A DNA stretch of 64,000 nt from contig RPFO01000931.1 of the NCBI GenBank assembly GCA_009746045.1, positions 1-64,000 on the forward strand. The letters are read 5' to 3'. The stretch is from Mesostigma viride (Eukaryota; Streptophyta; Mesostigmatophyceae; Mesostigmatales; Mesostigmataceae). Positions 1-64,000 of this stretch are shown in pieces. The notes beneath the pieces are model-generated. The model did not search any database. It was given only the letters and a program-made list of their open reading frames with translations, and was not told the origin of the DNA. The first letter of the stretch is position 1, and each line of letters begins with the position of its first letter. A program made the position numbers and the translations under genes.

Positions 1-960
1 TTGGTCCGGCCCCTATATAAATATAGGGCTGCGGCTGAAATAGCCTGCCGGCGGGTGGTCATGGCCCCCATATGGCGAGCCTACTGCCAAAGGGGATTTG
101 CCACGTGGCAAGTGCTCGTCTGCTGCGTTGTCTTCACACGCTTCCGCCTTGGCTACAATACGCTTCCGCGGACACCTTTCAGCGGGGAAAGTGCCCCGGG
201 CATCCGGGGCAAATTCAGCAAGCGCTGTGGAACTTAGATACTAAAATTTCGTTTTTTTCTTACCGTACAGCCAATCATTTTGCGCCCGGATCAAATTGTG
301 ATCTGGTCACTGTTCAAACCGTGACTGAACACGAAAATTTCAGCTTGTTGGGGGGGGGCATATGGGGGCCGGCTGTCGGCGCACCGGTGGCGGCGCCCCA
401 GGGGGGCGCTAGCATACTGGGGGCCAGCACGTTTCATTCCGGCGGTTGGCATTGGGGGGGCCCACAATCAATCTACAATACCCATGCCAAATTTTATTAC
501 TTGAGGAGACGCCATTTCAACAAATACATGACAATTGATGCTCATTGTGAATGCGTTTCCACATGAAATCATTACCATTTCATGCAATTTGGTCACTGGT
601 GCGCTTTCCGCGTGCACTTTTCATTACTAGATTGCTTAAATTTATTAAAATTTATTAAAATTTATTAACATTTATTAAAATTTATTCAAGTCGGGGTAAA
701 ATTGGCTGTTTTTGTCAAAGTGTCATGCACTCGGAGGGTAAGCAAGTGAGACAAGTTGTAGATTAAATTTACAATTGCACAACCCTCTCCACGACCCCGC
801 TAGTTCTATTTATAGAACGAATTATAATTATTGCCAAAATTGTGCACAAGCCTGTGCACAACCCAACCAGTAATTCCCACTTGAACTTTGAATATTCAAG
901 TGAATGCTCTGGAGACAGATGTACAGATCGATCTTTACAAATGTACACGAGTTCAGATCA
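1..960. other. Left edge, no convincing gene
   Basis: I see no gene I can support. A near-palindromic TATA-like stretch (CCCTATATAAATATAGGG) lies at 11-28 and could be a core promoter, but no gene follows it convincingly; the open frame at 72-566 has no recognisable motif. A 10-bp tandem repeat (TTTATTAAAA, about 4.5 units) lies at 641-686. The region from 690 to 960 is AT-rich and featureless. Confidence 0.5.
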
Positions 961-966
961 AGCTAT

Positions 967-3900
967 CTAACTACCTACTAACAGGCGTTTCTTTACAGGT
1001 GCCCGTCCGCTGGGCTTCTTTACACCCCCCTCCCGCACATCTGCGCCAGCCTTCCCTTGAGGTTTTCGTTTGCCCTGCCCTGCGGCTTGGTCTCCCCCCT
1101 TCTCTTGGAGTCGTGGGGAAGATCTGGTCGCTGGGGAAGATCTGGTCGCCAGGTACCCCTTGTCCATCCACCACTCCAAATACGTTCCCTCAGGTGGCTT
1201 GAAACAGTTCCGCATCTCGTCTTGTTGTACCTTGAAAATTATGTTGGGCATCGTCCCCTGCTCCCCATTAATCCAGATTCCCTTTTCGTCACACCCTTCT
1301 GCCCAAAATTTAACGTACCACACGCCCGTTTTATCCACCTTTCGAACGACTCCATGCACCAGGAACGTGTCGACGTGGAAATCAGGCATGTGTGCCAGCT
1401 TCATTGGGTCTGCATTGAGTTTAGCCACCGAATCAGCAGCCCACGTGGGCTTCCACAACGTATCAAGGCGCTGGGATTGGTTCTTCCGATACTGGCAAAA
1501 TTCACCGCCGTGCTTGCACAATACCGAAACCGGACATCCAACAGGCGAGCGGGGCACGACCCGTTTCCCCCCCCCCCACCTTCCAGATTCTCCATCCACG
1601 TCTGCCAACTTGGTGGTGGCACTTTCTTGTCTAGTGGCTTGGGCTGGGTTGCGGTAACTGTGACACGTCTTTGTGGCGCTTCCTCCTCAGGTTCCGATTC
1701 TTCCGATTCTTCCGAATCTTCCTCAAACCCTTTGGGTGGGCCGCCATGCGCGTCATCCTTTGGCGGCTCCTCTTCAGACTCGTCACCTGTGTGTGGGACA
1801 AGCAATGACGAGCGGCGCAATTAGTTATCATTACAATCGCAAATCAAACTTGGGAATATGCAAACATCATAATTTAACCGACCATATTCACTCAGATTAA
1901 CTTACCCTTTGACAGATGACTAGCCGTTGCTCTTGATCGAACGTGCCCGCCAGGCGAAAGGAGCTTTTTGCAGTAGTCGACGGCACGCCCCAACATCCCC
2001 CCCCCGACGCCCCCGAATTCCCCCTCGAGCCTCCCTCCCCTCCCCCCCCTCCTTCCCCCCTTCCCCCGATGCGCCGGTCGACCCGCCCCCCTCTCCGCCC
2101 TTCGACCCGCCCCCCTCTCCGCCCTTTGACCCGCCCCCCTCTCCACCCTTCTCTCCCCCCCCTCTCCGCCCTTGGACCCGCCCCCCTCTCCGCCCTTTGA
2201 CCCGCCCCCCTCTCCACCCTTTGACCCGCCCCCCTCTCCGCCCTTCGACCCGCCCCCCTCTCCGCCCTTCGACCCCCTCCCCTCTCCGCCCTTCTCTCCG
2301 CCCCCCTCTCCATCCTTCGACCCCCTCCCCTCTCCGCCCTTCGACCCGCCCCCCTCTCCGTCCTTCGACCCCCCCCCTCTCCGCCCTTCGACCCCCCCCC
2401 TCTCCGCCCTTCGACCCGCCCCCCTCTCCGTCCTTCGACCCCCCCCCTCTCCGCCCTTCGACCCGCCCCCCTCTCCGCCCTTCGAACCCCCCCCCTCTCC
2501 GTCCTTCGACCCGCCCCCCTTATCACCACCCTCATTCCCGTCCCCCTCATCATCGCCGGCACCATCATCACCAACCTCCTCCCCATCATCACCCCCATGT
2601 GACCCGACATCCTCATCATCCCCCATTGAGACGTCTTCGGCCGCGGGGTCTCCGAGGCGGCGCGCTTCCGGCGTTTCTTTTTGGTGCCAGCGCCTGCCGT
2701 CTCCAGCGGACGCTTCTGGGCTGCACCCGCAATTTCCTTGCCCGAACGGCCGTTGGGATTGGAAATATCCTCCCCCTCAGGCCGCTTCCCAAGTACCTTC
2801 AGAAGGACCTTAAACCCATCCACCTGCTCCTTTGACCCAATGAAGATCACGGGTGGGTTGAAGAATCCCGTGAAATCGCCTAGGTACGACGACCAGTCGT
2901 CCTTCACACCATTGAAATCTCCACAATCCTTCGCCGCCTTCCAGTCCCTTTTCTCCACCCACCCACCCGTTCGACCCTTCAACAATTCCTCATCATTCCA
3001 CAGCTTCGCGTGGTGTTCCAAATTCAGCAGCCATATCCCATTCTTGATATCCGGCTGGTTCACCCCCCCTTCCTCTTCACAACAAATTCGAACCCCTCCA
3101 TTGCATTAAGTACCACTTGAGCCAACCGTGTCGGCCCATCGCTTTTCTCCCACGCGAAAGTCTTCATCATGAACTCACAGGTCGTTTCCCCGTCAGACCC
3201 GTAAACTTTCTTAGAAATCCACGGGCCCTGCTGCTCGATTTCGGATGCCAGCTCCTCCGACCCAAACTTCCGCGGGGGTTCCCGCTTCTCCCCCACCTTT
3301 TTTTGGCGACCCGACTGGACGTCCTCTGCCTCCGCATGTTCGGCTTGGCCTTCCTCCGGCACAGCCCCCGTCACCACCACAGCCCCCGCCACAGGCTGTA
3401 CGGGTTGGGGCACCACAGCCTGTTCGGTTGGGGGTTCGGGCGCAATCAGGACCCACCATTTCGTTTCCTCCTTGTGGGTCGTCCAAAAATCCGTCCTCTC
3501 CAGCAGTGCAAGTGGGAAGGTGGAATCGTCCCTCCCCGTTGGCCTGATAACCGCCCTTAGTCTCTTGGCAGCTACAGCGACCGTATCGGCCACCCTCTGA
3601 AGGGCGCTGTCGGCTTCCGAAGGCTGCATCGGCAACCAGCCGAGGTCGCGTGGTTCGGGGTATTTCCCCAAATCGCGGTTGTAGATCATGAAAAGCTGGA
3701 CAATCACCTCGCAGAAGATCTTGGCCATGTATGTCAGGTCATACAAGCACTGAGGAGGAACGTGTTTGGCCTTCACGGTTGCCATGATAGACGGCCAGAA
3801 TCGAAAGCGGGCTAGACTCCTCCACCCTTCCTGTTTGATCCCCCCCCCTTCCTCATCACCCTTCCCTCCCCGTCCAGCTTGTCCGCTGCCACGATGTCCA

Positions 3901-4342
3901 GAAACTCTGCAAGCTCCTTGGCCAGCTTGTCCTCAATCGGCATTCCACATCTACTGTCGTCGTTCGGAGCGACCGTTTCATCCTTCACAGCCGAGATGAA
4001 GTCGTAGACTTGGGTTTTCTCCGATTCGGACAAACCACCCTCGTTCAATCGCCCTCCAACCCGCTCCTCACCACCCTCCTCCCCCTCCCCGTCCTTCCTT
4101 GCCTTCTCAGTGCTGCTTGAAACCCCATGAATCAAATTCCATATTTCTTTCTGGTCCTGAAGGGGCACCTCCGGCTTATCCCAGGATTCCTCCATGTGCG
4201 TCTTGAAATAGTTGTGCACTTCCAGCAGCGCCGTCCCCCTCGACTTTTTGGAAACGGCCTCGTCTTCTGCATTCAGCCCCCCTCCGATCAGGGCAACCCT
4301 CCGATGCGCCTCTCTCCCCTGCATGCATGAAATGTGAATCAC
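967..4342 (-). CDS. Hypothetical protein, 3' part of a multi-exon gene
   Basis: Five minus-strand open frames (4342-3812, 3785-3060, 3063-1897, 1820-1401, 1608-967) abut or overlap and read as one protein of about 1,000 residues broken only at C/G runs: C9 at 3840-3848, C7 at 3063-3069, C5 at 2620-2624 and C11 at 1567-1577. A GT-AG intron at 1905-1787 joins two of the frames in phase. The likely first base of this exon is 4318, after an acceptor-like GCATGCAG. No family is recognised. Visible features are a Trp-rich block (motif KWWVLI), a basic stretch (KKKRRKRA) that may be a nuclear localisation signal, a Gly/Glu/Lys-rich repeat coded by a 24-bp minisatellite, an acidic Ser/Glu tract, and a C-terminal domain with conserved-looking Trp, Cys and His. 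I infer a nuclear protein only from the basic stretches. The frameshifts may be assembly errors. Confidence 0.5.
1787..1905 (-). other. Spliceosomal intron, 119 nt
   Basis: On the minus strand the donor is G|GTAAGT and the acceptor is CACACACAG|GT. Splicing joins ...SHLSKG to DESEEEPPKD in phase, across a stop codon that otherwise ends the upstream frame. This is the smallest clear intron in the window and contains no palindrome. Confidence 0.75.
2050..2530 (-). repeat. 24-bp coding minisatellite
   Basis: About twenty units of roughly 24 bp (plus-strand core CGCCCTTCGACCCGCCCCC) lie inside the open frame. Twenty-four bases is eight codons, so units can be gained or lost without a frame change; read on the minus strand they give Gly/Glu/Ser/Lys repeats such as GGSKGGEGG. 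Single-base length changes in the C runs move the frame within the array. Confidence 0.8.
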
Positions 4343-4439
4343 AGTGTTTGAGACAAAAAACGGTCATACAACACACGACCTGACATTTTGTCCTTACACT
4401 TTGGAAGATCGGCCGTTCCCGAACAAAAATCACACCCTA

Positions 4440-4925
4440 ATTTCCAGGTTCCAACGGCCGTTGGCGCAAGAAAAATCACACCCTAATTTCCAGGTTCCAA
4501 CGGCCGTTGGCGCAAGAAAAATCACACCCTAATTTCCAGGTTCCAACGGCCGTTGGCGCAAGAAAAATCACACACTAATTTCCAGGTTCCAATGGCCGTT
4601 GGCGCAAGAAAAATCACACCCTACTTTCCAGGTTCCAACGGCCGTTGGCGAAGAAAAATCACACCCTAATTTCCAGGCTCCAACGGCCGTTGGCGCAAGA
4701 AAAATGTCGACCGAATTTCCAGGTTCCAACGGCCGTTGGCGAAAGAAAAAATCAACCAAATTTCCAGGTTCCAACGGCCGTTGGCGCAAGAAAAATCACA
4801 CCCTAATTTCCAGGTTCCAACGGCCGTTGGCGCAAGAAAAATCACACACTAATTTCCAGGTTCCAACGGCCGTTTGCGAAAGAAAAATCACACCCTAATT
4901 TCCAGTTTCCAACGGCCGTTGGCGA
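4440..4925. repeat. Palindromic repeat array 1 (period about 45 bp)
   Basis: About eleven units of about 45 bp, each holding CCAACGGCCGTTGG (two units have one changed base) followed by GCGCAAGAAAAATCACACCC and then TAATTTCCAGGTT. The array lies between two minus-strand open frames. It is probably inside an intron, since the flanking frames have a donor (CAAAAG|GTAAAT, intron from 4980) and an acceptor (GCAG|GGGAGAG, to 4319) in the same phase. Confidence 0.85.
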
Positions 4926-4938
4926 ACAAAAATAACAT

Positions 4939-6216
4939 CTAGTGCCTAAAACGTTCCCACACCCGATCCGTTATATTTACCTTTTGCGTCCGCATGTCCT
5001 TCATGGGCGGGATCAGTGCTTCCCCCTCCACCTCCCAGCCCTTGAGCACGTCCAGATTGGTGTACTTGAACTTGTCCGCGTCCCTCACCAACCCACTCCA
5101 CAAATCAAACGCCTCGTCGGTTGTCTCCACGAACTTGCCCTTTTGTGTACCCGCAATCTCGCCAGCTATCGCGGTACTCACTTGCTCGTCAGAGCCCTCG
5201 AAAATCACGGACTTCAACATCTGCGTGTAGTGGTTGCCGTCCAGCACGGCAAACTGCACAAACACGCAAGGCGTCTGGTCTGGAAATTTACCCTTAAGGC
5301 CGGCATGGTCCGAGATGTTCAAGCTCCCCAGCGCGGATGTCGTCAGGTCAACTACTGCCTGACGCTCAGATTCATTTGACCACTCGGACGGATCCAACTC
5401 CATGGTGATCAACTCGTCTGAGCAAGCGGCCGCCATGTCCTTCAGGGAGTCCGTCCGGAGAATGGACATGGCTTCCTCGGCCGTTGGCGAACGATAGTAT
5501 CCGAACCTCTGCACGGCACGGTCACTGTCGTCCCCCGTCAGTATTTTAATGTGGTAAGGAACCATTTCACTCCTCTGCACCCATAAATTGTAGAGACCTG
5601 GATCACGGTCTGCCAGCACCTGCCACGCAAACCGGAAGATCGGCACGGCACATTTTGCTTTTGTCAGACTTGTGCCGGCCCCCACGAACCACGGCGCGAG
5701 CCCCCTACAATTCCGCACCGTCACCGTCCGATGCCGCATGAGTTCCGGGAGTTGGCACAAGTTCTCCGTGGGGGCCCGTACTTGAGTCGCAATCGCGGAC
5801 CCCCCCACGATGTCGACATCGTCTGGAACTAGGCGTATCTTCTGCCGCAGATGAAACGCCGCCTGTATGGTGTCAGTTAGATTCTTGTCGTGCACTTGAG
5901 AGGACGGCGCTGGCTCCCAGGAGTCCAAAATGCTGGGCTTCGCATTTCCAGCACGTGTCGTCAGCAGCCCCTTCCTCTCAAAGGTCTTCACAATAACCGA
6001 CCATAAGTCGGTGCCCGGTGCTCGTTGGCGCCAGTCCTCAAAAAATGTTGTGAGATGCCTTTCCGAACAGTTATGTTCAATCTTGTAAGCCCACTTCCTC
6101 CGCTCTTCGTCCGTTCTCTGCCTTGACGGACGCCCCTGATCACATGCAAAAAACATACAGATAGCCGGAAGGTCAGTACTATGTTCCAACGGCCGTTGGC
6201 GACAGAAAAATAACAC
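4939..6216 (-). CDS. Hypothetical protein, internal exon
   Basis: An uninterrupted frame of about 390 codons with amino-acid composition like a real protein, including two Cys/Trp-containing blocks (RNCRGLAPWFVGAG and SDHAGLKGKFPDQTPCVFVQ). No family is recognised. The 5' 27 codons of the frame run into palindromic repeat and intron-like sequence. The better exon start is 6135, just after an acceptor-like CATGTGATCAG. The 3' end has a donor-like AAG|GTAAAT at 4981/4980, in the same phase as an acceptor before 4318. I therefore infer that this is the exon upstream of the 4318-967 block; read without splicing, the frame stops at 4939. Confidence 0.6.
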   Translation of the reverse strand: MLFFCRQRPLEHSTDLPAICMFFACDQGRPSRQRTDEERRKWAYKIEHNCSERHLTTFFEDWRQRAPGTDLWSVIVKTFERKGLLTTRAGNAKPSILDSWEPAPSSQVHDKNLTDTIQAAFHLRQKIRLVPDDVDIVGGSAIATQVRAPTENLCQLPELMRHRTVTVRNCRGLAPWFVGAGTSLTKAKCAVPIFRFAWQVLADRDPGLYNLWVQRSEMVPYHIKILTGDDSDRAVQRFGYYRSPTAEEAMSILRTDSLKDMAAACSDELITMELDPSEWSNESERQAVVDLTTSALGSLNISDHAGLKGKFPDQTPCVFVQFAVLDGNHYTQMLKSVIFEGSDEQVSTAIAGEIAGTQKGKFVETTDEAFDLWSGLVRDADKFKYTNLDVLKGWEVEGEALIPPMKDMRTQKVNITDRVWERFRH

Positions 6217-7020
6217 CCTAATTTCCAGGTTCCAACGGCCGTGGGCGCATGAAAATCACACCCTAATTTACAGGTTCCAACGGCCGTTGGCGCATGAAAA
6301 TCACACCCTAATTTCCAGGTTCCAACGGCCGTTGGCGACAGAAAAATAACACCCTAATTTCCAGGTTCCAACGGCCGTTGGCGCATGAAAATCACACCCT
6401 AATTTTAAGGTTCCGACGGCCGTTGGCGCATGAAAATCACACCCTAATTTACAGGTTCCAACGGCCGTTGGCGCATGAAAATCACACCCTAATTTACAGG
6501 TTCCAACGGCCGTTGGCGCATGAAAATCACACCCTAATTTCCAGGTTCCAACGGCCGTTGGCGACAGAAAAATCACACCCTAATTTCCAGGTTCCAACGG
6601 CCGTTGGCGCGAGAAAAATGACACCCTATTTTCCAGGTTCCAACGGCCGTTGGCGCGAGAAAAATCACACCCTATTTTCCAGGTTCCAACGGCCGTTGGC
6701 GCATGAAAATCACACCCTAATTTCCAGTTTCCAACGGCCGTTGGCGCGAGAAAAATGACACCTTCATTTCCAGGTTCCAACGGCCGTTGGCGCATGAAAA
6801 TCACACCCTAATTTCCAGGTTCCAACGGCCGTTGGCGCATGAAAATCACACCCTAATTTTAAGGTTCCGACGGCCGTTGGCGCATGAAAATCACACCCTA
6901 ATTTACGGGTTCCAACGGCCGTTGGCGCATGAAAATCACACCCTAATTTCAAGGTTCCGACGGCCGTTGGGCAAAAAAAAAATAACACCCTAATTTCCAA
7001 ATTGCAACGGCCGTTGGCGC
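6185..7020. repeat. Palindromic repeat array 2 (period about 45 bp)
   Basis: About nineteen units like those at 4440-4925. Most have the perfect palindrome; several have CCGACGGCCGTTGG or another single change. The 3' flank alternates among GCGCATGAAAATCACACCC, GCGCGAGAAAAATCACACC and GCGACAGAAAAATCACACC. The longer-range order of these flank types repeats, which suggests growth by block duplication. It lies upstream of the 6135 acceptor, so probably within an intron. Confidence 0.85.
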
Positions 7021-7029
7021 AAGAAAATC

Positions 7030-9457
7030 AAGCAAGAAAAGGACAAGGACAAGGACAAGGACAAGGACAAGGACAAGGACAAGGACGAGGACAAGGACAA
7101 GGACAAGGACAAGGACAAGGACAAGGACAAGGACAAGGACAAGGACAAGGACAAGGACAAGGACAAGGACAAGGACAAGGACAAGGACAAGGACAAGGAC
7201 AAGGACAAGGACAAGGACAAGGACAAGGACAAGGACAAGGACAAGGACAAGGACAAGGACAAGGACAAGGACAAGGACAAGGACAAGGACAAGGACAAGG
7301 ACAAGGACAAGGACAAGGACAAGGACAAGGACAAGGACAAGGACAAGGACAAGGACAAGGACAAGGACAAGGACAAGGACAAGGACAAGGACAAGGACAA
7401 GGACAAGGACAAGGACAAGGACAAGGACAAGGACAAGGACAAGGTGCTGGACAAGGACAAGGTGCTGGCACAAGGACAAGGACAAGGACAAGGACAAGGA
7501 CAAGGACAAGGACAAGGACAAGGACAAGGACAAGGACAAGGACAAGGACAAGGACAAGGACAAGGACAAGGACAAGGACAAGGACAAGGACAAGGACAAG
7601 GACAAGGACAAGGACAAGGACAAGGACAAGGACAAGGACAAGGACAAGGTGCTGGCACAAGGACAAGGTGCTGGCACAAGGACAAGGACAAGGACAAGGA
7701 CAAGGACAAGGACAAGGACAAGGACAAGGACAAGGACAAGGACAAGGACAAGGACAAGGACAAGGACAAGGACAAGGACAAGGACAAGGACAAGGACAAG
7801 GACAAGGACAAGGACAAGGACAAGGACAAGGACAAGGACAAGGACAAGGACAAGGACAAGCACAAGGACAAGGACAAGGACAAGGACAAGGACAAGGACA
7901 AGGACAAGGACAAGGACAAGGACAAGGACAAGGACAAGGACAAGGACGAGGACAAGGACGAGGACAAGCACAAGGACAAGGACAAGGACAAGGACAAGGA
8001 CAAGGTGCTGGCACAAGGACAAGGACAAGGACAAGGACAAGGACAAGGACAAGGACAAGGACAAGGACAAGGACAAGGACAAGGACAAGGACAAGGACAA
8101 GGACAAGGACAAGGACAAGGACAAGGACAAGGACAAGGACAAGGACAAGGACAAGGACAAGGACAAGGACAAGGACAAGGACAAGGACAAGGACAAGGAC
8201 AAGGACAAGGACAAGGACAAGGACAAGGACAAGGACAAGGACAAGGACAAGGACAAGGACAAGGACAAGGACAAGGACAAGACAAGGACAAGGACAAGGA
8301 CAAGGACAAGGACAAGGACAAGGACAAGGACAAGGACAAGGACAAGGACAAGGACAAGGACAAGGACAAGGACAAGGACAAGGACAAGGACAAGGACAAG
8401 GACAAGGACAAGGACAAGGACAAGGACAAGGACAAGGACAAGGACAAGGACAAGGACAAGGACAAGGACAAGGACAAGGACAAGGACAAGGACAAGGACA
8501 AGGACAAGGACAAGGTGCTGGCACAAGGACAAGGTGCTGGCACAAGGACAAGGACAAGGACAAGGACAAGGACAAGGACAAGGACAAGGACAAGGACAAG
8601 GACAAGGACAAGGACAAGGACAAGGACAAGGACAAGGACAAGGACAAGGACAAGGACAAGGACAAGGACAAGGACAAGGACAAGGACAAGGACAAGGTGC
8701 TGGCACAAGGACAAGGTGCTGGCACAAGGACAAGGACAAGGACAAGGACAAGGACAAGTACAAGGACAAGGACAAGGACAAGGACAAGGACAAGGACAAG
8801 GACAAGGACAAGGACAAGGACAAGGACAAGGACAAGGACAAGGACAAGGACAAGGACAAGGACAAGGACAAGGACAAGGACAAGGACAAGGACAAGGACA
8901 AGCACAAGGACAAGGACAAGGACAAGGACAAGGACAAGGACAAGGACAAGGACAAGGACAAGGACAAGGACAAGGACAAGGACAAGGACAAGGACAAGGA
9001 CAAGGACGAGGACAAGGACGAGGACAAGCACAAGGACAAGGACAAGGACAAGGACAAGGTGCTGGCACAAGGACAAGGACAAGGACAAGGACAAGGACAA
9101 GGACAAGGACAAGGACAAGGACAAGGACAAGGACAAGGACAAGGACAAGGACAAGGACAAGGACAAGGACAAGGACAAGGACAAGGACAAGGACAAGGAC
9201 AAGGACAAGGACAAGGACAAGGACAAGGACAAGGACAAGGACAAGGACAAGGACAAGGACAAGGACAAGGACAAGGACAAGGACAAGGACAAGGACAAGG
9301 ACAAGGACAAGGACAAGGACAAGGACAAGGACAAGGACAAGGACAAGGACAAGGACAAGGACAAGGACAAGGACAAGGACAAGGACAAGGACAAGGACAA
9401 GGACAAGGACAAGGACAAGGACAAGGACAAGGACAAGGACAAGGACAAGGACAAGGA
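7030..9457. repeat. Hexanucleotide satellite (CAAGGA)n, 2.4 kb
   Basis: Nearly pure repeats of CAAGGA on the plus strand, broken by occasional GGTGCTGGCA units and by GACGAG or GCACAAG variants that recur in the same order, so the array grew partly by copying larger blocks. A one-base slip lies near 8281. The long frames across it (KDKD, QGQG, RTRT; SLSL, LVLV, PCPC) exist only because the period is six. It begins directly after the last palindromic unit. Confidence 0.95.
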
Positions 9458-9495
9458 TGGCGCAAGAAAATCACATCTTTGTGCGTAACACCTAC

Positions 9496-9813
9496 CCGGG
9501 CAGCTGGCAGTGTCTGGTGGGTTGCTTTTCCAGTTGCTGCCGTCGCGGCATCGGAACCCGATGACCCAGAAGCCGCCGATTTCCTCCGCTCCTTCGCCGC
9601 CTTTGCTGCATGAGCGCCGCGCGCCTCTTGCCCCGACGATGGTGCGGGGGGAGGGGCATTTGCTGTGCTGCCGCTGCAGCTTCCGACGGCGCGGAAGGGC
9701 CGGCGGCGGGAGGGGGCAACACCGGTGGCGGCGGAGAGCCCGGCGGCGGGGCGCCGGCGGAGGGGAACGCGGGTGGTTGTGCGTACAAGCACGCTGTGAC
9801 ACGCAGACGACAA
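9496..9813 (-). CDS. Candidate upstream exon, Ala/Ser-rich
   Basis: A minus-strand frame rich in Ala, Ser, Pro and Arg ends at a strong donor (CCCGG|GTAGGT). It is in the same phase as the acceptor before 6135, so splicing would remove the hexanucleotide satellite and palindromic array 2 (an intron of about 3.4 kb) and join it to the 6135-4981 exon. There is no ATG in the frame, so a further 5' exon would be needed; an acceptor-like TGTCACAG lies near 9805. Low sequence complexity limits confidence. Confidence 0.35.
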
Positions 9814-9885
9814 AGAAGAAATCCGCCGAATATGTTAGCAAGCGGTGCGGTGCAGCACACACACCTGACAAAGCTAATAGGTCAA

Positions 9886-10289
9886 CCCTTAAAACCGTGT
9901 CCAACTGCCCGCTATAAAAACCGGGCAATGGTCACTTTCCATGATAATGTCCACAAACCAACCTAATAGTTAGTTATGGTCCATTATAGGACACAAGCAC
10001 ACACATATATTCACCACCTTGGGGGTCATGTCATTGGTCATATTGCAATGTCCTATGGGTGCCAAATATAGCACCCCCTGACAGAAAGGAAGCTAGTAAA
10101 GGGCTCATGAACACCAAGGTTGCATGTGGAGGAGCAGGGACCCAGCTGCAAGCTCTAACAATAAATGCCCACTACAAATAGCGGACAGTTTGGTTTGTGA
10201 CACCTGCTAGCATTACAAAGCTCAATTCTCATCCCGTAGCAACAAAAATGTAATGTCCGCTGTAAATATCACTCAAAACGGCTAAAGGG
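9886..10289. mobile_element. Short non-autonomous TTAA-family transposon copy
   Basis: A 404-bp relative of the element at 11177-13259. It begins CCCTTAAAACCGTG and ends CGGCTAAAGGG, followed by TTAA; the left target is TCAA, one change from TTAA. Its interior matches the larger element over the subterminal 'CCACTACAAATAG...GGACAGTTTGG' blocks, the 'GGGGGTCATGTCATTGGTCAT' block and the 'ATCCCGTAGCAACAAAAA' block. There is no coding capacity. It is an older, decayed copy. Confidence 0.65.
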
Positions 10290-10470
10290 TTAAAACGAAG
10301 TTGTAGTTGTTTTGCGGCATCAAGTTTCAAAGTACGTACTGGGATACCCTTCGCCAGCCTGCTTGGCATCCAGGATAAGATCTTGGAACCAGTAAGGGGG
10401 CTTCGCTTGCTGCGGCAGATGGTGCAATCCATTGTGATCTGCGCGCAAAACATACACAAACAACCAAACC

Positions 10471-10870
10471 CTCATAGGTTGAGCAATCCACAAAATCATG
10501 CCATTACTGTAACAACATGGGCAAAGCATACACAAACGAACAACCATCATAGATTGAGCTAACAATCCAGAAAATCATGCCATTACTGTAACAACATGGG
10601 CAAAGCATACACAAACGAACAACCATCATAGATTGAGCTAGCAATCCACAACATTATGCCATTACTGTAACAACATGGGCAAAGCATACACAAACGAACA
10701 ACCATCATAGATTGAGCTAGCAATCCACAACATCATGCCATTACTGTAACAACATGGGCAAAGCATACACAAACGAACAACCATCATAGATAGAGCAATC
10801 CACAACATCATGCCATTAATGTAATAACATGGGCAAAACATACACAAACAAATAGCCATGATAGGGCATT
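10471..10870. repeat. 79-bp tandem repeat, about five units
   Basis: Units contain ATCATGCCATTACTGTAACA and GCATACACAAACGAACAACC. Successive copies of CCATTACTG start at 10501, 10580 and 10659, giving a 79-bp period; the last unit is shorter and diverged. It directly abuts the rpoB fragment. Confidence 0.85.
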
Positions 10871-10887
10871 AAGAGAATAGCCATGAT

Positions 10888-11176
10888 TGGGGCAATAAGA
10901 GAATTTTTTTGTTCAATTCAATGATCACAATTTATGCACACAGTCGATGCATTCATAAATGAGGCAGGTTCTTCCGAAAATTGGCTCCGTCGTAGAGTGT
11001 CAACGGCCAACTTGCAAACACGCACGTTACATGATATACATCCTAGTCATTATGGTCCTATACAAACGCCAGAAGGGCCGAATACCGGTTTAATTGGATC
11101 TTTAGCTACGCATAGTAAAGTAAATGAATATGTTTTCTTGTCCTTTTTATACATTACAAAAAAATCAAGTAATTAA
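10888..11176 (+). pseudogene. rpoB: Plastid rpoB fragment in nuclear DNA, 5' part
   Basis: The plus strand reads AIREFF, SQFM, then DIHPSHYG...[21 protein letters not shown]. This is the signature stretch of the bacterial/plastid RNA polymerase beta subunit, which catalyses RNA synthesis in the plastid. It is broken: an in-frame TGA sits after SIQ (about 10922), three codons are missing just before TPEGPN, and the frame shifts near 11135-11150. The AT-rich composition differs from the GC-rich genes nearby. It is a nuclear insertion of plastid DNA, continued at 13260 after a transposon. The frame resumes exactly if the transposon and one TTAA are removed. Confidence 0.9.
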
Positions 11177-13259
11177 CCCTTGGATCGTGTCCAACTCGCC
11201 ACTACAAATAGGGGCCAGTTGCACTTTGTAAGATAATGCCCACAAACCAACCTAAAAACAATTTTACTGTCCATACTTGGACCAAAGCCCACACATATAT
11301 TGATTTAAATGGGGGTCATGTCATTGGTCATGTTGCAATGTCCTATGGGTGCTAAATATAGCACCACCCTCAGGGGGGTGCGCGAGTGCGAAAAAAAACA
11401 CATGTATTCTGCATTATTACACCTGAAAACGATTCCGTTGCTCCCAATATTTTTCAGGCAGTTGCTTGGGTAGCCAGGCATGGCTTCTGAACACTGACAT
11501 CATGGGTTGTCCCAGGGACCCAGCTGCACTATCTAAAAATAACTGGCCACTACAAATAGGGTCCAGTTTGGCTGGTGACATTACAACTCAGAATTCTTAT
11601 CCCATAGCAACAAAAAACATCATTGATGATCAAACATGCATTATATAATCGATTTCAGCCTGCAGAACATCCATAACAGCAATTAAACATAGGTAGCCAT
11701 GCCAATGCACAGTCACATTCGTGCGTATCATGGCATTAGAAGGCCAAAGACTACCCACCACACAAACCTACCACATGCACGGTTTTTCTAACATGCCAAT
11801 GCTAGACTAAATGAGGTAAAGTAAGCCTGGATCATTGGCAATGCTACTGTAGCTCCTCATATGCTGGGCTTCATCATATTGGCTGCTAACTGGCTATGGG
11901 GCGACAACTCGGCACTAAGAGGCATTACAACGGTAGGTGTGAACATGGTGCTTGTTACTTGCAGGATAATACTCAAAATGATCACTAACACGCAGCTTGA
12001 ACTATATACTTCATGATGTTGTAAAGAAAACACCACCATGTGGTGGCTACCAATGTCTACTAGCAGGTATACTGTGCCAAGGCCCAAATGCATGCATAGC
12101 AAGGGTGTGCAAGGGGCTACGTAACCCATGCATCCACAACATAAGAAATGACCTCCATATGCTTGCCTAAGGTGAAAACACACAGAGACACTGCATTGAC
12201 CTTCTTTTGTATGCAAGCAAGGCACTGGGGACTCCACAGGTGTTACATGAAGACAGATGGGGTGGCTGCACAACTGCATTACAAACAAAGCCAAAAGGCT
12301 AACAAAAAACTGGCCAGGACACCATCTTTCTGAGTAATTTAGGCTGTGCAAACCATCTTGATACCATATAGAACTTATTTGCATGTAACAAAATTCCTTA
12401 TTAGAGTATATTTGGTACAGACGCAGCCAATCCTGAACAAAACGGATGAAAATCTGACCGTAATGGTTGTGCGCAACCACTACCACAAACCATTACAGAA
12501 AAGTGGTAAAGAAGCGACTTTGACATTCCAAACCTTCGACAATGAGTCCTAGATTACTTACCGAATGATAGGACGACTTAACCTTGTCGATGGTAACCGC
12601 AGGGACACTAAACTGCGCCAGGTCAAAACCGCAAAAATAAGGCTAACGGACAGCTAGCAAGCTGACGACAGGACCGATGCGTTGAGACTTTCCTGGCCCA
12701 CGACACTAATGAAATATTCGAAATACATCGTAAGAAATGTACTCGATGAGAAATATTCAGTGACAAAGCCGCTTATAACAAGTGCTAGCTTCATCGTCAC
12801 TCCCGTCACAATAAACGCGCATTGACGCAGTAAAACCCAGTCCAAGATGATTGCGCGAAGCCGTAGTTGTTGCGCGACTGCGGCTATAGCATCTTTATAA
12901 CGAATAAATCATGCCTACAAAATTTGGAACGAATCCATGCATCGATGCTCCTACACCAATCAGTTTTCTGCACCGCCATAGCCTCGAATTTGCATGTACG
13001 TAATTATTTTACATTCACTTTCGTCCCGGTGGACCTGGGTACCCCCTGTACTTTGGCCCTGAATTAGTCCCTGTAAACCTGGTCTGAACATAGTGATGTC
13101 CGGTATCAGGGCGTAGAACACATCTAGCTCTAGCAGCAGACCTAAAAATATCACGGAAATGTCTACTGGCATTCGCGCCGCGCCGCTTCCCATCTGTCCC
13201 CTATTCGTAGGGGCGAGTTGAACTGGCCACTATAAATAGGGGACAGCACGATCCAAGGG
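11177..13259. mobile_element. Non-autonomous TTAA-target DNA transposon (piggyBac-like or Kolobok-like)
   Basis: A 2,083-bp element with perfect 13-bp terminal inverted repeats, CCCTTGGATCGTG and CACGATCCAAGGG, flanked by TTAA at 11173-11176 and 13260-13263. TTAA target duplication is typical of the piggyBac and Kolobok superfamilies; the CCC start favours piggyBac. Subterminal copies of CCACTA(C/T)AAATAGGG are present near both ends. Removing the element and one TTAA joins the two rpoB pieces in frame (QVIKSEIPIF across the junction). The longest frame inside (12486-11857, minus) shows no transposase motif, so I take the element as dependent on a transposase coded elsewhere. Confidence 0.9.
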
Positions 13260-13540
<281 letters not shown>

Positions 13541-13560
13541 ACCAAGGTTGAGACTTACAT

Positions 13561-13858
13561 GCATGGGACAAGAAAAACTCGCTGCAAGGGTTGAAACAAT
13601 AACGAAATTGTATGACCACAGACACATAAAATGGAAGGCTTGCTCAGTATTATTATTTACCCATCAATCAATTTTAAAGGCAAGGAAATGTTGAAATACG
13701 GAAGACCATGCATGGGACAAGAAAAACTCGTTGCAAGGGTTGAAACAATAACGAAATTGTATGACCACAGACACATAAAATGGAAGGCTTGCTCAGTTTT
13801 ATTATTTACCCATCAATCAATTTTAAAGGCAAGGAAATGTTGAAATACGGAAGACCGT
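13561..13858. repeat. 149-bp tandem duplication
   Basis: Two nearly identical 149-bp units (starts at 13561 and 13710) beginning GCATGGGACAAGAAAAACTC, with at most a few single-base differences. They lie directly downstream of the rpoB fragment and are AT-rich, so they may derive from the same plastid insertion, but I recognise no plastid gene in them. Confidence 0.85.
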
Positions 13859-13869
13859 CCCAAGTTCGC

Positions 13870-14456
13870 CACTACATTTCGCCACCGCGGAAACCCAATT
13901 TATGCGAGAATGTGGTTCCGTCAATACGGCGGGGGTTACAAATTCAATTTCGAAGTTCGGCACCGTCGGATACCAGTAAAGCAACACTTGTTATCTAGAA
14001 TCGCGCCATTTGGCATCAATTGGCCAGTTCTGAAAATTTGATGAAATCTCTAGTCCTTGGTCGAAGATTTCCCTCCGATTCCGATGACGAAATTTGAGTA
14101 CGAATTTCTTAGTACAGTCCACCGTTTTGTTCAGTTCAGTATATTCCCACGCCGCTTGCTGACCTGACGGAGGCCGAATTCGTACTGAACACTAGCGCAA
14201 GTGCGCTCGATACTAAAAATTGCTACTTCCGAGATGTCTGACGGAATTTCTGCTAGGTCCATGCTTTGGTACTGGACGGATGCTGATATTCACTGTGGCT
14301 CTGTCCGAACGAGGAAAATTGTCAGAAATCTACTCTCGATACGAACGTAACGAAATTTCCAAGTATCTGACGCTCGGAGACCTGCCACCGTTTTCCCCTA
14401 CTTGACCGACCCACATTCCCCGCTAAAAAAGGTGTCCTAGGCGGCGAAATGTAGTG
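13870..14456 (+). mobile_element. 587-bp CACTA-ended element, copy A
   Basis: Begins CACTACATTTCGCC and ends GGCGAAATGTAGTG, a 14-bp perfect terminal inverted repeat. It appears identical to copy B at 15053-15639, in opposite orientation. The flanking triplets (CGC and CCA) do not match, so its target duplication is lost or it was moved by recombination. It contains only a 61-codon frame with no known motif. Confidence 0.8.
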
Positions 14457-14511
14457 CCAGCATTAACAAAAGCATTTCTGTGACAAGAACAGTGGGCGAC
14501 CATTCCCATTA

Positions 14512-15890
14512 TTATCTTTTCCTCTTTTGTTTCTTCCCCTTCCCGGACTCGCATGCATAAGCGACGTCCGCCATCCCCAAACGATGCAAAATTTTGTTGG
14601 AGCTCTGCATCTTCTCCAACAGTTCTTGATCCGATTCCTCCTTTGCACGACGCGCTTCCTCTGCCTTCGCCTTTGCGGCCTCCACATCTGCATCTATATC
14701 CGCCTTCACCACCATCCTGATCAAACGGTCCCGCTCCTCAGGCCTCGGGAGCGTCGGCAGTCCCACCGGCTCTGCGGCAAGAAGAGCCTCCAAAATATCC
14801 TTGTGCAGTCTTTGTGCTTCCACAAATCCATTATTCGTCATCAAGGTGTACGCGCATTCACGCGCCACACCCTGCAAGGAATCCCCCATGGTAACGTTTT
14901 GCCCATGAGCAAACCCGTACGCGCTGTCCCCCTCTGCAAAAATCTCGAGTCCCTGCCTGTCGAGGCGCACCAGCTCAACTTTCCGTTCCCCAGTGTGCGT
15001 TGCCGTGAAGTGGAGGACCGAGCGTGTCATTCCGGTCTTCCCCATCAACATCCACTACATTTCGCCGCCTAGGACACCTTTTTTAGCGGGGAATGTGGGT
15101 CGGTCAAGTAGGGGAAAACGGTGGCAGGTCTCCGAGCGTCAGATACTTGGAAATTTCGTTACGTTCGTATCGAGAGTAGATTTCTGACAATTTTCCTCGT
15201 TCGGACAGAGCCACAGTGAATATCAGCATCCGTCCAGTACCAAAGCATGGACCTAGCAGAAATTCCGTCAGACATCTCGGAAGTAGCAATTTTTAGTATC
15301 GAGCGCACTTGCGCTAGTGTTCAGTACGAATTCGGCCTCCGTCAGGTCAGCAAGCGGCGTGGGAATATACTGAACTGAACAAAACGGTGGACTGTACTAA
15401 GAAATTCGTACTCAAATTTCGTCATCGGAATCGGAGGGAAATCTTCGACCAAGGACTAGAGATTTCATCAAATTTTCAGAACTGGCCAATTGATGCCAAA
15501 TGGCGCGATTCTAGATAACAAGTGTTGCTTTACTGGTATCCGACGGTGCCGAACTTCGAAATTGAATTTGTAACCCCCGCCGTATTGACGGAACCACATT
15601 CTCGCATAAATTGGGTTTCCGCGGTGGCGAAATGTAGTGATCTGCAAACTTGCTACGTATGCGATCCCACGAGCGCACACGTCCTCCAACTTCTCGGCAA
15701 AAGGTAGATGTGTCTTGCAATACACATCCAATCCCTCCAGTGGTCTATCACATCTAAGAAATCCACACACCCCGTATGGATCCTTGGCATTTTGGTACTC
15801 GAGGTCGTGCGCTTGCAGGAACTTGTAATGTTCCGCGCACAGTCCCTCGACCCTTACGGGCTCCGTACAGATTTTGCATTTCGTTGCCAT
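14512..15890 (-). CDS. Hypothetical Cys-rich protein, split by a transposon
   Basis: The 5' part (15890-15640) codes two zinc-ligand-like units, C-x2-C-x9-C-x2-H and C-x4-C-x10-C-x2-H, starting MATKCKICTEP; the ATG directly follows an acceptor-like GCGCAG. The 3' part (15052-14512) codes a helical, Lys/Glu-rich domain with a basic tail (GKGKKQKRKR), possibly a nuclear signal. Element B lies between them. Removing it and one ATC target copy joins the parts in frame (SLQ-MLMGK), giving about 260 residues. Function is unknown. The C-x4-C...C-x2-H pattern recurs in the genes at 16118, 16885 and 17301, suggesting one local family. The insertion, if not spliced out, disrupts the gene. Confidence 0.7.
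15053..15639 (-). mobile_element. 587-bp CACTA-ended element, copy B
   Basis: The same 587-bp element as copy A, inverted, flanked by ATC at 15050-15052 and 15640-15642. Ends starting CACTA and a 3-bp target duplication are the classic features of the CACTA/EnSpm superfamily; such a short internal sequence makes it non-autonomous. It interrupts a gene precisely, and the empty site keeps the gene's reading frame. The element lacks GT-AG ends, so it is not a normal intron. Confidence 0.85.
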
Positions 15891-16117
15891 CTGCGCAATT
15901 GCCATGAGTCCCATACAGCAGCCATTGTATAACAGGGGCAATAAGGACCGTCAGAACCCCCTCTGGCGTCTTTCTCACACAATTCTCAATCTAGTCTTTT
16001 GTGTGCAATAATTGTTGGTTCAAAGAAGGTCCGTTCAAAGAAGTTTTATGAGACAAAATAAATTAGTTTCAATTACACGCATCAGATTAATCAAATCATA
16101 TTTTCTCCCTCTCTTTC

Positions 16118-16690
16118 TTACTGAGCAATTCTGTCCATCCTGCCCCTCTTTGCCGGCTTCTCATCAATCTCCTCATCAAAATCACACACACGTCTAATCT
16201 GCTGTCTAATCTGCTCTACCAACCCCCCCTTGCGCATCAGGTCTTTCACCTCCCCCTTCAAGAGCGCTGTCACGAGTCGCGCGCACTCATACGCGGACTC
16301 CGTGGCCAGGTCCCTTCCCATATCATGCCACACTTTGGCCGTTGGACAGTCGGGATGGTCTCCCATGTAAGCCCACACATGCCTTGGCGGCTTGTCCTCT
16401 CCGCCTATCCCCTCTCCAGGTCGCATCTGTCCCACCTCCTCTATCACCCACTCTGCATCACGCAGCATGAATCGAGGCTTCTTGTCAACATAGTACAAGA
16501 CCAAAACCATGTTGTTGGGCCAAGGCTTCCACTTTTTCGTCACGATGTGACGGTCAATCGTCATCAGCCCGCTCTCGATTTCGGCAAACAACGCCCCCCA
16601 TACGTCAGAATGCTTGGGACAGAACCACTCGCTGTCCGTCGGCATTCCTTCCCATTGACAATCCGGATGTTCGCATCGAATGGGGTCCAT
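16118..16690 (-). CDS. Hypothetical C-x4-C/C-x2-H protein
   Basis: 190 codons from an ATG that directly follows GTGCACAG, an acceptor-like site. The N-terminus (MDPIRCEHPDC, then FCPKH) forms C-x4-C-x12-C-x2-H, a likely zinc-binding unit. It is followed by a mixed domain with conserved-looking WPNNMVLVLYYVDKK, then an acidic linker and a basic C-terminal tail (KPAKRGR). I do not recognise the family. The motif spacing is shorter than the C-x4-C-x16-C-x2-H of EsV-1-7 proteins and closer to WRKY19-type repeats; this is only a similarity of pattern. Two palindromes sit just upstream at about 16744 and 16780. Confidence 0.65.
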   Translation of the reverse strand: MDPIRCEHPDCQWEGMPTDSEWFCPKHSDVWGALFAEIESGLMTIDRHIVTKKWKPWPNNMVLVLYYVDKKPRFMLRDAEWVIEEVGQMRPGEGIGGEDKPPRHVWAYMGDHPDCPTAKVWHDMGRDLATESAYECARLVTALLKGEVKDLMRKGGLVEQIRQQIRRVCDFDEEIDEKPAKRGRMDRIAQ

Positions 16691-16844
16691 CTGTGCACAT
16701 CGATATTTTTTACACCACCCGCAAACGCACGCATTCAGCAGGGTCAACGGCCGTTGGCCCTGTTAAATTCCACACATCCCAACGGCCGTTGGCCTTAGAC
16801 GCACAAAACTTGACACCATCAGGCGATTTTTTCCAAATGATTCT

Positions 16845-16855
16845 TCTTTATTAAA
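16845..16855 (-). promoter_or_regulatory. Candidate polyadenylation signal
   Basis: The minus strand reads TTAATAAAGAAG about 35 bases downstream of the stop of the 16885-17229 gene. AATAAA at this distance is a plausible cleavage/polyadenylation signal. Confidence 0.4.
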
Positions 16856-16884
16856 TAAATTTACATTCATCCTAAAATCACATT

Positions 16885-17229
16885 CTAGTCAACATCCTCC
16901 CCATCTTTAGTGGGTTGCATTCGACCCCAATTGTCGTTCATAAAACTGACCAAAACATGAGCCGGAGTCCCCACATCCTCCTCACGCCTCAATTTACGCA
17001 ATACACCTTTAGCAATTCCACCATACCCATCAACCTCCGACATCATCATGCCCACGCCATCAAGACGTTCAGCGTGCAATTGCCCGTCCTCTTCGAGAAC
17101 CAGATCGGGCAGGTCTTCCAGTTCGGCCTCCACAATCTCTATCAGGTTTTCCTTTGTAGTCTCCCCCCCTTCCTTTCCTTCTTTTCCGCACTCCATCCTA
17201 CACCCTGCCCCTGCACAACCGACGTCCAT
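16885..17229 (-). CDS. Small acidic hypothetical protein with Cys N-terminus
   Basis: 114 codons. It starts MDVGCAGAGCRMECG, which matches the neighbouring starts (MAVKCTVAWC) in having Cys-x4-Cys right after the initiator, so I prefer this ATG to the internal one at 17196. The remainder is acidic and predicted helical (ENLIEIVEAELEDLPDLVLE), ending in an Asn/Trp-containing block. No family is recognised. A palindrome lies upstream at about 17276, between this gene and the next one. Confidence 0.55.
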   Translation of the reverse strand: MDVGCAGAGCRMECGKEGKEGGETTKENLIEIVEAELEDLPDLVLEEDGQLHAERLDGVGMMMSEVDGYGGIAKGVLRKLRREEDVGTPAHVLVSFMNDNWGRMQPTKDGEDVD

Positions 17230-17300
17230 GGCAAGTTAAGAAACGGACTCAGCTCACAGGACATTTTGCAAGTCCAACGGCCGTTGGCGACCAAAAACAC

Positions 17301-18082
17301 CTAGTCGCATGCATTCCTTGCTCTCTCCACCAAAGCAGAGGCCAGGACGACCCTTTCCACGACCTTTTCAATTTCCTCCCCCTCAGCATCAGCAACAACG
17401 GTCATGGCAAATCGGGCTTGGCGCTTAACCCCCGATGCCAGAACGGCAGCCATCTCCACACGAGTTTTTGAGACTTCAACAGGTACAGGCAATTCGCCGA
17501 CCGCAAAAGTAAGCCTTGCGAGGTGCGGGACCCACCAATCACCTTCCAAAAATCCGCAACCCCATCCAATCATGAAATACAACAACAGGTCTGCGCCCAT
17601 GGCGCCTGCGATATCCAAGTCGTCATGCGAAACAATCGCATGCACGTCATCCTCCGAGCACAGCATCCATGTAAAAACGGCGTCCCCGAAACCTTGGCAG
17701 TAGGCATACGAGTCAAAGTCAGGGTGATTCAACATCCATTCCCGCGACCTGACCGCCATTCTTTCCAGACTTCCAGCACTGTCCACCTCAAAACTCAGGA
17801 CAAGAGGTCCTTCACCAGCACTGGACTCGCCATGCACAAACAACAAGCCTCCTTTGATCACCTCTTGCATCTCCCCTGACAACTTGGCGTGTCCATCACA
17901 AAAAGGCATGCAATCCGTCCCGAATGGAAGCTGGCAATCCCGGGCGATACACCCCCCTTTTTTGCAAACAAATCCTTCACCCTCCCTGCCATTCCCGTTC
18001 GCACGCTGACATGACGCACGCACAAGTCATCCCCTCCTGCTCTCGCTTCCTGGCACCACGCAACCGTGCATTTGACCGCCAT
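17301..18082 (-). CDS. Hypothetical double C-x4-C/C-x2-H protein, frameshifted
   Basis: The ATG follows GGTCGCAG directly. The N-terminus has C-x4-C-x10-C-x2-H (MAVKCTVAWC...LCVRHV) and a second unit C-x4-C-x11-C-x2-H after KKGG. These lie in two frames that change at the C6T6 run at 17952-17963, so a one-base indel (real or an assembly error) separates them. The rest is a globular domain of about 210 residues with Trp/Cys-rich blocks (HPDFDSYAYCQGFGDAVFTW and IGWGCGFLEGDWWVPHLARL). No family is recognised. A palindrome lies close to each end of the gene, at about 18122 and 17276. Confidence 0.6.
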
Positions 18083-18084
18083 CT

Positions 18085-18480
18085 GCGACCACCAACACCG
18101 TTTGATACACATTTCTCACCGTCAACGGCCGTTGGCTTGAAACAACAAGAATGATTTATTACTCGCACGAAAATCACACCATTTTCCAGCCTCCAACGGC
18201 CGTTGGCGCACGAAAAATGCACGAAAAAAATTTTTATTATGCATTTATTGATTACATCCATAGTGCCACGTGGCGAATCACACCCAACTTTCCAGCTGCC
18301 AACGGCCGTTGGCGCAAAGAAAATCAAACCCTAATTTGCAGGTTCCAACGGCCGTTGGCGCAAAGAAAATCACACCCAACACTTCAGTCGCATAATCGAT
18401 TCGCGTCAGTCACGCACTCGAACTTGTACTCCTGCCCCAGCGCGGACATCACCTCACGAACCGCTTTCTCAAACTCGTCA
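18085..18480. repeat. Duplicated intergenic block, copy 1
   Basis: This block, running from the start of one gene through the spacer (four palindromes) and into the 3' end of the next, matches 19003-19385 piece by piece, including ACACCGTTTGATA(C/T)ACATTT, TTATTATGCATTTATT and the 3' end of the gene. It is a tandem segmental duplication of about 920 bp period, with later indels. Confidence 0.7.
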
Positions 18481-19001
18481 ACACCGTCGGGTCCCCACTC
18501 ATGCACGTATTCCCTCAACCAGAACATGCAATCTCCAGCAGACACGAACAGCCGGTCGATGATCAGGTCAGTGTGATGCTTGAAGTACTTGCCGTCCTTC
18601 AAGATGACCCATTCGAACCGTCCCACCTCCCCTAAACCCTTAAACCCTTCTCCCCTATCATATGGCCGCGTCATCTGTATCCAACTTTCATTACCATCAG
18701 CATCGATCGACTGAAAACAAATTGGGCTGGGTATTGATGGATCATAGGGCCTTATAGCACCACACCTCACAAGCACCTCCTCAAATGGCTCTACGGTCGG
18801 GTTTGGGAGTCCCCGACCCTCGATATTGAAAACAAGAGCCGCGGCCTTCGCGACATCCGGTTTCAAAAGAGACCTTTCACCCTCCTTGGGCTTAAAATCC
18901 AGCTTAATGTCCGGCAGAAGCCTGAGCGCGCTCTTAACCACTCCCAGAAGCCTGTCTTCCAAGTTGATCCACTCGCCCCCCTCCGTCCTGTAGAACGTCA
19001 T
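18384..19001 (-). CDS. Hypothetical protein
   Basis: 206 codons from an ATG directly after GGTTGCAG. Composition is that of a folded protein: an N-terminal basic/hydrophobic region, a central block with FQSIDADGNESWIQMTRPYD, and a C-terminal helix (GVDEFEKAVREVMSALGQEY). There is no Cys motif like its neighbours. No family is recognised. A diverged, truncated copy of its 3' end is found at 19285-19385. Paired AT-rich signals (AATAAATGCATAATAAA on the minus strand near 18230-18250) about 140 bases past the stop are plausible 3'-end signals. Confidence 0.65.
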   Translation of the reverse strand: MTFYRTEGGEWINLEDRLLGVVKSALRLLPDIKLDFKPKEGERSLLKPDVAKAAALVFNIEGRGLPNPTVEPFEEVLVRCGAIRPYDPSIPSPICFQSIDADGNESWIQMTRPYDRGEGFKGLGEVGRFEWVILKDGKYFKHHTDLIIDRLFVSAGDCMFWLREYVHEWGPDGVDEFEKAVREVMSALGQEYKFECVTDANRLCD

Positions 19002-19284
19002 CTGCAACCCACCGACACCGTTTGATATACATTTCTCACCGTCAACGGCCGTTGGCTTGAAAAAACAACAAGAATTTTAAGATTTATTACGCGCACAAAT
19101 CACACACTAGTTTTCAGTCTCCAACGGCCGTTGGCGCACGAAAAATGTTTTATTATGCATTTATTAATTACATCCATGGTGCCACGTGGCAAACCACACC
19201 CTACTTCCGGTTGCAAAGAAAATCAAACCCTAATTTGCAAGTTCCAACGGCCGTTGGCGCAAGAAAATCACACCCAAAATTTCT

Positions 19285-19385
19285 TCAGTCGCAGAATCCA
19301 TTCCCCTCACGCAGTCGAACAGGGGTACTGTTCCCCCAGCGCGGACATCGCCTCACAAATCGCCCTGGGGTACGATTTAGTCCCC
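19285..19385 (-). pseudogene. 3' remnant of an 18384-19001 paralogue
   Basis: The minus strand reads EAMSALGEQY, matching EVMSALGQEY of the gene at 18384-19001, and then breaks early at a stop. Upstream it runs into the end of the MYND gene. It marks the duplication that also copied the palindrome-bearing spacer. Confidence 0.6.
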
Positions 19386-20176
19386 TCAAAAAACCTTGAA
19401 CATTTCACCTTTGAACTTGAAATGCACTTCACCCCCCATCCGAATTACAAGTCCGGCCAAATTGACACCAGACCAGCTGTCTGTAACGTCGCCGTGCATA
19501 GTGCTGAGAGACTTTCTCGCCTCACGATACTTGTTACACCACTTCTTGTGTTCCTCCCAGTCCGCACGCTGGCATTCGGCAGCACAATACCGGACGTCTC
19601 GACAACCCCCGCACTTGCGGTGGACACCCTCCATCACAGAGCACGCCTGATTCGAGCAACACTTTGGAAGCGAGCCCAGCATCGGCCCTCCCACCCCCGG
19701 GAGAACGATCATCCGTGAAAACGTCAATTTCACGGACTCGGAATTCCCGAATGTAAAATGGAAACCTTCAAACCCCCCCCCTCTACTCTCGCCGATACGG
19801 TCAATCTCGGCTGCGCCTCACTCGCGTCTGGAAATTTCCCCCACTGGTCTTTCTCCCACTGGTCCCACCCAACCTTTCCGACATACGACACCAAAAGTCG
19901 AAACTCGACGTCTCGATTGAGTGGAACCCGATCCGCCGGCGTGGGCTTGTAGAATCCGCCAGCCAAGGCGAAGTACATGTCCAGCAACTGGAGATTAATC
20001 TGTCGTCCTACTGAGGCGAACGAGTCATACACGACCAAAACCGCAAACTGGCGACCCAGGCGCTTCTCGTGCTGCCGTACCCATCCGTGGATCTCGCGAG
20101 CCCGGTTAAGTACGTTTGCTGCCACGCAGGCAATCGCAGCGCGGGTCGAAGATTCCAGCTCGCCCGTCTCCGCCAT
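19386..20176 (-). CDS. MYND zinc-finger protein, frameshifted paralogue
   Basis: Two frames (20176-19730 and 19733-19386) together align along their whole length with the intact gene at 36606-37382: HEKRLGRQFAVLVVYDSF matches EKTGRHLAVLLAFDSF, and VEFRLLVSY matches REFRLLVSF. The C-terminal part carries a MYND finger (CGGCRDVRYCAAECQRADW...HKKWC), a zinc fold known to bind proline-rich partner proteins. The frames separate at C9, 19773-19781; one extra base there restores one frame. It is a decayed copy or an assembly error. Expected length is about 263 residues, close to the 258 of the paralogue. Confidence 0.8.
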
Positions 20177-20221
20177 CCCTCCCCTGCGCCAATTGGCACG
20201 TGCGTAATACGTAAGTAATGT

Positions 20222-20789
20222 TTTTCAAGTCTAACGGCCGTTGGCTCACAACCCCCCTGTGGGAAGGGTGGATGCCTTACGAACCATTCAACCACATCTT
20301 TATGCTCAGCTAGATTTTTGGAGGCCTTTCTTGGAAGGCACATGGTAATAACCATCACTAAGCTGCATAAAAGACACATCCTGCCTTACTGCCACCAAAT
20401 GAAACGAATGAAATGCACATGGTAATGTTTTTCAAGTCTAACGGCCGTTGGCTCACAACCCCCCTGTGGGAAGGGTGGATGCCTTACGAACCATCCAACC
20501 ACATCTTTATGCTCAGCTAGATTTTTGGAGGCCTTTCTTGGAAGGCACATGGTAATAACCATCACTAAGCTGCATGAAAGACACATCCTGCCTTACTGCC
20601 ACCAAATGAAAAGAATGAAATGCACATGATAATGTTTTTCCAATTCCAACGGCCGTTGGCTCACAACCCCCCTGTGGGAAGGGTGGATGCCTTACGAACC
20701 AGTCAAGCCCCATCTTTATGCTCAGCTAGATTTTTTGGAGGCCTTTCTAGGAGAAAAATGGTAAATAGCCACCACTAAGCTGCATAAAA
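20222..20789. repeat. 208-bp palindrome-bearing satellite, part 1
   Basis: Tandem 206-208-bp units, each with one palindrome (most often TCTAACGGCCGTTGG or TCCAACGGCCGTTGG) followed by CTCACAACCCCCCTGTGGGA. The same array continues at 22582-24231 and 31747-32095, so it was one run of about thirteen units before two retroelements entered it. Each unit keeps a minus-strand open stretch containing NLAEHKDVVEWFVRHPPFP, possibly a relic exon, but 208 is not a multiple of three. Confidence 0.9.
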
Positions 20790-22581
20790 TCGGTGTTCTC
20801 TGAACGTAGTTTCTTTATAACAGATGAGAATGAACGCCGCTATGTGAGTGGTACTACGGGACGGTGGGCCTTGGGCTGGACCGGTTCCATGAGTTAGAAT
20901 TAGTTGGCCAGTTTTGTATGGCCATTTCTAGTTCGTTAAGTTAAGTAGCAATTAAGTTACTGTTGCTGACGGCTCATGAGGCGAGCCTGGGCTACGCCGC
21001 CCTAAAGTGCCATTTGCACGATGTTCTAGGTCTCTTTTTCTTGTAATCGGATGTATGGGGTATGGGTATGGCGGATTACAAGAAATTTAATGCTGCCCTA
21101 ATCGCGTCAGCCTTTTGGCTGGCGGTGGCCGATTAGAGATGGCGCGTGACTGACATAGCTTGAACAGTCACGTGACTGTGAAAAAGAAATTGAATTACCC
21201 TCGTCGGTTTTCTCCCCGCAGCTGGGTTCTTGGCCGACGAGAGACTATAAAATACTTCGCGTTTGCCTGCGCGTGGCACCTGTACGGAACTCTGAAGCCA
21301 TGAGTAAGATTTCCGTGCCACGCTGCAGTGCCTACCGCTTTGCTGCGGAATGTCGCAGCAGGGTTGCAGTTCCTGACTGCTGACTGCCGAAGGAAGGGTG
21401 GTCGGGTTACTTTTAGTGGGCATTGTGATGGACGACAAGTCTGTCGGCCCTCGCGTAAGTAGAAAAATATTTACCAGCATCCGCTCTTATGGGTGCGTGA
21501 GGTCTCGGGAATGTGGTGGGGACGAATTCCGGAATTATGCAATATTTCGATTCAGACCGAGACTTAAGGGGCCAGTTTAACAGACGGACCTGGGCCGGGC
21601 AGGACCAAATATTTTGGCCGGCCCAGTTGCGCTTGCGCTTTATCGGCCGCTGGGGTGTGTGATGAGAGCCTGCTCATCAACTAAAACCTGAAATATGGAA
21701 AGTTACTCCCCCAGGTGACAACGTTGACAGTAATCGAGATATGGTGGCATCGGGTGACGTCCTACAAGTTGTCGTCACGTTAGGGCGGCACTGGCCTTTG
21801 AGGGAGGTCCGTGATCGTTAAACGAGGCGTCTTCTTCCTTGTCTTTGCGTGCACATTCAACACCCTCTTTTACTGGCCGAGGGTGGAAGGCTGGGGGGGC
21901 CCTGCAAAGGGTTATCGTGCATGAGGCTCGCTACAGCCGCCGGCGATTGTAATGGTCGTGACCGTTGCGGCAGGGCAGCCTCGGGAGCCACTGAGCGAAA
22001 GTGGTTGGCGGAGCTTTGGAGATAAAGCACCAGGAAAGGGGGGTTGGGTAACGAGAACTACAATCAATCATGAAATGGGTGCAGCGTGGCAGGCTCACTC
22101 ATGGGTTCTGTAATTGCCCACTTATTGTTTTAATCAAATGTTGGTGGATTGGTAATAGTGGGAATAGAATCGGTGTTCTCTGAACGTAGTTTCTTTATAA
22201 CAGATGAGAATGAACGCCGCTATGTGAGTGGTACTACGGGACGGTGGGCCTTGGGCTGGACCGGTTCCATGAGTTAGAATTAGTTGGCCAGTTTTGTATG
22301 GCCATTTCTAGTTCGTTAAGTTAAGTAGCAATTAAGTTACTGTTGCTGACGGCTCATGAGGCGAGCCTGGGCTACGCCGCCCTAAAGTGCCATTTGCACG
22401 ATGTTCTAGGTCTCTTTTTCTTGTCCCGCCCTCCCTCCCTCTTTTTGTGTTTGTTTCTAGGGTAACGAGAACTACAATCAATCATGAAATGGGTGCAGCG
22501 TGGCAGGCTCACTCATGGGTTCTGTAATTGCCCACTTATTGTTTTAATCAAATGTTGGTGGATTGGTAATAGTGGGAATAG
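20790..22581. mobile_element. PAT/Ngaro-like split-direct-repeat element, family 1 (non-autonomous)
   Basis: Order: A1 (20790-21044, 255 bp), interior (about 1,000 bp), B1 (22046-22167), A2 (22170-22424), linker, B2 (22460-22581, 122 bp). A1 equals A2 and B1 equals B2 by eye. This A1-interior-B1-A2-B2 plan is the split direct repeat of tyrosine-recombinase (DIRS-order, PAT/Ngaro) retrotransposons. The outer ends and the B1/A2 joint share AA (AA|TCGG... and ...GAATAG|AA). Removal rejoins a 208-bp satellite unit (CATAAAAGACACATCC) with no target duplication, as expected of a recombinase. The interior has no reverse transcriptase or recombinase frame. Confidence 0.75.
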
Positions 22582-24231
22582 AAGACACATCCTGCCTTAT
22601 TGCCACCCAATTAAACGAATGAAATGCACATGGTAATGTTTTTCAAGTCCAACGGCCGTTGGCTCACAACCCCCGTGTGGGAAGGGTGGATGCCTTACGA
22701 ACCATTCAACCACATCTTTATGCTCAGCTAGATTTTTGGAGGCCTTTCTTTGAAGGCACATGGTAATAACAATCACTAAGCTGCATGAAAGACACATCCT
22801 GCATTATTGCCACCAAATGAAACGAATGAAATGCACATTTTATTGTATTTCCAATTCCAACGGCCGTTTGCTCACAACCCCCCTGTGGGAAGGGTGGATG
22901 CCTTACGAACCATTCAACCACATCTTTATGCTCAGCTAGATTTTTGGAGGCCTTTCTTGGAATAAAAATGGTAATAGCCACCACAAAGCTGAATGAAAGA
23001 TACATCCTGGCTGATTGCCAACCCACTCAAAGGAATGAAATGCACATGATAATGTTTTTCAAGTCCAACGGCCGTTGGCTCACAACCCCCCTGTGGGAAG
23101 GGTGGATGCCTTACGAACCATTCAACCACATCTTTATGCTCAGCTAGATTTTTGGAGGCCTTTCTTGGAAGAAAAATGGTAATAGCCACCACTAAGCTGA
23201 ATGAAAGATACATCCTGGCTGATTGCCAACCCACTCAAAGGAATGAAATGCACATGATAATGTTTTTCAAGTCCAACGGCCGTTGGCTCACAACCCCCCA
23301 CTGGGAAGGGTGGATGCCTTACGAACCAGTCAAGCCCATCTTTATGCTCAGCTAGATTTTTGGAGGCCTTTCTTGGAAGAAAAATGGTAATAGCCACCAC
23401 TAAGCTGAATGAAAGATACATCCTGGCTGATTGCCAACCCACTCAAAGGAATGAAATGCACATGATAATGTTTTTCAAGTCCAACGGCCGTTGGCTCACA
23501 ACCCCCCTCTGGGAAGGGTGGATGCCTTACGAACCAGTCAAGCCCATCTTTAAGCTCAGCTAGTTTTTTTGGAGGCCTTTCTAGGAGAAAAATGGTAAAT
23601 AGCCACCACTAGGCTGCATAAAAGACACATCCTGCCTTATTGCCACCCAATTAAACGAATGAAATGCACATGATAATGTTTTTCAAGTCTAACGGCCGTT
23701 GGCTCACAACCCCCCTATGGGAAGGGTGGAGGCCTTACGAACCAGTCAACCACATCTTTATGCTCAGCTAGATTTTTGGAGGCCTTGCTTGGAAGAAAAA
23801 TGGTAAATAGCCATCACTAAGCTGCATGAAAGACACATCCTGCCTTATTGCCACCCAATGAAAAGAATGAAATGCACATGATAATGTTTTTCCAATTCCA
23901 ACGGCCGTTGGCTCACAACCCCCCTCTGGGAAGGGTGGATGCCTTACGAACCATTCAACCACATCTTTATGCTCAGCTAGATTTTTGGAGGCCTTTCTTG
24001 GAAGGCACATGGTAATAACCTTCACTAAGCTGCATGAAAGACGCATCCTGCCTTACTGCCACCAAATGAAAAGAATCAAATGCACATGATAATGTTTTTC
24101 CAATTCCAACGGCCGTTGGCTCACAACCCCCCTGTGGGAAGGGTGGATGCCTTACGAACCATTCAACCACATCTTTATGCTCAGCTATATTTTTGGAGGC
24201 CTTTCTTGGAAGAAAAATGGTAAATAGCCAC
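22582..24231. repeat. 208-bp palindrome-bearing satellite, part 2
   Basis: Eight more units of the satellite that starts at 20222, with palindromes at about 22652, 22859 (one base changed), 23067, 23275, 23484, 23691, 23899 and 24107. Adjacent units differ by a few per cent; units near 23000-23500 share GATACATCCTGGCTGATTGC and form a subfamily. Confidence 0.9.
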
Positions 24232-24609
24232 AGTTATGCAACACAAAGCTGGAATGCTCGGGCACTGCCAAATGGCGTGTGTGTGCGTGAACGACGAGAC
24301 ACCTTGGCATTAGGATAGAATGGCACATATACTGCTGGCCAGCCGTCAACGATGGCTGGCCAGACTTTGCGTAAGTTAAACTAACTTACTGATCCTGGAC
24401 GGACTAGCCTATCAGTTACAACCTGATCTAGTCAGTCCTAACATGACAACTACAGTCCCGGTACTGAGGTACCGGCTCATCACATACTGAGTATAGCCAC
24501 GTGTCCATGCCACGACTGCTCTAGTCCAGCACCGTCCCAGTACCCAATTGGGCGCCGGCGGTGCTGGCACGTGTCCACTTAGGCTACAGGCGGGAGACTT
24601 AGACTAACT
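24232..24609 (-). repeat. LTR of Copia-type element (3' LTR)
   Basis: 378 bp, apparently identical to 31369-31746. The ends are AGTTA...TAACT rather than the usual TG...CA. A purine-rich run (AAAGTGGGAG on the coding strand) lies immediately inside it, as a polypurine tract should. Confidence 0.9.
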
Positions 24610-24992
24610 CCCACTTTAAGTTTTCTTTGGGTTTCAACAGAAACACACATAGCCATCAAATGGACGCAGCCATTCCCAATGCCTTAAAAAAACTGTCAGA
24701 TAACCTACTAGGACCCAAAGGTCACCTCACACATGTACAAGAGATGCATTAAAAAGGCCCCATGTCTCAAGCATGGTTTCTTAACTGAGTGAGATGGGTG
24801 CTCAGGCCCCAGCATGTCATGGTCATCCAAACAAGTGTCTCACAAAATTTTATTCAATAAATAACACATTCATCATGTCCCAACTTTCTAGACCAGTGCT
24901 TCTCACTGTCAGAAAACTACCCAGCTGCCACTGCAGCCTTTCAGCTGCAGTATTAGGCAGGGGGTCATGGGCTAACATGTACAATGTGCCAG

Positions 24993-26384
24993 TCACTTCA
25001 GACTGTAACCAGGGTTCATCAACCCATACAAGACCTGGTATTGTGGTCCTGCTGCTTGTGGCACCTTGGTCAGTGCATCTGCAGCATTGTCTTTGTCCCT
25101 GACGTGGGCTTTAGACTCCAGGTACTTGCATTCCTGTTTTAGCACAATCCAATCCAGGTCCGAGTGTACAGCCAAAGGATTGGCAAGGAAAGAGATGATA
25201 GATTGAGAGTCAGTCAGCAAATGTGCTTTCACTCCTGCAGAGCTACCAGCCTGGTGTTGAAGCCAGACCAGCAAGTGATTGAGATACCTTGCATGCAAGA
25301 CAGAAGATACCACAGCCCTGCATTCAGCTACATTGCTACTCACAGCTTTCCTCTTGTGCAATCTACTGAACCAGGAGACTAGTGACTTCTTCCCACCTTG
25401 GTTATGCAGGAAAAACAATCCAGCCTCTCTGGCTTGAACCTTGGTAACTACCCTGGACTCCATTGAACTATCCATCATGCACGTGATGTGAATGGGAGTA
25501 AACAGGTCCAGTGAGTGAAGCATCAAAGGTGGACCATCATGCAACAACTGCTTGATTGCCCGTGCTCCTACCTCCTGTAGTACCTCATCATCTACCCTGC
25601 TCACAAAAGCCAGGTGGGGTGCACATGTAGCACATAGCCAACCAAGCTTGCCTCTAATGGTAGGGCACATGTCAGGGGTGATGTGAACAGGCAGGACATC
25701 CAGACAAGACTTAATGTATTCAGCAGAGGCCTGCATGGAACAAACCCAGCTGCCCTGCTGCTGCAGCAACTCAAGCATCATGCCACAGAACTTGACTGGC
25801 TCCTTGCCCAGCTCTAGCTGCTTGCCAATCTCAAAACTGGCAGACACCTGAGCTATGAAAGCATCCACTGCAGCTCTAGGACCTGAGATTAACTGATCAT
25901 CCCCATGCCAGACAAACATCATCATTCCATCAGGGTGTGGGATGACAAACAGGCAAGGGTCAATGTCATCATAGGTGGCCCCTAGCTTCATGAATACCTC
26001 CTGTGCAGACAGCCTAAAAATTTTTGGAGCTGACTGCAACCCTTCAACCCCCAGGTTTGGCCTCAACAAGGGTTGAACAATATCCCTGTGCCACACCTTA
26101 GGAGTATTCACCACGTATACCTGACCTCTCCAGACCTGCTGTGCTATGGCAGGGTCCCCCTTTAGAAAGGCTCTTTTGATATCTGTGGCTTTACACACAT
26201 AATCCTTCCCTGTATTAAGCTGATGCAAAAACAAGGAAAGCAACACCTTGAGAGACGTTTGCTGAATACCAGGAGTATAAAGCTCAGCCTCTGTCAGCTC
26301 TGTAGAGCCCCTGAACTCAGTAACACATGGCCTAGCATGGAAAATGGGTGGTCCCCCATCAGCCTGAGGTTTATGCTTGCACAC
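24993..26384 (-). CDS. Copia reverse transcriptase and RNase H
   Basis: Matches the Copia RT pattern: FVCKHKPQADG...HARPCV at the start, KATDIKRAFLKG (first catalytic Asp), DPCLFV, and FVWHGDDQLISG in place of the common YVDD box. The double Asp of the active site is kept; HVDD occurs in some Copia elements, HGDD is odd. RNase H follows, with acidic residues in MDSSMES, SNVAECRAV and LLTDSQSI, and a final NAADALTK. The RT N-terminal helix (FLKWLEAFTKAREEW) lies in the preceding frame, so a frameshift near 26390 splits this protein. Confidence 0.9.
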   Translation of the reverse strand: MCKHKPQADGGPPIFHARPCVTEFRGSTELTEAELYTPGIQQTSLKVLLSLFLHQLNTGKDYVCKATDIKRAFLKGDPAIAQQVWRGQVYVVNTPKVWHRDIVQPLLRPNLGVEGLQSAPKIFRLSAQEVFMKLGATYDDIDPCLFVIPHPDGMMMFVWHGDDQLISGPRAAVDAFIAQVSASFEIGKQLELGKEPVKFCGMMLELLQQQGSWVCSMQASAEYIKSCLDVLPVHITPDMCPTIRGKLGWLCATCAPHLAFVSRVDDEVLQEVGARAIKQLLHDGPPLMLHSLDLFTPIHITCMMDSSMESRVVTKVQAREAGLFFLHNQGGKKSLVSWFSRLHKRKAVSSNVAECRAVVSSVLHARYLNHLLVWLQHQAGSSAGVKAHLLTDSQSIISFLANPLAVHSDLDWIVLKQECKYLESKAHVRDKDNAADALTKVPQAAGPQYQVLYGLMNPGYSLK

Positions 26385-26395
26385 AAACTTTAACC

Positions 26396-27118
26396 TTAGC
26401 TTCTTGGCCCAGCTGGCATAGCATCAAGAGGAGTCACAGGTGGTGTGTGTGTGGGACTACGTGCATCTGGAACAACCCACTCCTCCCTGGCTTTGGTAAA
26501 AGCCTCAAGCCACTTAAGAAACCCAATCTGCGTCTGGCAGTCCCGTACAATATCATCATAGGACAGGGGAGACATGGATGCAACATCCCATCTACCAAGC
26601 CCAAACGCTGAAGGGTGTAGCTTTTGAGAGTGTATGAGGTCCTCCACACACGGTTCCTGACCTGGGAGGTACTTGGGCTTAACTGCATTGATGGCAGCAT
26701 CCAACCCAGTGCTAATCTGGCTCAAAGGGATTTTAAAATGATCTAGAGGCACCTGTCCTACCCCTGCCACACTCAACCTCCCAGCTGAGATGACAACACC
26801 AGGGTAAGATACAAAAGGTTCCCCTAACAGGGCATTCCCTGAGTAGCCCTCAACCACCTGAAATGGAGTGGGCATACCCAAGATTTGAATGCTCACCTGA
26901 CCTTTGACCTGCATTTTGGTTTTGCCTGAAAAATCTGACACTCTAGCCCATGGTGAGGCCTTCATTTTCAGACCAGATACAGCTTCTGCACTGATGATAC
27001 TCACCTGTGCTTGGGTGTCTACAGCCAAAATACTAGGATCTTGACCTGCATCCCCTACAGCATTGACCTGTGCTGTACCTGTTGCCACAACTGCTTTAGT
27101 GTTGTGTGCCTTGTGCAA
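26396..27118 (-). CDS. Retropepsin-like protease and N-terminus of RT
   Basis: Residues from about 27 on read ILAVDTQAQVSIISAEAV, resembling the DTGA active site of retroviral-type aspartic proteases but with Gln in place of Gly. A later GNALLGEPFV resembles the conserved (I/L)LG(R/x)DF end motif. The C-terminal third (FLKWLEAFTKAREEWV) fits the start of Copia RT. The position between integrase and RT is unexpected. The Gly-to-Gln change may affect activity. Confidence 0.6.
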   Translation of the reverse strand: MHKAHNTKAVVATGTAQVNAVGDAGQDPSILAVDTQAQVSIISAEAVSGLKMKASPWARVSDFSGKTKMQVKGQVSIQILGMPTPFQVVEGYSGNALLGEPFVSYPGVVISAGRLSVAGVGQVPLDHFKIPLSQISTGLDAAINAVKPKYLPGQEPCVEDLIHSQKLHPSAFGLGRWDVASMSPLSYDDIVRDCQTQIGFLKWLEAFTKAREEWVVPDARSPTHTPPVTPLDAMPAGPRS

Positions 27119-27131
27119 GGCCTTAAGAATC

Positions 27132-28723
27132 TCAGCAAATGACTTCCTGGGAACGACAGGATCTGCTTTTTTGTGACTCCTCCAGGTGTGAGGGAGGTGC
27201 TACCTGCTGCTCACCCTGTGCACCGTCCTCCTGCCCAGGTGGACTATTGGGTTGTAGTGGGGCTGCACTACTGAGGAACACAGGAGCTTCTACTGTGGTA
27301 CTAGTGCTTGCATCAATGACGTCCTTAGCCAATTCATTGGGTGAGATCAATCCACCAGACTCCTGCTCTGAATCCATGTCCAAGAATTCTACCCCTGACA
27401 CGTCTGCCAGTGGTGGGTAATAAAGCTTGAGTCTATGCTTGCTGACCACACGCTCTCTGTCATGTTGTATAGTGACTGCAGTCCCTTCTTCATGAATTTT
27501 GGTGACTACAGCTGGACCGTGCCATCTGGCAGAGTGTGCTCTTCCTCTGTCACCCTCTCTGAAAAAAACACATGGTCCCCCACTTCAAACACAGGCCTGG
27601 CATTGTTTTTGTCTTTCTTTGCCAGCAACTTGGCTAAGTGCTGCCTTTGTGTGTTGTAGTGAGTGTGTACCTCTGAAGCATAGCTGCCTGACTGAAGGCC
27701 AGTTGGGGTGATTTCCCCAAAAGGTGAGGACATTATTGGTTTGGCGTTTAGCTGGGTAGTCACCCCTGCTGCCCAAGATGCCCTGTCAGCATAGCTACCA
27801 GAGTCAGCCAACCTGGATGGCATTTTTCTTATCACATCCCTGATGGCTCTCATGGTACGTTCTACCAACCCCTGACGTTCATGATCTTGAGCCCCAGACA
27901 CTTCTATCTTGGGCAGGTCATTCCTGTCCTGGATGCAGAGAAACTGCTGATCCAGCATTACTTTTTCAATGGGGTGAAAACGTGCCAAGGCTATCTGTAA
28001 AGCTCTGTGCAGCTGCTCTTTATCCATCCCAGGCAGGGGCTCCACTACCACAAACCTTGACCAGGCATCCTTTATGACTAGGTAGTATACCGTGTCCTTC
28101 ACCACGTGTATAACATCCCCAACCAGTTTGCCTCTAGCCAGTGGTGGTGTGGCCACATGCCATTTTCTGGGCTTAGGAGCATATAGCTGACATTGCTCAC
28201 AGTGCTTACGTACGTGCCTGCACATCTGTTCCAGATCATGGCCTTGTATTTTATTGGCTAGCCTTTCAGCCACAGCCTCATGGCCCATAACCTTGTGCAG
28301 TTGCTCTGCTAGAGCACCATACGTGATTACCTTTTCTGCTGCTGCACTAAGGGAAGCTATGGTGGGGTCACGCATCATGTGTGACAGTGTCATGTCATAT
28401 GCCACTTCCCAATCCACATCATCACACTCAGGCAACACTTGGCAGACAGAAGGTAACAGGAAACCATTTGTGAAAAATGGTGAGGGTAGCTTACAGGTGT
28501 CGCCCTGGTCTGCCGCCCCCGCGCGGTTGTAGCGCCCTGGCGTGGTCTTGTTGTGCCTGGGTGCCGTGCAGCGCGCTCCTGCTGCAATGGGGTGACGTGT
28601 TTTCCAGCATCCAGGACAAACATCAACGTCAGAACCATAGTCGGGTTTGCCTTTCCAGCAGTCATCTTTTAGGTGCCCCTTACAAAGGCACCTAGTGCAA
28701 TGCTTGGTGGGGTCATGAGGCAA
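27132..28723 (-). CDS. Copia CCHC zinc knuckle and integrase
   Basis: The frame at 28723-27506 opens with a zinc knuckle (C-x2-C-x4-H-x4-C, CTRCLCKGHLKDDC) and then the integrase HHCC zinc domain (LHKVMGH...HCEQCQLY). The catalytic core follows: IKDAWSRFVVVEPLPG, VMLDQQF and the Glu in GLVERTMRAIRD. A C-terminal basic region ends in VFFSERVTEEEHTLPDGTV. A further frame at 27449-27132 (acidic, Ser/Pro-rich) is probably the tail after a frameshift near 27500. Integrase inserts the cDNA into the genome. Confidence 0.88.
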
Positions 28724-29096
28724 CCTCTTGTCCCCCCCTGCTGGCTTAGCACCCCCTGGCTTGCTAGCTCCCCCACTTTGTTTTCTGTTTTTATTGTTAT
28801 TGTTCTTTCCCCCCCCTTGTTTCCACCTCCCCCACTTTTGTTGTTTTTGTTTTTATCCCCCCCATTACCGCCTTTACCTGGGCTACCAGCGACTGCATCT
28901 GCTTCTTGGAGAGCCCCGTACCTGAGGCTTCCTCCCCCTTTACCTGCTTCACCTTTCCCTCCTTGGCTGCAGCAGCAAACGGCTCTAGGCATTGCTGCAC
29001 ATAGGCCATTGCCTTCCTAAAGTCCTCCCACTTATCCTTTAGACCTGCCAGGATTACTGACAGGGTGGTGGGTCCAGTTCTGCCTTTTGTAGCCAT
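28669..29096 (-). CDS. Gag C-terminal region, frameshifted
   Basis: Starts ATG at 29096, overlapping the end of the gag frame by about 43 bases. It reads as a helical Lys-rich segment (LKDKWEDFRKAMAYVQQCLE) and then moves frame in the C runs near 28800-28865 to a Gly/Lys/Arg-rich stretch that ends at the zinc knuckle frame. Either a programmed shift or homopolymer indels link gag to pol. Confidence 0.6.
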
Positions 29097-29600
29097 AGGT
29101 GTACTAGGTACTTGGCATTGAGCTTCTTCAGCTCCTCATCTCCCTCTATGTACATGACATATTTTTTGTTGTCACTCACATAGTCACGCTTATTGACCTT
29201 ATAGGCCTCTATCCACTGGAAGCCCTTAAGCACTTCTAAGTGCTCCCCCGTGGTAACAAGTGCCCTAAGATCAACCATGAACTGCGCCCACAACACATTT
29301 TCTGCCACGTCTACCCCGCTGCTGGCACGCTTTTGGTACAATTGTACCAACTGCTGGATAGGCTTGGCAGATTGATGGATGGGTGTGGACGCACGTAGAG
29401 AGGCAAACCAATCACGGACATTGTCGCTAGCATATGCATGTGACAACTTAAACAACCACTCCCTAGCTTCGTCCTGGGTGTGGCCCTCTGGCAAACCCGG
29501 AAACACTAGCTTGTCCTCTTTCTTTTTTGGATCAAACCTGGGCCTGTTCAAGGCCATATTGGAGGTTGTGGTCGTTCCTGCTGGTTGTGGCTGCTGCTGC

Positions 29601-29632
<32 letters not shown>

Positions 29633-31264
29633 CCGCTCCCCGCCCTCGTGCCGTGTTGGTGCAGACTCCTGGGTGCCATGTCCACCCCTGCCCTGGTTGC
29701 CCCCCCTCTCCCCGTCATCCTCCCCCTCGTCCCTCTCGTCCCTCCTGCGTTTTTGCTGTGGCTGGCACGCCTCCTCCGGTGCCCTGCGTTTTGTTGGCTT
29801 CAGCGAGGCCACCAGCCTCGCCACCGTGTCTGCTAGGCGGCCATGCTCGCCCGGGGTGAGCTCCCGCCCCTCTCCAGCATCTGCTGGGCCAGTGGAGTTG
29901 CCTCCGGATGTCCTCCCGGTGGACAAGGTCGCTGGACCGGGTTCGCCCCGGTGCGTCACCCTGGTCCTTGCCGCTGTGCCGTCTCGGTTTGAAATGGTAT
30001 GCGTTGGCTGCGACAAAAAATGGTAGAGTTGTTCGGTAGAAATGCGTTCATCCGGCATCAAACCAAATTCAGCTCTTACCGCCTCCCCCATGCATCCCCT
30101 CACCGCAGCCTTCTTGATGTTCTTCGACATACGGCGTCGCTGCTTCAGCATACGCCTCTCCAGGCGACCTACGCTTTCCTCCCAGGCGGCCAGATGCCTG
30201 CGGTAGCGCTCCTCGGCTTCCCGACGAGCCGGCCCCTGCAAAGGTGCTATCTCCGCGACCTTCCGGTATTTCCAGCTCTTCAGGTCGCGGGTGAGACGCT
30301 CACACCTCACCTTGGTGTGAGACATCTTCACCCGAATCCTGGCCGCGAGCGCCTCCGCCCTGTCACGCTCTTGCTGCTCGCGCAGCTTCCTCTGCGCGAT
30401 CACGTTCCGCCTCCGCTGCTTCTTCTCCCTCTCCGCCTTGAAGACCGCGAGCCTCCTCTGAGCCTCCTTCTCTCGCGCCTGCATAGCCGGCGTCATCTCC
30501 ACCAGGTCGTCCGCTTCGGACGCCGACGGACCCGTCAAAGAATACTCCGACTCCTGCAGCACTCCATCAATCTCCCTCGGGATCGTTGCCGACCGTCGAA
30601 GGCGCTGGAAACACGCCAGGTCCGCCCTCCGCACCACTTCATGGGTCGGCGACGCTGACCTCGGCGACTCTGACCTCCTCATCAATGCCGCGCGGACCTG
30701 GGCAGCATCCTCCATTTGTTGGGCGCGCTCACGTGCGCGCACTGCCAACCTCCGCTCTTCTGCGGACTCCTGCTCCTGCAGGCTCTGCGCCATGGCAGCA
30801 TCTGCTGCCACCTGCGCACTGCGCGCCTCGTCTGCCGACGATGGCTGCAGTCCAAACAAACCCAGCGAGCTGGTTTCCGACACGCTGTCGGACTCCCCAC
30901 TCTCCTCCTCCTCCGACTCGGGCCCCGCCCCCGCACCACGTGGTGCATATGGTGGTCCCCTCTGACGCACCACCGGGGTCGACCCCCGCGCCCTACGCAT
31001 CAGGGGAACGCGCACCACGACGTTCTCCACAACGTCACGGTACGTCGGGTCGGCTGCCGCCATCGCCGCATCCTCAGGATGCATGGGATCCTGAGCATCC
31101 CGGTTCTCGTAATCCTGGCGCATACTTTCCAGGATCGAGTCCGACGTCCCCGAGTCATCGGACATCGGGGACGACGACGACTGGTACCTCGTCACCGACG
31201 GCGACTCCTCCTCCGAGGAAGTCGCGCCCACAAGGGCCTTTCCCTTGTTGTTCTTGGGAGCCAT
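29054..31264 (-). CDS. Copia Gag polyprotein
   Basis: 736 codons starting MAPKNNKGKALVG just inside the 5' LTR. The first 370 residues are long, charged and Arg/Glu-rich with coiled-coil character (REKEAQRRLAVFKAEREKKQ), then a Gln run, then a capsid-like domain (REWLFKLSHAYASDNVRDWFASLRA) near the C-terminus. Capsid proteins package the retrotransposon RNA. The long N-terminal extension is unusual for Copia Gag. Confidence 0.8.
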
Positions 31265-31368
31265 TAGTTCAAAAAGATGGGTAAAAAAAATGGAAATGGG
31301 TGTTTGCGAACTGTACGTTTCGCACGCTCGTCGTTTTGTCGTGTATGTTTTTGGAGGTTTTTAATGCA

Positions 31369-31746
31369 AGTTATGCAACACAAAGCTGGAATGCTCGGGC
31401 ACTGCCAAATGGCGTGTGTGTGCGTGAACGACGAGACACCTTGGCATTAGGATAGAATGGCACATATACTGCTGGCCAGCCGTCAACGATGGCTGGCCAG
31501 ACTTTGCGTAAGTTAAACTAACTTACTGATCCTGGACGGACTAGCCTATCAGTTACAACCTGATCTAGTCAGTCCTAACATGACAACTACAGTCCCGGTA
31601 CTGAGGTACCGGCTCATCACATACTGAGTATAGCCACGTGTCCATGCCACGACTGCTCTAGTCCAGCACCGTCCCAGTACCCAATTGGGCGCCGGCGGTG
31701 CTGGCACGTGTCCACTTAGGCTACAGGCGGGAGACTTAGACTAACT
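31369..31746 (-). repeat. LTR of Copia-type element (5' LTR)
   Basis: 378 bp, equal to 24232-24609 by eye. It is followed outside by the target copy GCCAC and the satellite. For minus-strand transcription this LTR would carry the promoter. Confidence 0.9.
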
Positions 31747-32095
31747 GCCACCACTAAGCTGCATGAAAGACACATCCTGCCTTATTGCCACCCAATGAAA
31801 CGAATGAAATGCACATGATAATGTTTTTCCAATTCCAACGGCCGTTGGCTCACAACCCCCCTCTGGGAAGGGTGGATGCCTTACGAACCAGTCAAGCCCA
31901 TCTTTATGCTCAGCTAGATTTTTTGGAGGCCTTTCTTGGAAGAAAAATGGTAATAGCCACCACTAAGCTGCATGAAAGACACATCCTGGCTGCTTGCCAC
32001 CCTATCAAACGAATAAAAAGCATAAGATAATGTTTTTCCAATTCCAACGGCCGTTGGCTCACAACCCCCTTCGGGTAGAGGCCTTACGGACCAGT
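31747..32095. repeat. 208-bp palindrome-bearing satellite, part 3
   Basis: The last one and a half to two units of the satellite, with palindromes at about 31838 and 32046; it ends near 32095, after which similarity is lost. Confidence 0.85.
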
Positions 32096-32456
32096 CAGAA
32101 ATAGTGTCCACCAAGCTGTTCCCCCCACACCCACAGTTGTCCTTGTCCACATACCTTTCCAGTACAGTTGTCCTCAGCTTCTCAGCAACGGGCGACTCCT
32201 CTCCTTGCTGCCTTGACAGATATCACATAAACAAAACACGATCACGAGAGCATCAGGATTGTTAGAGGTTTCCTCCATCGCAAAACCGTAAGATACACAC
32301 ACCTCAAAAACCAACTTTCTTGTCCTCCCAAATAACATATGTTTTTAAATGTAAAATAAATCACATTCATATTCTGTCACTTGATTTAACCACACAATTT
32401 TTCAGGTCCAACGCCCGTTGGCATTACGCCTCTTCCCGGTAAAAGAGTATTTATTG
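32096..32456. other. Spacer with possible small exon
   Basis: A minus-strand stretch from about 32211 to 32155 reads QGEESPVAEKLRTTVLE and ends at a donor-like GAAAG|GTATGT, with acceptor-like CAAGGCAG upstream. It could be one exon of a gene whose other exons I cannot find. The rest is AT-rich with one imperfect palindrome (CCAACGCCCGTTGG, about 32409). Confidence 0.25.
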
Positions 32457-32655
32457 CTCCAACCCCACAAAAAACTCGTTCCGGACCTGATCGAAGCGAA
32501 GAGCACTGCCAGGGATCGGAGTCGAGCCAGATTTGTGTGCGGAACATGATGGCTGGCCTACCTCACTCCCCAACATCAATGTGGACCTGGGTTCGAACCC
32601 TGTCAGTGCTATTCGCTTCGAACAGTTCCGGAACGAGTTTTTTGTGGGTGTGGAG
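32457..32655. mobile_element. 199-bp foldback element with tRNA-like B box
   Basis: The two ends are inverted copies over about 50 bases (CCCCACAAAAAACTCGTTCC near the left end, its reverse complement near the right end with a few changes). The interior has GGGTTCGAACCCT at 32589-32601, matching the pol III B box of tRNA genes. No clear target duplication was seen. It could be a MITE or a tRNA-derived SINE pair. Confidence 0.6.
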
Positions 32656-33044
32656 AAATAATGTCGACATTTTCGGTGACTGTTCAGCTTAAAAAAATCA
32701 CAAGCAGATGCGACGGCCCCTCCATTAAACAAATTATCCACCACTGTTGCGCTACACTAGCAATGTTTGTCAAGGTCCAACGGCCGTTGGCATCAAATAA
32801 ATCACACCCATTGGTCACTCCATTTAACAAAATACCCACAACTTTTTAACCACACTAGAAATGTTTTTTGAGGTCCAACGGCCGTTGGAATCCAAAAAAT
32901 GCCGAATTCATGTCAAATTTATATATATGTGACAGTTGACAGAATTAGAGATAATTAAATTATCAAACCCAGCTTTAGAATTCAATATTAGAATTCAAAA
33001 TTTATTAATGAAATTTATCTTTCACCATTCAACCTCAACATTAA
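32656..33044. other. Spacer with palindromes and a copy of a gene's 3' end
   Basis: Palindromes at about 32777 (then CATCAAATAAATCACACCC) and 32876 (then AATCCAAAAAATGCC). The last 70 bases (from AATATTAGAATTCAAAATTT to CATTCAACCTCAACAT) resemble 35250-35310, the 3' end and downstream DNA of the F-box gene, so this is a duplicated gene end. Confidence 0.5.
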
Positions 33045-35181
33045 TCGGATTTCTCTGAAAATAGTTTATTAAACAGCATGCGGGAAAGAAAGGGCCGCCA
33101 CAACCTTGTGGCTGTACATGCAGAAAGGCTTGTTAGACGAATGGGGACGGCTTGTTGTTTACCGGGGAATCCTACTGGCAACTAGCTTTGCCTTTTGTAA
33201 GTCAGGCGCCGTTTGTTTGAACGGCCGGCCATGTGTTGAATGCTGACGGAAGTTGCGTCAAAAAGCTGTAATAAAATCTGATGTAACCAGCACTCACCAA
33301 TTGATTGGTGTGCTGCTTGGTTGGGTAGTGTGTTCAGGGTTGCATTCGAAGAGTACACATGGCCTGACAGCTCAGACGTGTGACAGATGAGCTGGCTGGC
33401 TGAATTATTAAATTGTCAGCGTTAGGATATTTCTGGTTTTGCCGTTTTCCATTTTGACGGTAGGCTTGATAAGCATGGTCGGCGGGTTGTGACCCGTAAT
33501 TGTTTCTTTGAATGTGCTCACTGAAGCAGTATGCGCGGCCTCGCTGCTATGGCGGCGGGGCTAAAGAAAATTAGGCAAAGACCCCGTCCTTGCCTGCTAT
33601 GAAGTCGCGGGCTTTGCGACTTCACGGCAGGTAGGGGCGGTTTGAACGGAACGGAAATTTCGCGTTACCAATGTGCCAAGTGGTTCTGGTTGGCACCTTG
33701 CTGGGCAGCGTCTCGGTGGTCATAGAAAGTGGGCTGGGCGCCCCGCCCCGGCTGCTGGTAATTCCAGCAGCGGAGCCAATCATGTCGACTAAGAAGTCCG
33801 CAGCTGATGCGGAAACTGTGCGAAGGTCAATAGATTAATTTGGATTCCATGAGACTGCGCTGGTAGTCAGTCAGCGGCCCACCGCCTAGGGCGCTGCATG
33901 GCGCTGCCTTCGGCTTGGTGCGCGGCCCTTTTTTGTTATGGGCCAGCGAGGGATATAAGGGTGACGCGCGGCCGGCTAATTTCTTGCGTTCCGGAAGAAA
34001 ATATATTTGCAAAATTCCCACAAAAGGAACCGAGTATCGGAAAGGCGTCTCGGCTGACAGTGGCAGTGTCTGGCCTTGTCGTCTCTTCCTGCTCAGCACC
34101 CGGCAGGTAGCGGTTCAAACCCTGGTGGCGTCGGAATGCGAATTTTCTGGGTTTTTATCCGGAATAATGTTTTGCTGAGGCGGCTCCGCGGATTCGCTAA
34201 CCTTTTATTGTCGGGCCCCTTAGGGGGTTATTATAGCCTTGTGCGGGCTGAGTCGCCATGAAGGAGATGTTGCGACACGCCCCACTTTGTGGTCTTTTAT
34301 GGAAGCGGCTACCCTCGAGGCTGCTCGGAAGAGGGGGGGGGGTCTTCTCCTTTTCTTTGTTCACTGTTATTGGGGCAACAGTGATCCTATCAAGTTTTGT
34401 TTCCTGAGCGGCGACAGTGCGGGGGAGGAGGGTAATGGCGCCAGGGACTGGGGTGGATCGGGGGGCTCTTGCTCCTGCATGCGAGGGAGACGAGATGACT
34501 ACTTAAACCTGCCTTTGGCAGGGGCTCTACTCATTGTTTTCAATCAAATGCTGGTTTTCTTGGGAGCTCAAGTGTCATAATCGGATTTCTCTGAAAATAG
34601 TTTATTAAACAGCATGCGGGAAAGAAAGGGCCGCCACAACCTTGTGGCTGTACATGCAGAAAGGCTTGTTAGACGAATGGGGACGGCTTGTTGTTTACCG
34701 GGGAATCCTACTGGCAACTAGCTTTGCCTTTTGTAAGTCAGGCGCCGTTTGTTTGAACGGCCGGCCATGTGTTGAATGCTGACGGAAGTTGCGTCAAAAA
34801 GCTGTAATAAAATCTGATGTAACCAGCACTCACCAATTGATTGGTGTGCTGCTTGGTTGGGTAGTGTGTTCAGGGTTGCATTCGAAGAGTACACATGGCC
34901 TGACAGCTCAGACGTGTGACAGATGAGCTGGCTGGCTGAATTATTAAATTGTCAGCGTTAGGATATTTCTGGTTTTGCCGTTTTCCATTTTGACGGTAGG
35001 CTTGATAAGCATGGTCGGCGGGTTGTGACCCGTAATTGTTTCTTCCCACCCATCCCACCCTTGGGGGGCTCTTGCTCCTGCATGCGAGGGAGACGAGATG
35101 ACTACTTAAACCTGCCTTTGGCAGGGGCTCTACTCATTGTTTTCAATCAAATGCTGGTTTTCTTGGGAGCTCAAGTGTCAT
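33045..35181. mobile_element. PAT/Ngaro-like split-direct-repeat element, family 2 (non-autonomous)
   Basis: Order: A1 (33045-33508, 464 bp), interior (33509-34460), B1 (34461-34578, 118 bp), A2 (34581-35044), linker, B2 (35064-35181). A1/A2 and B1/B2 match by eye. The sequence is unrelated to family 1 apart from the first bases (TCGG), yet it has the same plan and the same AA shared at the left end, the B1/A2 joint and the right end. No target duplication was seen. The short frames inside show no reverse transcriptase or recombinase. Confidence 0.75.
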
Positions 35182-35296
35182 AAGTCCCCTTTGTGTTTTA
35201 TTGAATTATTTAGCCATCAGCTTTACACATCATCAAAAATTGGCGAATTTCATTCAATATTAGAATTCAAAATTTATGAATGAAATTTATGTTTCA

Positions 35297-36202
35297 TCAT
35301 TCAACCTCTTCAGAATCCTCATCCAAACACAACATCACGTCCCCTTTCCACTTGTACATACTACTCTCGGCCAAATACAGCAAGCGTGCCTGCTTCCCCC
35401 CAAAAAACTTGAGATAATCCGGGGGGAAGATTGTTCCGCTGAGGACCTGCATGGCTAACTCCACCAACACGCTTGCCATATCCTCCTCCCTACACCTCCT
35501 CTCTAATAAGGCCTTCATGTCAGCGTTCTCATCAAATCCCATAATCAGAACTGCACATGCCATTCCTCCCCCCTGCAGAGGCAGCCCCTCCAAAAGCTTC
35601 ACCCATTCTGCCTCCCTACGCGCTCTCCTCCCCGGAGGAAAAAAAATTTCCTCATCCGGGTCATAAGGAGTATGGCAGAACCAGAAAATGCTCCTTAACC
35701 CCCATAGTTCATAATTATCGTACAAGTCATCCATTTCCTTTCCCAATTGGCGTAAGCGAGCTGTCCACCCCCTCCAATTCCTCTCCAACACACGTCTCCT
35801 CTCAGCACGCTGGGACCTGAACAACCCTCCCATCGTCCTTGCTCGTTCATGTCCCTCTGGTGCTGGCTGGCGTCCTAACACCGCCTCAACTTCTTCACAA
35901 TATACCTTAAAATACATTCCCCTTGTGACGAGTGTGTAGGGGGTGATATCAGCGCTTGCACACGTTACTTGCCCGCCATACAATTCTCGGAAAAGAGACT
36001 CAGTTATCAATGTACGAGGGCCATTCCCGAATTCGTCCACTAACCCAGAAATCAACTTAAAGCTGAATTGGGGTTCATACCTCCCCGACACCGCTTCCCT
36101 AGCCCCTCTACAAACTGCTTCAAAGCGGGCTACGTCGGGCGCCTCCATAAAAGCTGCGACTTCGGTCCAAATTTCCCACGGCAGTGAGATATCCCCTTCC
36201 AT
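35297..36202 (-). CDS. F-box-like protein
   Basis: 301 codons from MEGDISLPWEIW. The N-terminus (ISLPWEIWTEVAAFMEAPDV, then ARFEAVCRGAREAV) fits the F-box, which binds Skp1 in SCF ubiquitin ligases and so would place the rest of the protein as a substrate receptor. The remainder is unrecognised: a helical Arg/Trp-rich middle (RRVLERNWRGWTARLRQLGK), a PPGRRARREAEW block and an acidic end. An acceptor-like TATGTGCAG lies about 30 bases upstream of the ATG. The 3' end is partly duplicated at 32970-33044. The next gene on this strand is a MYND protein. Confidence 0.7.
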   Translation of the reverse strand: MEGDISLPWEIWTEVAAFMEAPDVARFEAVCRGAREAVSGRYEPQFSFKLISGLVDEFGNGPRTLITESLFRELYGGQVTCASADITPYTLVTRGMYFKVYCEEVEAVLGRQPAPEGHERARTMGGLFRSQRAERRRVLERNWRGWTARLRQLGKEMDDLYDNYELWGLRSIFWFCHTPYDPDEEIFFPPGRRARREAEWVKLLEGLPLQGGGMACAVLIMGFDENADMKALLERRCREEDMASVLVELAMQVLSGTIFPPDYLKFFGGKQARLLYLAESSMYKWKGDVMLCLDEDSEEVE

Positions 36203-36605
36203 TATCGGCCCCGACGTCAAACTTGTCCCCTCTGCACATAACATACATTGACGTCCATCCTTAAAAAAAATGAGGTTTTGTCGGAAAGAAAATATGCAAA
36301 CGTTAGGCGAGGTTTCCAATCCCTAACGGCCGTTGGGTCACTAATTGTTGTTTAACCCACTACAGTCGCATGAGAGAAAACGAAAGTCAATTTTATTCCA
36401 ATTTCAAAGTGAAAGGAGAATTCACTATTACACCATTTTACAACACAAATCAGGTCAATTTTATTCCAATTTCAAAGTGAAAAGAGAATTCACCATTACA
36501 CCATTTTACAACACAAATCAGGACTACATACACAAATTTCAAACCCAAAATGCGTCCAGTTTTCCAGCCTCAAAAGCAAATTATTACTCTACATTTCCAG
36601 TTTTT
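36203..36605. repeat. Spacer with one palindrome and a 68-bp tandem duplication
   Basis: A palindrome (CTAACGGCCGTTGG) at about 36322. Two copies of a 68-bp AT-rich unit starting GTCAATTTTATTCC lie at 36386 and 36454. TTTTATT motifs (AATAAAA on the minus strand) here may include the 3'-end signal of the MYND gene. Confidence 0.65.
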
Positions 36606-37382
36606 CTATGAGGAAGAACCGTAGTAGAAGGTGAAGGAGAAGTCAACCTCAGAGAAGTCGACCTCGGTTCCATCCAGTATGGTCGTCCTGTTTACCCCCC
36701 TTATCACCCCTGCCAGCCCCTCCCTTGCTTGCCTCAGACGTTCGCATCTATCCTTATGCCTACTCCAGTCAGCACGCTGGCACTCCTCACTGCAATATCT
36801 GGCATCCCTACATCCTCTACACCACTTCTGAGGGCCTGTGTCGCACCCACACCCCTCCTTGGAGCAATTTCGCATACCACGCATGGGATCCCCATCCCTC
36901 ACGATCGGGTCAGAGAGCAAGAAAAAGTTCATGTTGAGGGGTACTTCTGCCCCTACACACGCATCAGCCCTCACGCGCAGGGAAGACGTAACATTCGGGT
37001 AAAATGCGCGCTTGTAGGTGCACCCAAGCTGAGCCCCTTCCTCTTCCCCCAACTCTATCTTTGGCCCCTTTGTAATGAACGACACCAAAAGGCGGAACTC
37101 CCTCGTTGGGTCTATTGGCGCTCTTAGATCCATCTGTGGTACGAAAAAACCCTCTTGAATACAGAAGTTCATATCAGCTAGCTGGGCGTACATAACCCTC
37201 TCCATTTGGCTGAACGAATCAAACGCCAATAAAACGGCCAAGTGGCGGCCTGTCTTCTCCTGCGCGACACGAACTTCCTCGAATATGACACGCGACAGAA
37301 AGCGAACTTGTTTGTAAACGTTTTGAAGGACGCTTCCGTAGACTTCATTCACGATCTCGGACTCATTCGCGATCTCGGCCAT
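36606..37382 (-). CDS. MYND zinc-finger protein, intact paralogue
   Basis: 258 codons from MAEIANESE; the ATG follows CTGAAAAAG. The N-terminal two thirds form a domain shared with the 19386-20176 gene (RHLAVLLAFDSF, ADMNFCIQEGFFVP, REFRLLVSF) that I cannot name. The C-terminal MYND finger runs NCSKEGCGCDTGPQKWCRGC, then RDARYCSEECQRADWSRHKDRC, with all expected Cys/His ligands. MYND fingers are protein-interaction modules in many transcription regulators. This intact copy shows what the frameshifted copy should look like. Confidence 0.85.
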   Translation of the reverse strand: MAEIANESEIVNEVYGSVLQNVYKQVRFLSRVIFEEVRVAQEKTGRHLAVLLAFDSFSQMERVMYAQLADMNFCIQEGFFVPQMDLRAPIDPTREFRLLVSFITKGPKIELGEEEGAQLGCTYKRAFYPNVTSSLRVRADACVGAEVPLNMNFFLLSDPIVRDGDPMRGMRNCSKEGCGCDTGPQKWCRGCRDARYCSEECQRADWSRHKDRCERLRQAREGLAGVIRGVNRTTILDGTEVDFSEVDFSFTFYYGSSS

Positions 37383-37562
37383 CTTTTTCAGGGAAAAAAC
37401 GAACAAAAAGATTTACATCGCGGCCAAAAAAACGCGTTTTCCCATTAGTGTGTTTGCCTAATTTATTGTAATCATTCATTTTTAAAACAGTCAGGTCCTT
37501 CACAACCTCAGAAAATGATTTCATTAAATTGGCATATACATTTAAAAACATCTTAGGTCGCA

Positions 37563-37817
37563 CTACTTTTTGCGTTTCAGTTTACGTTTGTTTCCCGGTT
37601 GAATAAAGTTGACACCATCCCCTTCATCGTCGGAAATTAAGGCCGGCATTTCGTCCACTTCAGCTTGTACATCATCTTTTTTCATCACAACCATGGCTGG
37701 AATTGAATCCCAAAATTTCTCAATCGCTCTAACAACTTCGGCTGGCAGTTTTTTGGCCCCCCGTTCAACTGCCTCTCTCTCCTGGTTCGACACCGAAACG
37801 TCCTTGTCTTTCTCCAT
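37563..37817 (-). CDS. Small basic-tailed hypothetical protein
   Basis: 84 codons from MEKDKDVSVSNQEREAV, nine bases after an acceptor-like ACGTGCAG. Acidic centre (LISDDEGDGV) and a strongly basic end (NKRKLKRKK) suggest a nuclear protein. No family is recognised. The basic tail resembles those of the 14512 and 16118 genes. Confidence 0.5.
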   Translation of the reverse strand: MEKDKDVSVSNQEREAVERGAKKLPAEVVRAIEKFWDSIPAMVVMKKDDVQAEVDEMPALISDDEGDGVNFIQPGNKRKLKRKK

Positions 37818-38397
37818 TGAAAAAAACTGCACGTGAAGCACAACTGGCACAACCAATGTAAGTAAACCTAGTAACTTCAGGGGCGGATTAATTCATCAGC
37901 CGGAGTACAATTTTATTTTACAACGCCAACGGCCGTTGGCATTACAGCAATGAAGTTAAGATAAAAACGTCGTAATGCAACGGCTGATAAAACTGGCGTA
38001 TAATCAATAACGCAAAAAAAATTGGCAAGAACTTTTTTTTGGAGGTCCAACGGCCGTTGGCATCACGTAAATCACAACAGCAATGATGGAAACTGATTTT
38101 GCAAGTCCAACGGCCGTTGGCATCAAGAAAATCAGAAGAGGGAGCGACTGCCCAAAAAACGCATAATAATAAAACAAGTACCTTGCAGGTGGTTGACAGA
38201 CGCGAATCTTGTGTGGCGACGTGGAATCTGCAAGGAATGCGCAAAAACGTTGCAATCAGAATTACAAGGATTACATATTTTCCACATTTAGTTTTTCAGG
38301 TCCAACGGCCGTTGGCATGAGATTAATAAGAATACCACTACATGCGTGTGAGAAAATTGTGCCGGGTGACAGAATTAAATCCAAGTTGCCCAGCAGG
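37818..38397. repeat. Spacer with four dispersed palindromes
   Basis: Perfect palindromes at about 37926, 38046, 38106 and 38300, each followed by GCAT. Two have an AAAT block 8 bp from the palindrome (CATCACGTAAATCAC and CATCAAGAAAATCAG). Unlike the arrays, the DNA between them is unique. No gene seen. Confidence 0.7.
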
Positions 38398-38935
38398 TGG
38401 GAGGGAGGGAGGGAGGGAGGGAGGGAGGGAAGGAGGGAAGGAGGGAGGTAGGGAAGGAGGGAAGGAGGGAAGTAGGGAGGGAGGGAGGGAGGGAGGGAGG
38501 GAGGGAGGGAGGGAAGGAGGGAAGGAGGGAAGGAGGGAAGAAGGGAAGGAGGAAGGAGGGAAGGAGGGAAGGAGGGAAAGGAGTAGGGAAAGGAGGAGGG
38601 AAGGAGGGAAGGAGGGAAGGAGGGAAGAAGGGAAGGAGGAAGGAGGGAAGGAGGGAAGGAGGGAAAGGAGTAGGGAAAGGAGGAGGGAAGGAGGGAAGGA
38701 GGGAAGGAGGGAAGGAGGGAAGGAGGGAAGGAGGGAAGGAGGGAAGGAGGGAAGGAGGGAAGGAGGGAAGGAGGGAAGGAGGGAAGGAGGGAAGGAGGGA
38801 AGGAGGGAGGAGGGAGGGAAGGAGGGAAGGAGGGAAGGAGGGAAGGAGGGAAGGAGGGAAGGAGGGAAGGAGGGAAGGAGGGAAGGAGGGAAGGAGGGAA
38901 GGAGGGAAGGAGGGAAGGAGGGAAGGAGGGAAGGA
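38398..38935. repeat. GGGA(A)GGA minisatellite
   Basis: Purine-only plus strand made of GGGAGGGA and GGGAAGGA units with occasional GTAGGGA breaks; it contains an internal duplication of about 75 bp around 38545-38690. It directly abuts the 29-bp satellite. Confidence 0.95.
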
Positions 38936-41150
38936 TAAATACCTAGGGGGGGTGCTGGCATGCATAAATACCTAGGGGGGGTGCTGGCATGCATAAATAC
39001 CTAGGGGGGGTGCTGGCATGCATAAATACCTAGGGGGGGGTGCTGGCATGCATAAATACCTAGAGGGGGTGCTGGCATGCATAAATACCGAGGGGGGGTG
39101 CTGGCATGCATAAATACCTAGGGGGGGTGCTGGCATGCATAAATACCTAGGGGGGGTGCTGGCATGCATAAATACCTAGGGGGGGTGCTGGCATGCATAA
39201 ATACCTAGGGGGGGTGCTGGCATGCATAAATACCTAGAAGGGGGTGCTGGCATGCATAAATACCTAGGGGGGGTGCTGGCATGCATAAATACCTAGGGGG
39301 GTGCTGGCATGCATAAATACCTAGGGGGGGTGCTGGCATGCATAAATACCTAGGGGGGGTGCTGGCATGCATAAATACCTAGGGGGGGTGCTGGCATGCA
39401 TAAATACCTAGGGGGGGTGCTGGCATGCATAAATACCTAGGGGGGTGCTGGCATGCATAAATACCTAGGGGGGGTGCTGGCATGCATAAATACCTAGGGG
39501 GGTGCTGGCATGCATAAATACCTAGGGGGGGTGCTGGCATGCATAAATACCTAGGGGGGGGCTGGCATGCATAAATACCTAGGGGGGGTGCTGGCATGCA
39601 TAAATACCTAGGGGGGGTGCTGGCATGCATAAATACCTAGGGGGGGTGCTGGCATGCATAAATACCTAGGGGGGGTGCTGGCATGCATAAATACCTAGGG
39701 GGGTGCTGGCATGCATAAATACCTAGGGGGGGTGCTGGCATGCATAAATACCTAGGGGGGGTGCTGGCATGCATAAATACCTAGGGGGGGTGCTGGCATG
39801 CATAAATACCTAGGGGGGGTGCTGGCATGCATAAATACCTAGGGGGGGTGCTGGCATGCATAAATACCTAGGGGGGTGCTGGCATGCATAAATACCTAGG
39901 GGGGGTGCTGGCATGCATAAATACCTAGGGGGGTGCTGGCATGCATAAATACCTAGGGGGGGTGCTGGCATGCATAAATACCTAGGGGGGGTGCTGGCAT
40001 GCATAAATACGTCGGGGGGGTGCTGGCATGCATAAATACCTAGGGGGGGGGCTGGCATGCATAAATACCTAGGGGGGGTGCTGGCATGCATAAATACCTA
40101 GGGGGGGGCTGGCATGCATAAATACCTAGGGGGGGTGCTGGCATGCATAAATACCTAGGGGGGGTGCTGGCATGCATAAATACCTAGGGGGGGTGCTGGC
40201 ATGCATAAATACCTAGGGGGGGTGCTGGCATGCATAAATACCTAGGGGGGTGCTGGCATGCATAAATACCTAGGGGGGGTGCTGGCATGCATAAATACCT
40301 AGGGGGGGTGCTGGCATGCATAAATACCTAGGGGGGGTGCTGGCATGCATAAATACCTAGGGGGGTGCTGGCATGCATAAATACCTAGGGGGGGTGCTGG
40401 CATGCATAAATACCTAGGGGGGGTGCTGGCATGCATAAATACATGTGGGGGGTGCTGGCATGCATAAATACCTAGGGGGGGTGCTGGCATGCATAAATAC
40501 CTAGGGGGGGTGCTGGCATGCATAAATACCTAGGGGGGGTGCTGGCATGCATAAATACGTCGGGGGGGTGCTGGCATGCATAAATACCTAGAAGGGGGGG
40601 CTGGCATGCATAAATACCTAGGGGGGGTGCTGGCATGCATAAATACGTCGGGGGGGTGCTGGCATGCATAAATACCTAGGGGGGGTGCTGGCATGCATAA
40701 ATACCTAGGGGGGGTGCTGGCATGCATAAATACCTAGGGGGGGTGCTGGCATGCATAAATACCTAGGGGGGGTGCTGGCATGCATAAATACCTAGGGGGG
40801 TGCTGGCATGCATAAATACCTAGGGGGGGTGCTGGCATGCATAAATACCTAGGGGGGGTGCTGGCATGCATAAATACATGTGGGGGGTGCTGGCATGCAT
40901 AAATACCTAGGGGGGGTGCTGGCATGCATAAATACCGAGGGGGGGTGCTGGCATGCATAAATACCGAGGGGGGTGCTGGCATGCATAAATACCTAGGGGG
41001 GGTGCTGGCATGCATAAATACCTAGGGGGGGGTGCTGGCATGCATAAATACCTAGGGGGGGTGCTGGCATGCATAAATACCTAGGGGGGGTGCTGGCATG
41101 CATAAATACCTAGGGGGGGGTGCTGGCATGCATAAATACCTAGGGGGGGG

Positions 41151-41649
41151 CCGGGCCCACTTCAAATGTTCCGAAAAGTGTGACACTTTTGGTCGTTTTT
41201 TTGACTTTTTCGACGATCGTCACTCTGCAGAGTGATTCGTCGTGCGAAATCGTGCGAAATTGTGCGAAATTGTGCGAAATTTGCTGAAATCGTGTGAAAT
41301 TTGCTGAAATCGTGCGAATTTGTGCGAAATTTGCTGAAATTGTGCGAAATTTCATGTGAAAAATGTCGACGGTAAAAAATTTTGATGTGCACAACGTGTG
41401 TGAATTCATGCGAAATTTTGTCAAACGTCACTCCCCAAAACGACCCTTGGTTGAAATCCATGCGAAATTGTGCGAAATCATGCAAAATTGTGCGAAATCG
41501 TGCGAAATCGTGCGAAAATGTGTGAAAATTTTGCGAAAATCACGCGAAAATCACGCGAACTCGTGCGAAATTTTATTTTTTTTTTGCAAAAAACGACCAA
41601 AAGTGTCACACACTTGGCTTGGACGGCGGAACATTTGAAGTGGGCCCGG
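41151..41649. mobile_element. 499-bp MITE with GGGCCC ends
   Basis: Starts CCGGGCCCACTTCAAATGTT and ends with its inverted copy; further in, AAAAGTGTGACACTTTTGGT is matched by CCAAAAGTGTCACAC near the right end. The centre is a short-period repeat of GTGCGAAATT/TTGCTGAAAT. The satellite flanks both sides. The target duplication cannot be read because of the G runs. Confidence 0.7.
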
Positions 41650-43392
41650 CCGGGGGTGCTGGCATGCATAAATACCTAGGGGGGGGTGCTGGCATGCATA
41701 AATACCTAGGGGGGGGTGCTGGCATGCATAAATACCTAGGGGGGTGCTGGCATGCATAAATACCTAGGGGGGGTGCTGGCATGCATAAATACCTAGAGGG
41801 GGTGCTGGCATGCATAAATACCGAGGGGGGTGCTGGCATGCATAAATACCTAGGGGGGTGCTGGCATGCATAAATACATGTGGGGTGCTGGCATGCATAA
41901 ATACCTAGGGGGGGTGCTGGCATGCATAAATACCGAGGGGGGTGCTGGCATGCATAAATACCTAGAGGGGGTGCTGGCATGCATAAATACCGAGGGGGGT
42001 GCTGGCATGCATAAATACCTAGGGGGGGTGCTGGCATGCATAAATACATGTGGGGGTGCTGGCATGCATAAATACCTAGGGGGGGTGCTGGCATGCATAA
42101 ATACCGAGGGGGGTGCTGGCATGCATAAATACCGAGGGGGGATGCTGGCATGAATAAATACCTAGGGGGGGTGCTGGCATGCATAAATACCTAGGGGGGG
42201 TGCTGGCATGCATAAATACCTAGGGGGGGGTGCTGGCATGCATAAATACCTAGAGGGGGTGCTGGCATGCATAAATACCGAGGGGGGTGCTGGCATGCAT
42301 AAATACCTAGGGGGGGGCTGGCATGCATAAATACCTAGGGGGTGCTGGCATGCATAAATACCTAGGGGGGGTGCTGGCATGCATAAATACCTAGGGGGGT
42401 GCTGGCATGCATAAATACCTAGGGGGGTGCTGGCATGCATAAATACCTAGGGGGGTGCTGGCATGCATAAATACCTAGGGGGGGTGCTGGCATGCATAAA
42501 TACCTAGAGGGGTGCTGGCATGCATAAATACCGAGGGGGGGTGCTGGCATGCATAAATACCTAGGGGGGTGCTGGCATGCATAAATACCTAGGGGGGGGT
42601 GCTGGCATGCATAAATACCGAGGGGGGGTGCTGGCAAGCATAAATACCTAGGGGGGTGCTGGCATGCATAAATACCTAGGGGGGGTGCTGGCATGCATAA
42701 ATACCTAGGGGGGGGCTGGCATGCATAAATTCCTAGGGGGGGTGCTGGCATGCATAAATACCTAGGGGGGTGCTGGCATGCATAAATACCTAGGGGGGGG
42801 GCTGGCATGCATAAATACCGAGGGGGGGTGCTGGCATGCATAAATACCTAGGGGGGTGCTGGCATGCATAAATACCTAGGGGGGGTGCTGGCATGCATAA
42901 ATACCTAGGGGGGTGCTGGCATGCATAAATACCTAGGGGGGGTGCTGGCATGCATAAATACCTAGGGGGTGCTGGCATGCATAAATACCGAGGGGGGTGC
43001 TGGCATGCATAAATACCTAGGGGGGGTGCTGGCATGCATAAATACATGTGGGGGTGCTGCATGCATAAATACCTAGGGGGGGTGCTGGCATGCATAAATA
43101 CCGAGGGGGGTGCTGGCATGCATAAATACCGAGGGGGGATGCTGGCATGAATAAATACCTAGGGGGGTGCTGGCATGCATAAATACCTAGGGGGGGTGCT
43201 GGCATGCATAAATACCTAGGGGGGGTGCTGGCATGCATAAATACCTAGGGGGGTGCTGGCATGCATAAATACCTAGGGGGGGTGCTGGCAAGCATAAATA
43301 CGTCGGGTGGGGTGCTGGCATGCATAAATACCTAGGGGGTGCTGGCATGCATAAATACCTAGGGGGGTGCTGGCATGCATAAATACCTAGGG

Positions 43393-43592
43393 GTTCAGCT
43401 GCCATTCGTACCTTTTTTCTGTTTTTATTTTTTAATGGGGGCCGGCCTGGGCAGCGGCGGCGGGTGGACGAAAACTGATAGCGTTCCCGTTTGTGCATCC
43501 CGTGACCACCGGCCACCAAACGGAGGCACGACACCAAGGCAGATCAAGCACCAAAGGAAGCAGCAAGGACGTTGACGTTATTAACCAAGAAT
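43393..43592. repeat. 200-bp satellite insert, copy 1
   Basis: Starts GTTCAGCTGCCATTCGTACC and ends GTTATTAACCAAGAAT. It matches three other inserts and a diverged piece at 49410-49577. The interior includes CACCGGCCACCAAACGGAGG. It has no coding sense in any frame. Confidence 0.8.
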
Positions 43593-44257
43593 GGGGGTGC
43601 TGGCATGCATAAATACCTAGGGGGGGTGCTGGCATGCATAAATACATGTGGGGGGTGCTGGCATGCATAAATACCTAGGGGGGGTGCTGGCATGCATAAA
43701 TACCTAGGGGGGGTGCTGGCATGCATAAATACGTCGGGTGGGGTGCTGGCATGCATAAATACCTAGGGGGGGTGCTGGCATGCATAAATACCTAGGGGGG
43801 TGCTGGCATGCATAAATACCGAGGGGGGGGGCTGGCATGCATAAATACCTAGGGGGGGGCTGGCATGCATAAATACCGAGGGGGGGTGCTGGCATGCATA
43901 AATACCTAGGGGGGTGCTGGCATGCATAAATACCTAGGGGGGGTGCTGGCATGCATAAATACCTAGGGGGGGGGGCTGGCATGCATAAATACCTAGGGGG
44001 GGGCTGGCATGCATAAATACCTAGGGGGGTGCTGGCATGCATAAATACCGAGGGGGGGTGCTGGCATGCATAAATACCTAGGGGGGGGGCTGGCATGCAT
44101 AAATACGTCGGGGGGTCGCTGGCATGCATAAATACCTAGGGGGGGTGCTGGCAAGCATAAATACGTCGGGTGGGGTGCTGGCATGCATAAATACCTAGGG
44201 GGGTGCTGGCATGCATAAATACCTAGGGGGGGTGCTGGCATGCATAAATACCTAGGG

Positions 44258-44458
44258 GTTCAGCTGCCATTCGTACCTTTTTTTCTGTTTTATTTTTTAA
44301 TGGGGGCCGGCCTGGGGCAGCGGCGGCGGGTGGACGAAAACTGATAGCGTTCCCGTTTGTGCATCCCGTGACCACCGGCCACCAAACGGAGGCACGACAC
44401 CAAGGCAGATCAAGCACCAAAGGAAGCAGCAAGGACGTTGACGTTATTAACCAAGAAT
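44258..44458. repeat. 200-bp satellite insert, copy 2
   Basis: Near-identical to copy 1, 865 bp further on, with the same junctions to the satellite on both sides. Confidence 0.8.
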
Positions 44459-45610
44459 GGGGGTGCTGGCATGCATAAATACCTAGGGGGGTGCTGGCAT
44501 GCATAAATACGTCGGGGGGGTGCTGGCATGCATAAATACCTATGGGGGGGTGCTGGCATGCATAAATACCTAGGGGGGTGCTGGCATGCATAAATACGTC
44601 GGGTGGGGTGCTGGCATGCATAAATACCTAGGGGGGGTGCTGGCATGCATAAATACCTAGGGGGGGTGCTGGCATGCATAAATACCGAGGGGGGGGCTGG
44701 CATGCATAAATACCTAGGGGGGGGGCTGGCATGCATAAATACCGAGGGGGGGTGCTGGCATGCATAAATACCTAGGGGGGTGCTGGCATGCATAAATACC
44801 TAGGGGGTGCTGGCATGCATAAATACCTAGGGGGGGGCTGGCATGCATAAATACCTAGAGGGGGTGCTGGCATGCATAAATACCGAGGGGGGGGGCTGGC
44901 ATGCATAAATACCTAGGGGGGGGCTGGCATGCATAAATACCTAGGGGGGGTGCTGGCATGCATAAATACCGAGGGGGGTGCTGGCATGCATAAATACCTA
45001 GGGGGGGCTGGCATGCATAAATACGTCGGGGGGTCGCTGGCATGCATAAATTAACCTAGGGGGGTGCTGGCATGCATAAATACCTAGGGGGGTGCTGGCA
45101 TGCATAAATACCTAGGGGGGGGCTGGCATGCATAAATACCTAGGGGGGGTGCTGGCATGCATAAATACCTAGGGGGGGTGCTGGCATGCATAAATACCTA
45201 GGGGGGGGGCTGGCATGCATAAATACCGAGGGGGGGTGCTGGCATGCATAAATACCGAGGGGGGGTGCTGGCATGCATAAATACCTAGGGGGGGTGCAGG
45301 CATGCATAAATACCGAGGGGGGGTGCTGGCATGCATAAATACCTAGGGGGGGTGCTGGCATGCATAAATACCTAGGGGGGGGGCTGGCATGCATAAATAC
45401 CTAGGGGGGGTGCTGGCATGCATAAATACCTAGGGGGGTGCTGGCATGCATAAATACCTAGGGGGGGTGCTGGCATGCATAAATACCTAGGGGGGGGCTG
45501 GCATGCATAAATACGTCGGGGGGTCGCTGGCATGCATAAATACCTAGGGGGGTGCTGGCATGCATAAATACCTAGGGGGGGTGCTGGCATGCATAAATAC
45601 CTAGGGGGGG

Positions 45611-45799
45611 GCTGCCATTCGTACCTTTTTTCTTTTTTATTTTTAAGCCGGCCTGGGGCAGCGGCGGCGGGTGGACGAAAACTGATAGCATTCCCGTTCG
45701 TGCATCCCGTGACCACCGGCCACCAAACGGAGGCACGACACCAAGGCAGATCAAGCACCAAAGGAAGCAGCAAGGACGTTGACGTTATTAACCAAGAAT
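45611..45799. repeat. 200-bp satellite insert, copy 3
   Basis: As copy 1 but missing about 12 bp (the GGGG block after TTTTTA). It lies 1,353 bp after copy 2. Confidence 0.8.
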
Positions 45800-46467
45800 G
45801 GGGGTGCTGGCATGCATCAATACCTAGGGGGGTGCTGGCATGCATAAATACATGTGGGGGTGCTGGCATGCATAAATACCTAGGGGGGGGCTGGCATGCA
45901 TAAATACGTCGGGGGGTCGCTGGCATGCATAAATACGTCGGGTGGGGTGCTGGCATGCATAAATACCTAGGGGGGTGCTGGCATGCATAAATACCTAGGG
46001 GGGGTGCTGGCATGCATAAATACCGAGGGTGGGGGCTGGCATGCATAAATACCTAGGGGGGTGCTGGCATGCATAAATACCTAGGGGGGGGGCTGGCATG
46101 CATAAATACGTCGGGGGGTCGCTGGCATGCATAAATACGTCGGGTGGGGTGCTGGCATGCATAAATACCTAGGGGGGTGCTGGCATGCATAAATACCTAG
46201 GGGGGGGGCTGGCATGCATAAATACCTAGGGGGGGTGCTGGCATGCATAAATACCTAGGGGGGGTGCTGGCATGCATAAATACCTAGGGGGGGGGCTGGC
46301 ATGCATAAATACCGAGGGGGGGGTGCTGGCATGCATAAATACCTAGGGGGGTGCAGGCATGCATAAATACCGAGGGGGGGTGCTGGCATGCATAAATACC
46401 TAGGGGGGTGCTGGCATGCATAAATACCTAGGGGGGGTGCTGGCATGCATAAATACCTAGGGGGGGG

Positions 46468-46657
46468 CTGCCATTCGTACCTTTTTTTCTTTTTTTATTT
46501 TTAAGCCGGCCTGGGGCAGCGGCGGCGGGTGGAGGAAAACTGATAGCGTTCCCGTTTGTGCATCCCGTGACCACCGGCCACCAAACGGAGGCACGACACC
46601 AAGGCGGATCAAGCACCAAAGGAAGCAGCAAGGACGTTGACGTTATTAACCAAGAAT
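46468..46657. repeat. 200-bp satellite insert, copy 4
   Basis: Shares the deletion of copy 3, so copies 3 and 4 are a later pair; spacing is 857 bp, close to the 865 bp of copies 1 and 2. Confidence 0.8.
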
Positions 46658-46738
46658 GGGGGTGCTGGCATGCATAAATACGTCGGGTGGGGTGCTGGCA
46701 TGCATAAATACCTAGGGGGGGTCGCTGGCATGCATTAA

Positions 46739-48458
46739 CTCGTCGTCTGTCCCTGGTCCTCTACGGAGGACTGAGTTGAACTCAGTCCTCTCTAGAGGAC
46801 CGAGTTTTTGGGTTTCGTAGAAAATTCGCCCCGGTCAGAATGTTTGACAAAAAAATTCTCTCAAAATTTATTCAAATACTACGTGAAAAGATCTTTCTTG
46901 GACATATTTTTGGGATTTTTTTGGATTTGGTATGAGCGGCTAATTGTACGGTCAAAGTACAGGTGGTAAGGGTACTTTTCCACGTGAAACGCGAGTTCCG
47001 GAAATGCACGACCTAGCCATGGCGGCTCGCGCCCATGCATGCAGTTTACGTTTGCGGACGAGTTAGCTGTCCAAACTCAGGAAATAGATTTAACATGCCC
47101 TAAAGATGATAAAAATACATTTTTAGCTCGCGGGGATGCGATTTACCCGGTGTCGGCACTGTTCTTGCTGGAAAAAACTGCGATAAGGCAGGTCGACGGA
47201 ATTGATGACTGCGCTTGCTTTCCGGCGCAATTTCAATGGCTGATAGGTTTCTTTCTACATTTTAACATGCATTGTATTAGAATAAATTGAGTGACAGTAT
47301 AGATTTGAGTATTTCGACCATTCTGTCACGTCATGGTCTATGTGCCGCAAAGTGCCACTTTTGCGGGCACCGCCTAGGCCAAGGTAACGCCAGCCGTGCC
47401 AGGTAAAGCCGGATAATCGTTGCCTCTTCGTTTCTTGATGTTCGTACATGAGTTTAAGCTTGCGAGGCGTTGTCAGGTTCAAGTCTTGATGCTCTTTCTT
47501 GACCGTTGCCTGCCCTCTCTAAAACCCCCTTTTCAGATGATGTTATCAGGCATTTGCCTTGACCCAGTGTAGTTGTGCAGGGTTTTAGGAGCTGTGCAGG
47601 TTTAAACACCTTCATAGATGTTAGTTATTCTTTTGCTACGTTCATACTGCATGATTTTGAGGCCACGGGCCGCGTCAAGGGTGCATTCAAGCTTTTACGG
47701 GTGAGTGAAAAGTCTTGGTGACAAACCACTGCCATCATGTGCCAGCAACTATGTTGGCCACATCATGGCAAGGCAAAACAGTTATAGCCATATCTATTGT
47801 TGTTAGAAACAATGGAAATATGCTTAACCTACCCATTATATTGGTGGTTGACACTTATAACATAACCCTTTGTTGGTAGGGTATCCAAGCCCATTCCCTA
47901 CATGCATGCATAGGCTCTCACTACATGATAAGGTATGATATACCTGAAGTATGATGATGCAAGTGTGTTGTCCTGTAATGCTTGAAGGGAAATGAGTTGA
48001 TTGGGATGGTTGGTGGCCACGGTGGTGTGTAGTATGACCGCACTTACATGCTAGCAAAGTTAGCAAAAGCCCCATTCCTCTCCTGAGGACTGAGAGTTTT
48101 TTAATTGTTTCAGGCAGTTGCAGTGGCCAAATCGAGCCCAGTTTTTTTCCACGTTTCAAGAACTATATTGTTTACATGCCTATATTTTTTCTTCATGCAC
48201 GAGGATTTGATTGAATTTTTCCCACTCGTTCTTATCCCGAAAAATGCAAATTCGCGAGGGGTGCCCATCGTCCGTGTAATTTTCAGGTGTTCGGGTCAAG
48301 TTTTCACATATGCAGTATTTTTGCCAACAAAATGACATCTAGTACACCCCCGATCCACATCAAAACATTTGGGATGGACCCCCCACCTAGTCGCTACACG
48401 CGGTTGAAAATTGTCAACTCAGTCCTCCTGTGAGGACTGAGTTGGGACAGACGACGAG
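46739..48458. mobile_element. TTAA-target DNA transposon, 1.7 kb, non-autonomous
   Basis: Perfect 15-bp terminal inverted repeats (CTCGTCGTCTGTCCC and its reverse complement) flanked by TTAA at 46735-46738 and 48459-48462. Just inside each end is a small hairpin built from GAGGACTGAGTT and its complement. Removal rejoins a 29-bp satellite unit of the GTCGG type. The ends differ from those of the element in rpoB, so this is a second TTAA family. No transposase frame was seen; 47039-47290 and 47836-48159 are short and unremarkable. Confidence 0.88.
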
Positions 48459-48985
48459 TTAATACGTCGGGTGGGGTGCTGGCATGCATAAATACCGAGG
48501 GGGGGGTGCTGGCATGCATAAATACATGTGGGGGGTGCTGGCATGCATAAATACCGAGGGGGGGTGCTGGCATGGATTAATACGTCGGGGGGGTGCTGGC
48601 ATGCATAAATACCGAGGGGGGATGCTGGCATGCATAAATACATGTGGGGGGTGCTGGCATGCATAAATACCGAGGGGGGGTGCTGGCATGCATAAATACC
48701 TAGGGGGGGTGCTGGCATGCATAAATACCTAGGGTGGGGTGCTGGCATGCATAAATACCGAGGGGGGGTGCTGGCATGCATAAATACCGAGGGGGGGTGC
48801 TGGCATGCATAAATACCTAGGGGGGGTGCTGGCATGCATAAATACCTAGGGTGGGGTGCTGGCATGCATAAATACCGAGGGGGGGTGCTGGCATGCATAA
48901 ATACCTAGGGGGGGTGCTGGCATGCATGAAAAAAGGTGGTGGGGTGCTGGCATGCATAAATACATGTGGTGTGGTGCCGCCATGC
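48459..48985. repeat. 29-bp satellite, right remnant
   Basis: About eighteen further units with a higher share of CCGAGG and ATGTGG variants. The last units decay (CATGCATGAAAAAAGGTGGT) before the next region. Confidence 0.9.
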
Positions 48986-49577
48986 ATAAATACATGTGCC
49001 AGCAAACCTGAGCTGCAAGGGAGCGAGAAAACCAAGAAAAAAAGCACGCAACACACCACGCGTCGTACCTTTTTATAGATGTTTCTTTTTTTTTATGGGG
49101 CCGGCCGGGGGCGGCGGTGCCGGCAAAAATGAAGCTAGTGACACCGCGCAGATGACGCCGTGAACATGTCGCGTTGTACCGTAGAAGATACGAACAAAAA
49201 ACAAAACACGAAAAAAGAGAGGCGGACCGCATATGACAGGGACGAAAAAAAGTCAGACACACAGCCTGTGTTATCTGGCATGCATAAATACATGTGGTGT
49301 GGTGCCGGCATGCATAAATACATGTGCCAGCAAACCTGAGCTGCAAGGGAGCGAGAAAACCAAGAAAAAAAGCACGCAACACACCACGCGTCGTACCTTT
49401 TTATAGATGTTTCTTTTTTTTTATCCTTGTCCTTCGGGGGCAGCGGCGGCGGGTGGAAGAAAACTGATAGCGTTGTTGTGCATCCCGTGACCACCGGCCA
49501 CCAAACGGAGGCACGACACCAAGGCAGATCAAGCACCAAAGGAAGCAGCAAAACATCAACGTTAGTAACCAAGAATG
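48986..49577. repeat. Duplicated satellite-edge block
   Basis: A block of about 100 bp starting near CCAGCAAACCTGAGCTGCAA (49008) recurs near 49326. The second copy runs into a diverged 200-bp satellite insert (49430-49577). The unique DNA between them holds no recognisable gene. Confidence 0.7.
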
Positions 49578-50460
49578 GGAGCCGGGGGAAAGATCATACG
49601 GCGCTGCCATGGCAAGAAAACCCAGCAACCCAGCAACGCAGCTATGGCGCAACCCAGAAACGAAAACATTTGCGACAGCCTGCTTCAATAATGCTTGGAT
49701 TCACACAAATGAACAAGTGGGGCTTACCAATCCAATCGATGGTCTCGGCTTGCTCGCAAATCCCTGCAACCAAACGAGAACCGACAAAAACACTTACACT
49801 CCCCCGTCAGCGACCGGCACCACGACACCAAAAAAGCGACGAAATTATCTATCTCACACTCCCCCGTCATCGAGCTGCTTGTGGACAACTATCTGTCAAA
49901 AGCATCCATGTACATACACCGCCATTGCTCACCTCTTTTCACACTCTTCGGCTGCACACAATGGCGTTGCTCAGTCGAATATGGCTGTCGGGTTGCTAAT
50001 ATCGTTGTCACTTTCGGCCGATGTCGCGAATACCCGCCGTTGATGCTCGGGTGCAAGGTGCATCCACGGTGTCGGTCTTCCAGGAGGGCTGGAAAGCGCC
50101 AACGCAGCACCTGCAATTCAAATTCCCTGGTGCTGGTATGCCGACGCGCAAATGGAATGGCGCGGCGCCTAAAAGACGCCGCGCGCGGTAAAAAAATTTA
50201 CGCGCCAAACGATATGGCGCGGCGCCGGGACGGCGCCGCGCTGAAAAATACTTGCAGTCGCAACTGTGACGTGGCGCTGCAGACCACACGGTAGGGAATT
50301 CGCAGCGCCATATATGGCGCCACGCCGACTCCTGACGCCGTGTGGCGCCACATGGACGCGGCGCTGCACACAGCTCGAGCCCATTTTTTCACATTCCTGC
50401 TACCTGATTGGACGCCTGGCGGAGGAAGCTTTTCACGGCGCGACGCCGAGGGGCTTCAAA
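49578..50460. other. Unassigned region with GGCGCC-rich inverted repeats
   Basis: A 144-codon plus frame (49609-50043, MARKPSNPATQLW...) has no recognisable motif and I do not call it. From 50155 to 50370 many GGCGC/GCGCC words form overlapping hairpins (GGCGCGGCGCC, GGCGCCGCGC, ATATATGGCGCC). A TATA-like ACGTATATAAGCAGG follows at about 50462. Confidence 0.4.
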
Positions 50461-50566
50461 AACGTATATAAGCAGGCAAAATTTCTCCGAAATTTAATGA
50501 ACGAGCGCGACGCGGAGACCATGCTAGTGTGCGGAACTGGTGAACCACACCGGTACGGGACAGATT

Positions 50567-50645
50567 CTTGGCTGATCCTCGTAGTACCTCGTGAACACGT
50601 CTAGTAGGCCCGGGTTCAACTCCCGTCGTAACATTTTTTTTTGGG
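50567..50645 (+). other. tRNA-derived SINE-like tail
   Basis: GGTTCAACTCC (50613-50623) fits the pol III B box; about 38 bases upstream TTGGCTGATCCTCG loosely fits an A box, and a run of nine T (pol III terminator-like) follows at about 50634-50642. The acceptor and anticodon arms of a real tRNA do not form, so I call it SINE-like only. Confidence 0.35.
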
Positions 50646-51171
50646 TTGGTGTGGCAAGCCTATAAAGCAATCCGCAAACCACTACACGGCTGGTAAGATT
50701 TAATATAATAAGCAACCTAATAGCTATATCAAAAATGTTTATGGGCATGGAAATTTTTAATATGTTGATATTAGACTGCAATGAAACGAATATGCAACCT
50801 GCCCCCCTATGTTTAATACAATTATTATTATTATTTGTGGCATGAATATAATAATTGTGTGAAATACAATGCTATGTGCAATATATTGCTGGTATGCCAT
50901 GCAATTGTAACCAACAGGTGCAAGACCAAAAGGCGTCTTCAGGGCCCACCTGCTGCGAACAAGAGCTATGGCGGCAAGAGGTGCGTGCAGGGTTACGGAT
51001 TTACGGGGTTGTTGACCACCAAATTTGTTGTTACGTGTGTTATGGAAACATTTCAGTCGAATTTCTGGGTTCCAACGGTCGTTAAGGTTATAAAAAGTGC
51101 GTTGGGATTCGGAAATTCACATCCTGGCGTGTAAAAAATGCAGGTGTTGGCGAGTTTTCGGCCCGCTTTCA
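50646..51171. other. AT-rich spacer
   Basis: No gene seen. It has a short ATT run at about 50821-50836 and a decayed palindrome (CCAACGGTCGTTAAGG) at about 51072, next to the palindromic array. Confidence 0.5.
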
Positions 51172-51690
51172 GGGGTCCAACGGCCGTTGGGTGTCTAAAA
51201 TGCATGCGTTAGCGTGTTTCCGGCCCGCTTTCAGGGGCCCAACGGCCGTTGGACGTCGAAAATGCATGTGTTGGCGTGTTTTCGGCCCGCTTTCAGGGGT
51301 CCAACGGCCGTTGGGTGTCGAAAATGCATGTAAAGGGCGTGTTTCAGGCCCACTTTCAGGGGTCCAACGGCCGTTGGGTGTAGAAAATGCATGTGTTGGC
51401 GTGTTTTCGGCCCGCTTTCAGGGGTCCAACGGCCGTTGGGTGTCGAAAATGCATGTGTTGGCGTGTTTCAGGCCCACTTTCAGGGGTCCAACGGCCGTTG
51501 GGTGTCGAAAATGCATGTGTTGGCGTGTTTTCGGCCCGCTTTCTGGGGTCCAACGGCCGTTGGGTGTCGAAAATGCATGTGTTGGCGTGTTTCAGGCCCA
51601 CTTTCGGGGGTCCAACGGCCGTTGGGTGTCGAAAATGCATGTGTTGGCGTGTTTCAGGCGTACTTTCAGGGGTCCAACGGCCGTTGGGAC
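51172..51690. repeat. Palindromic repeat array 3 (period about 61 bp)
   Basis: Nine perfect palindromes about 60-66 bp apart (about 51178 to 51672), in units TTTCAGGGGT, palindrome, GTGTCGAAAATGCATG, TGTTGGCGTGTTTC. Here the right flank is GTGTCGA then AAAT, different from arrays 1 and 2 except for the spaced AAAT. It lies immediately upstream of the plus-strand transposase-like gene, so probably in its 5' region or first intron. Confidence 0.88.
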
Positions 51691-51757
51691 CTACAAATTG
51701 GGTAATTGTTGGAAAGCAATAATTTGATAAAAAGTCAAAACTTCGTCTGGATTCTGT

Positions 51758-54700
51758 ATGCGCGCGGATGCAGGTGAAGCGCACAACAAAGACCTAAGTC
51801 TCAAGTACGTCGAGATCAAGGGCAACCAACTTGCCCTCGACATGGCCAGCGCAATGGAATACTTGCTGAAGGACAACAATCACAAGACTGAAAACACGAA
51901 AACTGCAGTAGGCTTGAGGGCGCTTGAGCGGCTGCCAGGTGCGGTTGTGAAGGTTATGGGGAAACAGTACCGCCCTGCGCTGAAAAGAAAGGCGTCGGAG
52001 TCCTTCGCTCAGGAGGTTGTCGCTAATATCGTGCAAGGTTTCCAGGAATTGGGCAAGTCGGATGAGCACAGGAACGCGAAGTGCGCTGTGCTGTCAATGT
52101 GCTTGGGAAAGGACGGCATGAACAATCAAGGGCATTGCACTCTCGCGCGGCTGCTTCACGTCACGCCCAAGGATATCCAGACCGCAAGGGGAATGAGGAT
52201 GGGGGGCGACCTTCCCGCCCTGAAGGCGCCCCCTCGTGCTTTACGGTCGGACAAGTTTCCGGAGGAGGTCAAAGACATCGTCGGGAGTTACTGGTTGTCA
52301 GACCTAAACACGAGGGCGTCTCCCAACCATAAGGACGTGGTCAATGAGTTCGAAAGGAAGGGAAACGCCAGGATCCTCATTTCCTCCCAGGGCGGAAGGT
52401 ACTATTTGGACTCGCTTGAAACGATTTACAAGCGGTTCTGTTCTGACGCGTCGCCGTACAAGGGAGGTATCGTGACGACTGCGGACGGGACAAGGTACAA
52501 GGTGGGGTACACGAAGTTCGTGGAGTTCATGCCCAAGTGCGTAAAGGGCGTGTGGAAGGACCGGGACTTGTGCGCATGCGAAAAGCACGTCGTCTTCGAG
52601 TCTCTGCTCTCTGCCTTCGCCAAAGGCGTCAAGGAGTTGAAGAGCACGCTGGAGATCGAGGAGAGGGAGGGTATCCCTTCCGTGCCTGACAATGCCCATG
52701 ATTTCGTTCGACGTTTCACCTGCCACAGGGCTGAGAGGGGGAGGGGGGCAAGGAGGGGGGAGGACGGGCGGCCCGTTCGTTAACGTCCCAATGAACTGCT
52801 TGGAAGGGACGTGCAACGAGTGTGGGATTTCCGAGTTCATCGTGACGGACCAGATGAAGGGGTGGACAAAGAAGTACACGTGGTTCGACTTCATAAAGGA
52901 GGGCACAGCGCCCCGTGGGACGGTAAGCATGTATATTTGCATCGTTGAATATATATATGTAGACTTTCATACTTCCAACGGCCGTTGGCGTTGGGAAATT
53001 CCCAGCTGCTGACTTCCATTCTTCGGTCAATCCATGGTGCGCGGGCATGTATATTTGCATCGTTGAATATATATTAAAAATATAATTACTTACAGCAGAG
53101 TGAAATCACTCAAACCAAAGCAAACGCCCAGCTATAAACCTATATACAGAGCCATGTCAAAGCTCTATACTACGAAGTACGATAAGACCAATGGAAACGC
53201 CTAACGGGAGGAACCTAATAGCCCTGCTGCACCGCAAAATCAGCCCGCGTACGGCGGAGCATGATGTCCGCCATGGCCCGAGTCAGCGCCACCGACAAGC
53301 GCTGACGCCAATATGACGTCCAGGTCCGCGCCGACCATGGGGCCCGCTGGCCCTCCAGGTCCAGCCGGTCCTCCCGGAGCCGGCAACACTCCTTGAAGAA
53401 GGCGGAGTCGTTGAATATATATATGTAGACTTTCATACTTCCAACGGCCGTTGGCGTTGGGAAATTCCCAGCTGCTGACTTCCATTCTTCGGTCAATCCA
53501 TGGTGCGCGGGTGTGTTGTGTTGCAGGAGGAGGATGTGGCGCCGCAAATGAACCTGCAGCAAAAACTCATCAAGTCAACCCTCTCGGAGCTCCATGAACT
53601 CATTACGGCGCGCTTCCCGGAATTCGCCATTCACGTCCATACATGGGCCTGGCAGCACCACGCTTACAAGGAGTGCATTGACGTGATGCCGCTGGGAACG
53701 GTGGTGGTCCTGATGGACTACTCGGAGAACTATTCGGACCACCTGCAGAAACAGTTGCAGGCGCAGTACTGGTACCCAAGTAGTTACGTCCTGATGCCGG
53801 TGATCGTGATGTACCGTGATCCCGTATCGCTGGAAATCAAAAGGGTGAAGCACGATTACATGGGGAAGGACGTACCGAGGAATGCCCAGACCCTGGAGTT
53901 CGTGATGAAGAATACCCTTAACGTGCTGAGGGAGGAGGGGGTGGAGGTGAGGAACTGGATCAGTTGGTCCGACAACTGTAAGGAGCAGTTCCAATCCCGG
54001 TATGTGTTGGCGATGGCTGCGGACCTGCTCGAGGCCGACCCCGACTTGGAATCATTGGAGTGGAACTACTCGTGTGCAGGACATGGGAAGGGGGAGTCGG
54101 ACGGGGAGGGGGGGACGGTCAAAAGCATCCTCAAAAGAGCGCAGATGCAGGAGGACAATCGGAACCTGAATACGGTGGAGGCACTGGTGGCCTACCTGAA
54201 CCGGGATTGGAGAACCGGCAAAGACTCGAGTCGACCATCGGCACAATCGGACGTGGTTCGACGGGCATTTCTTCTCGATAACGTAAGTAAAGACAGTTGC
54301 TTTCTGGTGGTCAAGTGCAGTTCTATAATTTGTCTCTGGTTACACTTTACAGAGGACAGCTTCCTTGATGCAGTTTGAAGTTTCATAAGGCCAACGGCCG
54401 TTGGAGCTGGAAAATCGTATAATTGTTGAGTGCCAACGGCCGTTGGAGTTGAGAAATGTACTTATATAAAGTTTCCAAGGGCCAACGGCCGTTGGAGTTG
54501 GGAAATCTTATAATTGTTGAGTGCCAACGGCCGTTGGAGTTGGGAAATGTGCTGTGATGTTGTTTCATGGATTTACAATTGCAGATTCTCACGTCCGGTA
54601 AGGAGCGAGGCCCGATCCGAGATATCTCCACGGCACACCAGTGGCGACTGGACAAAAAGGGCGAGCGGGTCGAGGTGGTAAAGCTCAGGCGTTTTTCATG

Positions 54701-55369
54701 CTTCAGTTGTGCGGAGTGCCGAGAGGGCAAGTGGACGACATGCCCAAACGATTGGAGCAGCTCGTCGTGGACTGTAAAACTCCAGGCGAGTAAGTCGCGG
54801 AACCCCACGCGATATCCGGGAACCCGCCTGAACCACGTTCAAACGGCAAGAAACGAGTTGGGGCGTGGTTTGCAGGAGGGGGAGGCCGTCGCAGTCGCAT
54901 CTGAGAGGGGGCACAAGGACCATGTGCCCGACCACCCGTACTGGTTGGCGAAAGTTGTTCGAGTCGCCCACCAACTCGACAAGGATGAGTGTTTAAACAA
55001 ACATACAGGGGGGGGGGCGAGGTTTTTAAGAAAGGCAACTGGGTAATGTACGTAAAATACTTCGAGAGGTGCTCCTCCTCCGGATCGGACGCCCGACGCT
55101 TCTTCTGGAACCCAGACGACCGAGAACCCTTAACTGCAATCGTGTGCTACCTGAGCGTCGCAAAGGTCACGAAGGGCAAGTGGGAAGGACATCCGGACAA
55201 CACGCGACAGGGCTGGTTCACAATTGCGAAGAAGGTGGACGCCGAAATTACGGTACGTCATTCCAAACATTACTGTGTAAAATTGGTGTTTGTATGTCGC
55301 ATGTGTTTTTTTGTCGACGGTCGTTCACCTTACTAATGTTACATACAGGGCAATCAGCCTATACTTTAG
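51758..55369 (+). CDS. DDE-type transposase-like protein, four exons
   Basis: Exons 51758(or 51774)-52922, 53527-54282, 54585-55252 and 55349-55369, all joined in phase 0 by GT-AG introns. Exon 1 has KDVVNEFERKGNARILIS...GRYYLDSLETIYKRF and LCACEKH, as in the N-terminal region of a widespread family of uncharacterised transposase-like proteins. Exon 2 has the likely catalytic set: VVLMDYSENYS, WISWSDNCKEQF and GHGKGESDGEGGTVK. From memory this family shows D-(F/Y)-x-E-N-Y, S-D-x-C-x-x-Q and H-G-K-G-x-x-D-G-x-G-G-T-x-K. Exon 3 reads as a C-terminal domain (HPYWLAKVVRVAHQ). Frames slip at the G-rich run near 52736-52770 and at G10 (55008-55017). No terminal inverted repeats were found around it, so it may be a domesticated or decayed copy. 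Confidence 0.7.
52923..53526 (+). other. Intron 1 of transposase-like gene
   Basis: GGGACG|GTAAGC to GTTGTGTTGCAG|GAG. It contains two palindromes within a 103-bp direct repeat (52943-53045 and 53410-53512) that flanks about 364 bp of other sequence. Phase 0 on both sides. Confidence 0.75.
54283..54584 (+). other. Intron 2 of transposase-like gene, full of palindromes
   Basis: GATAAC|GTAAGT to TACAATTGCAG|ATT, phase 0. Four perfect palindromes at about 54392, 54433, 54483 and 54523 in alternating 41/50-bp spacing, each followed by GAG(C/T)TG(A/G)(A/G) and AAAT. This is direct evidence that palindromic units occupy spliced introns. Confidence 0.85.
55253..55348 (+). other. Intron 3 of transposase-like gene
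   Basis: ATTACG|GTACGT to GTTACATACAG|GGC, 96 nt, phase 0, with branch-like TTACTAAT 18-25 bases before the acceptor. The last exon then codes GNQPIL and a stop. Confidence 0.7.
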
Positions 55370-55618
55370 CTTGGCTGCATGGCGCATGTCGCATATCTTA
55401 ATTTCTCAAAGCCAACGGCCGTTGGACTTACGAAACTGGACAAGTGCCAAGTGCGGATTGGGTACTAAAATGGGCATTCTTGTTGAGGATGACCAGTTGT
55501 GTTTATATATTTTTGCATGGTGGCGGATGACTTGGCGTGTTGTTGCATTTTTACATACGGGTGTATGGTAGGCCTTAAACCCTAAACCCCTACACTCCTA
55601 AACCATATTTACCCTTAT
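55370..55618. other. 3' flank with palindrome and telomere-like run
   Basis: One palindrome at about 55413 (then ACTTACGAAACTGG). TTAAACCCTAAACCCC near 55575-55590 looks like two units of the CCCTAAA telomere repeat, followed by CTCCTAAACC. No gene seen. Confidence 0.5.
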
Positions 55619-57413
55619 ATGTTGGGTGTGTTGTGTGAATGTTGGGTATGTGTGTTGGGGCGTGTGTGTTGTGTGTGTGTGTTGGGTGCATTCATGAAGG
55701 TGCGGGGGCGTGTAGGGTGTGTGCAAAGTGTCTTGTGTGTTGATGTTGGGTGTGGGGGGGGGGAGGTACATGTGTGTTGTGTGTGTGACTTAGTAGGTGT
55801 GTTGTGTGTGTGACTTAGGTGTGTGTGTTGTTTGTGTTGGATATGTGTTGTGTGTGTGTGTGTTGTGTGTGTGTAGGGTGTCTTGTGTGTTGGTTTCTTG
55901 TTTTTAGTAGGTGTTGGGTGTGTGTATGTCGGGTGCAAACATAGTGTGTGTGTGTGTGTGTGTTCGGTATGTGTGTTGGGTGTCTTGTGTGTGTGTGTTC
56001 GGTATGTGTGTTGAGGCGTGTGTGTGTGCTCTGTGTATGTATGTTGTGTGTGTGTGTGTTGGGGCGTGTGCGTGTGTGTGTTGTGTGCATGTTAATTGTC
56101 ATGTATTGGTGTTGAGTGTGGGGGGGGATGGACGTGTGTGTTGTGTGTGACTTAGGTGTGTTATGTGTGTGTTGTGTGTGACTTAAGTGTGTAGTGTGTG
56201 TGTTGTGTGTGTTGGATGTGTGGTGTGGGTGTGGGTGTGGGTGTGTGGGTGGGTGGGGGGGGGGCCAAGTGTCTTGTGTGTTGGTATTGGGTTTGTGTGG
56301 GGGGGTGTACGTGTGTGTTGTGTGTGACTTAGGTGTGTTTTGTGTGTGTTGTGTGTGATCGACCTAGGTGTGTGTTGCGTGTGTGTGTTGGGTGTACATG
56401 TGTTCATAAAGGGTGTGGGTGTGTGTAGGGTGTGTGCAAAGTGTCTTGTGTGTTGGTGTTGGGTGTGTGGGGGGGGGAAAGTACGTGTGTGTTGTGTGTG
56501 TGACTTAGGTGTGTTGTGTGTGTGTTGTTTGCATGTTATTGTTGGTGTTGTGGGGGGGGGGATGTACGTGTACGTGTGTTGTGTGTTGGTGTCTTATTTT
56601 TAGGTGTTGGTGTGTGTGTCGTGGGTGCAAACATTGTGTGTGTGTGTGTGTTGGGTGTGTGTTGGGTGTCTTGTGTGTTTGGTGTTTTTGGTAGGTGTTG
56701 TGTGTGCGTGTTTTCGGTATGTGTGTTGGGTGTCTTGTGTGTGTGTGGTATGTGTTTGGGTGTTGTTGTGTGTGCAGTGTTGGGGCATGTGTGTGTGTGT
56801 GTTGGGGCATGTGTGTGTGTTGTGGCATGTTAATTGTCATGTGTTGGTGTTGTGTGTGTGGGGGGGGGGATGTACGTGTGTGTTGTGTGTTACTTAGGTG
56901 TGTTATGTGTGTGTTGGGTGTGGGTGTCGTGGGCCGACCGGTGCAAACATTGTGTGTGTGTGTGTGTGTTGGGTGTGTGTTGGGTGTCTTGTGTGTTGGT
57001 GTCTTGTTTTTAGTAGGTGTTGTGTGTGCGTGTTTTCGGTATGTGTGTTGGGTGTCTTTTGTGTGTGTGGTGTGTGTTTGGGTGTTGTTGTGTGTGCAGT
57101 GTTGGGGCATGTGTGTGTGTGTTGGGGCATGTGTGTGTGTGTGTTGGGGCATGTGTGTCAGTGTGTGTGTTGTGGCCTGTTAATTGTCATGTGTTGGTGT
57201 TGTGTGTGGGGGGGGCGGGATGTACCTGTGTGTTGTGTGTTATAACAACTATACTTAGGTGTGTTATGTGTGTGTTGCGTGTGTGTGTTGGGTGTGTGTT
57301 GCATGGCTGTCTTGTGTGTTGGTGTCTTGTTTTTAGGTGTTGGTGTGTGTCTTGGGTGCAAACATAGTGTGTGTGTGTGTTGGGTGTGTTGTTCGTGTGT
57401 GTATGAAAATATA
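55619..57413. repeat. TG-rich low-complexity region, 1.8 kb
   Basis: Plus strand of TGTGTGTTGGGTGTG-type units with no fixed period; longer blocks such as GTTGTGTGTGACTTAGGTGTG, GGTGTCTTGTTTTTAG and GTGCAAACAT(A/T)GTG recur every 300-400 bp, so the region also grew by copying larger blocks. Poly-G patches are common. The frames (CVCV, HTHT) are artefacts. Confidence 0.9.
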
Positions 57414-57533
57414 GAAAATTGTTATATTTGACGATAGTCATAGTGTACTACTAAAAACTTGTACATACATATGCTGGAATGATTTTCTTTTTACTATTTC
57501 ATTCACTATTGCTTATTTCTTCACACATGTACA

Positions 57534-57992
57534 TGCACGCAAGGGGCGGCTGCACATACACGTACACACACCGCGCACGCAAGGGGCGGCTGCACACACA
57601 CGTACATCCACCGCGCACGCAAGGGGCAACTGCACACACACGTACATACACCGCGCACGCAAGGGGCGAGTGCGCACACACGTACATACACCGCGCACGC
57701 AAGGGGCGGCTGCACACACACGTACACACACCATGCACGCAAGGGCCGGCTGCACTCACATGTACATACACCATGCACGCAAGGGGCGGCTGCACACACA
57801 CGTACACACACCATGCACGCAAGGGCCGGCTGCACTCACATGTACATCCACCGCGCACGCAAGGGCCGGCTGCACACACACGTACATACACCGCGCACGC
57901 AAGGGGCAACTGCACACACATGTACATACACCGCGCAACCACGGGGCGGCTGCACACACACGTACATACACCGCGCACGCAAGGGGCGGCTG
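57534..57992. repeat. 40-bp minisatellite, left part
   Basis: Units of 40 bp: AAGGGGCGGCTGCACACACA then CGTACATACACCGCGCACGC. Variants change GGGGCGGC to GGGCCGGC or GGGGCAAC, and CCGCGC to CCATGC. The array is split by an LTR element and a foldback element and continues to the window end. Confidence 0.95.
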
Positions 57993-58504
57993 TGTCAAGA
58001 ATCCTGTCTTGAATATGCCCATTATGCTGACCGTGCAGAAATCTATAATACGGGCAACTGTATTCGAGCCCTAATTAACAAATAGATATGCTCGGATAGT
58101 AGTACCTAAGTGGGATTTGTCCTACGTGAACGGACACTATGACTATGTGCCAAGTTGTACAATGGCACTAGGACCATTGGTCACTATCTTCACCAGATTA
58201 TAGTATTGTGTCATGTGCATGTCATACCATGCCGTACCGAGTCATGCATGCGCATGCACCATGTTCCAACATACCAGCTGTCGTTATCGACCCATTGTCG
58301 GCCCATGCGCATACCAGGGCCGCCGCCACCACTCACCTACCATAATTACCAATGTTCACGCTACCTTGAGGTAGCCATGGAAAGCCACACCAAATGGACG
58401 TAATAAATAATTTTCCTGGCTCCTGACGCTTAAGTCGGCAATGATTCACCACCTACAAATTATTAATTTAAGTCCCCATAATAATAACCCCATGCCCGTT
58501 AACA
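57993..58504 (+). repeat. 5' LTR of non-coding LTR element
   Basis: 512 bp starting TGTCAAGAATCC and ending GCCCGTTAACA, identical by eye to 60152-60663. It is followed at once by TGGTATCGGAGG, close to the initiator-Met primer site TGGTATCAGAG used by many LTR elements. Confidence 0.92.
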
Positions 58505-60151
58505 TGGTATCGGAGGTCCGGGGCAAGATCTTTCAACGGAATTAACCAACCTCTAAGCGGCAGCTCACATTTTATTGAGCGCCTTGATCATAGTTTATAT
58601 TTTCATATACGGAGCAGCTTGGTCGAATTCTTGTACTTGATACGACCATGATTATGGCGCAGATGCTACCGTGAAATTCAAGGCTTTCAATCGACTTACT
58701 TCAATGTGTGGTAACACCAAATATTCGGGGTGACACCTACCGTCGCTAAAATCCGTCAAGAATTTCCCAAGCTCCGGTGCGCAGGCCAGATCTACGCTTT
58801 TATACTTATATATGCCCGAAACTGATCAAACGCCAACATTTCGGTGATGGGGACGTCGGCACTGAAGCCTGGCACTCAAAAGGTGCCGGCTCTGGTTCCA
58901 GGCAGCGCCAGTGATTTTTTACCTGGCAGCACATTTTTGGCCGAGTGCAGTGCGTTCAATCGGCGCGGGGTCACTGACGGGCTCCCACTGAGCCGCGCGA
59001 GCTGTGAGCATCGACGAGAAATCGGCGGAGCTGTTTACCTCAAGAATTTTTCATGAGAACCGGTCTTTCTTTTGTACCGGCACCATTTCGCGTGGCATCA
59101 ACATTCTTTTGGGCGCATTCTTTTAAACCGGAATTCTTTTTAAACGGTCATCACTTCAAGAGCCCAGAGCCTGCCATGCTCCAAGTTTCCAAGAAAAAGG
59201 GGAACATTCCCTGGGTCCTGCTCTCAAGGCCAGCCTGCTGACACAGCTGCACACCACACTAAGGAGGGTGCTCACTAACCCCCACGTTGTTTTCAGCACT
59301 AGTTGCAGTTTTATAATTCAGTCACATTTAACTAGTTGCAGGCACCACTAGCAGCAGTAACAGCTAGTTGCATTATCACGTGCCAGCACTAGACACCCAC
59401 TAGCAACCAGTTGCCCCATAATGTAAGCAGCAGTAACAGCACAGTCCCATCAGCACCATCACACTGGCATCAACAAGCACAGCAGGCAACACCAGCAGGA
59501 ACAGAGTACACTGCATAGTCCATGCAGGCAGCTACCCACACTTGCCTAGCCAGCAAGGAGAAGTAGTAGCACCCAGCAGCACATGCATGACTCTCCACCA
59601 CAGGCGTAGAGTAGATAGTAGCTGCAGTCAGCTGCACGCACTTGTCTAGCTAGCAAGTAGCAGTCCAGCAACCAGCTCTACATCCTCACGTCACAGTTCA
59701 CCTTGTAGTAGTTGCAGTAAGTTGCATCAAAACCTGTTGGCAAACAAGTCAAAGTAGCACTACCAGCACCACACAAGAAACTGTACCCACACACAGCATA
59801 GATCGTGTGTGCACACACAACAGCTGACGTCACCGGTTTACCAGCCGCTACCAGTTCCCAACGTTTCGAGCTGCAACCCTGGCATCAACCAGTACCGGCT
59901 ACAGTCTGCATCCAGCCTCAACACTGAGCAACCAGTCTTTCCAGTTTAAGAGCCTGTTTCCAGTTTGGCTCCACCCTCGTGTGGCGCACTCCATGTGACA
60001 ATATGGGGCTACACAACCTTGCCCTCATTTTTCTTGCTGTTTTATATCAAGACCAGGGTGTCGTGTAAGGAGGGAATCCACTTAGGTACCCGACTACCCT
60101 CGCCCAGGATCTAGCATTTGTATTTATAGACAGCATCATGTGCAAGGAGGG

Positions 60152-60663
60152 TGTCAAGAATCCTGTCTTGAATATGCCCATTATGCTGACCGTGCAGAAA
60201 TCTATAATACGGGCAACTGTATTCGAGCCCTAATTAACAAATAGATATGCTCGGATAGTAGTACCTAAGTGGGATTTGTCCTACGTGAACGGACACTATG
60301 ACTATGTGCCAAGTTGTACAATGGCACTAGGACCATTGGTCACTATCTTCACCAGATTATAGTATTGTGTCATGTGCATGTCATACCATGCCGTACCGAG
60401 TCATGCATGCGCATGCACCATGTTCCAACATACCAGCTGTCGTTATCGACCCATTGTCGGCCCATGCGCATACCAGGGCCGCCGCCACCACTCACCTACC
60501 ATAATTACCAATGTTCACGCTACCTTGAGGTAGCCATGGAAAGCCACACCAAATGGACGTAATAAATAATTTTCCTGGCTCCTGACGCTTAAGTCGGCAA
60601 TGATTCACCACCTACAAATTATTAATTTAAGTCCCCATAATAATAACCCCATGCCCGTTAACA
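60152..60663 (+). repeat. 3' LTR of non-coding LTR element
   Basis: A second copy of the 512-bp LTR, identical to the first by eye and offset by 2,159 bp; followed by the GGCTG target copy and the minisatellite. Confidence 0.92.
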
Positions 60664-60760
60664 GGCTGCACACATACGTACCTACACCGCGCACGCAAGG
60701 GGCGACTGCACACACATGTACATCCACCGCGCACGCAAGGGCCGGCTGCACACACACGTA

Positions 60761-61641
60761 AGTTACGTTAAATAGTGCCGGAACCTTTTGCCGCCTGAGG
60801 CAAATCGGTCCGTAACACTATTTTGCCCGGAATAACCACTTCCGAGCACCCAAGTTAATTCGGCCGAATTAACTTGGGTGCTCGGAAGTGGTTATTCCGG
60901 GCAAAATAGTGTTACGGACCGATTTGCCTCAGGCGGCAAAAGGTTCCAGCACTATTTAACGTAACTAAAACCTGGCCTCGTGGAGGGGGACGAAGAGCCC
61001 GAGACATCCGCCTAGGCCGCTGAGCACGCACCACTAAATGCGCCGGAGCTGCCTCAGTGAGGATTCGAACCCCTGACCTCCAAGTTGCACAGGTTTTAGT
61101 TACGTTAAATAGTGCCGGAACCTTTTGCCGCCTGAGGCAAATCGGTCCGTAACACTATTTTGCCCGGAATAACCACTTCCGAGCACCCAAGTTAATTCGG
61201 CCGAATTAACTTGGGTGCTCGGAAGTGGTTATTCCGGGCAAAATAGTGTTACGGACCGATTTGCCTCAGGCGGCAAAAGGTTCCGGCACTATTTAACGTA
61301 ACTAAAACCTGTGCAACTTGGAGGTCAGGGGTTCGAATCCTCACTGAGGCAGCTCCGGCGCATTTAGTGGTGCGTGCTCAGCGGCCTAGGCGGATGTCTC
61401 GGGCTCTTCGTCCCCCCTCCACGAGGCCAGGTTTTAGTTACGTTAAATAGTGCCGGAACCTTTTGCCGCCTGAGGCAAATCGGTCCGTAACACTATTTTG
61501 CCCGGAATAACCACTTCCGAGCACCCAAGTTAATTCGGCCGAATTAACTTGGGTGCTCGGAAGTGGTTATTCCGGGCAAAATAGTGTTACGGACCGATTT
61601 GCCTCAGGCAGCAAAAGGTTCCGGCACTATTTAACGTAACT
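60761..61641. mobile_element. Nested foldback element, 881 bp
   Basis: Three copies of a 206-bp palindrome (60761-60966, 61098-61303, 61436-61641), each centred on TTAATTCGGCCGAATTAA. They are separated by two 131-132-bp spacers that are inverted copies of each other, so the whole 881 bp is also one inverted repeat. The ends are AGTTACGTTAAATAGTGCC and its complement, flanked by a 5-bp duplication, ACGTA. Each spacer holds a tRNA B-box-like GGTTCGAATCC (about 61330, and inverted at about 61060). No protein is coded. Differences between the copies are a handful of single bases. Confidence 0.88.
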
Positions 61642-64000
61642 ACGTACACACACCATGCACGCAAGGGCCGGCTGCACACACACGTACATACACCGCGCAC
61701 GCAAGGGGCGGCTGCACACACACGTACCTACACCGCGCACGCAAGGGGCGGCTGCACACACACGTACACACACCATGCACGCAAGGAGCGACTTCACGCA
61801 CAGGTACACACACCATGCACGCAAGGTTCGGCTGCACACACATGTACATCCACCGCGCACGCAAGGGGCGAGTGCAAACACATGTACATACACCGCGCAC
61901 GCAAGGGGCAACTGCCCACACATGTACATCCACCGCGCACGCAAGGGCCGGCTGCACTCACATGTACACACACCGCGCACGCAAGGGCCGGCTGCACACA
62001 CACGTACATACACCGCGCACGCAAGGGGCAACTGCACACACACGTACACACCATGCACGCAAGGGGCGGCTGCACACACACGTACACACACCATGCACGC
62101 AAGGAGCGACTTCACGCACAGGTACACACACCATGCACGCAAGGTTCGGCTGCACACACATGTACATCCACCGCGCACGCAAGGGGCGAGTGCAAACACA
62201 TGTACATCCACCGCGCACGCAAGGGGCGGCTGCACACACACGTACATACACCGCGCACGCAAGGGGCAACTGCACACACATGTACATACACCGCGCAACC
62301 ACGGGGCGGCTGCACACACACGTACACACACCATGCACGCAAGGGCCGGCATGCACACACAGTACACACACCGCGCACGCAAGGGGCGGCTGCACACACA
62401 CGTACATACACTGCGCACGCAAGGGGCTGCTGCACACACACTTACACTCACCATGCACGCGAGGGGCGGCTGCACACACACGTACACACACCGCGCACGC
62501 AAGGGACGGCTGCACACACACGTACATACACCGCGCACGCAAGGGGCGGCTGCACTTACATGTACACACACCACGCACGCAAGGGGCGGCTGCACACACA
62601 CGTACATACACCGCGCACGCAAGAACCGGCTCCACTCACATGTACATCCACCGCGCAACCACGGGGCGGCTGCACACACACGTACATACACCGCGCACGC
62701 AAGGGGCTGCTGCACACACACTTACACACAAAATGCACGCTTGGGGCGACGGCACTCACATGTACATACACCGCGCACGAAAGGGGTGGCTGCACACACA
62801 CGTACATCCACCGCGCACGCAAGGGGCGGCTGCACACACACATACATACATGCACCATGCACGCAAGGGGCGAGTGCACACACATGTACATACACCGCGC
62901 ACGCAAGGGGCAACTGCCCACACATGGACATACACCATGCACGCAAGGGGCGGCTGCACACACATGTACATCCACCGCGCACGCAAGGGGCGAGTGCACA
63001 CACACGTACACACACCGCGCACGCAAGGGGCTGCTGCACACACACGTACACACACCATGCACGCAATTGCCGGCATGCACACACACGTACATCCACCGCG
63101 CACGCAAGGGGCAACTGCACACACATGTACACACACCGCGCACGCTTGGGGCGGCTGCACACACACGTACCTACACCGCGCACGCAAGGGGCGGCTGCAC
63201 ACACATGTACACACACCGCGCACGCAAGGGGCGGCTGCACACACACGTACACACACCATGCACGCAATTGCCGGCATGCACACACACGTACATCCACCGC
63301 GCACGCAAGGGGCAACTGCACACACATGTACACACACCGCGCACGCTTGGGGCAGCTGCACTCACATGTACACACACCGCGCACGCTTGGGGCGGCTGCA
63401 CACACACGTACATACACCGCGCACGCAAGGGGCGGCTGCACACACACGTACATACACCGCGCACGCAAGGGGCGGCTGCACACATACGTACACACACCGC
63501 GCACGCAAGGGGCGGCTGCACACACACGTACATACACCATGCACGCAAGGGGCTGCACACACACTTACACACACCATGCACGCAAGGGCCGGCATGCACA
63601 CACACTGGCATACACCGCGCACGCAAGGGGCGGCTGCACACACGTACATACACCGCGCACGCAAGGGGCGAGTGCACACACACGTACACACACCGCGCAC
63701 GAAAGGGGCGGCTGCACACACACGTACACACACCATGCACGCAATTGCCGGCATGCACACACACGTACATCCACTGCGCACGCAAGGGGCAACTGCACAC
63801 ACATGTACACACGCTCGGGGCGGCTGCACACACACTTACACACACCATGCACGCAAGGGCCGGCATGCACACACACTGGCATACACCGCGCACGCAAGGG
63901 GCGGCTGCACCCACATGTACATACACCATGCACGCAAGGACAAGGATTCACACACACGTACACACACCGCGCACGCAAGGGGCGGCTGCACACACACGTA
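61642..64000. repeat. 40-bp minisatellite, right part
   Basis: About 59 units continuing past the window edge. Higher-order copying is visible: the order of variants from 61760-61900 recurs at about 62060-62200, and blocks with ATTGCCGGCATGCAC recur near 63060, 63265 and 63745. ACGTAC and GCATGC words are frequent. Long minus frames (CVCSRPLRARC and others) arise from the period and are not genes. Confidence 0.95.

Follow-up and report, generated by a model that had tools for sequence, protein, structure and literature searches.

The question raised by this locus is why one short palindrome, CCAACGGCCGTTGG, should recur so many times among flanks that are otherwise unlike. In the window, that is, the whole 64-kb stretch of Mesostigma viride DNA that was analysed, a search that allowed up to two mismatches found it at 78 sites, of which 61 are perfect and the other 17 have a single mismatch; none has two. 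The expectation, taken from 100 dinucleotide shuffles, is 0.39. The 70-80 dispersed copies reported by an earlier sequence-only reading are therefore real. Their proposed span of 4440 to 55440 broadly holds, except that the copies begin slightly further left, at 2743, and extend to 55425. Grouped by their outer flanks, the 78 copies fall into 19 contexts (20 if one pair is split), comprising arrays, a satellite, spacers and inferred introns, where at least five had been claimed. The same reading had proposed a whole-genome count against a control, and in the 440-Mb assembly of 2,243 contigs that was searched, in which the window is contig C1715, there were 9,685 perfect copies against none of the reversed pattern and about 1.6 expected by chance (arithmetic); allowing up to one mismatch gave 12,162, and 88 for the reversed pattern. 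The copies and the ORFs they adjoin in the window are as follows (strand is unassigned unless given).

2743..2756: single copy with one mismatch (motif scan)
4410..4937: 46-bp array of 11 dyad copies, the last 17 bp past the stop of the 405-aa ORF (motif scan and ORF list)
4939..6156, minus strand: ORF of 405 aa in a single exon, flanked by the twin 46-bp arrays (ORF list)
6183..7030: 45/46-bp array of 19 copies, beginning 30 bp upstream of the ATG of the 405-aa ORF (motif scan)
16744..16792: two copies, the nearest 54 bp upstream of ORF 16118-16690 (motif scan)
17274..17287: copy 14 bp past the stop of ORF 17301-17909 (motif scan)
18122..18358: four copies in the spacer separating ORFs 17301-17909 and 18384-19001, the last 26 bp past the stop of ORF 18384-19001
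19042..19257: three spacer copies, the first 41 bp upstream of ORF 18384-19001 (motif scan)
20215..24231: 208-bp satellite in blocks 20215-20789 and 22582-24231; 11 copies, each unit with one dyad and most of them without the right AAA
31747..32097: 208-bp satellite resumed past the Copia-like insertion, two copies (motif scan)
32408..32888: three copies in a non-array spacer (motif scan)
36323..36336: copy in the upstream flank of the F-box-like ORF 35297-36244, at 79 bp (motif scan)
37926..38315: group of four copies, the nearest 544 bp upstream of the MYND-finger ORF 36606-37382 (motif scan)
51072..51085: decayed copy, core with three mismatches, TTT and AAA intact (decayed-copy scan)
51135..51688: 62-bp array of nine copies, with 71 bp between its end and the downstream ATG at 51758 (motif scan)
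52975..53454: two copies in the inferred GT-AG intron 52923-53526
54391..54537: four copies at 42/49/42-bp spacing in the inferred GT-AG intron 54283-54584, within the repeat group 54378-54550
55412..55425: copy about 40 bp past the inferred end of the transposase-like gene

Comparison of the flanks of these copies showed that the palindrome is the centre of a larger symmetric site, laid out as TTT-N7-CCAACGGCCGTTGG-N7-AAA, in which TTT at -10..-8 mirrors AAA at +8..+10; a fuller consensus of 34-38 bp is approximately ATTTYNNARNB-CCAACGGCCGTTGG-VNYTNNRAAAT. On the left, T is present at -10 in 19, at -9 in 18 and at -8 in 15 of the 19 contexts, and on the right, A is present at +8 in 12, at +9 in 14 and at +10 in 14, with the right-hand A's all absent in three contexts (the 208-bp satellite and those at 32408 and 16779), which were counted as misses. 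Genome-wide, where large arrays dominate the percentages, TTT at -10..-8 was found on the left of 8,598 and, on the other strand, on the right of 8,498 of the 9,685 perfect copies. The AAAT block that had been described 7-8 bp to the right is thus real and constant in register, but it is the looser half of a mirror whose stricter left TTT had been missed.

Matrices built from half-sites, with the tested context left out of training, corroborated the symmetry. The left-half matrix gave mirrored right halves a mean score of +1.7, about 9 s.d. above the background of -10.5 obtained with random sequence from the window (the s.d. of the mean being 1.3), and the right-half matrix scored left halves at +3.7 against -7.4. 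The mirror score was maximal at zero shift and dropped when the register was moved by one base. Among the 40 pooled half-sites, the outer preferences were A-12 (23), T-10 (35), T-9 (33), T-8 (28) and Y-7 (37) and the inner ones A-4 (25) and R-3 (34), with A-1 in none, and CCAACGG varied only at C1, C2 and G7. The centres of TTT and AAA lie 31 bp apart, which is about three helical turns (arithmetic). Orphan half-sites of the form TTTN7CCAACGG were absent from the window (0.23 expected by chance), and a scan of the window for decayed copies returned a convincing one at 51072, with three core mismatches and intact flanks, and a candidate at 51092 that, with five mismatches, was no better than chance.

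Symmetry of this kind could also arise if the site were read as a hairpin, either as a transcript-end signal in RNA or as a cruciform in DNA; the core is self-complementary and three of the 13 ORFs chosen as likely genes have a copy 14-26 bp past the stop. However, the symmetric positions flanking the core do not co-vary within copies (left and right matched in 92 of 240 pairs, against 96.5 +/- 5.6 after shuffling), the T(-1)/C(+1) mismatch is common among copies, and copies are found upstream of ATGs too. Because the two halves of one copy show no co-variation, the site is not a hairpin. Structured RNA was rejected on the lack of compensatory pairing past the core together with the absence of any Rfam match in the window, and we consider a hairpin signal of either type very unlikely. 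A symmetric preference without co-variation suggests instead a two-fold-symmetric protein as the reader of the site.

The earlier reading had proposed to test whether core mismatches are depleted relative to flanks of equal age. In the arrays the core did diverge less than the spacers, in all three families tested: mismatches to the family consensus affected 9 of 616 core cells and 134 of 1924 spacer cells when pooled, the values being 6/392 and 24/308 in the 46-bp family, 3/112 and 93/1392 in the 208-bp family, and 0/112 and 17/224 in the 62-bp family, although array copies are related and these cells are therefore not independent events. Of the families as initially clustered, the test used 28 of the 30 copies with the 46-bp unit, 8 of the 13 with the 208-bp unit and 8 of the 9 with the 62-bp unit, array ends and separated units being left out. 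Bases between the core and TTT/AAA were the most variable ones in the 46-bp family (45/392), but not in the 208-bp family (4/112). For single copies, 17 of 25 were paired with a near-identical counterpart on the large scaffold C1, a comparison without power (core 0/238, TTT/AAA 2/102, bases between 1/238, outer flanks 12/2351).

These data bear on the explanation that the palindrome is a functionless passenger, simply part of satellites and segmental duplications, its symmetry coming from one ancestral repeat. Most copies do ride on repeats, the 46-bp family making up at least one third of them, and three probe patterns had no matches in the genome. Nevertheless, the unlike flanks have only the symmetric positions in common, the core diverges less than the adjacent spacer in each of the three array families tested, and copies lie close to ATGs, so that a passive origin seems improbable to us. 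The earlier proposal of a bipartite recognised site, as opposed to a passive satellite, finds support in so far as recognition is concerned, given the constant spacing, the unlike flanks, the conserved core and the lack of orphan half-sites; the site itself is two-fold symmetric and not a core plus AAAT.

The dyads are linked to a dispersed repeated module. Two regions of C1 align with the window in long blocks at about 90-99.9%, 5.08-5.09 Mb with its left part and 2.16-2.20 Mb with its right part, and C18:31001-36000 matches window 15640-20626 end to end (4,987 bp, 99.88%), with the 208-bp array adjoining on C18. Paired 46-bp arrays about 1.3-1.5 kb apart also occur at C1:6.32 Mb, C1:9.74 Mb, C4 and C26, and the ORF between them was present at both of the two loci examined out of these four, with amino acid identities of 99.5% (C4) and 75.8% (C1:6.32 Mb); the latter value means that the array-ORF-array layout predates the recent copies. 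The copy number of the module is uncertain because small contigs may represent haplotypes that were not collapsed, but separate positions on the large scaffolds C1, C446 and C557 show that the dispersal is real. Among the 9,685 copies, the 46-bp family is represented by 3,284 (1,871 + 1,413) that carry its left flank TTTCCAGGTT exactly, and the 208-bp family by 329 (185 + 144) that carry TTTTTCAAGT. Therefore, the description of the palindrome as dispersed in unlike contexts is correct as to the unlike flanks, but many copies ride on the repeated module. The three probe patterns mentioned above matched nowhere in the genome, where about 19, 76 and 64 matches would be expected if contexts were unlimited, and this points to a limited set of contexts; these 35-place patterns had no positive control, and 24-place patterns, with and without Ns, did match genome-wide.

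The same short sequence amid unlike flanks could in principle be a tiny mobile palindromic element that inserts itself. None of the 17 single copies (of 25) that could be paired with C1 had an empty counterpart, in a test that is biased because pairing needed a copy on both sides, and no target duplication was noticed by eye in the flanks; we regard self-insertion as highly improbable. The 3' palindrome of Helitrons was also rejected: no CTRR was seen to the right and the left half of the dyad is at least as conserved.

Several other repeats share the window. A Copia-like element at 24232-31751, with 383-bp LTRs 99.7% identical and rve and RVT_2 matches below cut-offs, cuts the right end of the 208-bp satellite. 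A perfect 587-bp inverted repeat (13870-14456 / 15053-15639) surrounds ORF 14512-15051, its C1 counterpart matching on both sides, and looks like the termini of a sequence inserted very recently. The perfect 467-bp direct repeat at 33042-33508 and 34578-35044, about 1.5 kb apart, is perhaps the LTRs of a small retroelement. A long AAGGAC hexamer array and 29-bp and 40-bp minisatellites occupy 7039-9457, 38935-46474 and 61642-64000, and the 40-bp family is also present at C1:2.10 Mb, adjoining dyad copies. A short plant-telomere-like stretch, CCCTAAACCC, lies at 55578-55600, to the right of the transposase-like gene.

The position of the copies relative to genes is the next part of the answer. 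From 27 ORFs of at least 140 codons, 13 were picked as likely genes; fragments and the ORFs of Copia were left out, as were antisense shadows, of which three overlap copies. A copy was found 30-79 bp upstream of the ATG in 6 of the 13 (30, 41, 54, 55, 71 and 79 bp). When copy groups were re-placed at random outside ORFs within the same domains, the mean was 1.19 and six was reached in about 1 of 3,000 trials (P ~0.0003), a value that is optimistic since the ORFs were chosen after the distances had been seen. A general promoter element is not indicated, because the site is nearly absent elsewhere: another 14 stretches of 10 kb, taken systematically from C1-C3, of which 13 were readable and one was all N, held no perfect copy and a single one-mismatch match, which lacked the flanks.

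Copies also lie within GT-AG-bordered intervals, two and four in number, of the transposase-like gene (51758 to about 55370), which is multi-exon and whose frame changes near a G run at about 55010. The motif order of its exon 53527-54282 is one that we take to be DDE-transposase-like. This exon had no Pfam match; its predicted structure has a mean pLDDT of 45 and recalls an RNase H fold in strand/helix order alone, and a sequence search against solved structures returned nothing credible (two matches, E 0.66 and 0.76). At 52942-53511, in an inferred intron, is a 104-bp perfect direct repeat with a dyad in each copy, and the C1 counterpart is about 350 bp shorter. As for the other products, the 405-aa ORF had no relatives at E <= 0.001, and the MYND protein (36606-37382) aligns over 68% of its length, with 86% identity, to a Mesostigma viride (Mesvir1) gene model. 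The proteins of 36606-37382 and 53506-54336 also show 96-100% partial-length identity to EukProt entries labelled Prorocentrum lima, which are likely to result from contamination of that dataset.

This gene content raises the idea that the module represents a large endogenous DNA virus or else a viral-like giant element, with the dyad as origin or enhancer and as gene-punctuation signal, in the manner of baculovirus homologous regions (hrs). The window has compact same-strand single-exon ORFs, some with MYND and F-box-like domains, against a mean of 4.81 exons per gene given for Mesostigma viride in its genome paper (PMC6947507). Arrays and single copies stand at gene borders, and the module copies are repeated and nearly identical. 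On the other hand, six window proteins had no viral relative in IMG/VR, a search sensitive to close relatives only, no viral hallmark gene was found in the window among the ORFs scanned with Pfam, and the transposase-like gene appears to contain introns. On balance, we find a viral module unlikely. Bacterial and phage origins of the dyad were rejected: TTTN7-core returned 25 single stretches in genome_contigs, against about 30 expected (arithmetic), and 17 single stretches in viral_contigs, whose flanks fell into groups of 11 and 4 and two loners. The full dyad was found in none of these 42 stretches, and a search of phage DNA with window 51100-55500 gave no match.

The explanation that we favour, to which we would give about an even chance, is that each copy is a two-fold-symmetric 34-38 bp site of a sequence-specific protein and serves as an operator or boundary mark of a large repeated, possibly mobile, module. 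It draws on the symmetry and constant register of the site, the lack of hairpin co-variation, the lower divergence of the core in arrays, the upstream proximity to 6 of the 13 chosen ORFs and the linkage to the module. The putative protein would bind as a dimer or tetramer, reading the central GC core and the TTT/AAA blocks about three turns apart. Its sites would belong to a family of large nuclear modules in Mesostigma viride or a very near relative that may be, or may once have been, mobile, would sit at gene borders near promoters, just past stops and in introns, and would have been amplified into several unrelated tandem arrays. Most likely, they would control the transcription of the genes that the module itself carries or mark the boundaries of these genes. 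A bolder version would make the dyad a cis-regulatory code common to an undescribed class of giant elements, tens of kb long and either mobile or endogenous-viral, in an early-diverging streptophyte alga, with one element-encoded protein binding dozens of sites per copy to switch, punctuate or replicate the element; it appears rather doubtful to us.

With one 34-bp dyad kept in register over some 20 unlike contexts and nearly ten thousand copies, the footprint of a single putative DNA-binding protein is unusually clear, even if contexts within the module are limited and copies are related, so that array counts are not independent events. It offers an entry point to the self-control of a large repeated module in a deep streptophyte and may be a natural example of one putative protein site seeding several unrelated satellites. 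Repeat masking would conceal it.

The view that no element of this form has been described agrees with the open-access literature, in the portions of it that were accessible, where no printed description was found. CCAACGGCCGTTGG is absent from the 5.39 million open-access papers searched, and the inner 10-mer of the core appears in four of them, one on the binding sites of a Thermus regulator and the others on viral proteins. The main text of the Mesostigma viride genome paper has no occurrence of 'palindrom', and publications on algal palindromic repeats and Mesostigma satellites gave no match by title or by the start of the abstract.

The dyad can be compared with four known systems. Plant MSA elements are bound by MYB3R proteins and have the core AACGG (PMC8964727). 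The dyad core holds both AACGG and CCGTT and, like them, the dyad is repeated near promoters, but the fixed 34-bp dyad, the TTT/AAA blocks, the arrays and, here, no evident link to mitotic genes set it apart; the Myb-type likeness of the core may serve as a lead, as a resemblance only. The selfish palindromic repeats in the organelle DNA of Volvox (PMC2670323) share with the dyad the abundance of short palindromes in an algal genome. Unlike them, the dyad is on a nuclear contig, has one invariant sequence and shows neither hairpin co-variation nor a sign of insertion. Baculovirus hrs are interspersed repeats around an IE1-bound 30-bp imperfect palindrome (PMC2834656). Both systems have interspersed repeat arrays with palindromes of about 30 bp and recognition by one protein, putative in our case, whereas the dyad differs in its nuclear algal location, its several unrelated array units, its invariant 14-bp GC core and in that no close viral relative was found for six window proteins. 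The CENP-B box, for its part, is a short, asymmetric, centromeric protein site kept in otherwise unlike satellites. The dyad is likewise conserved within otherwise divergent satellites, and differs from that box in sequence, in being symmetric and in its presence at gene borders. By analogy, the dyad may work as baculovirus hrs or the CENP-B box do.
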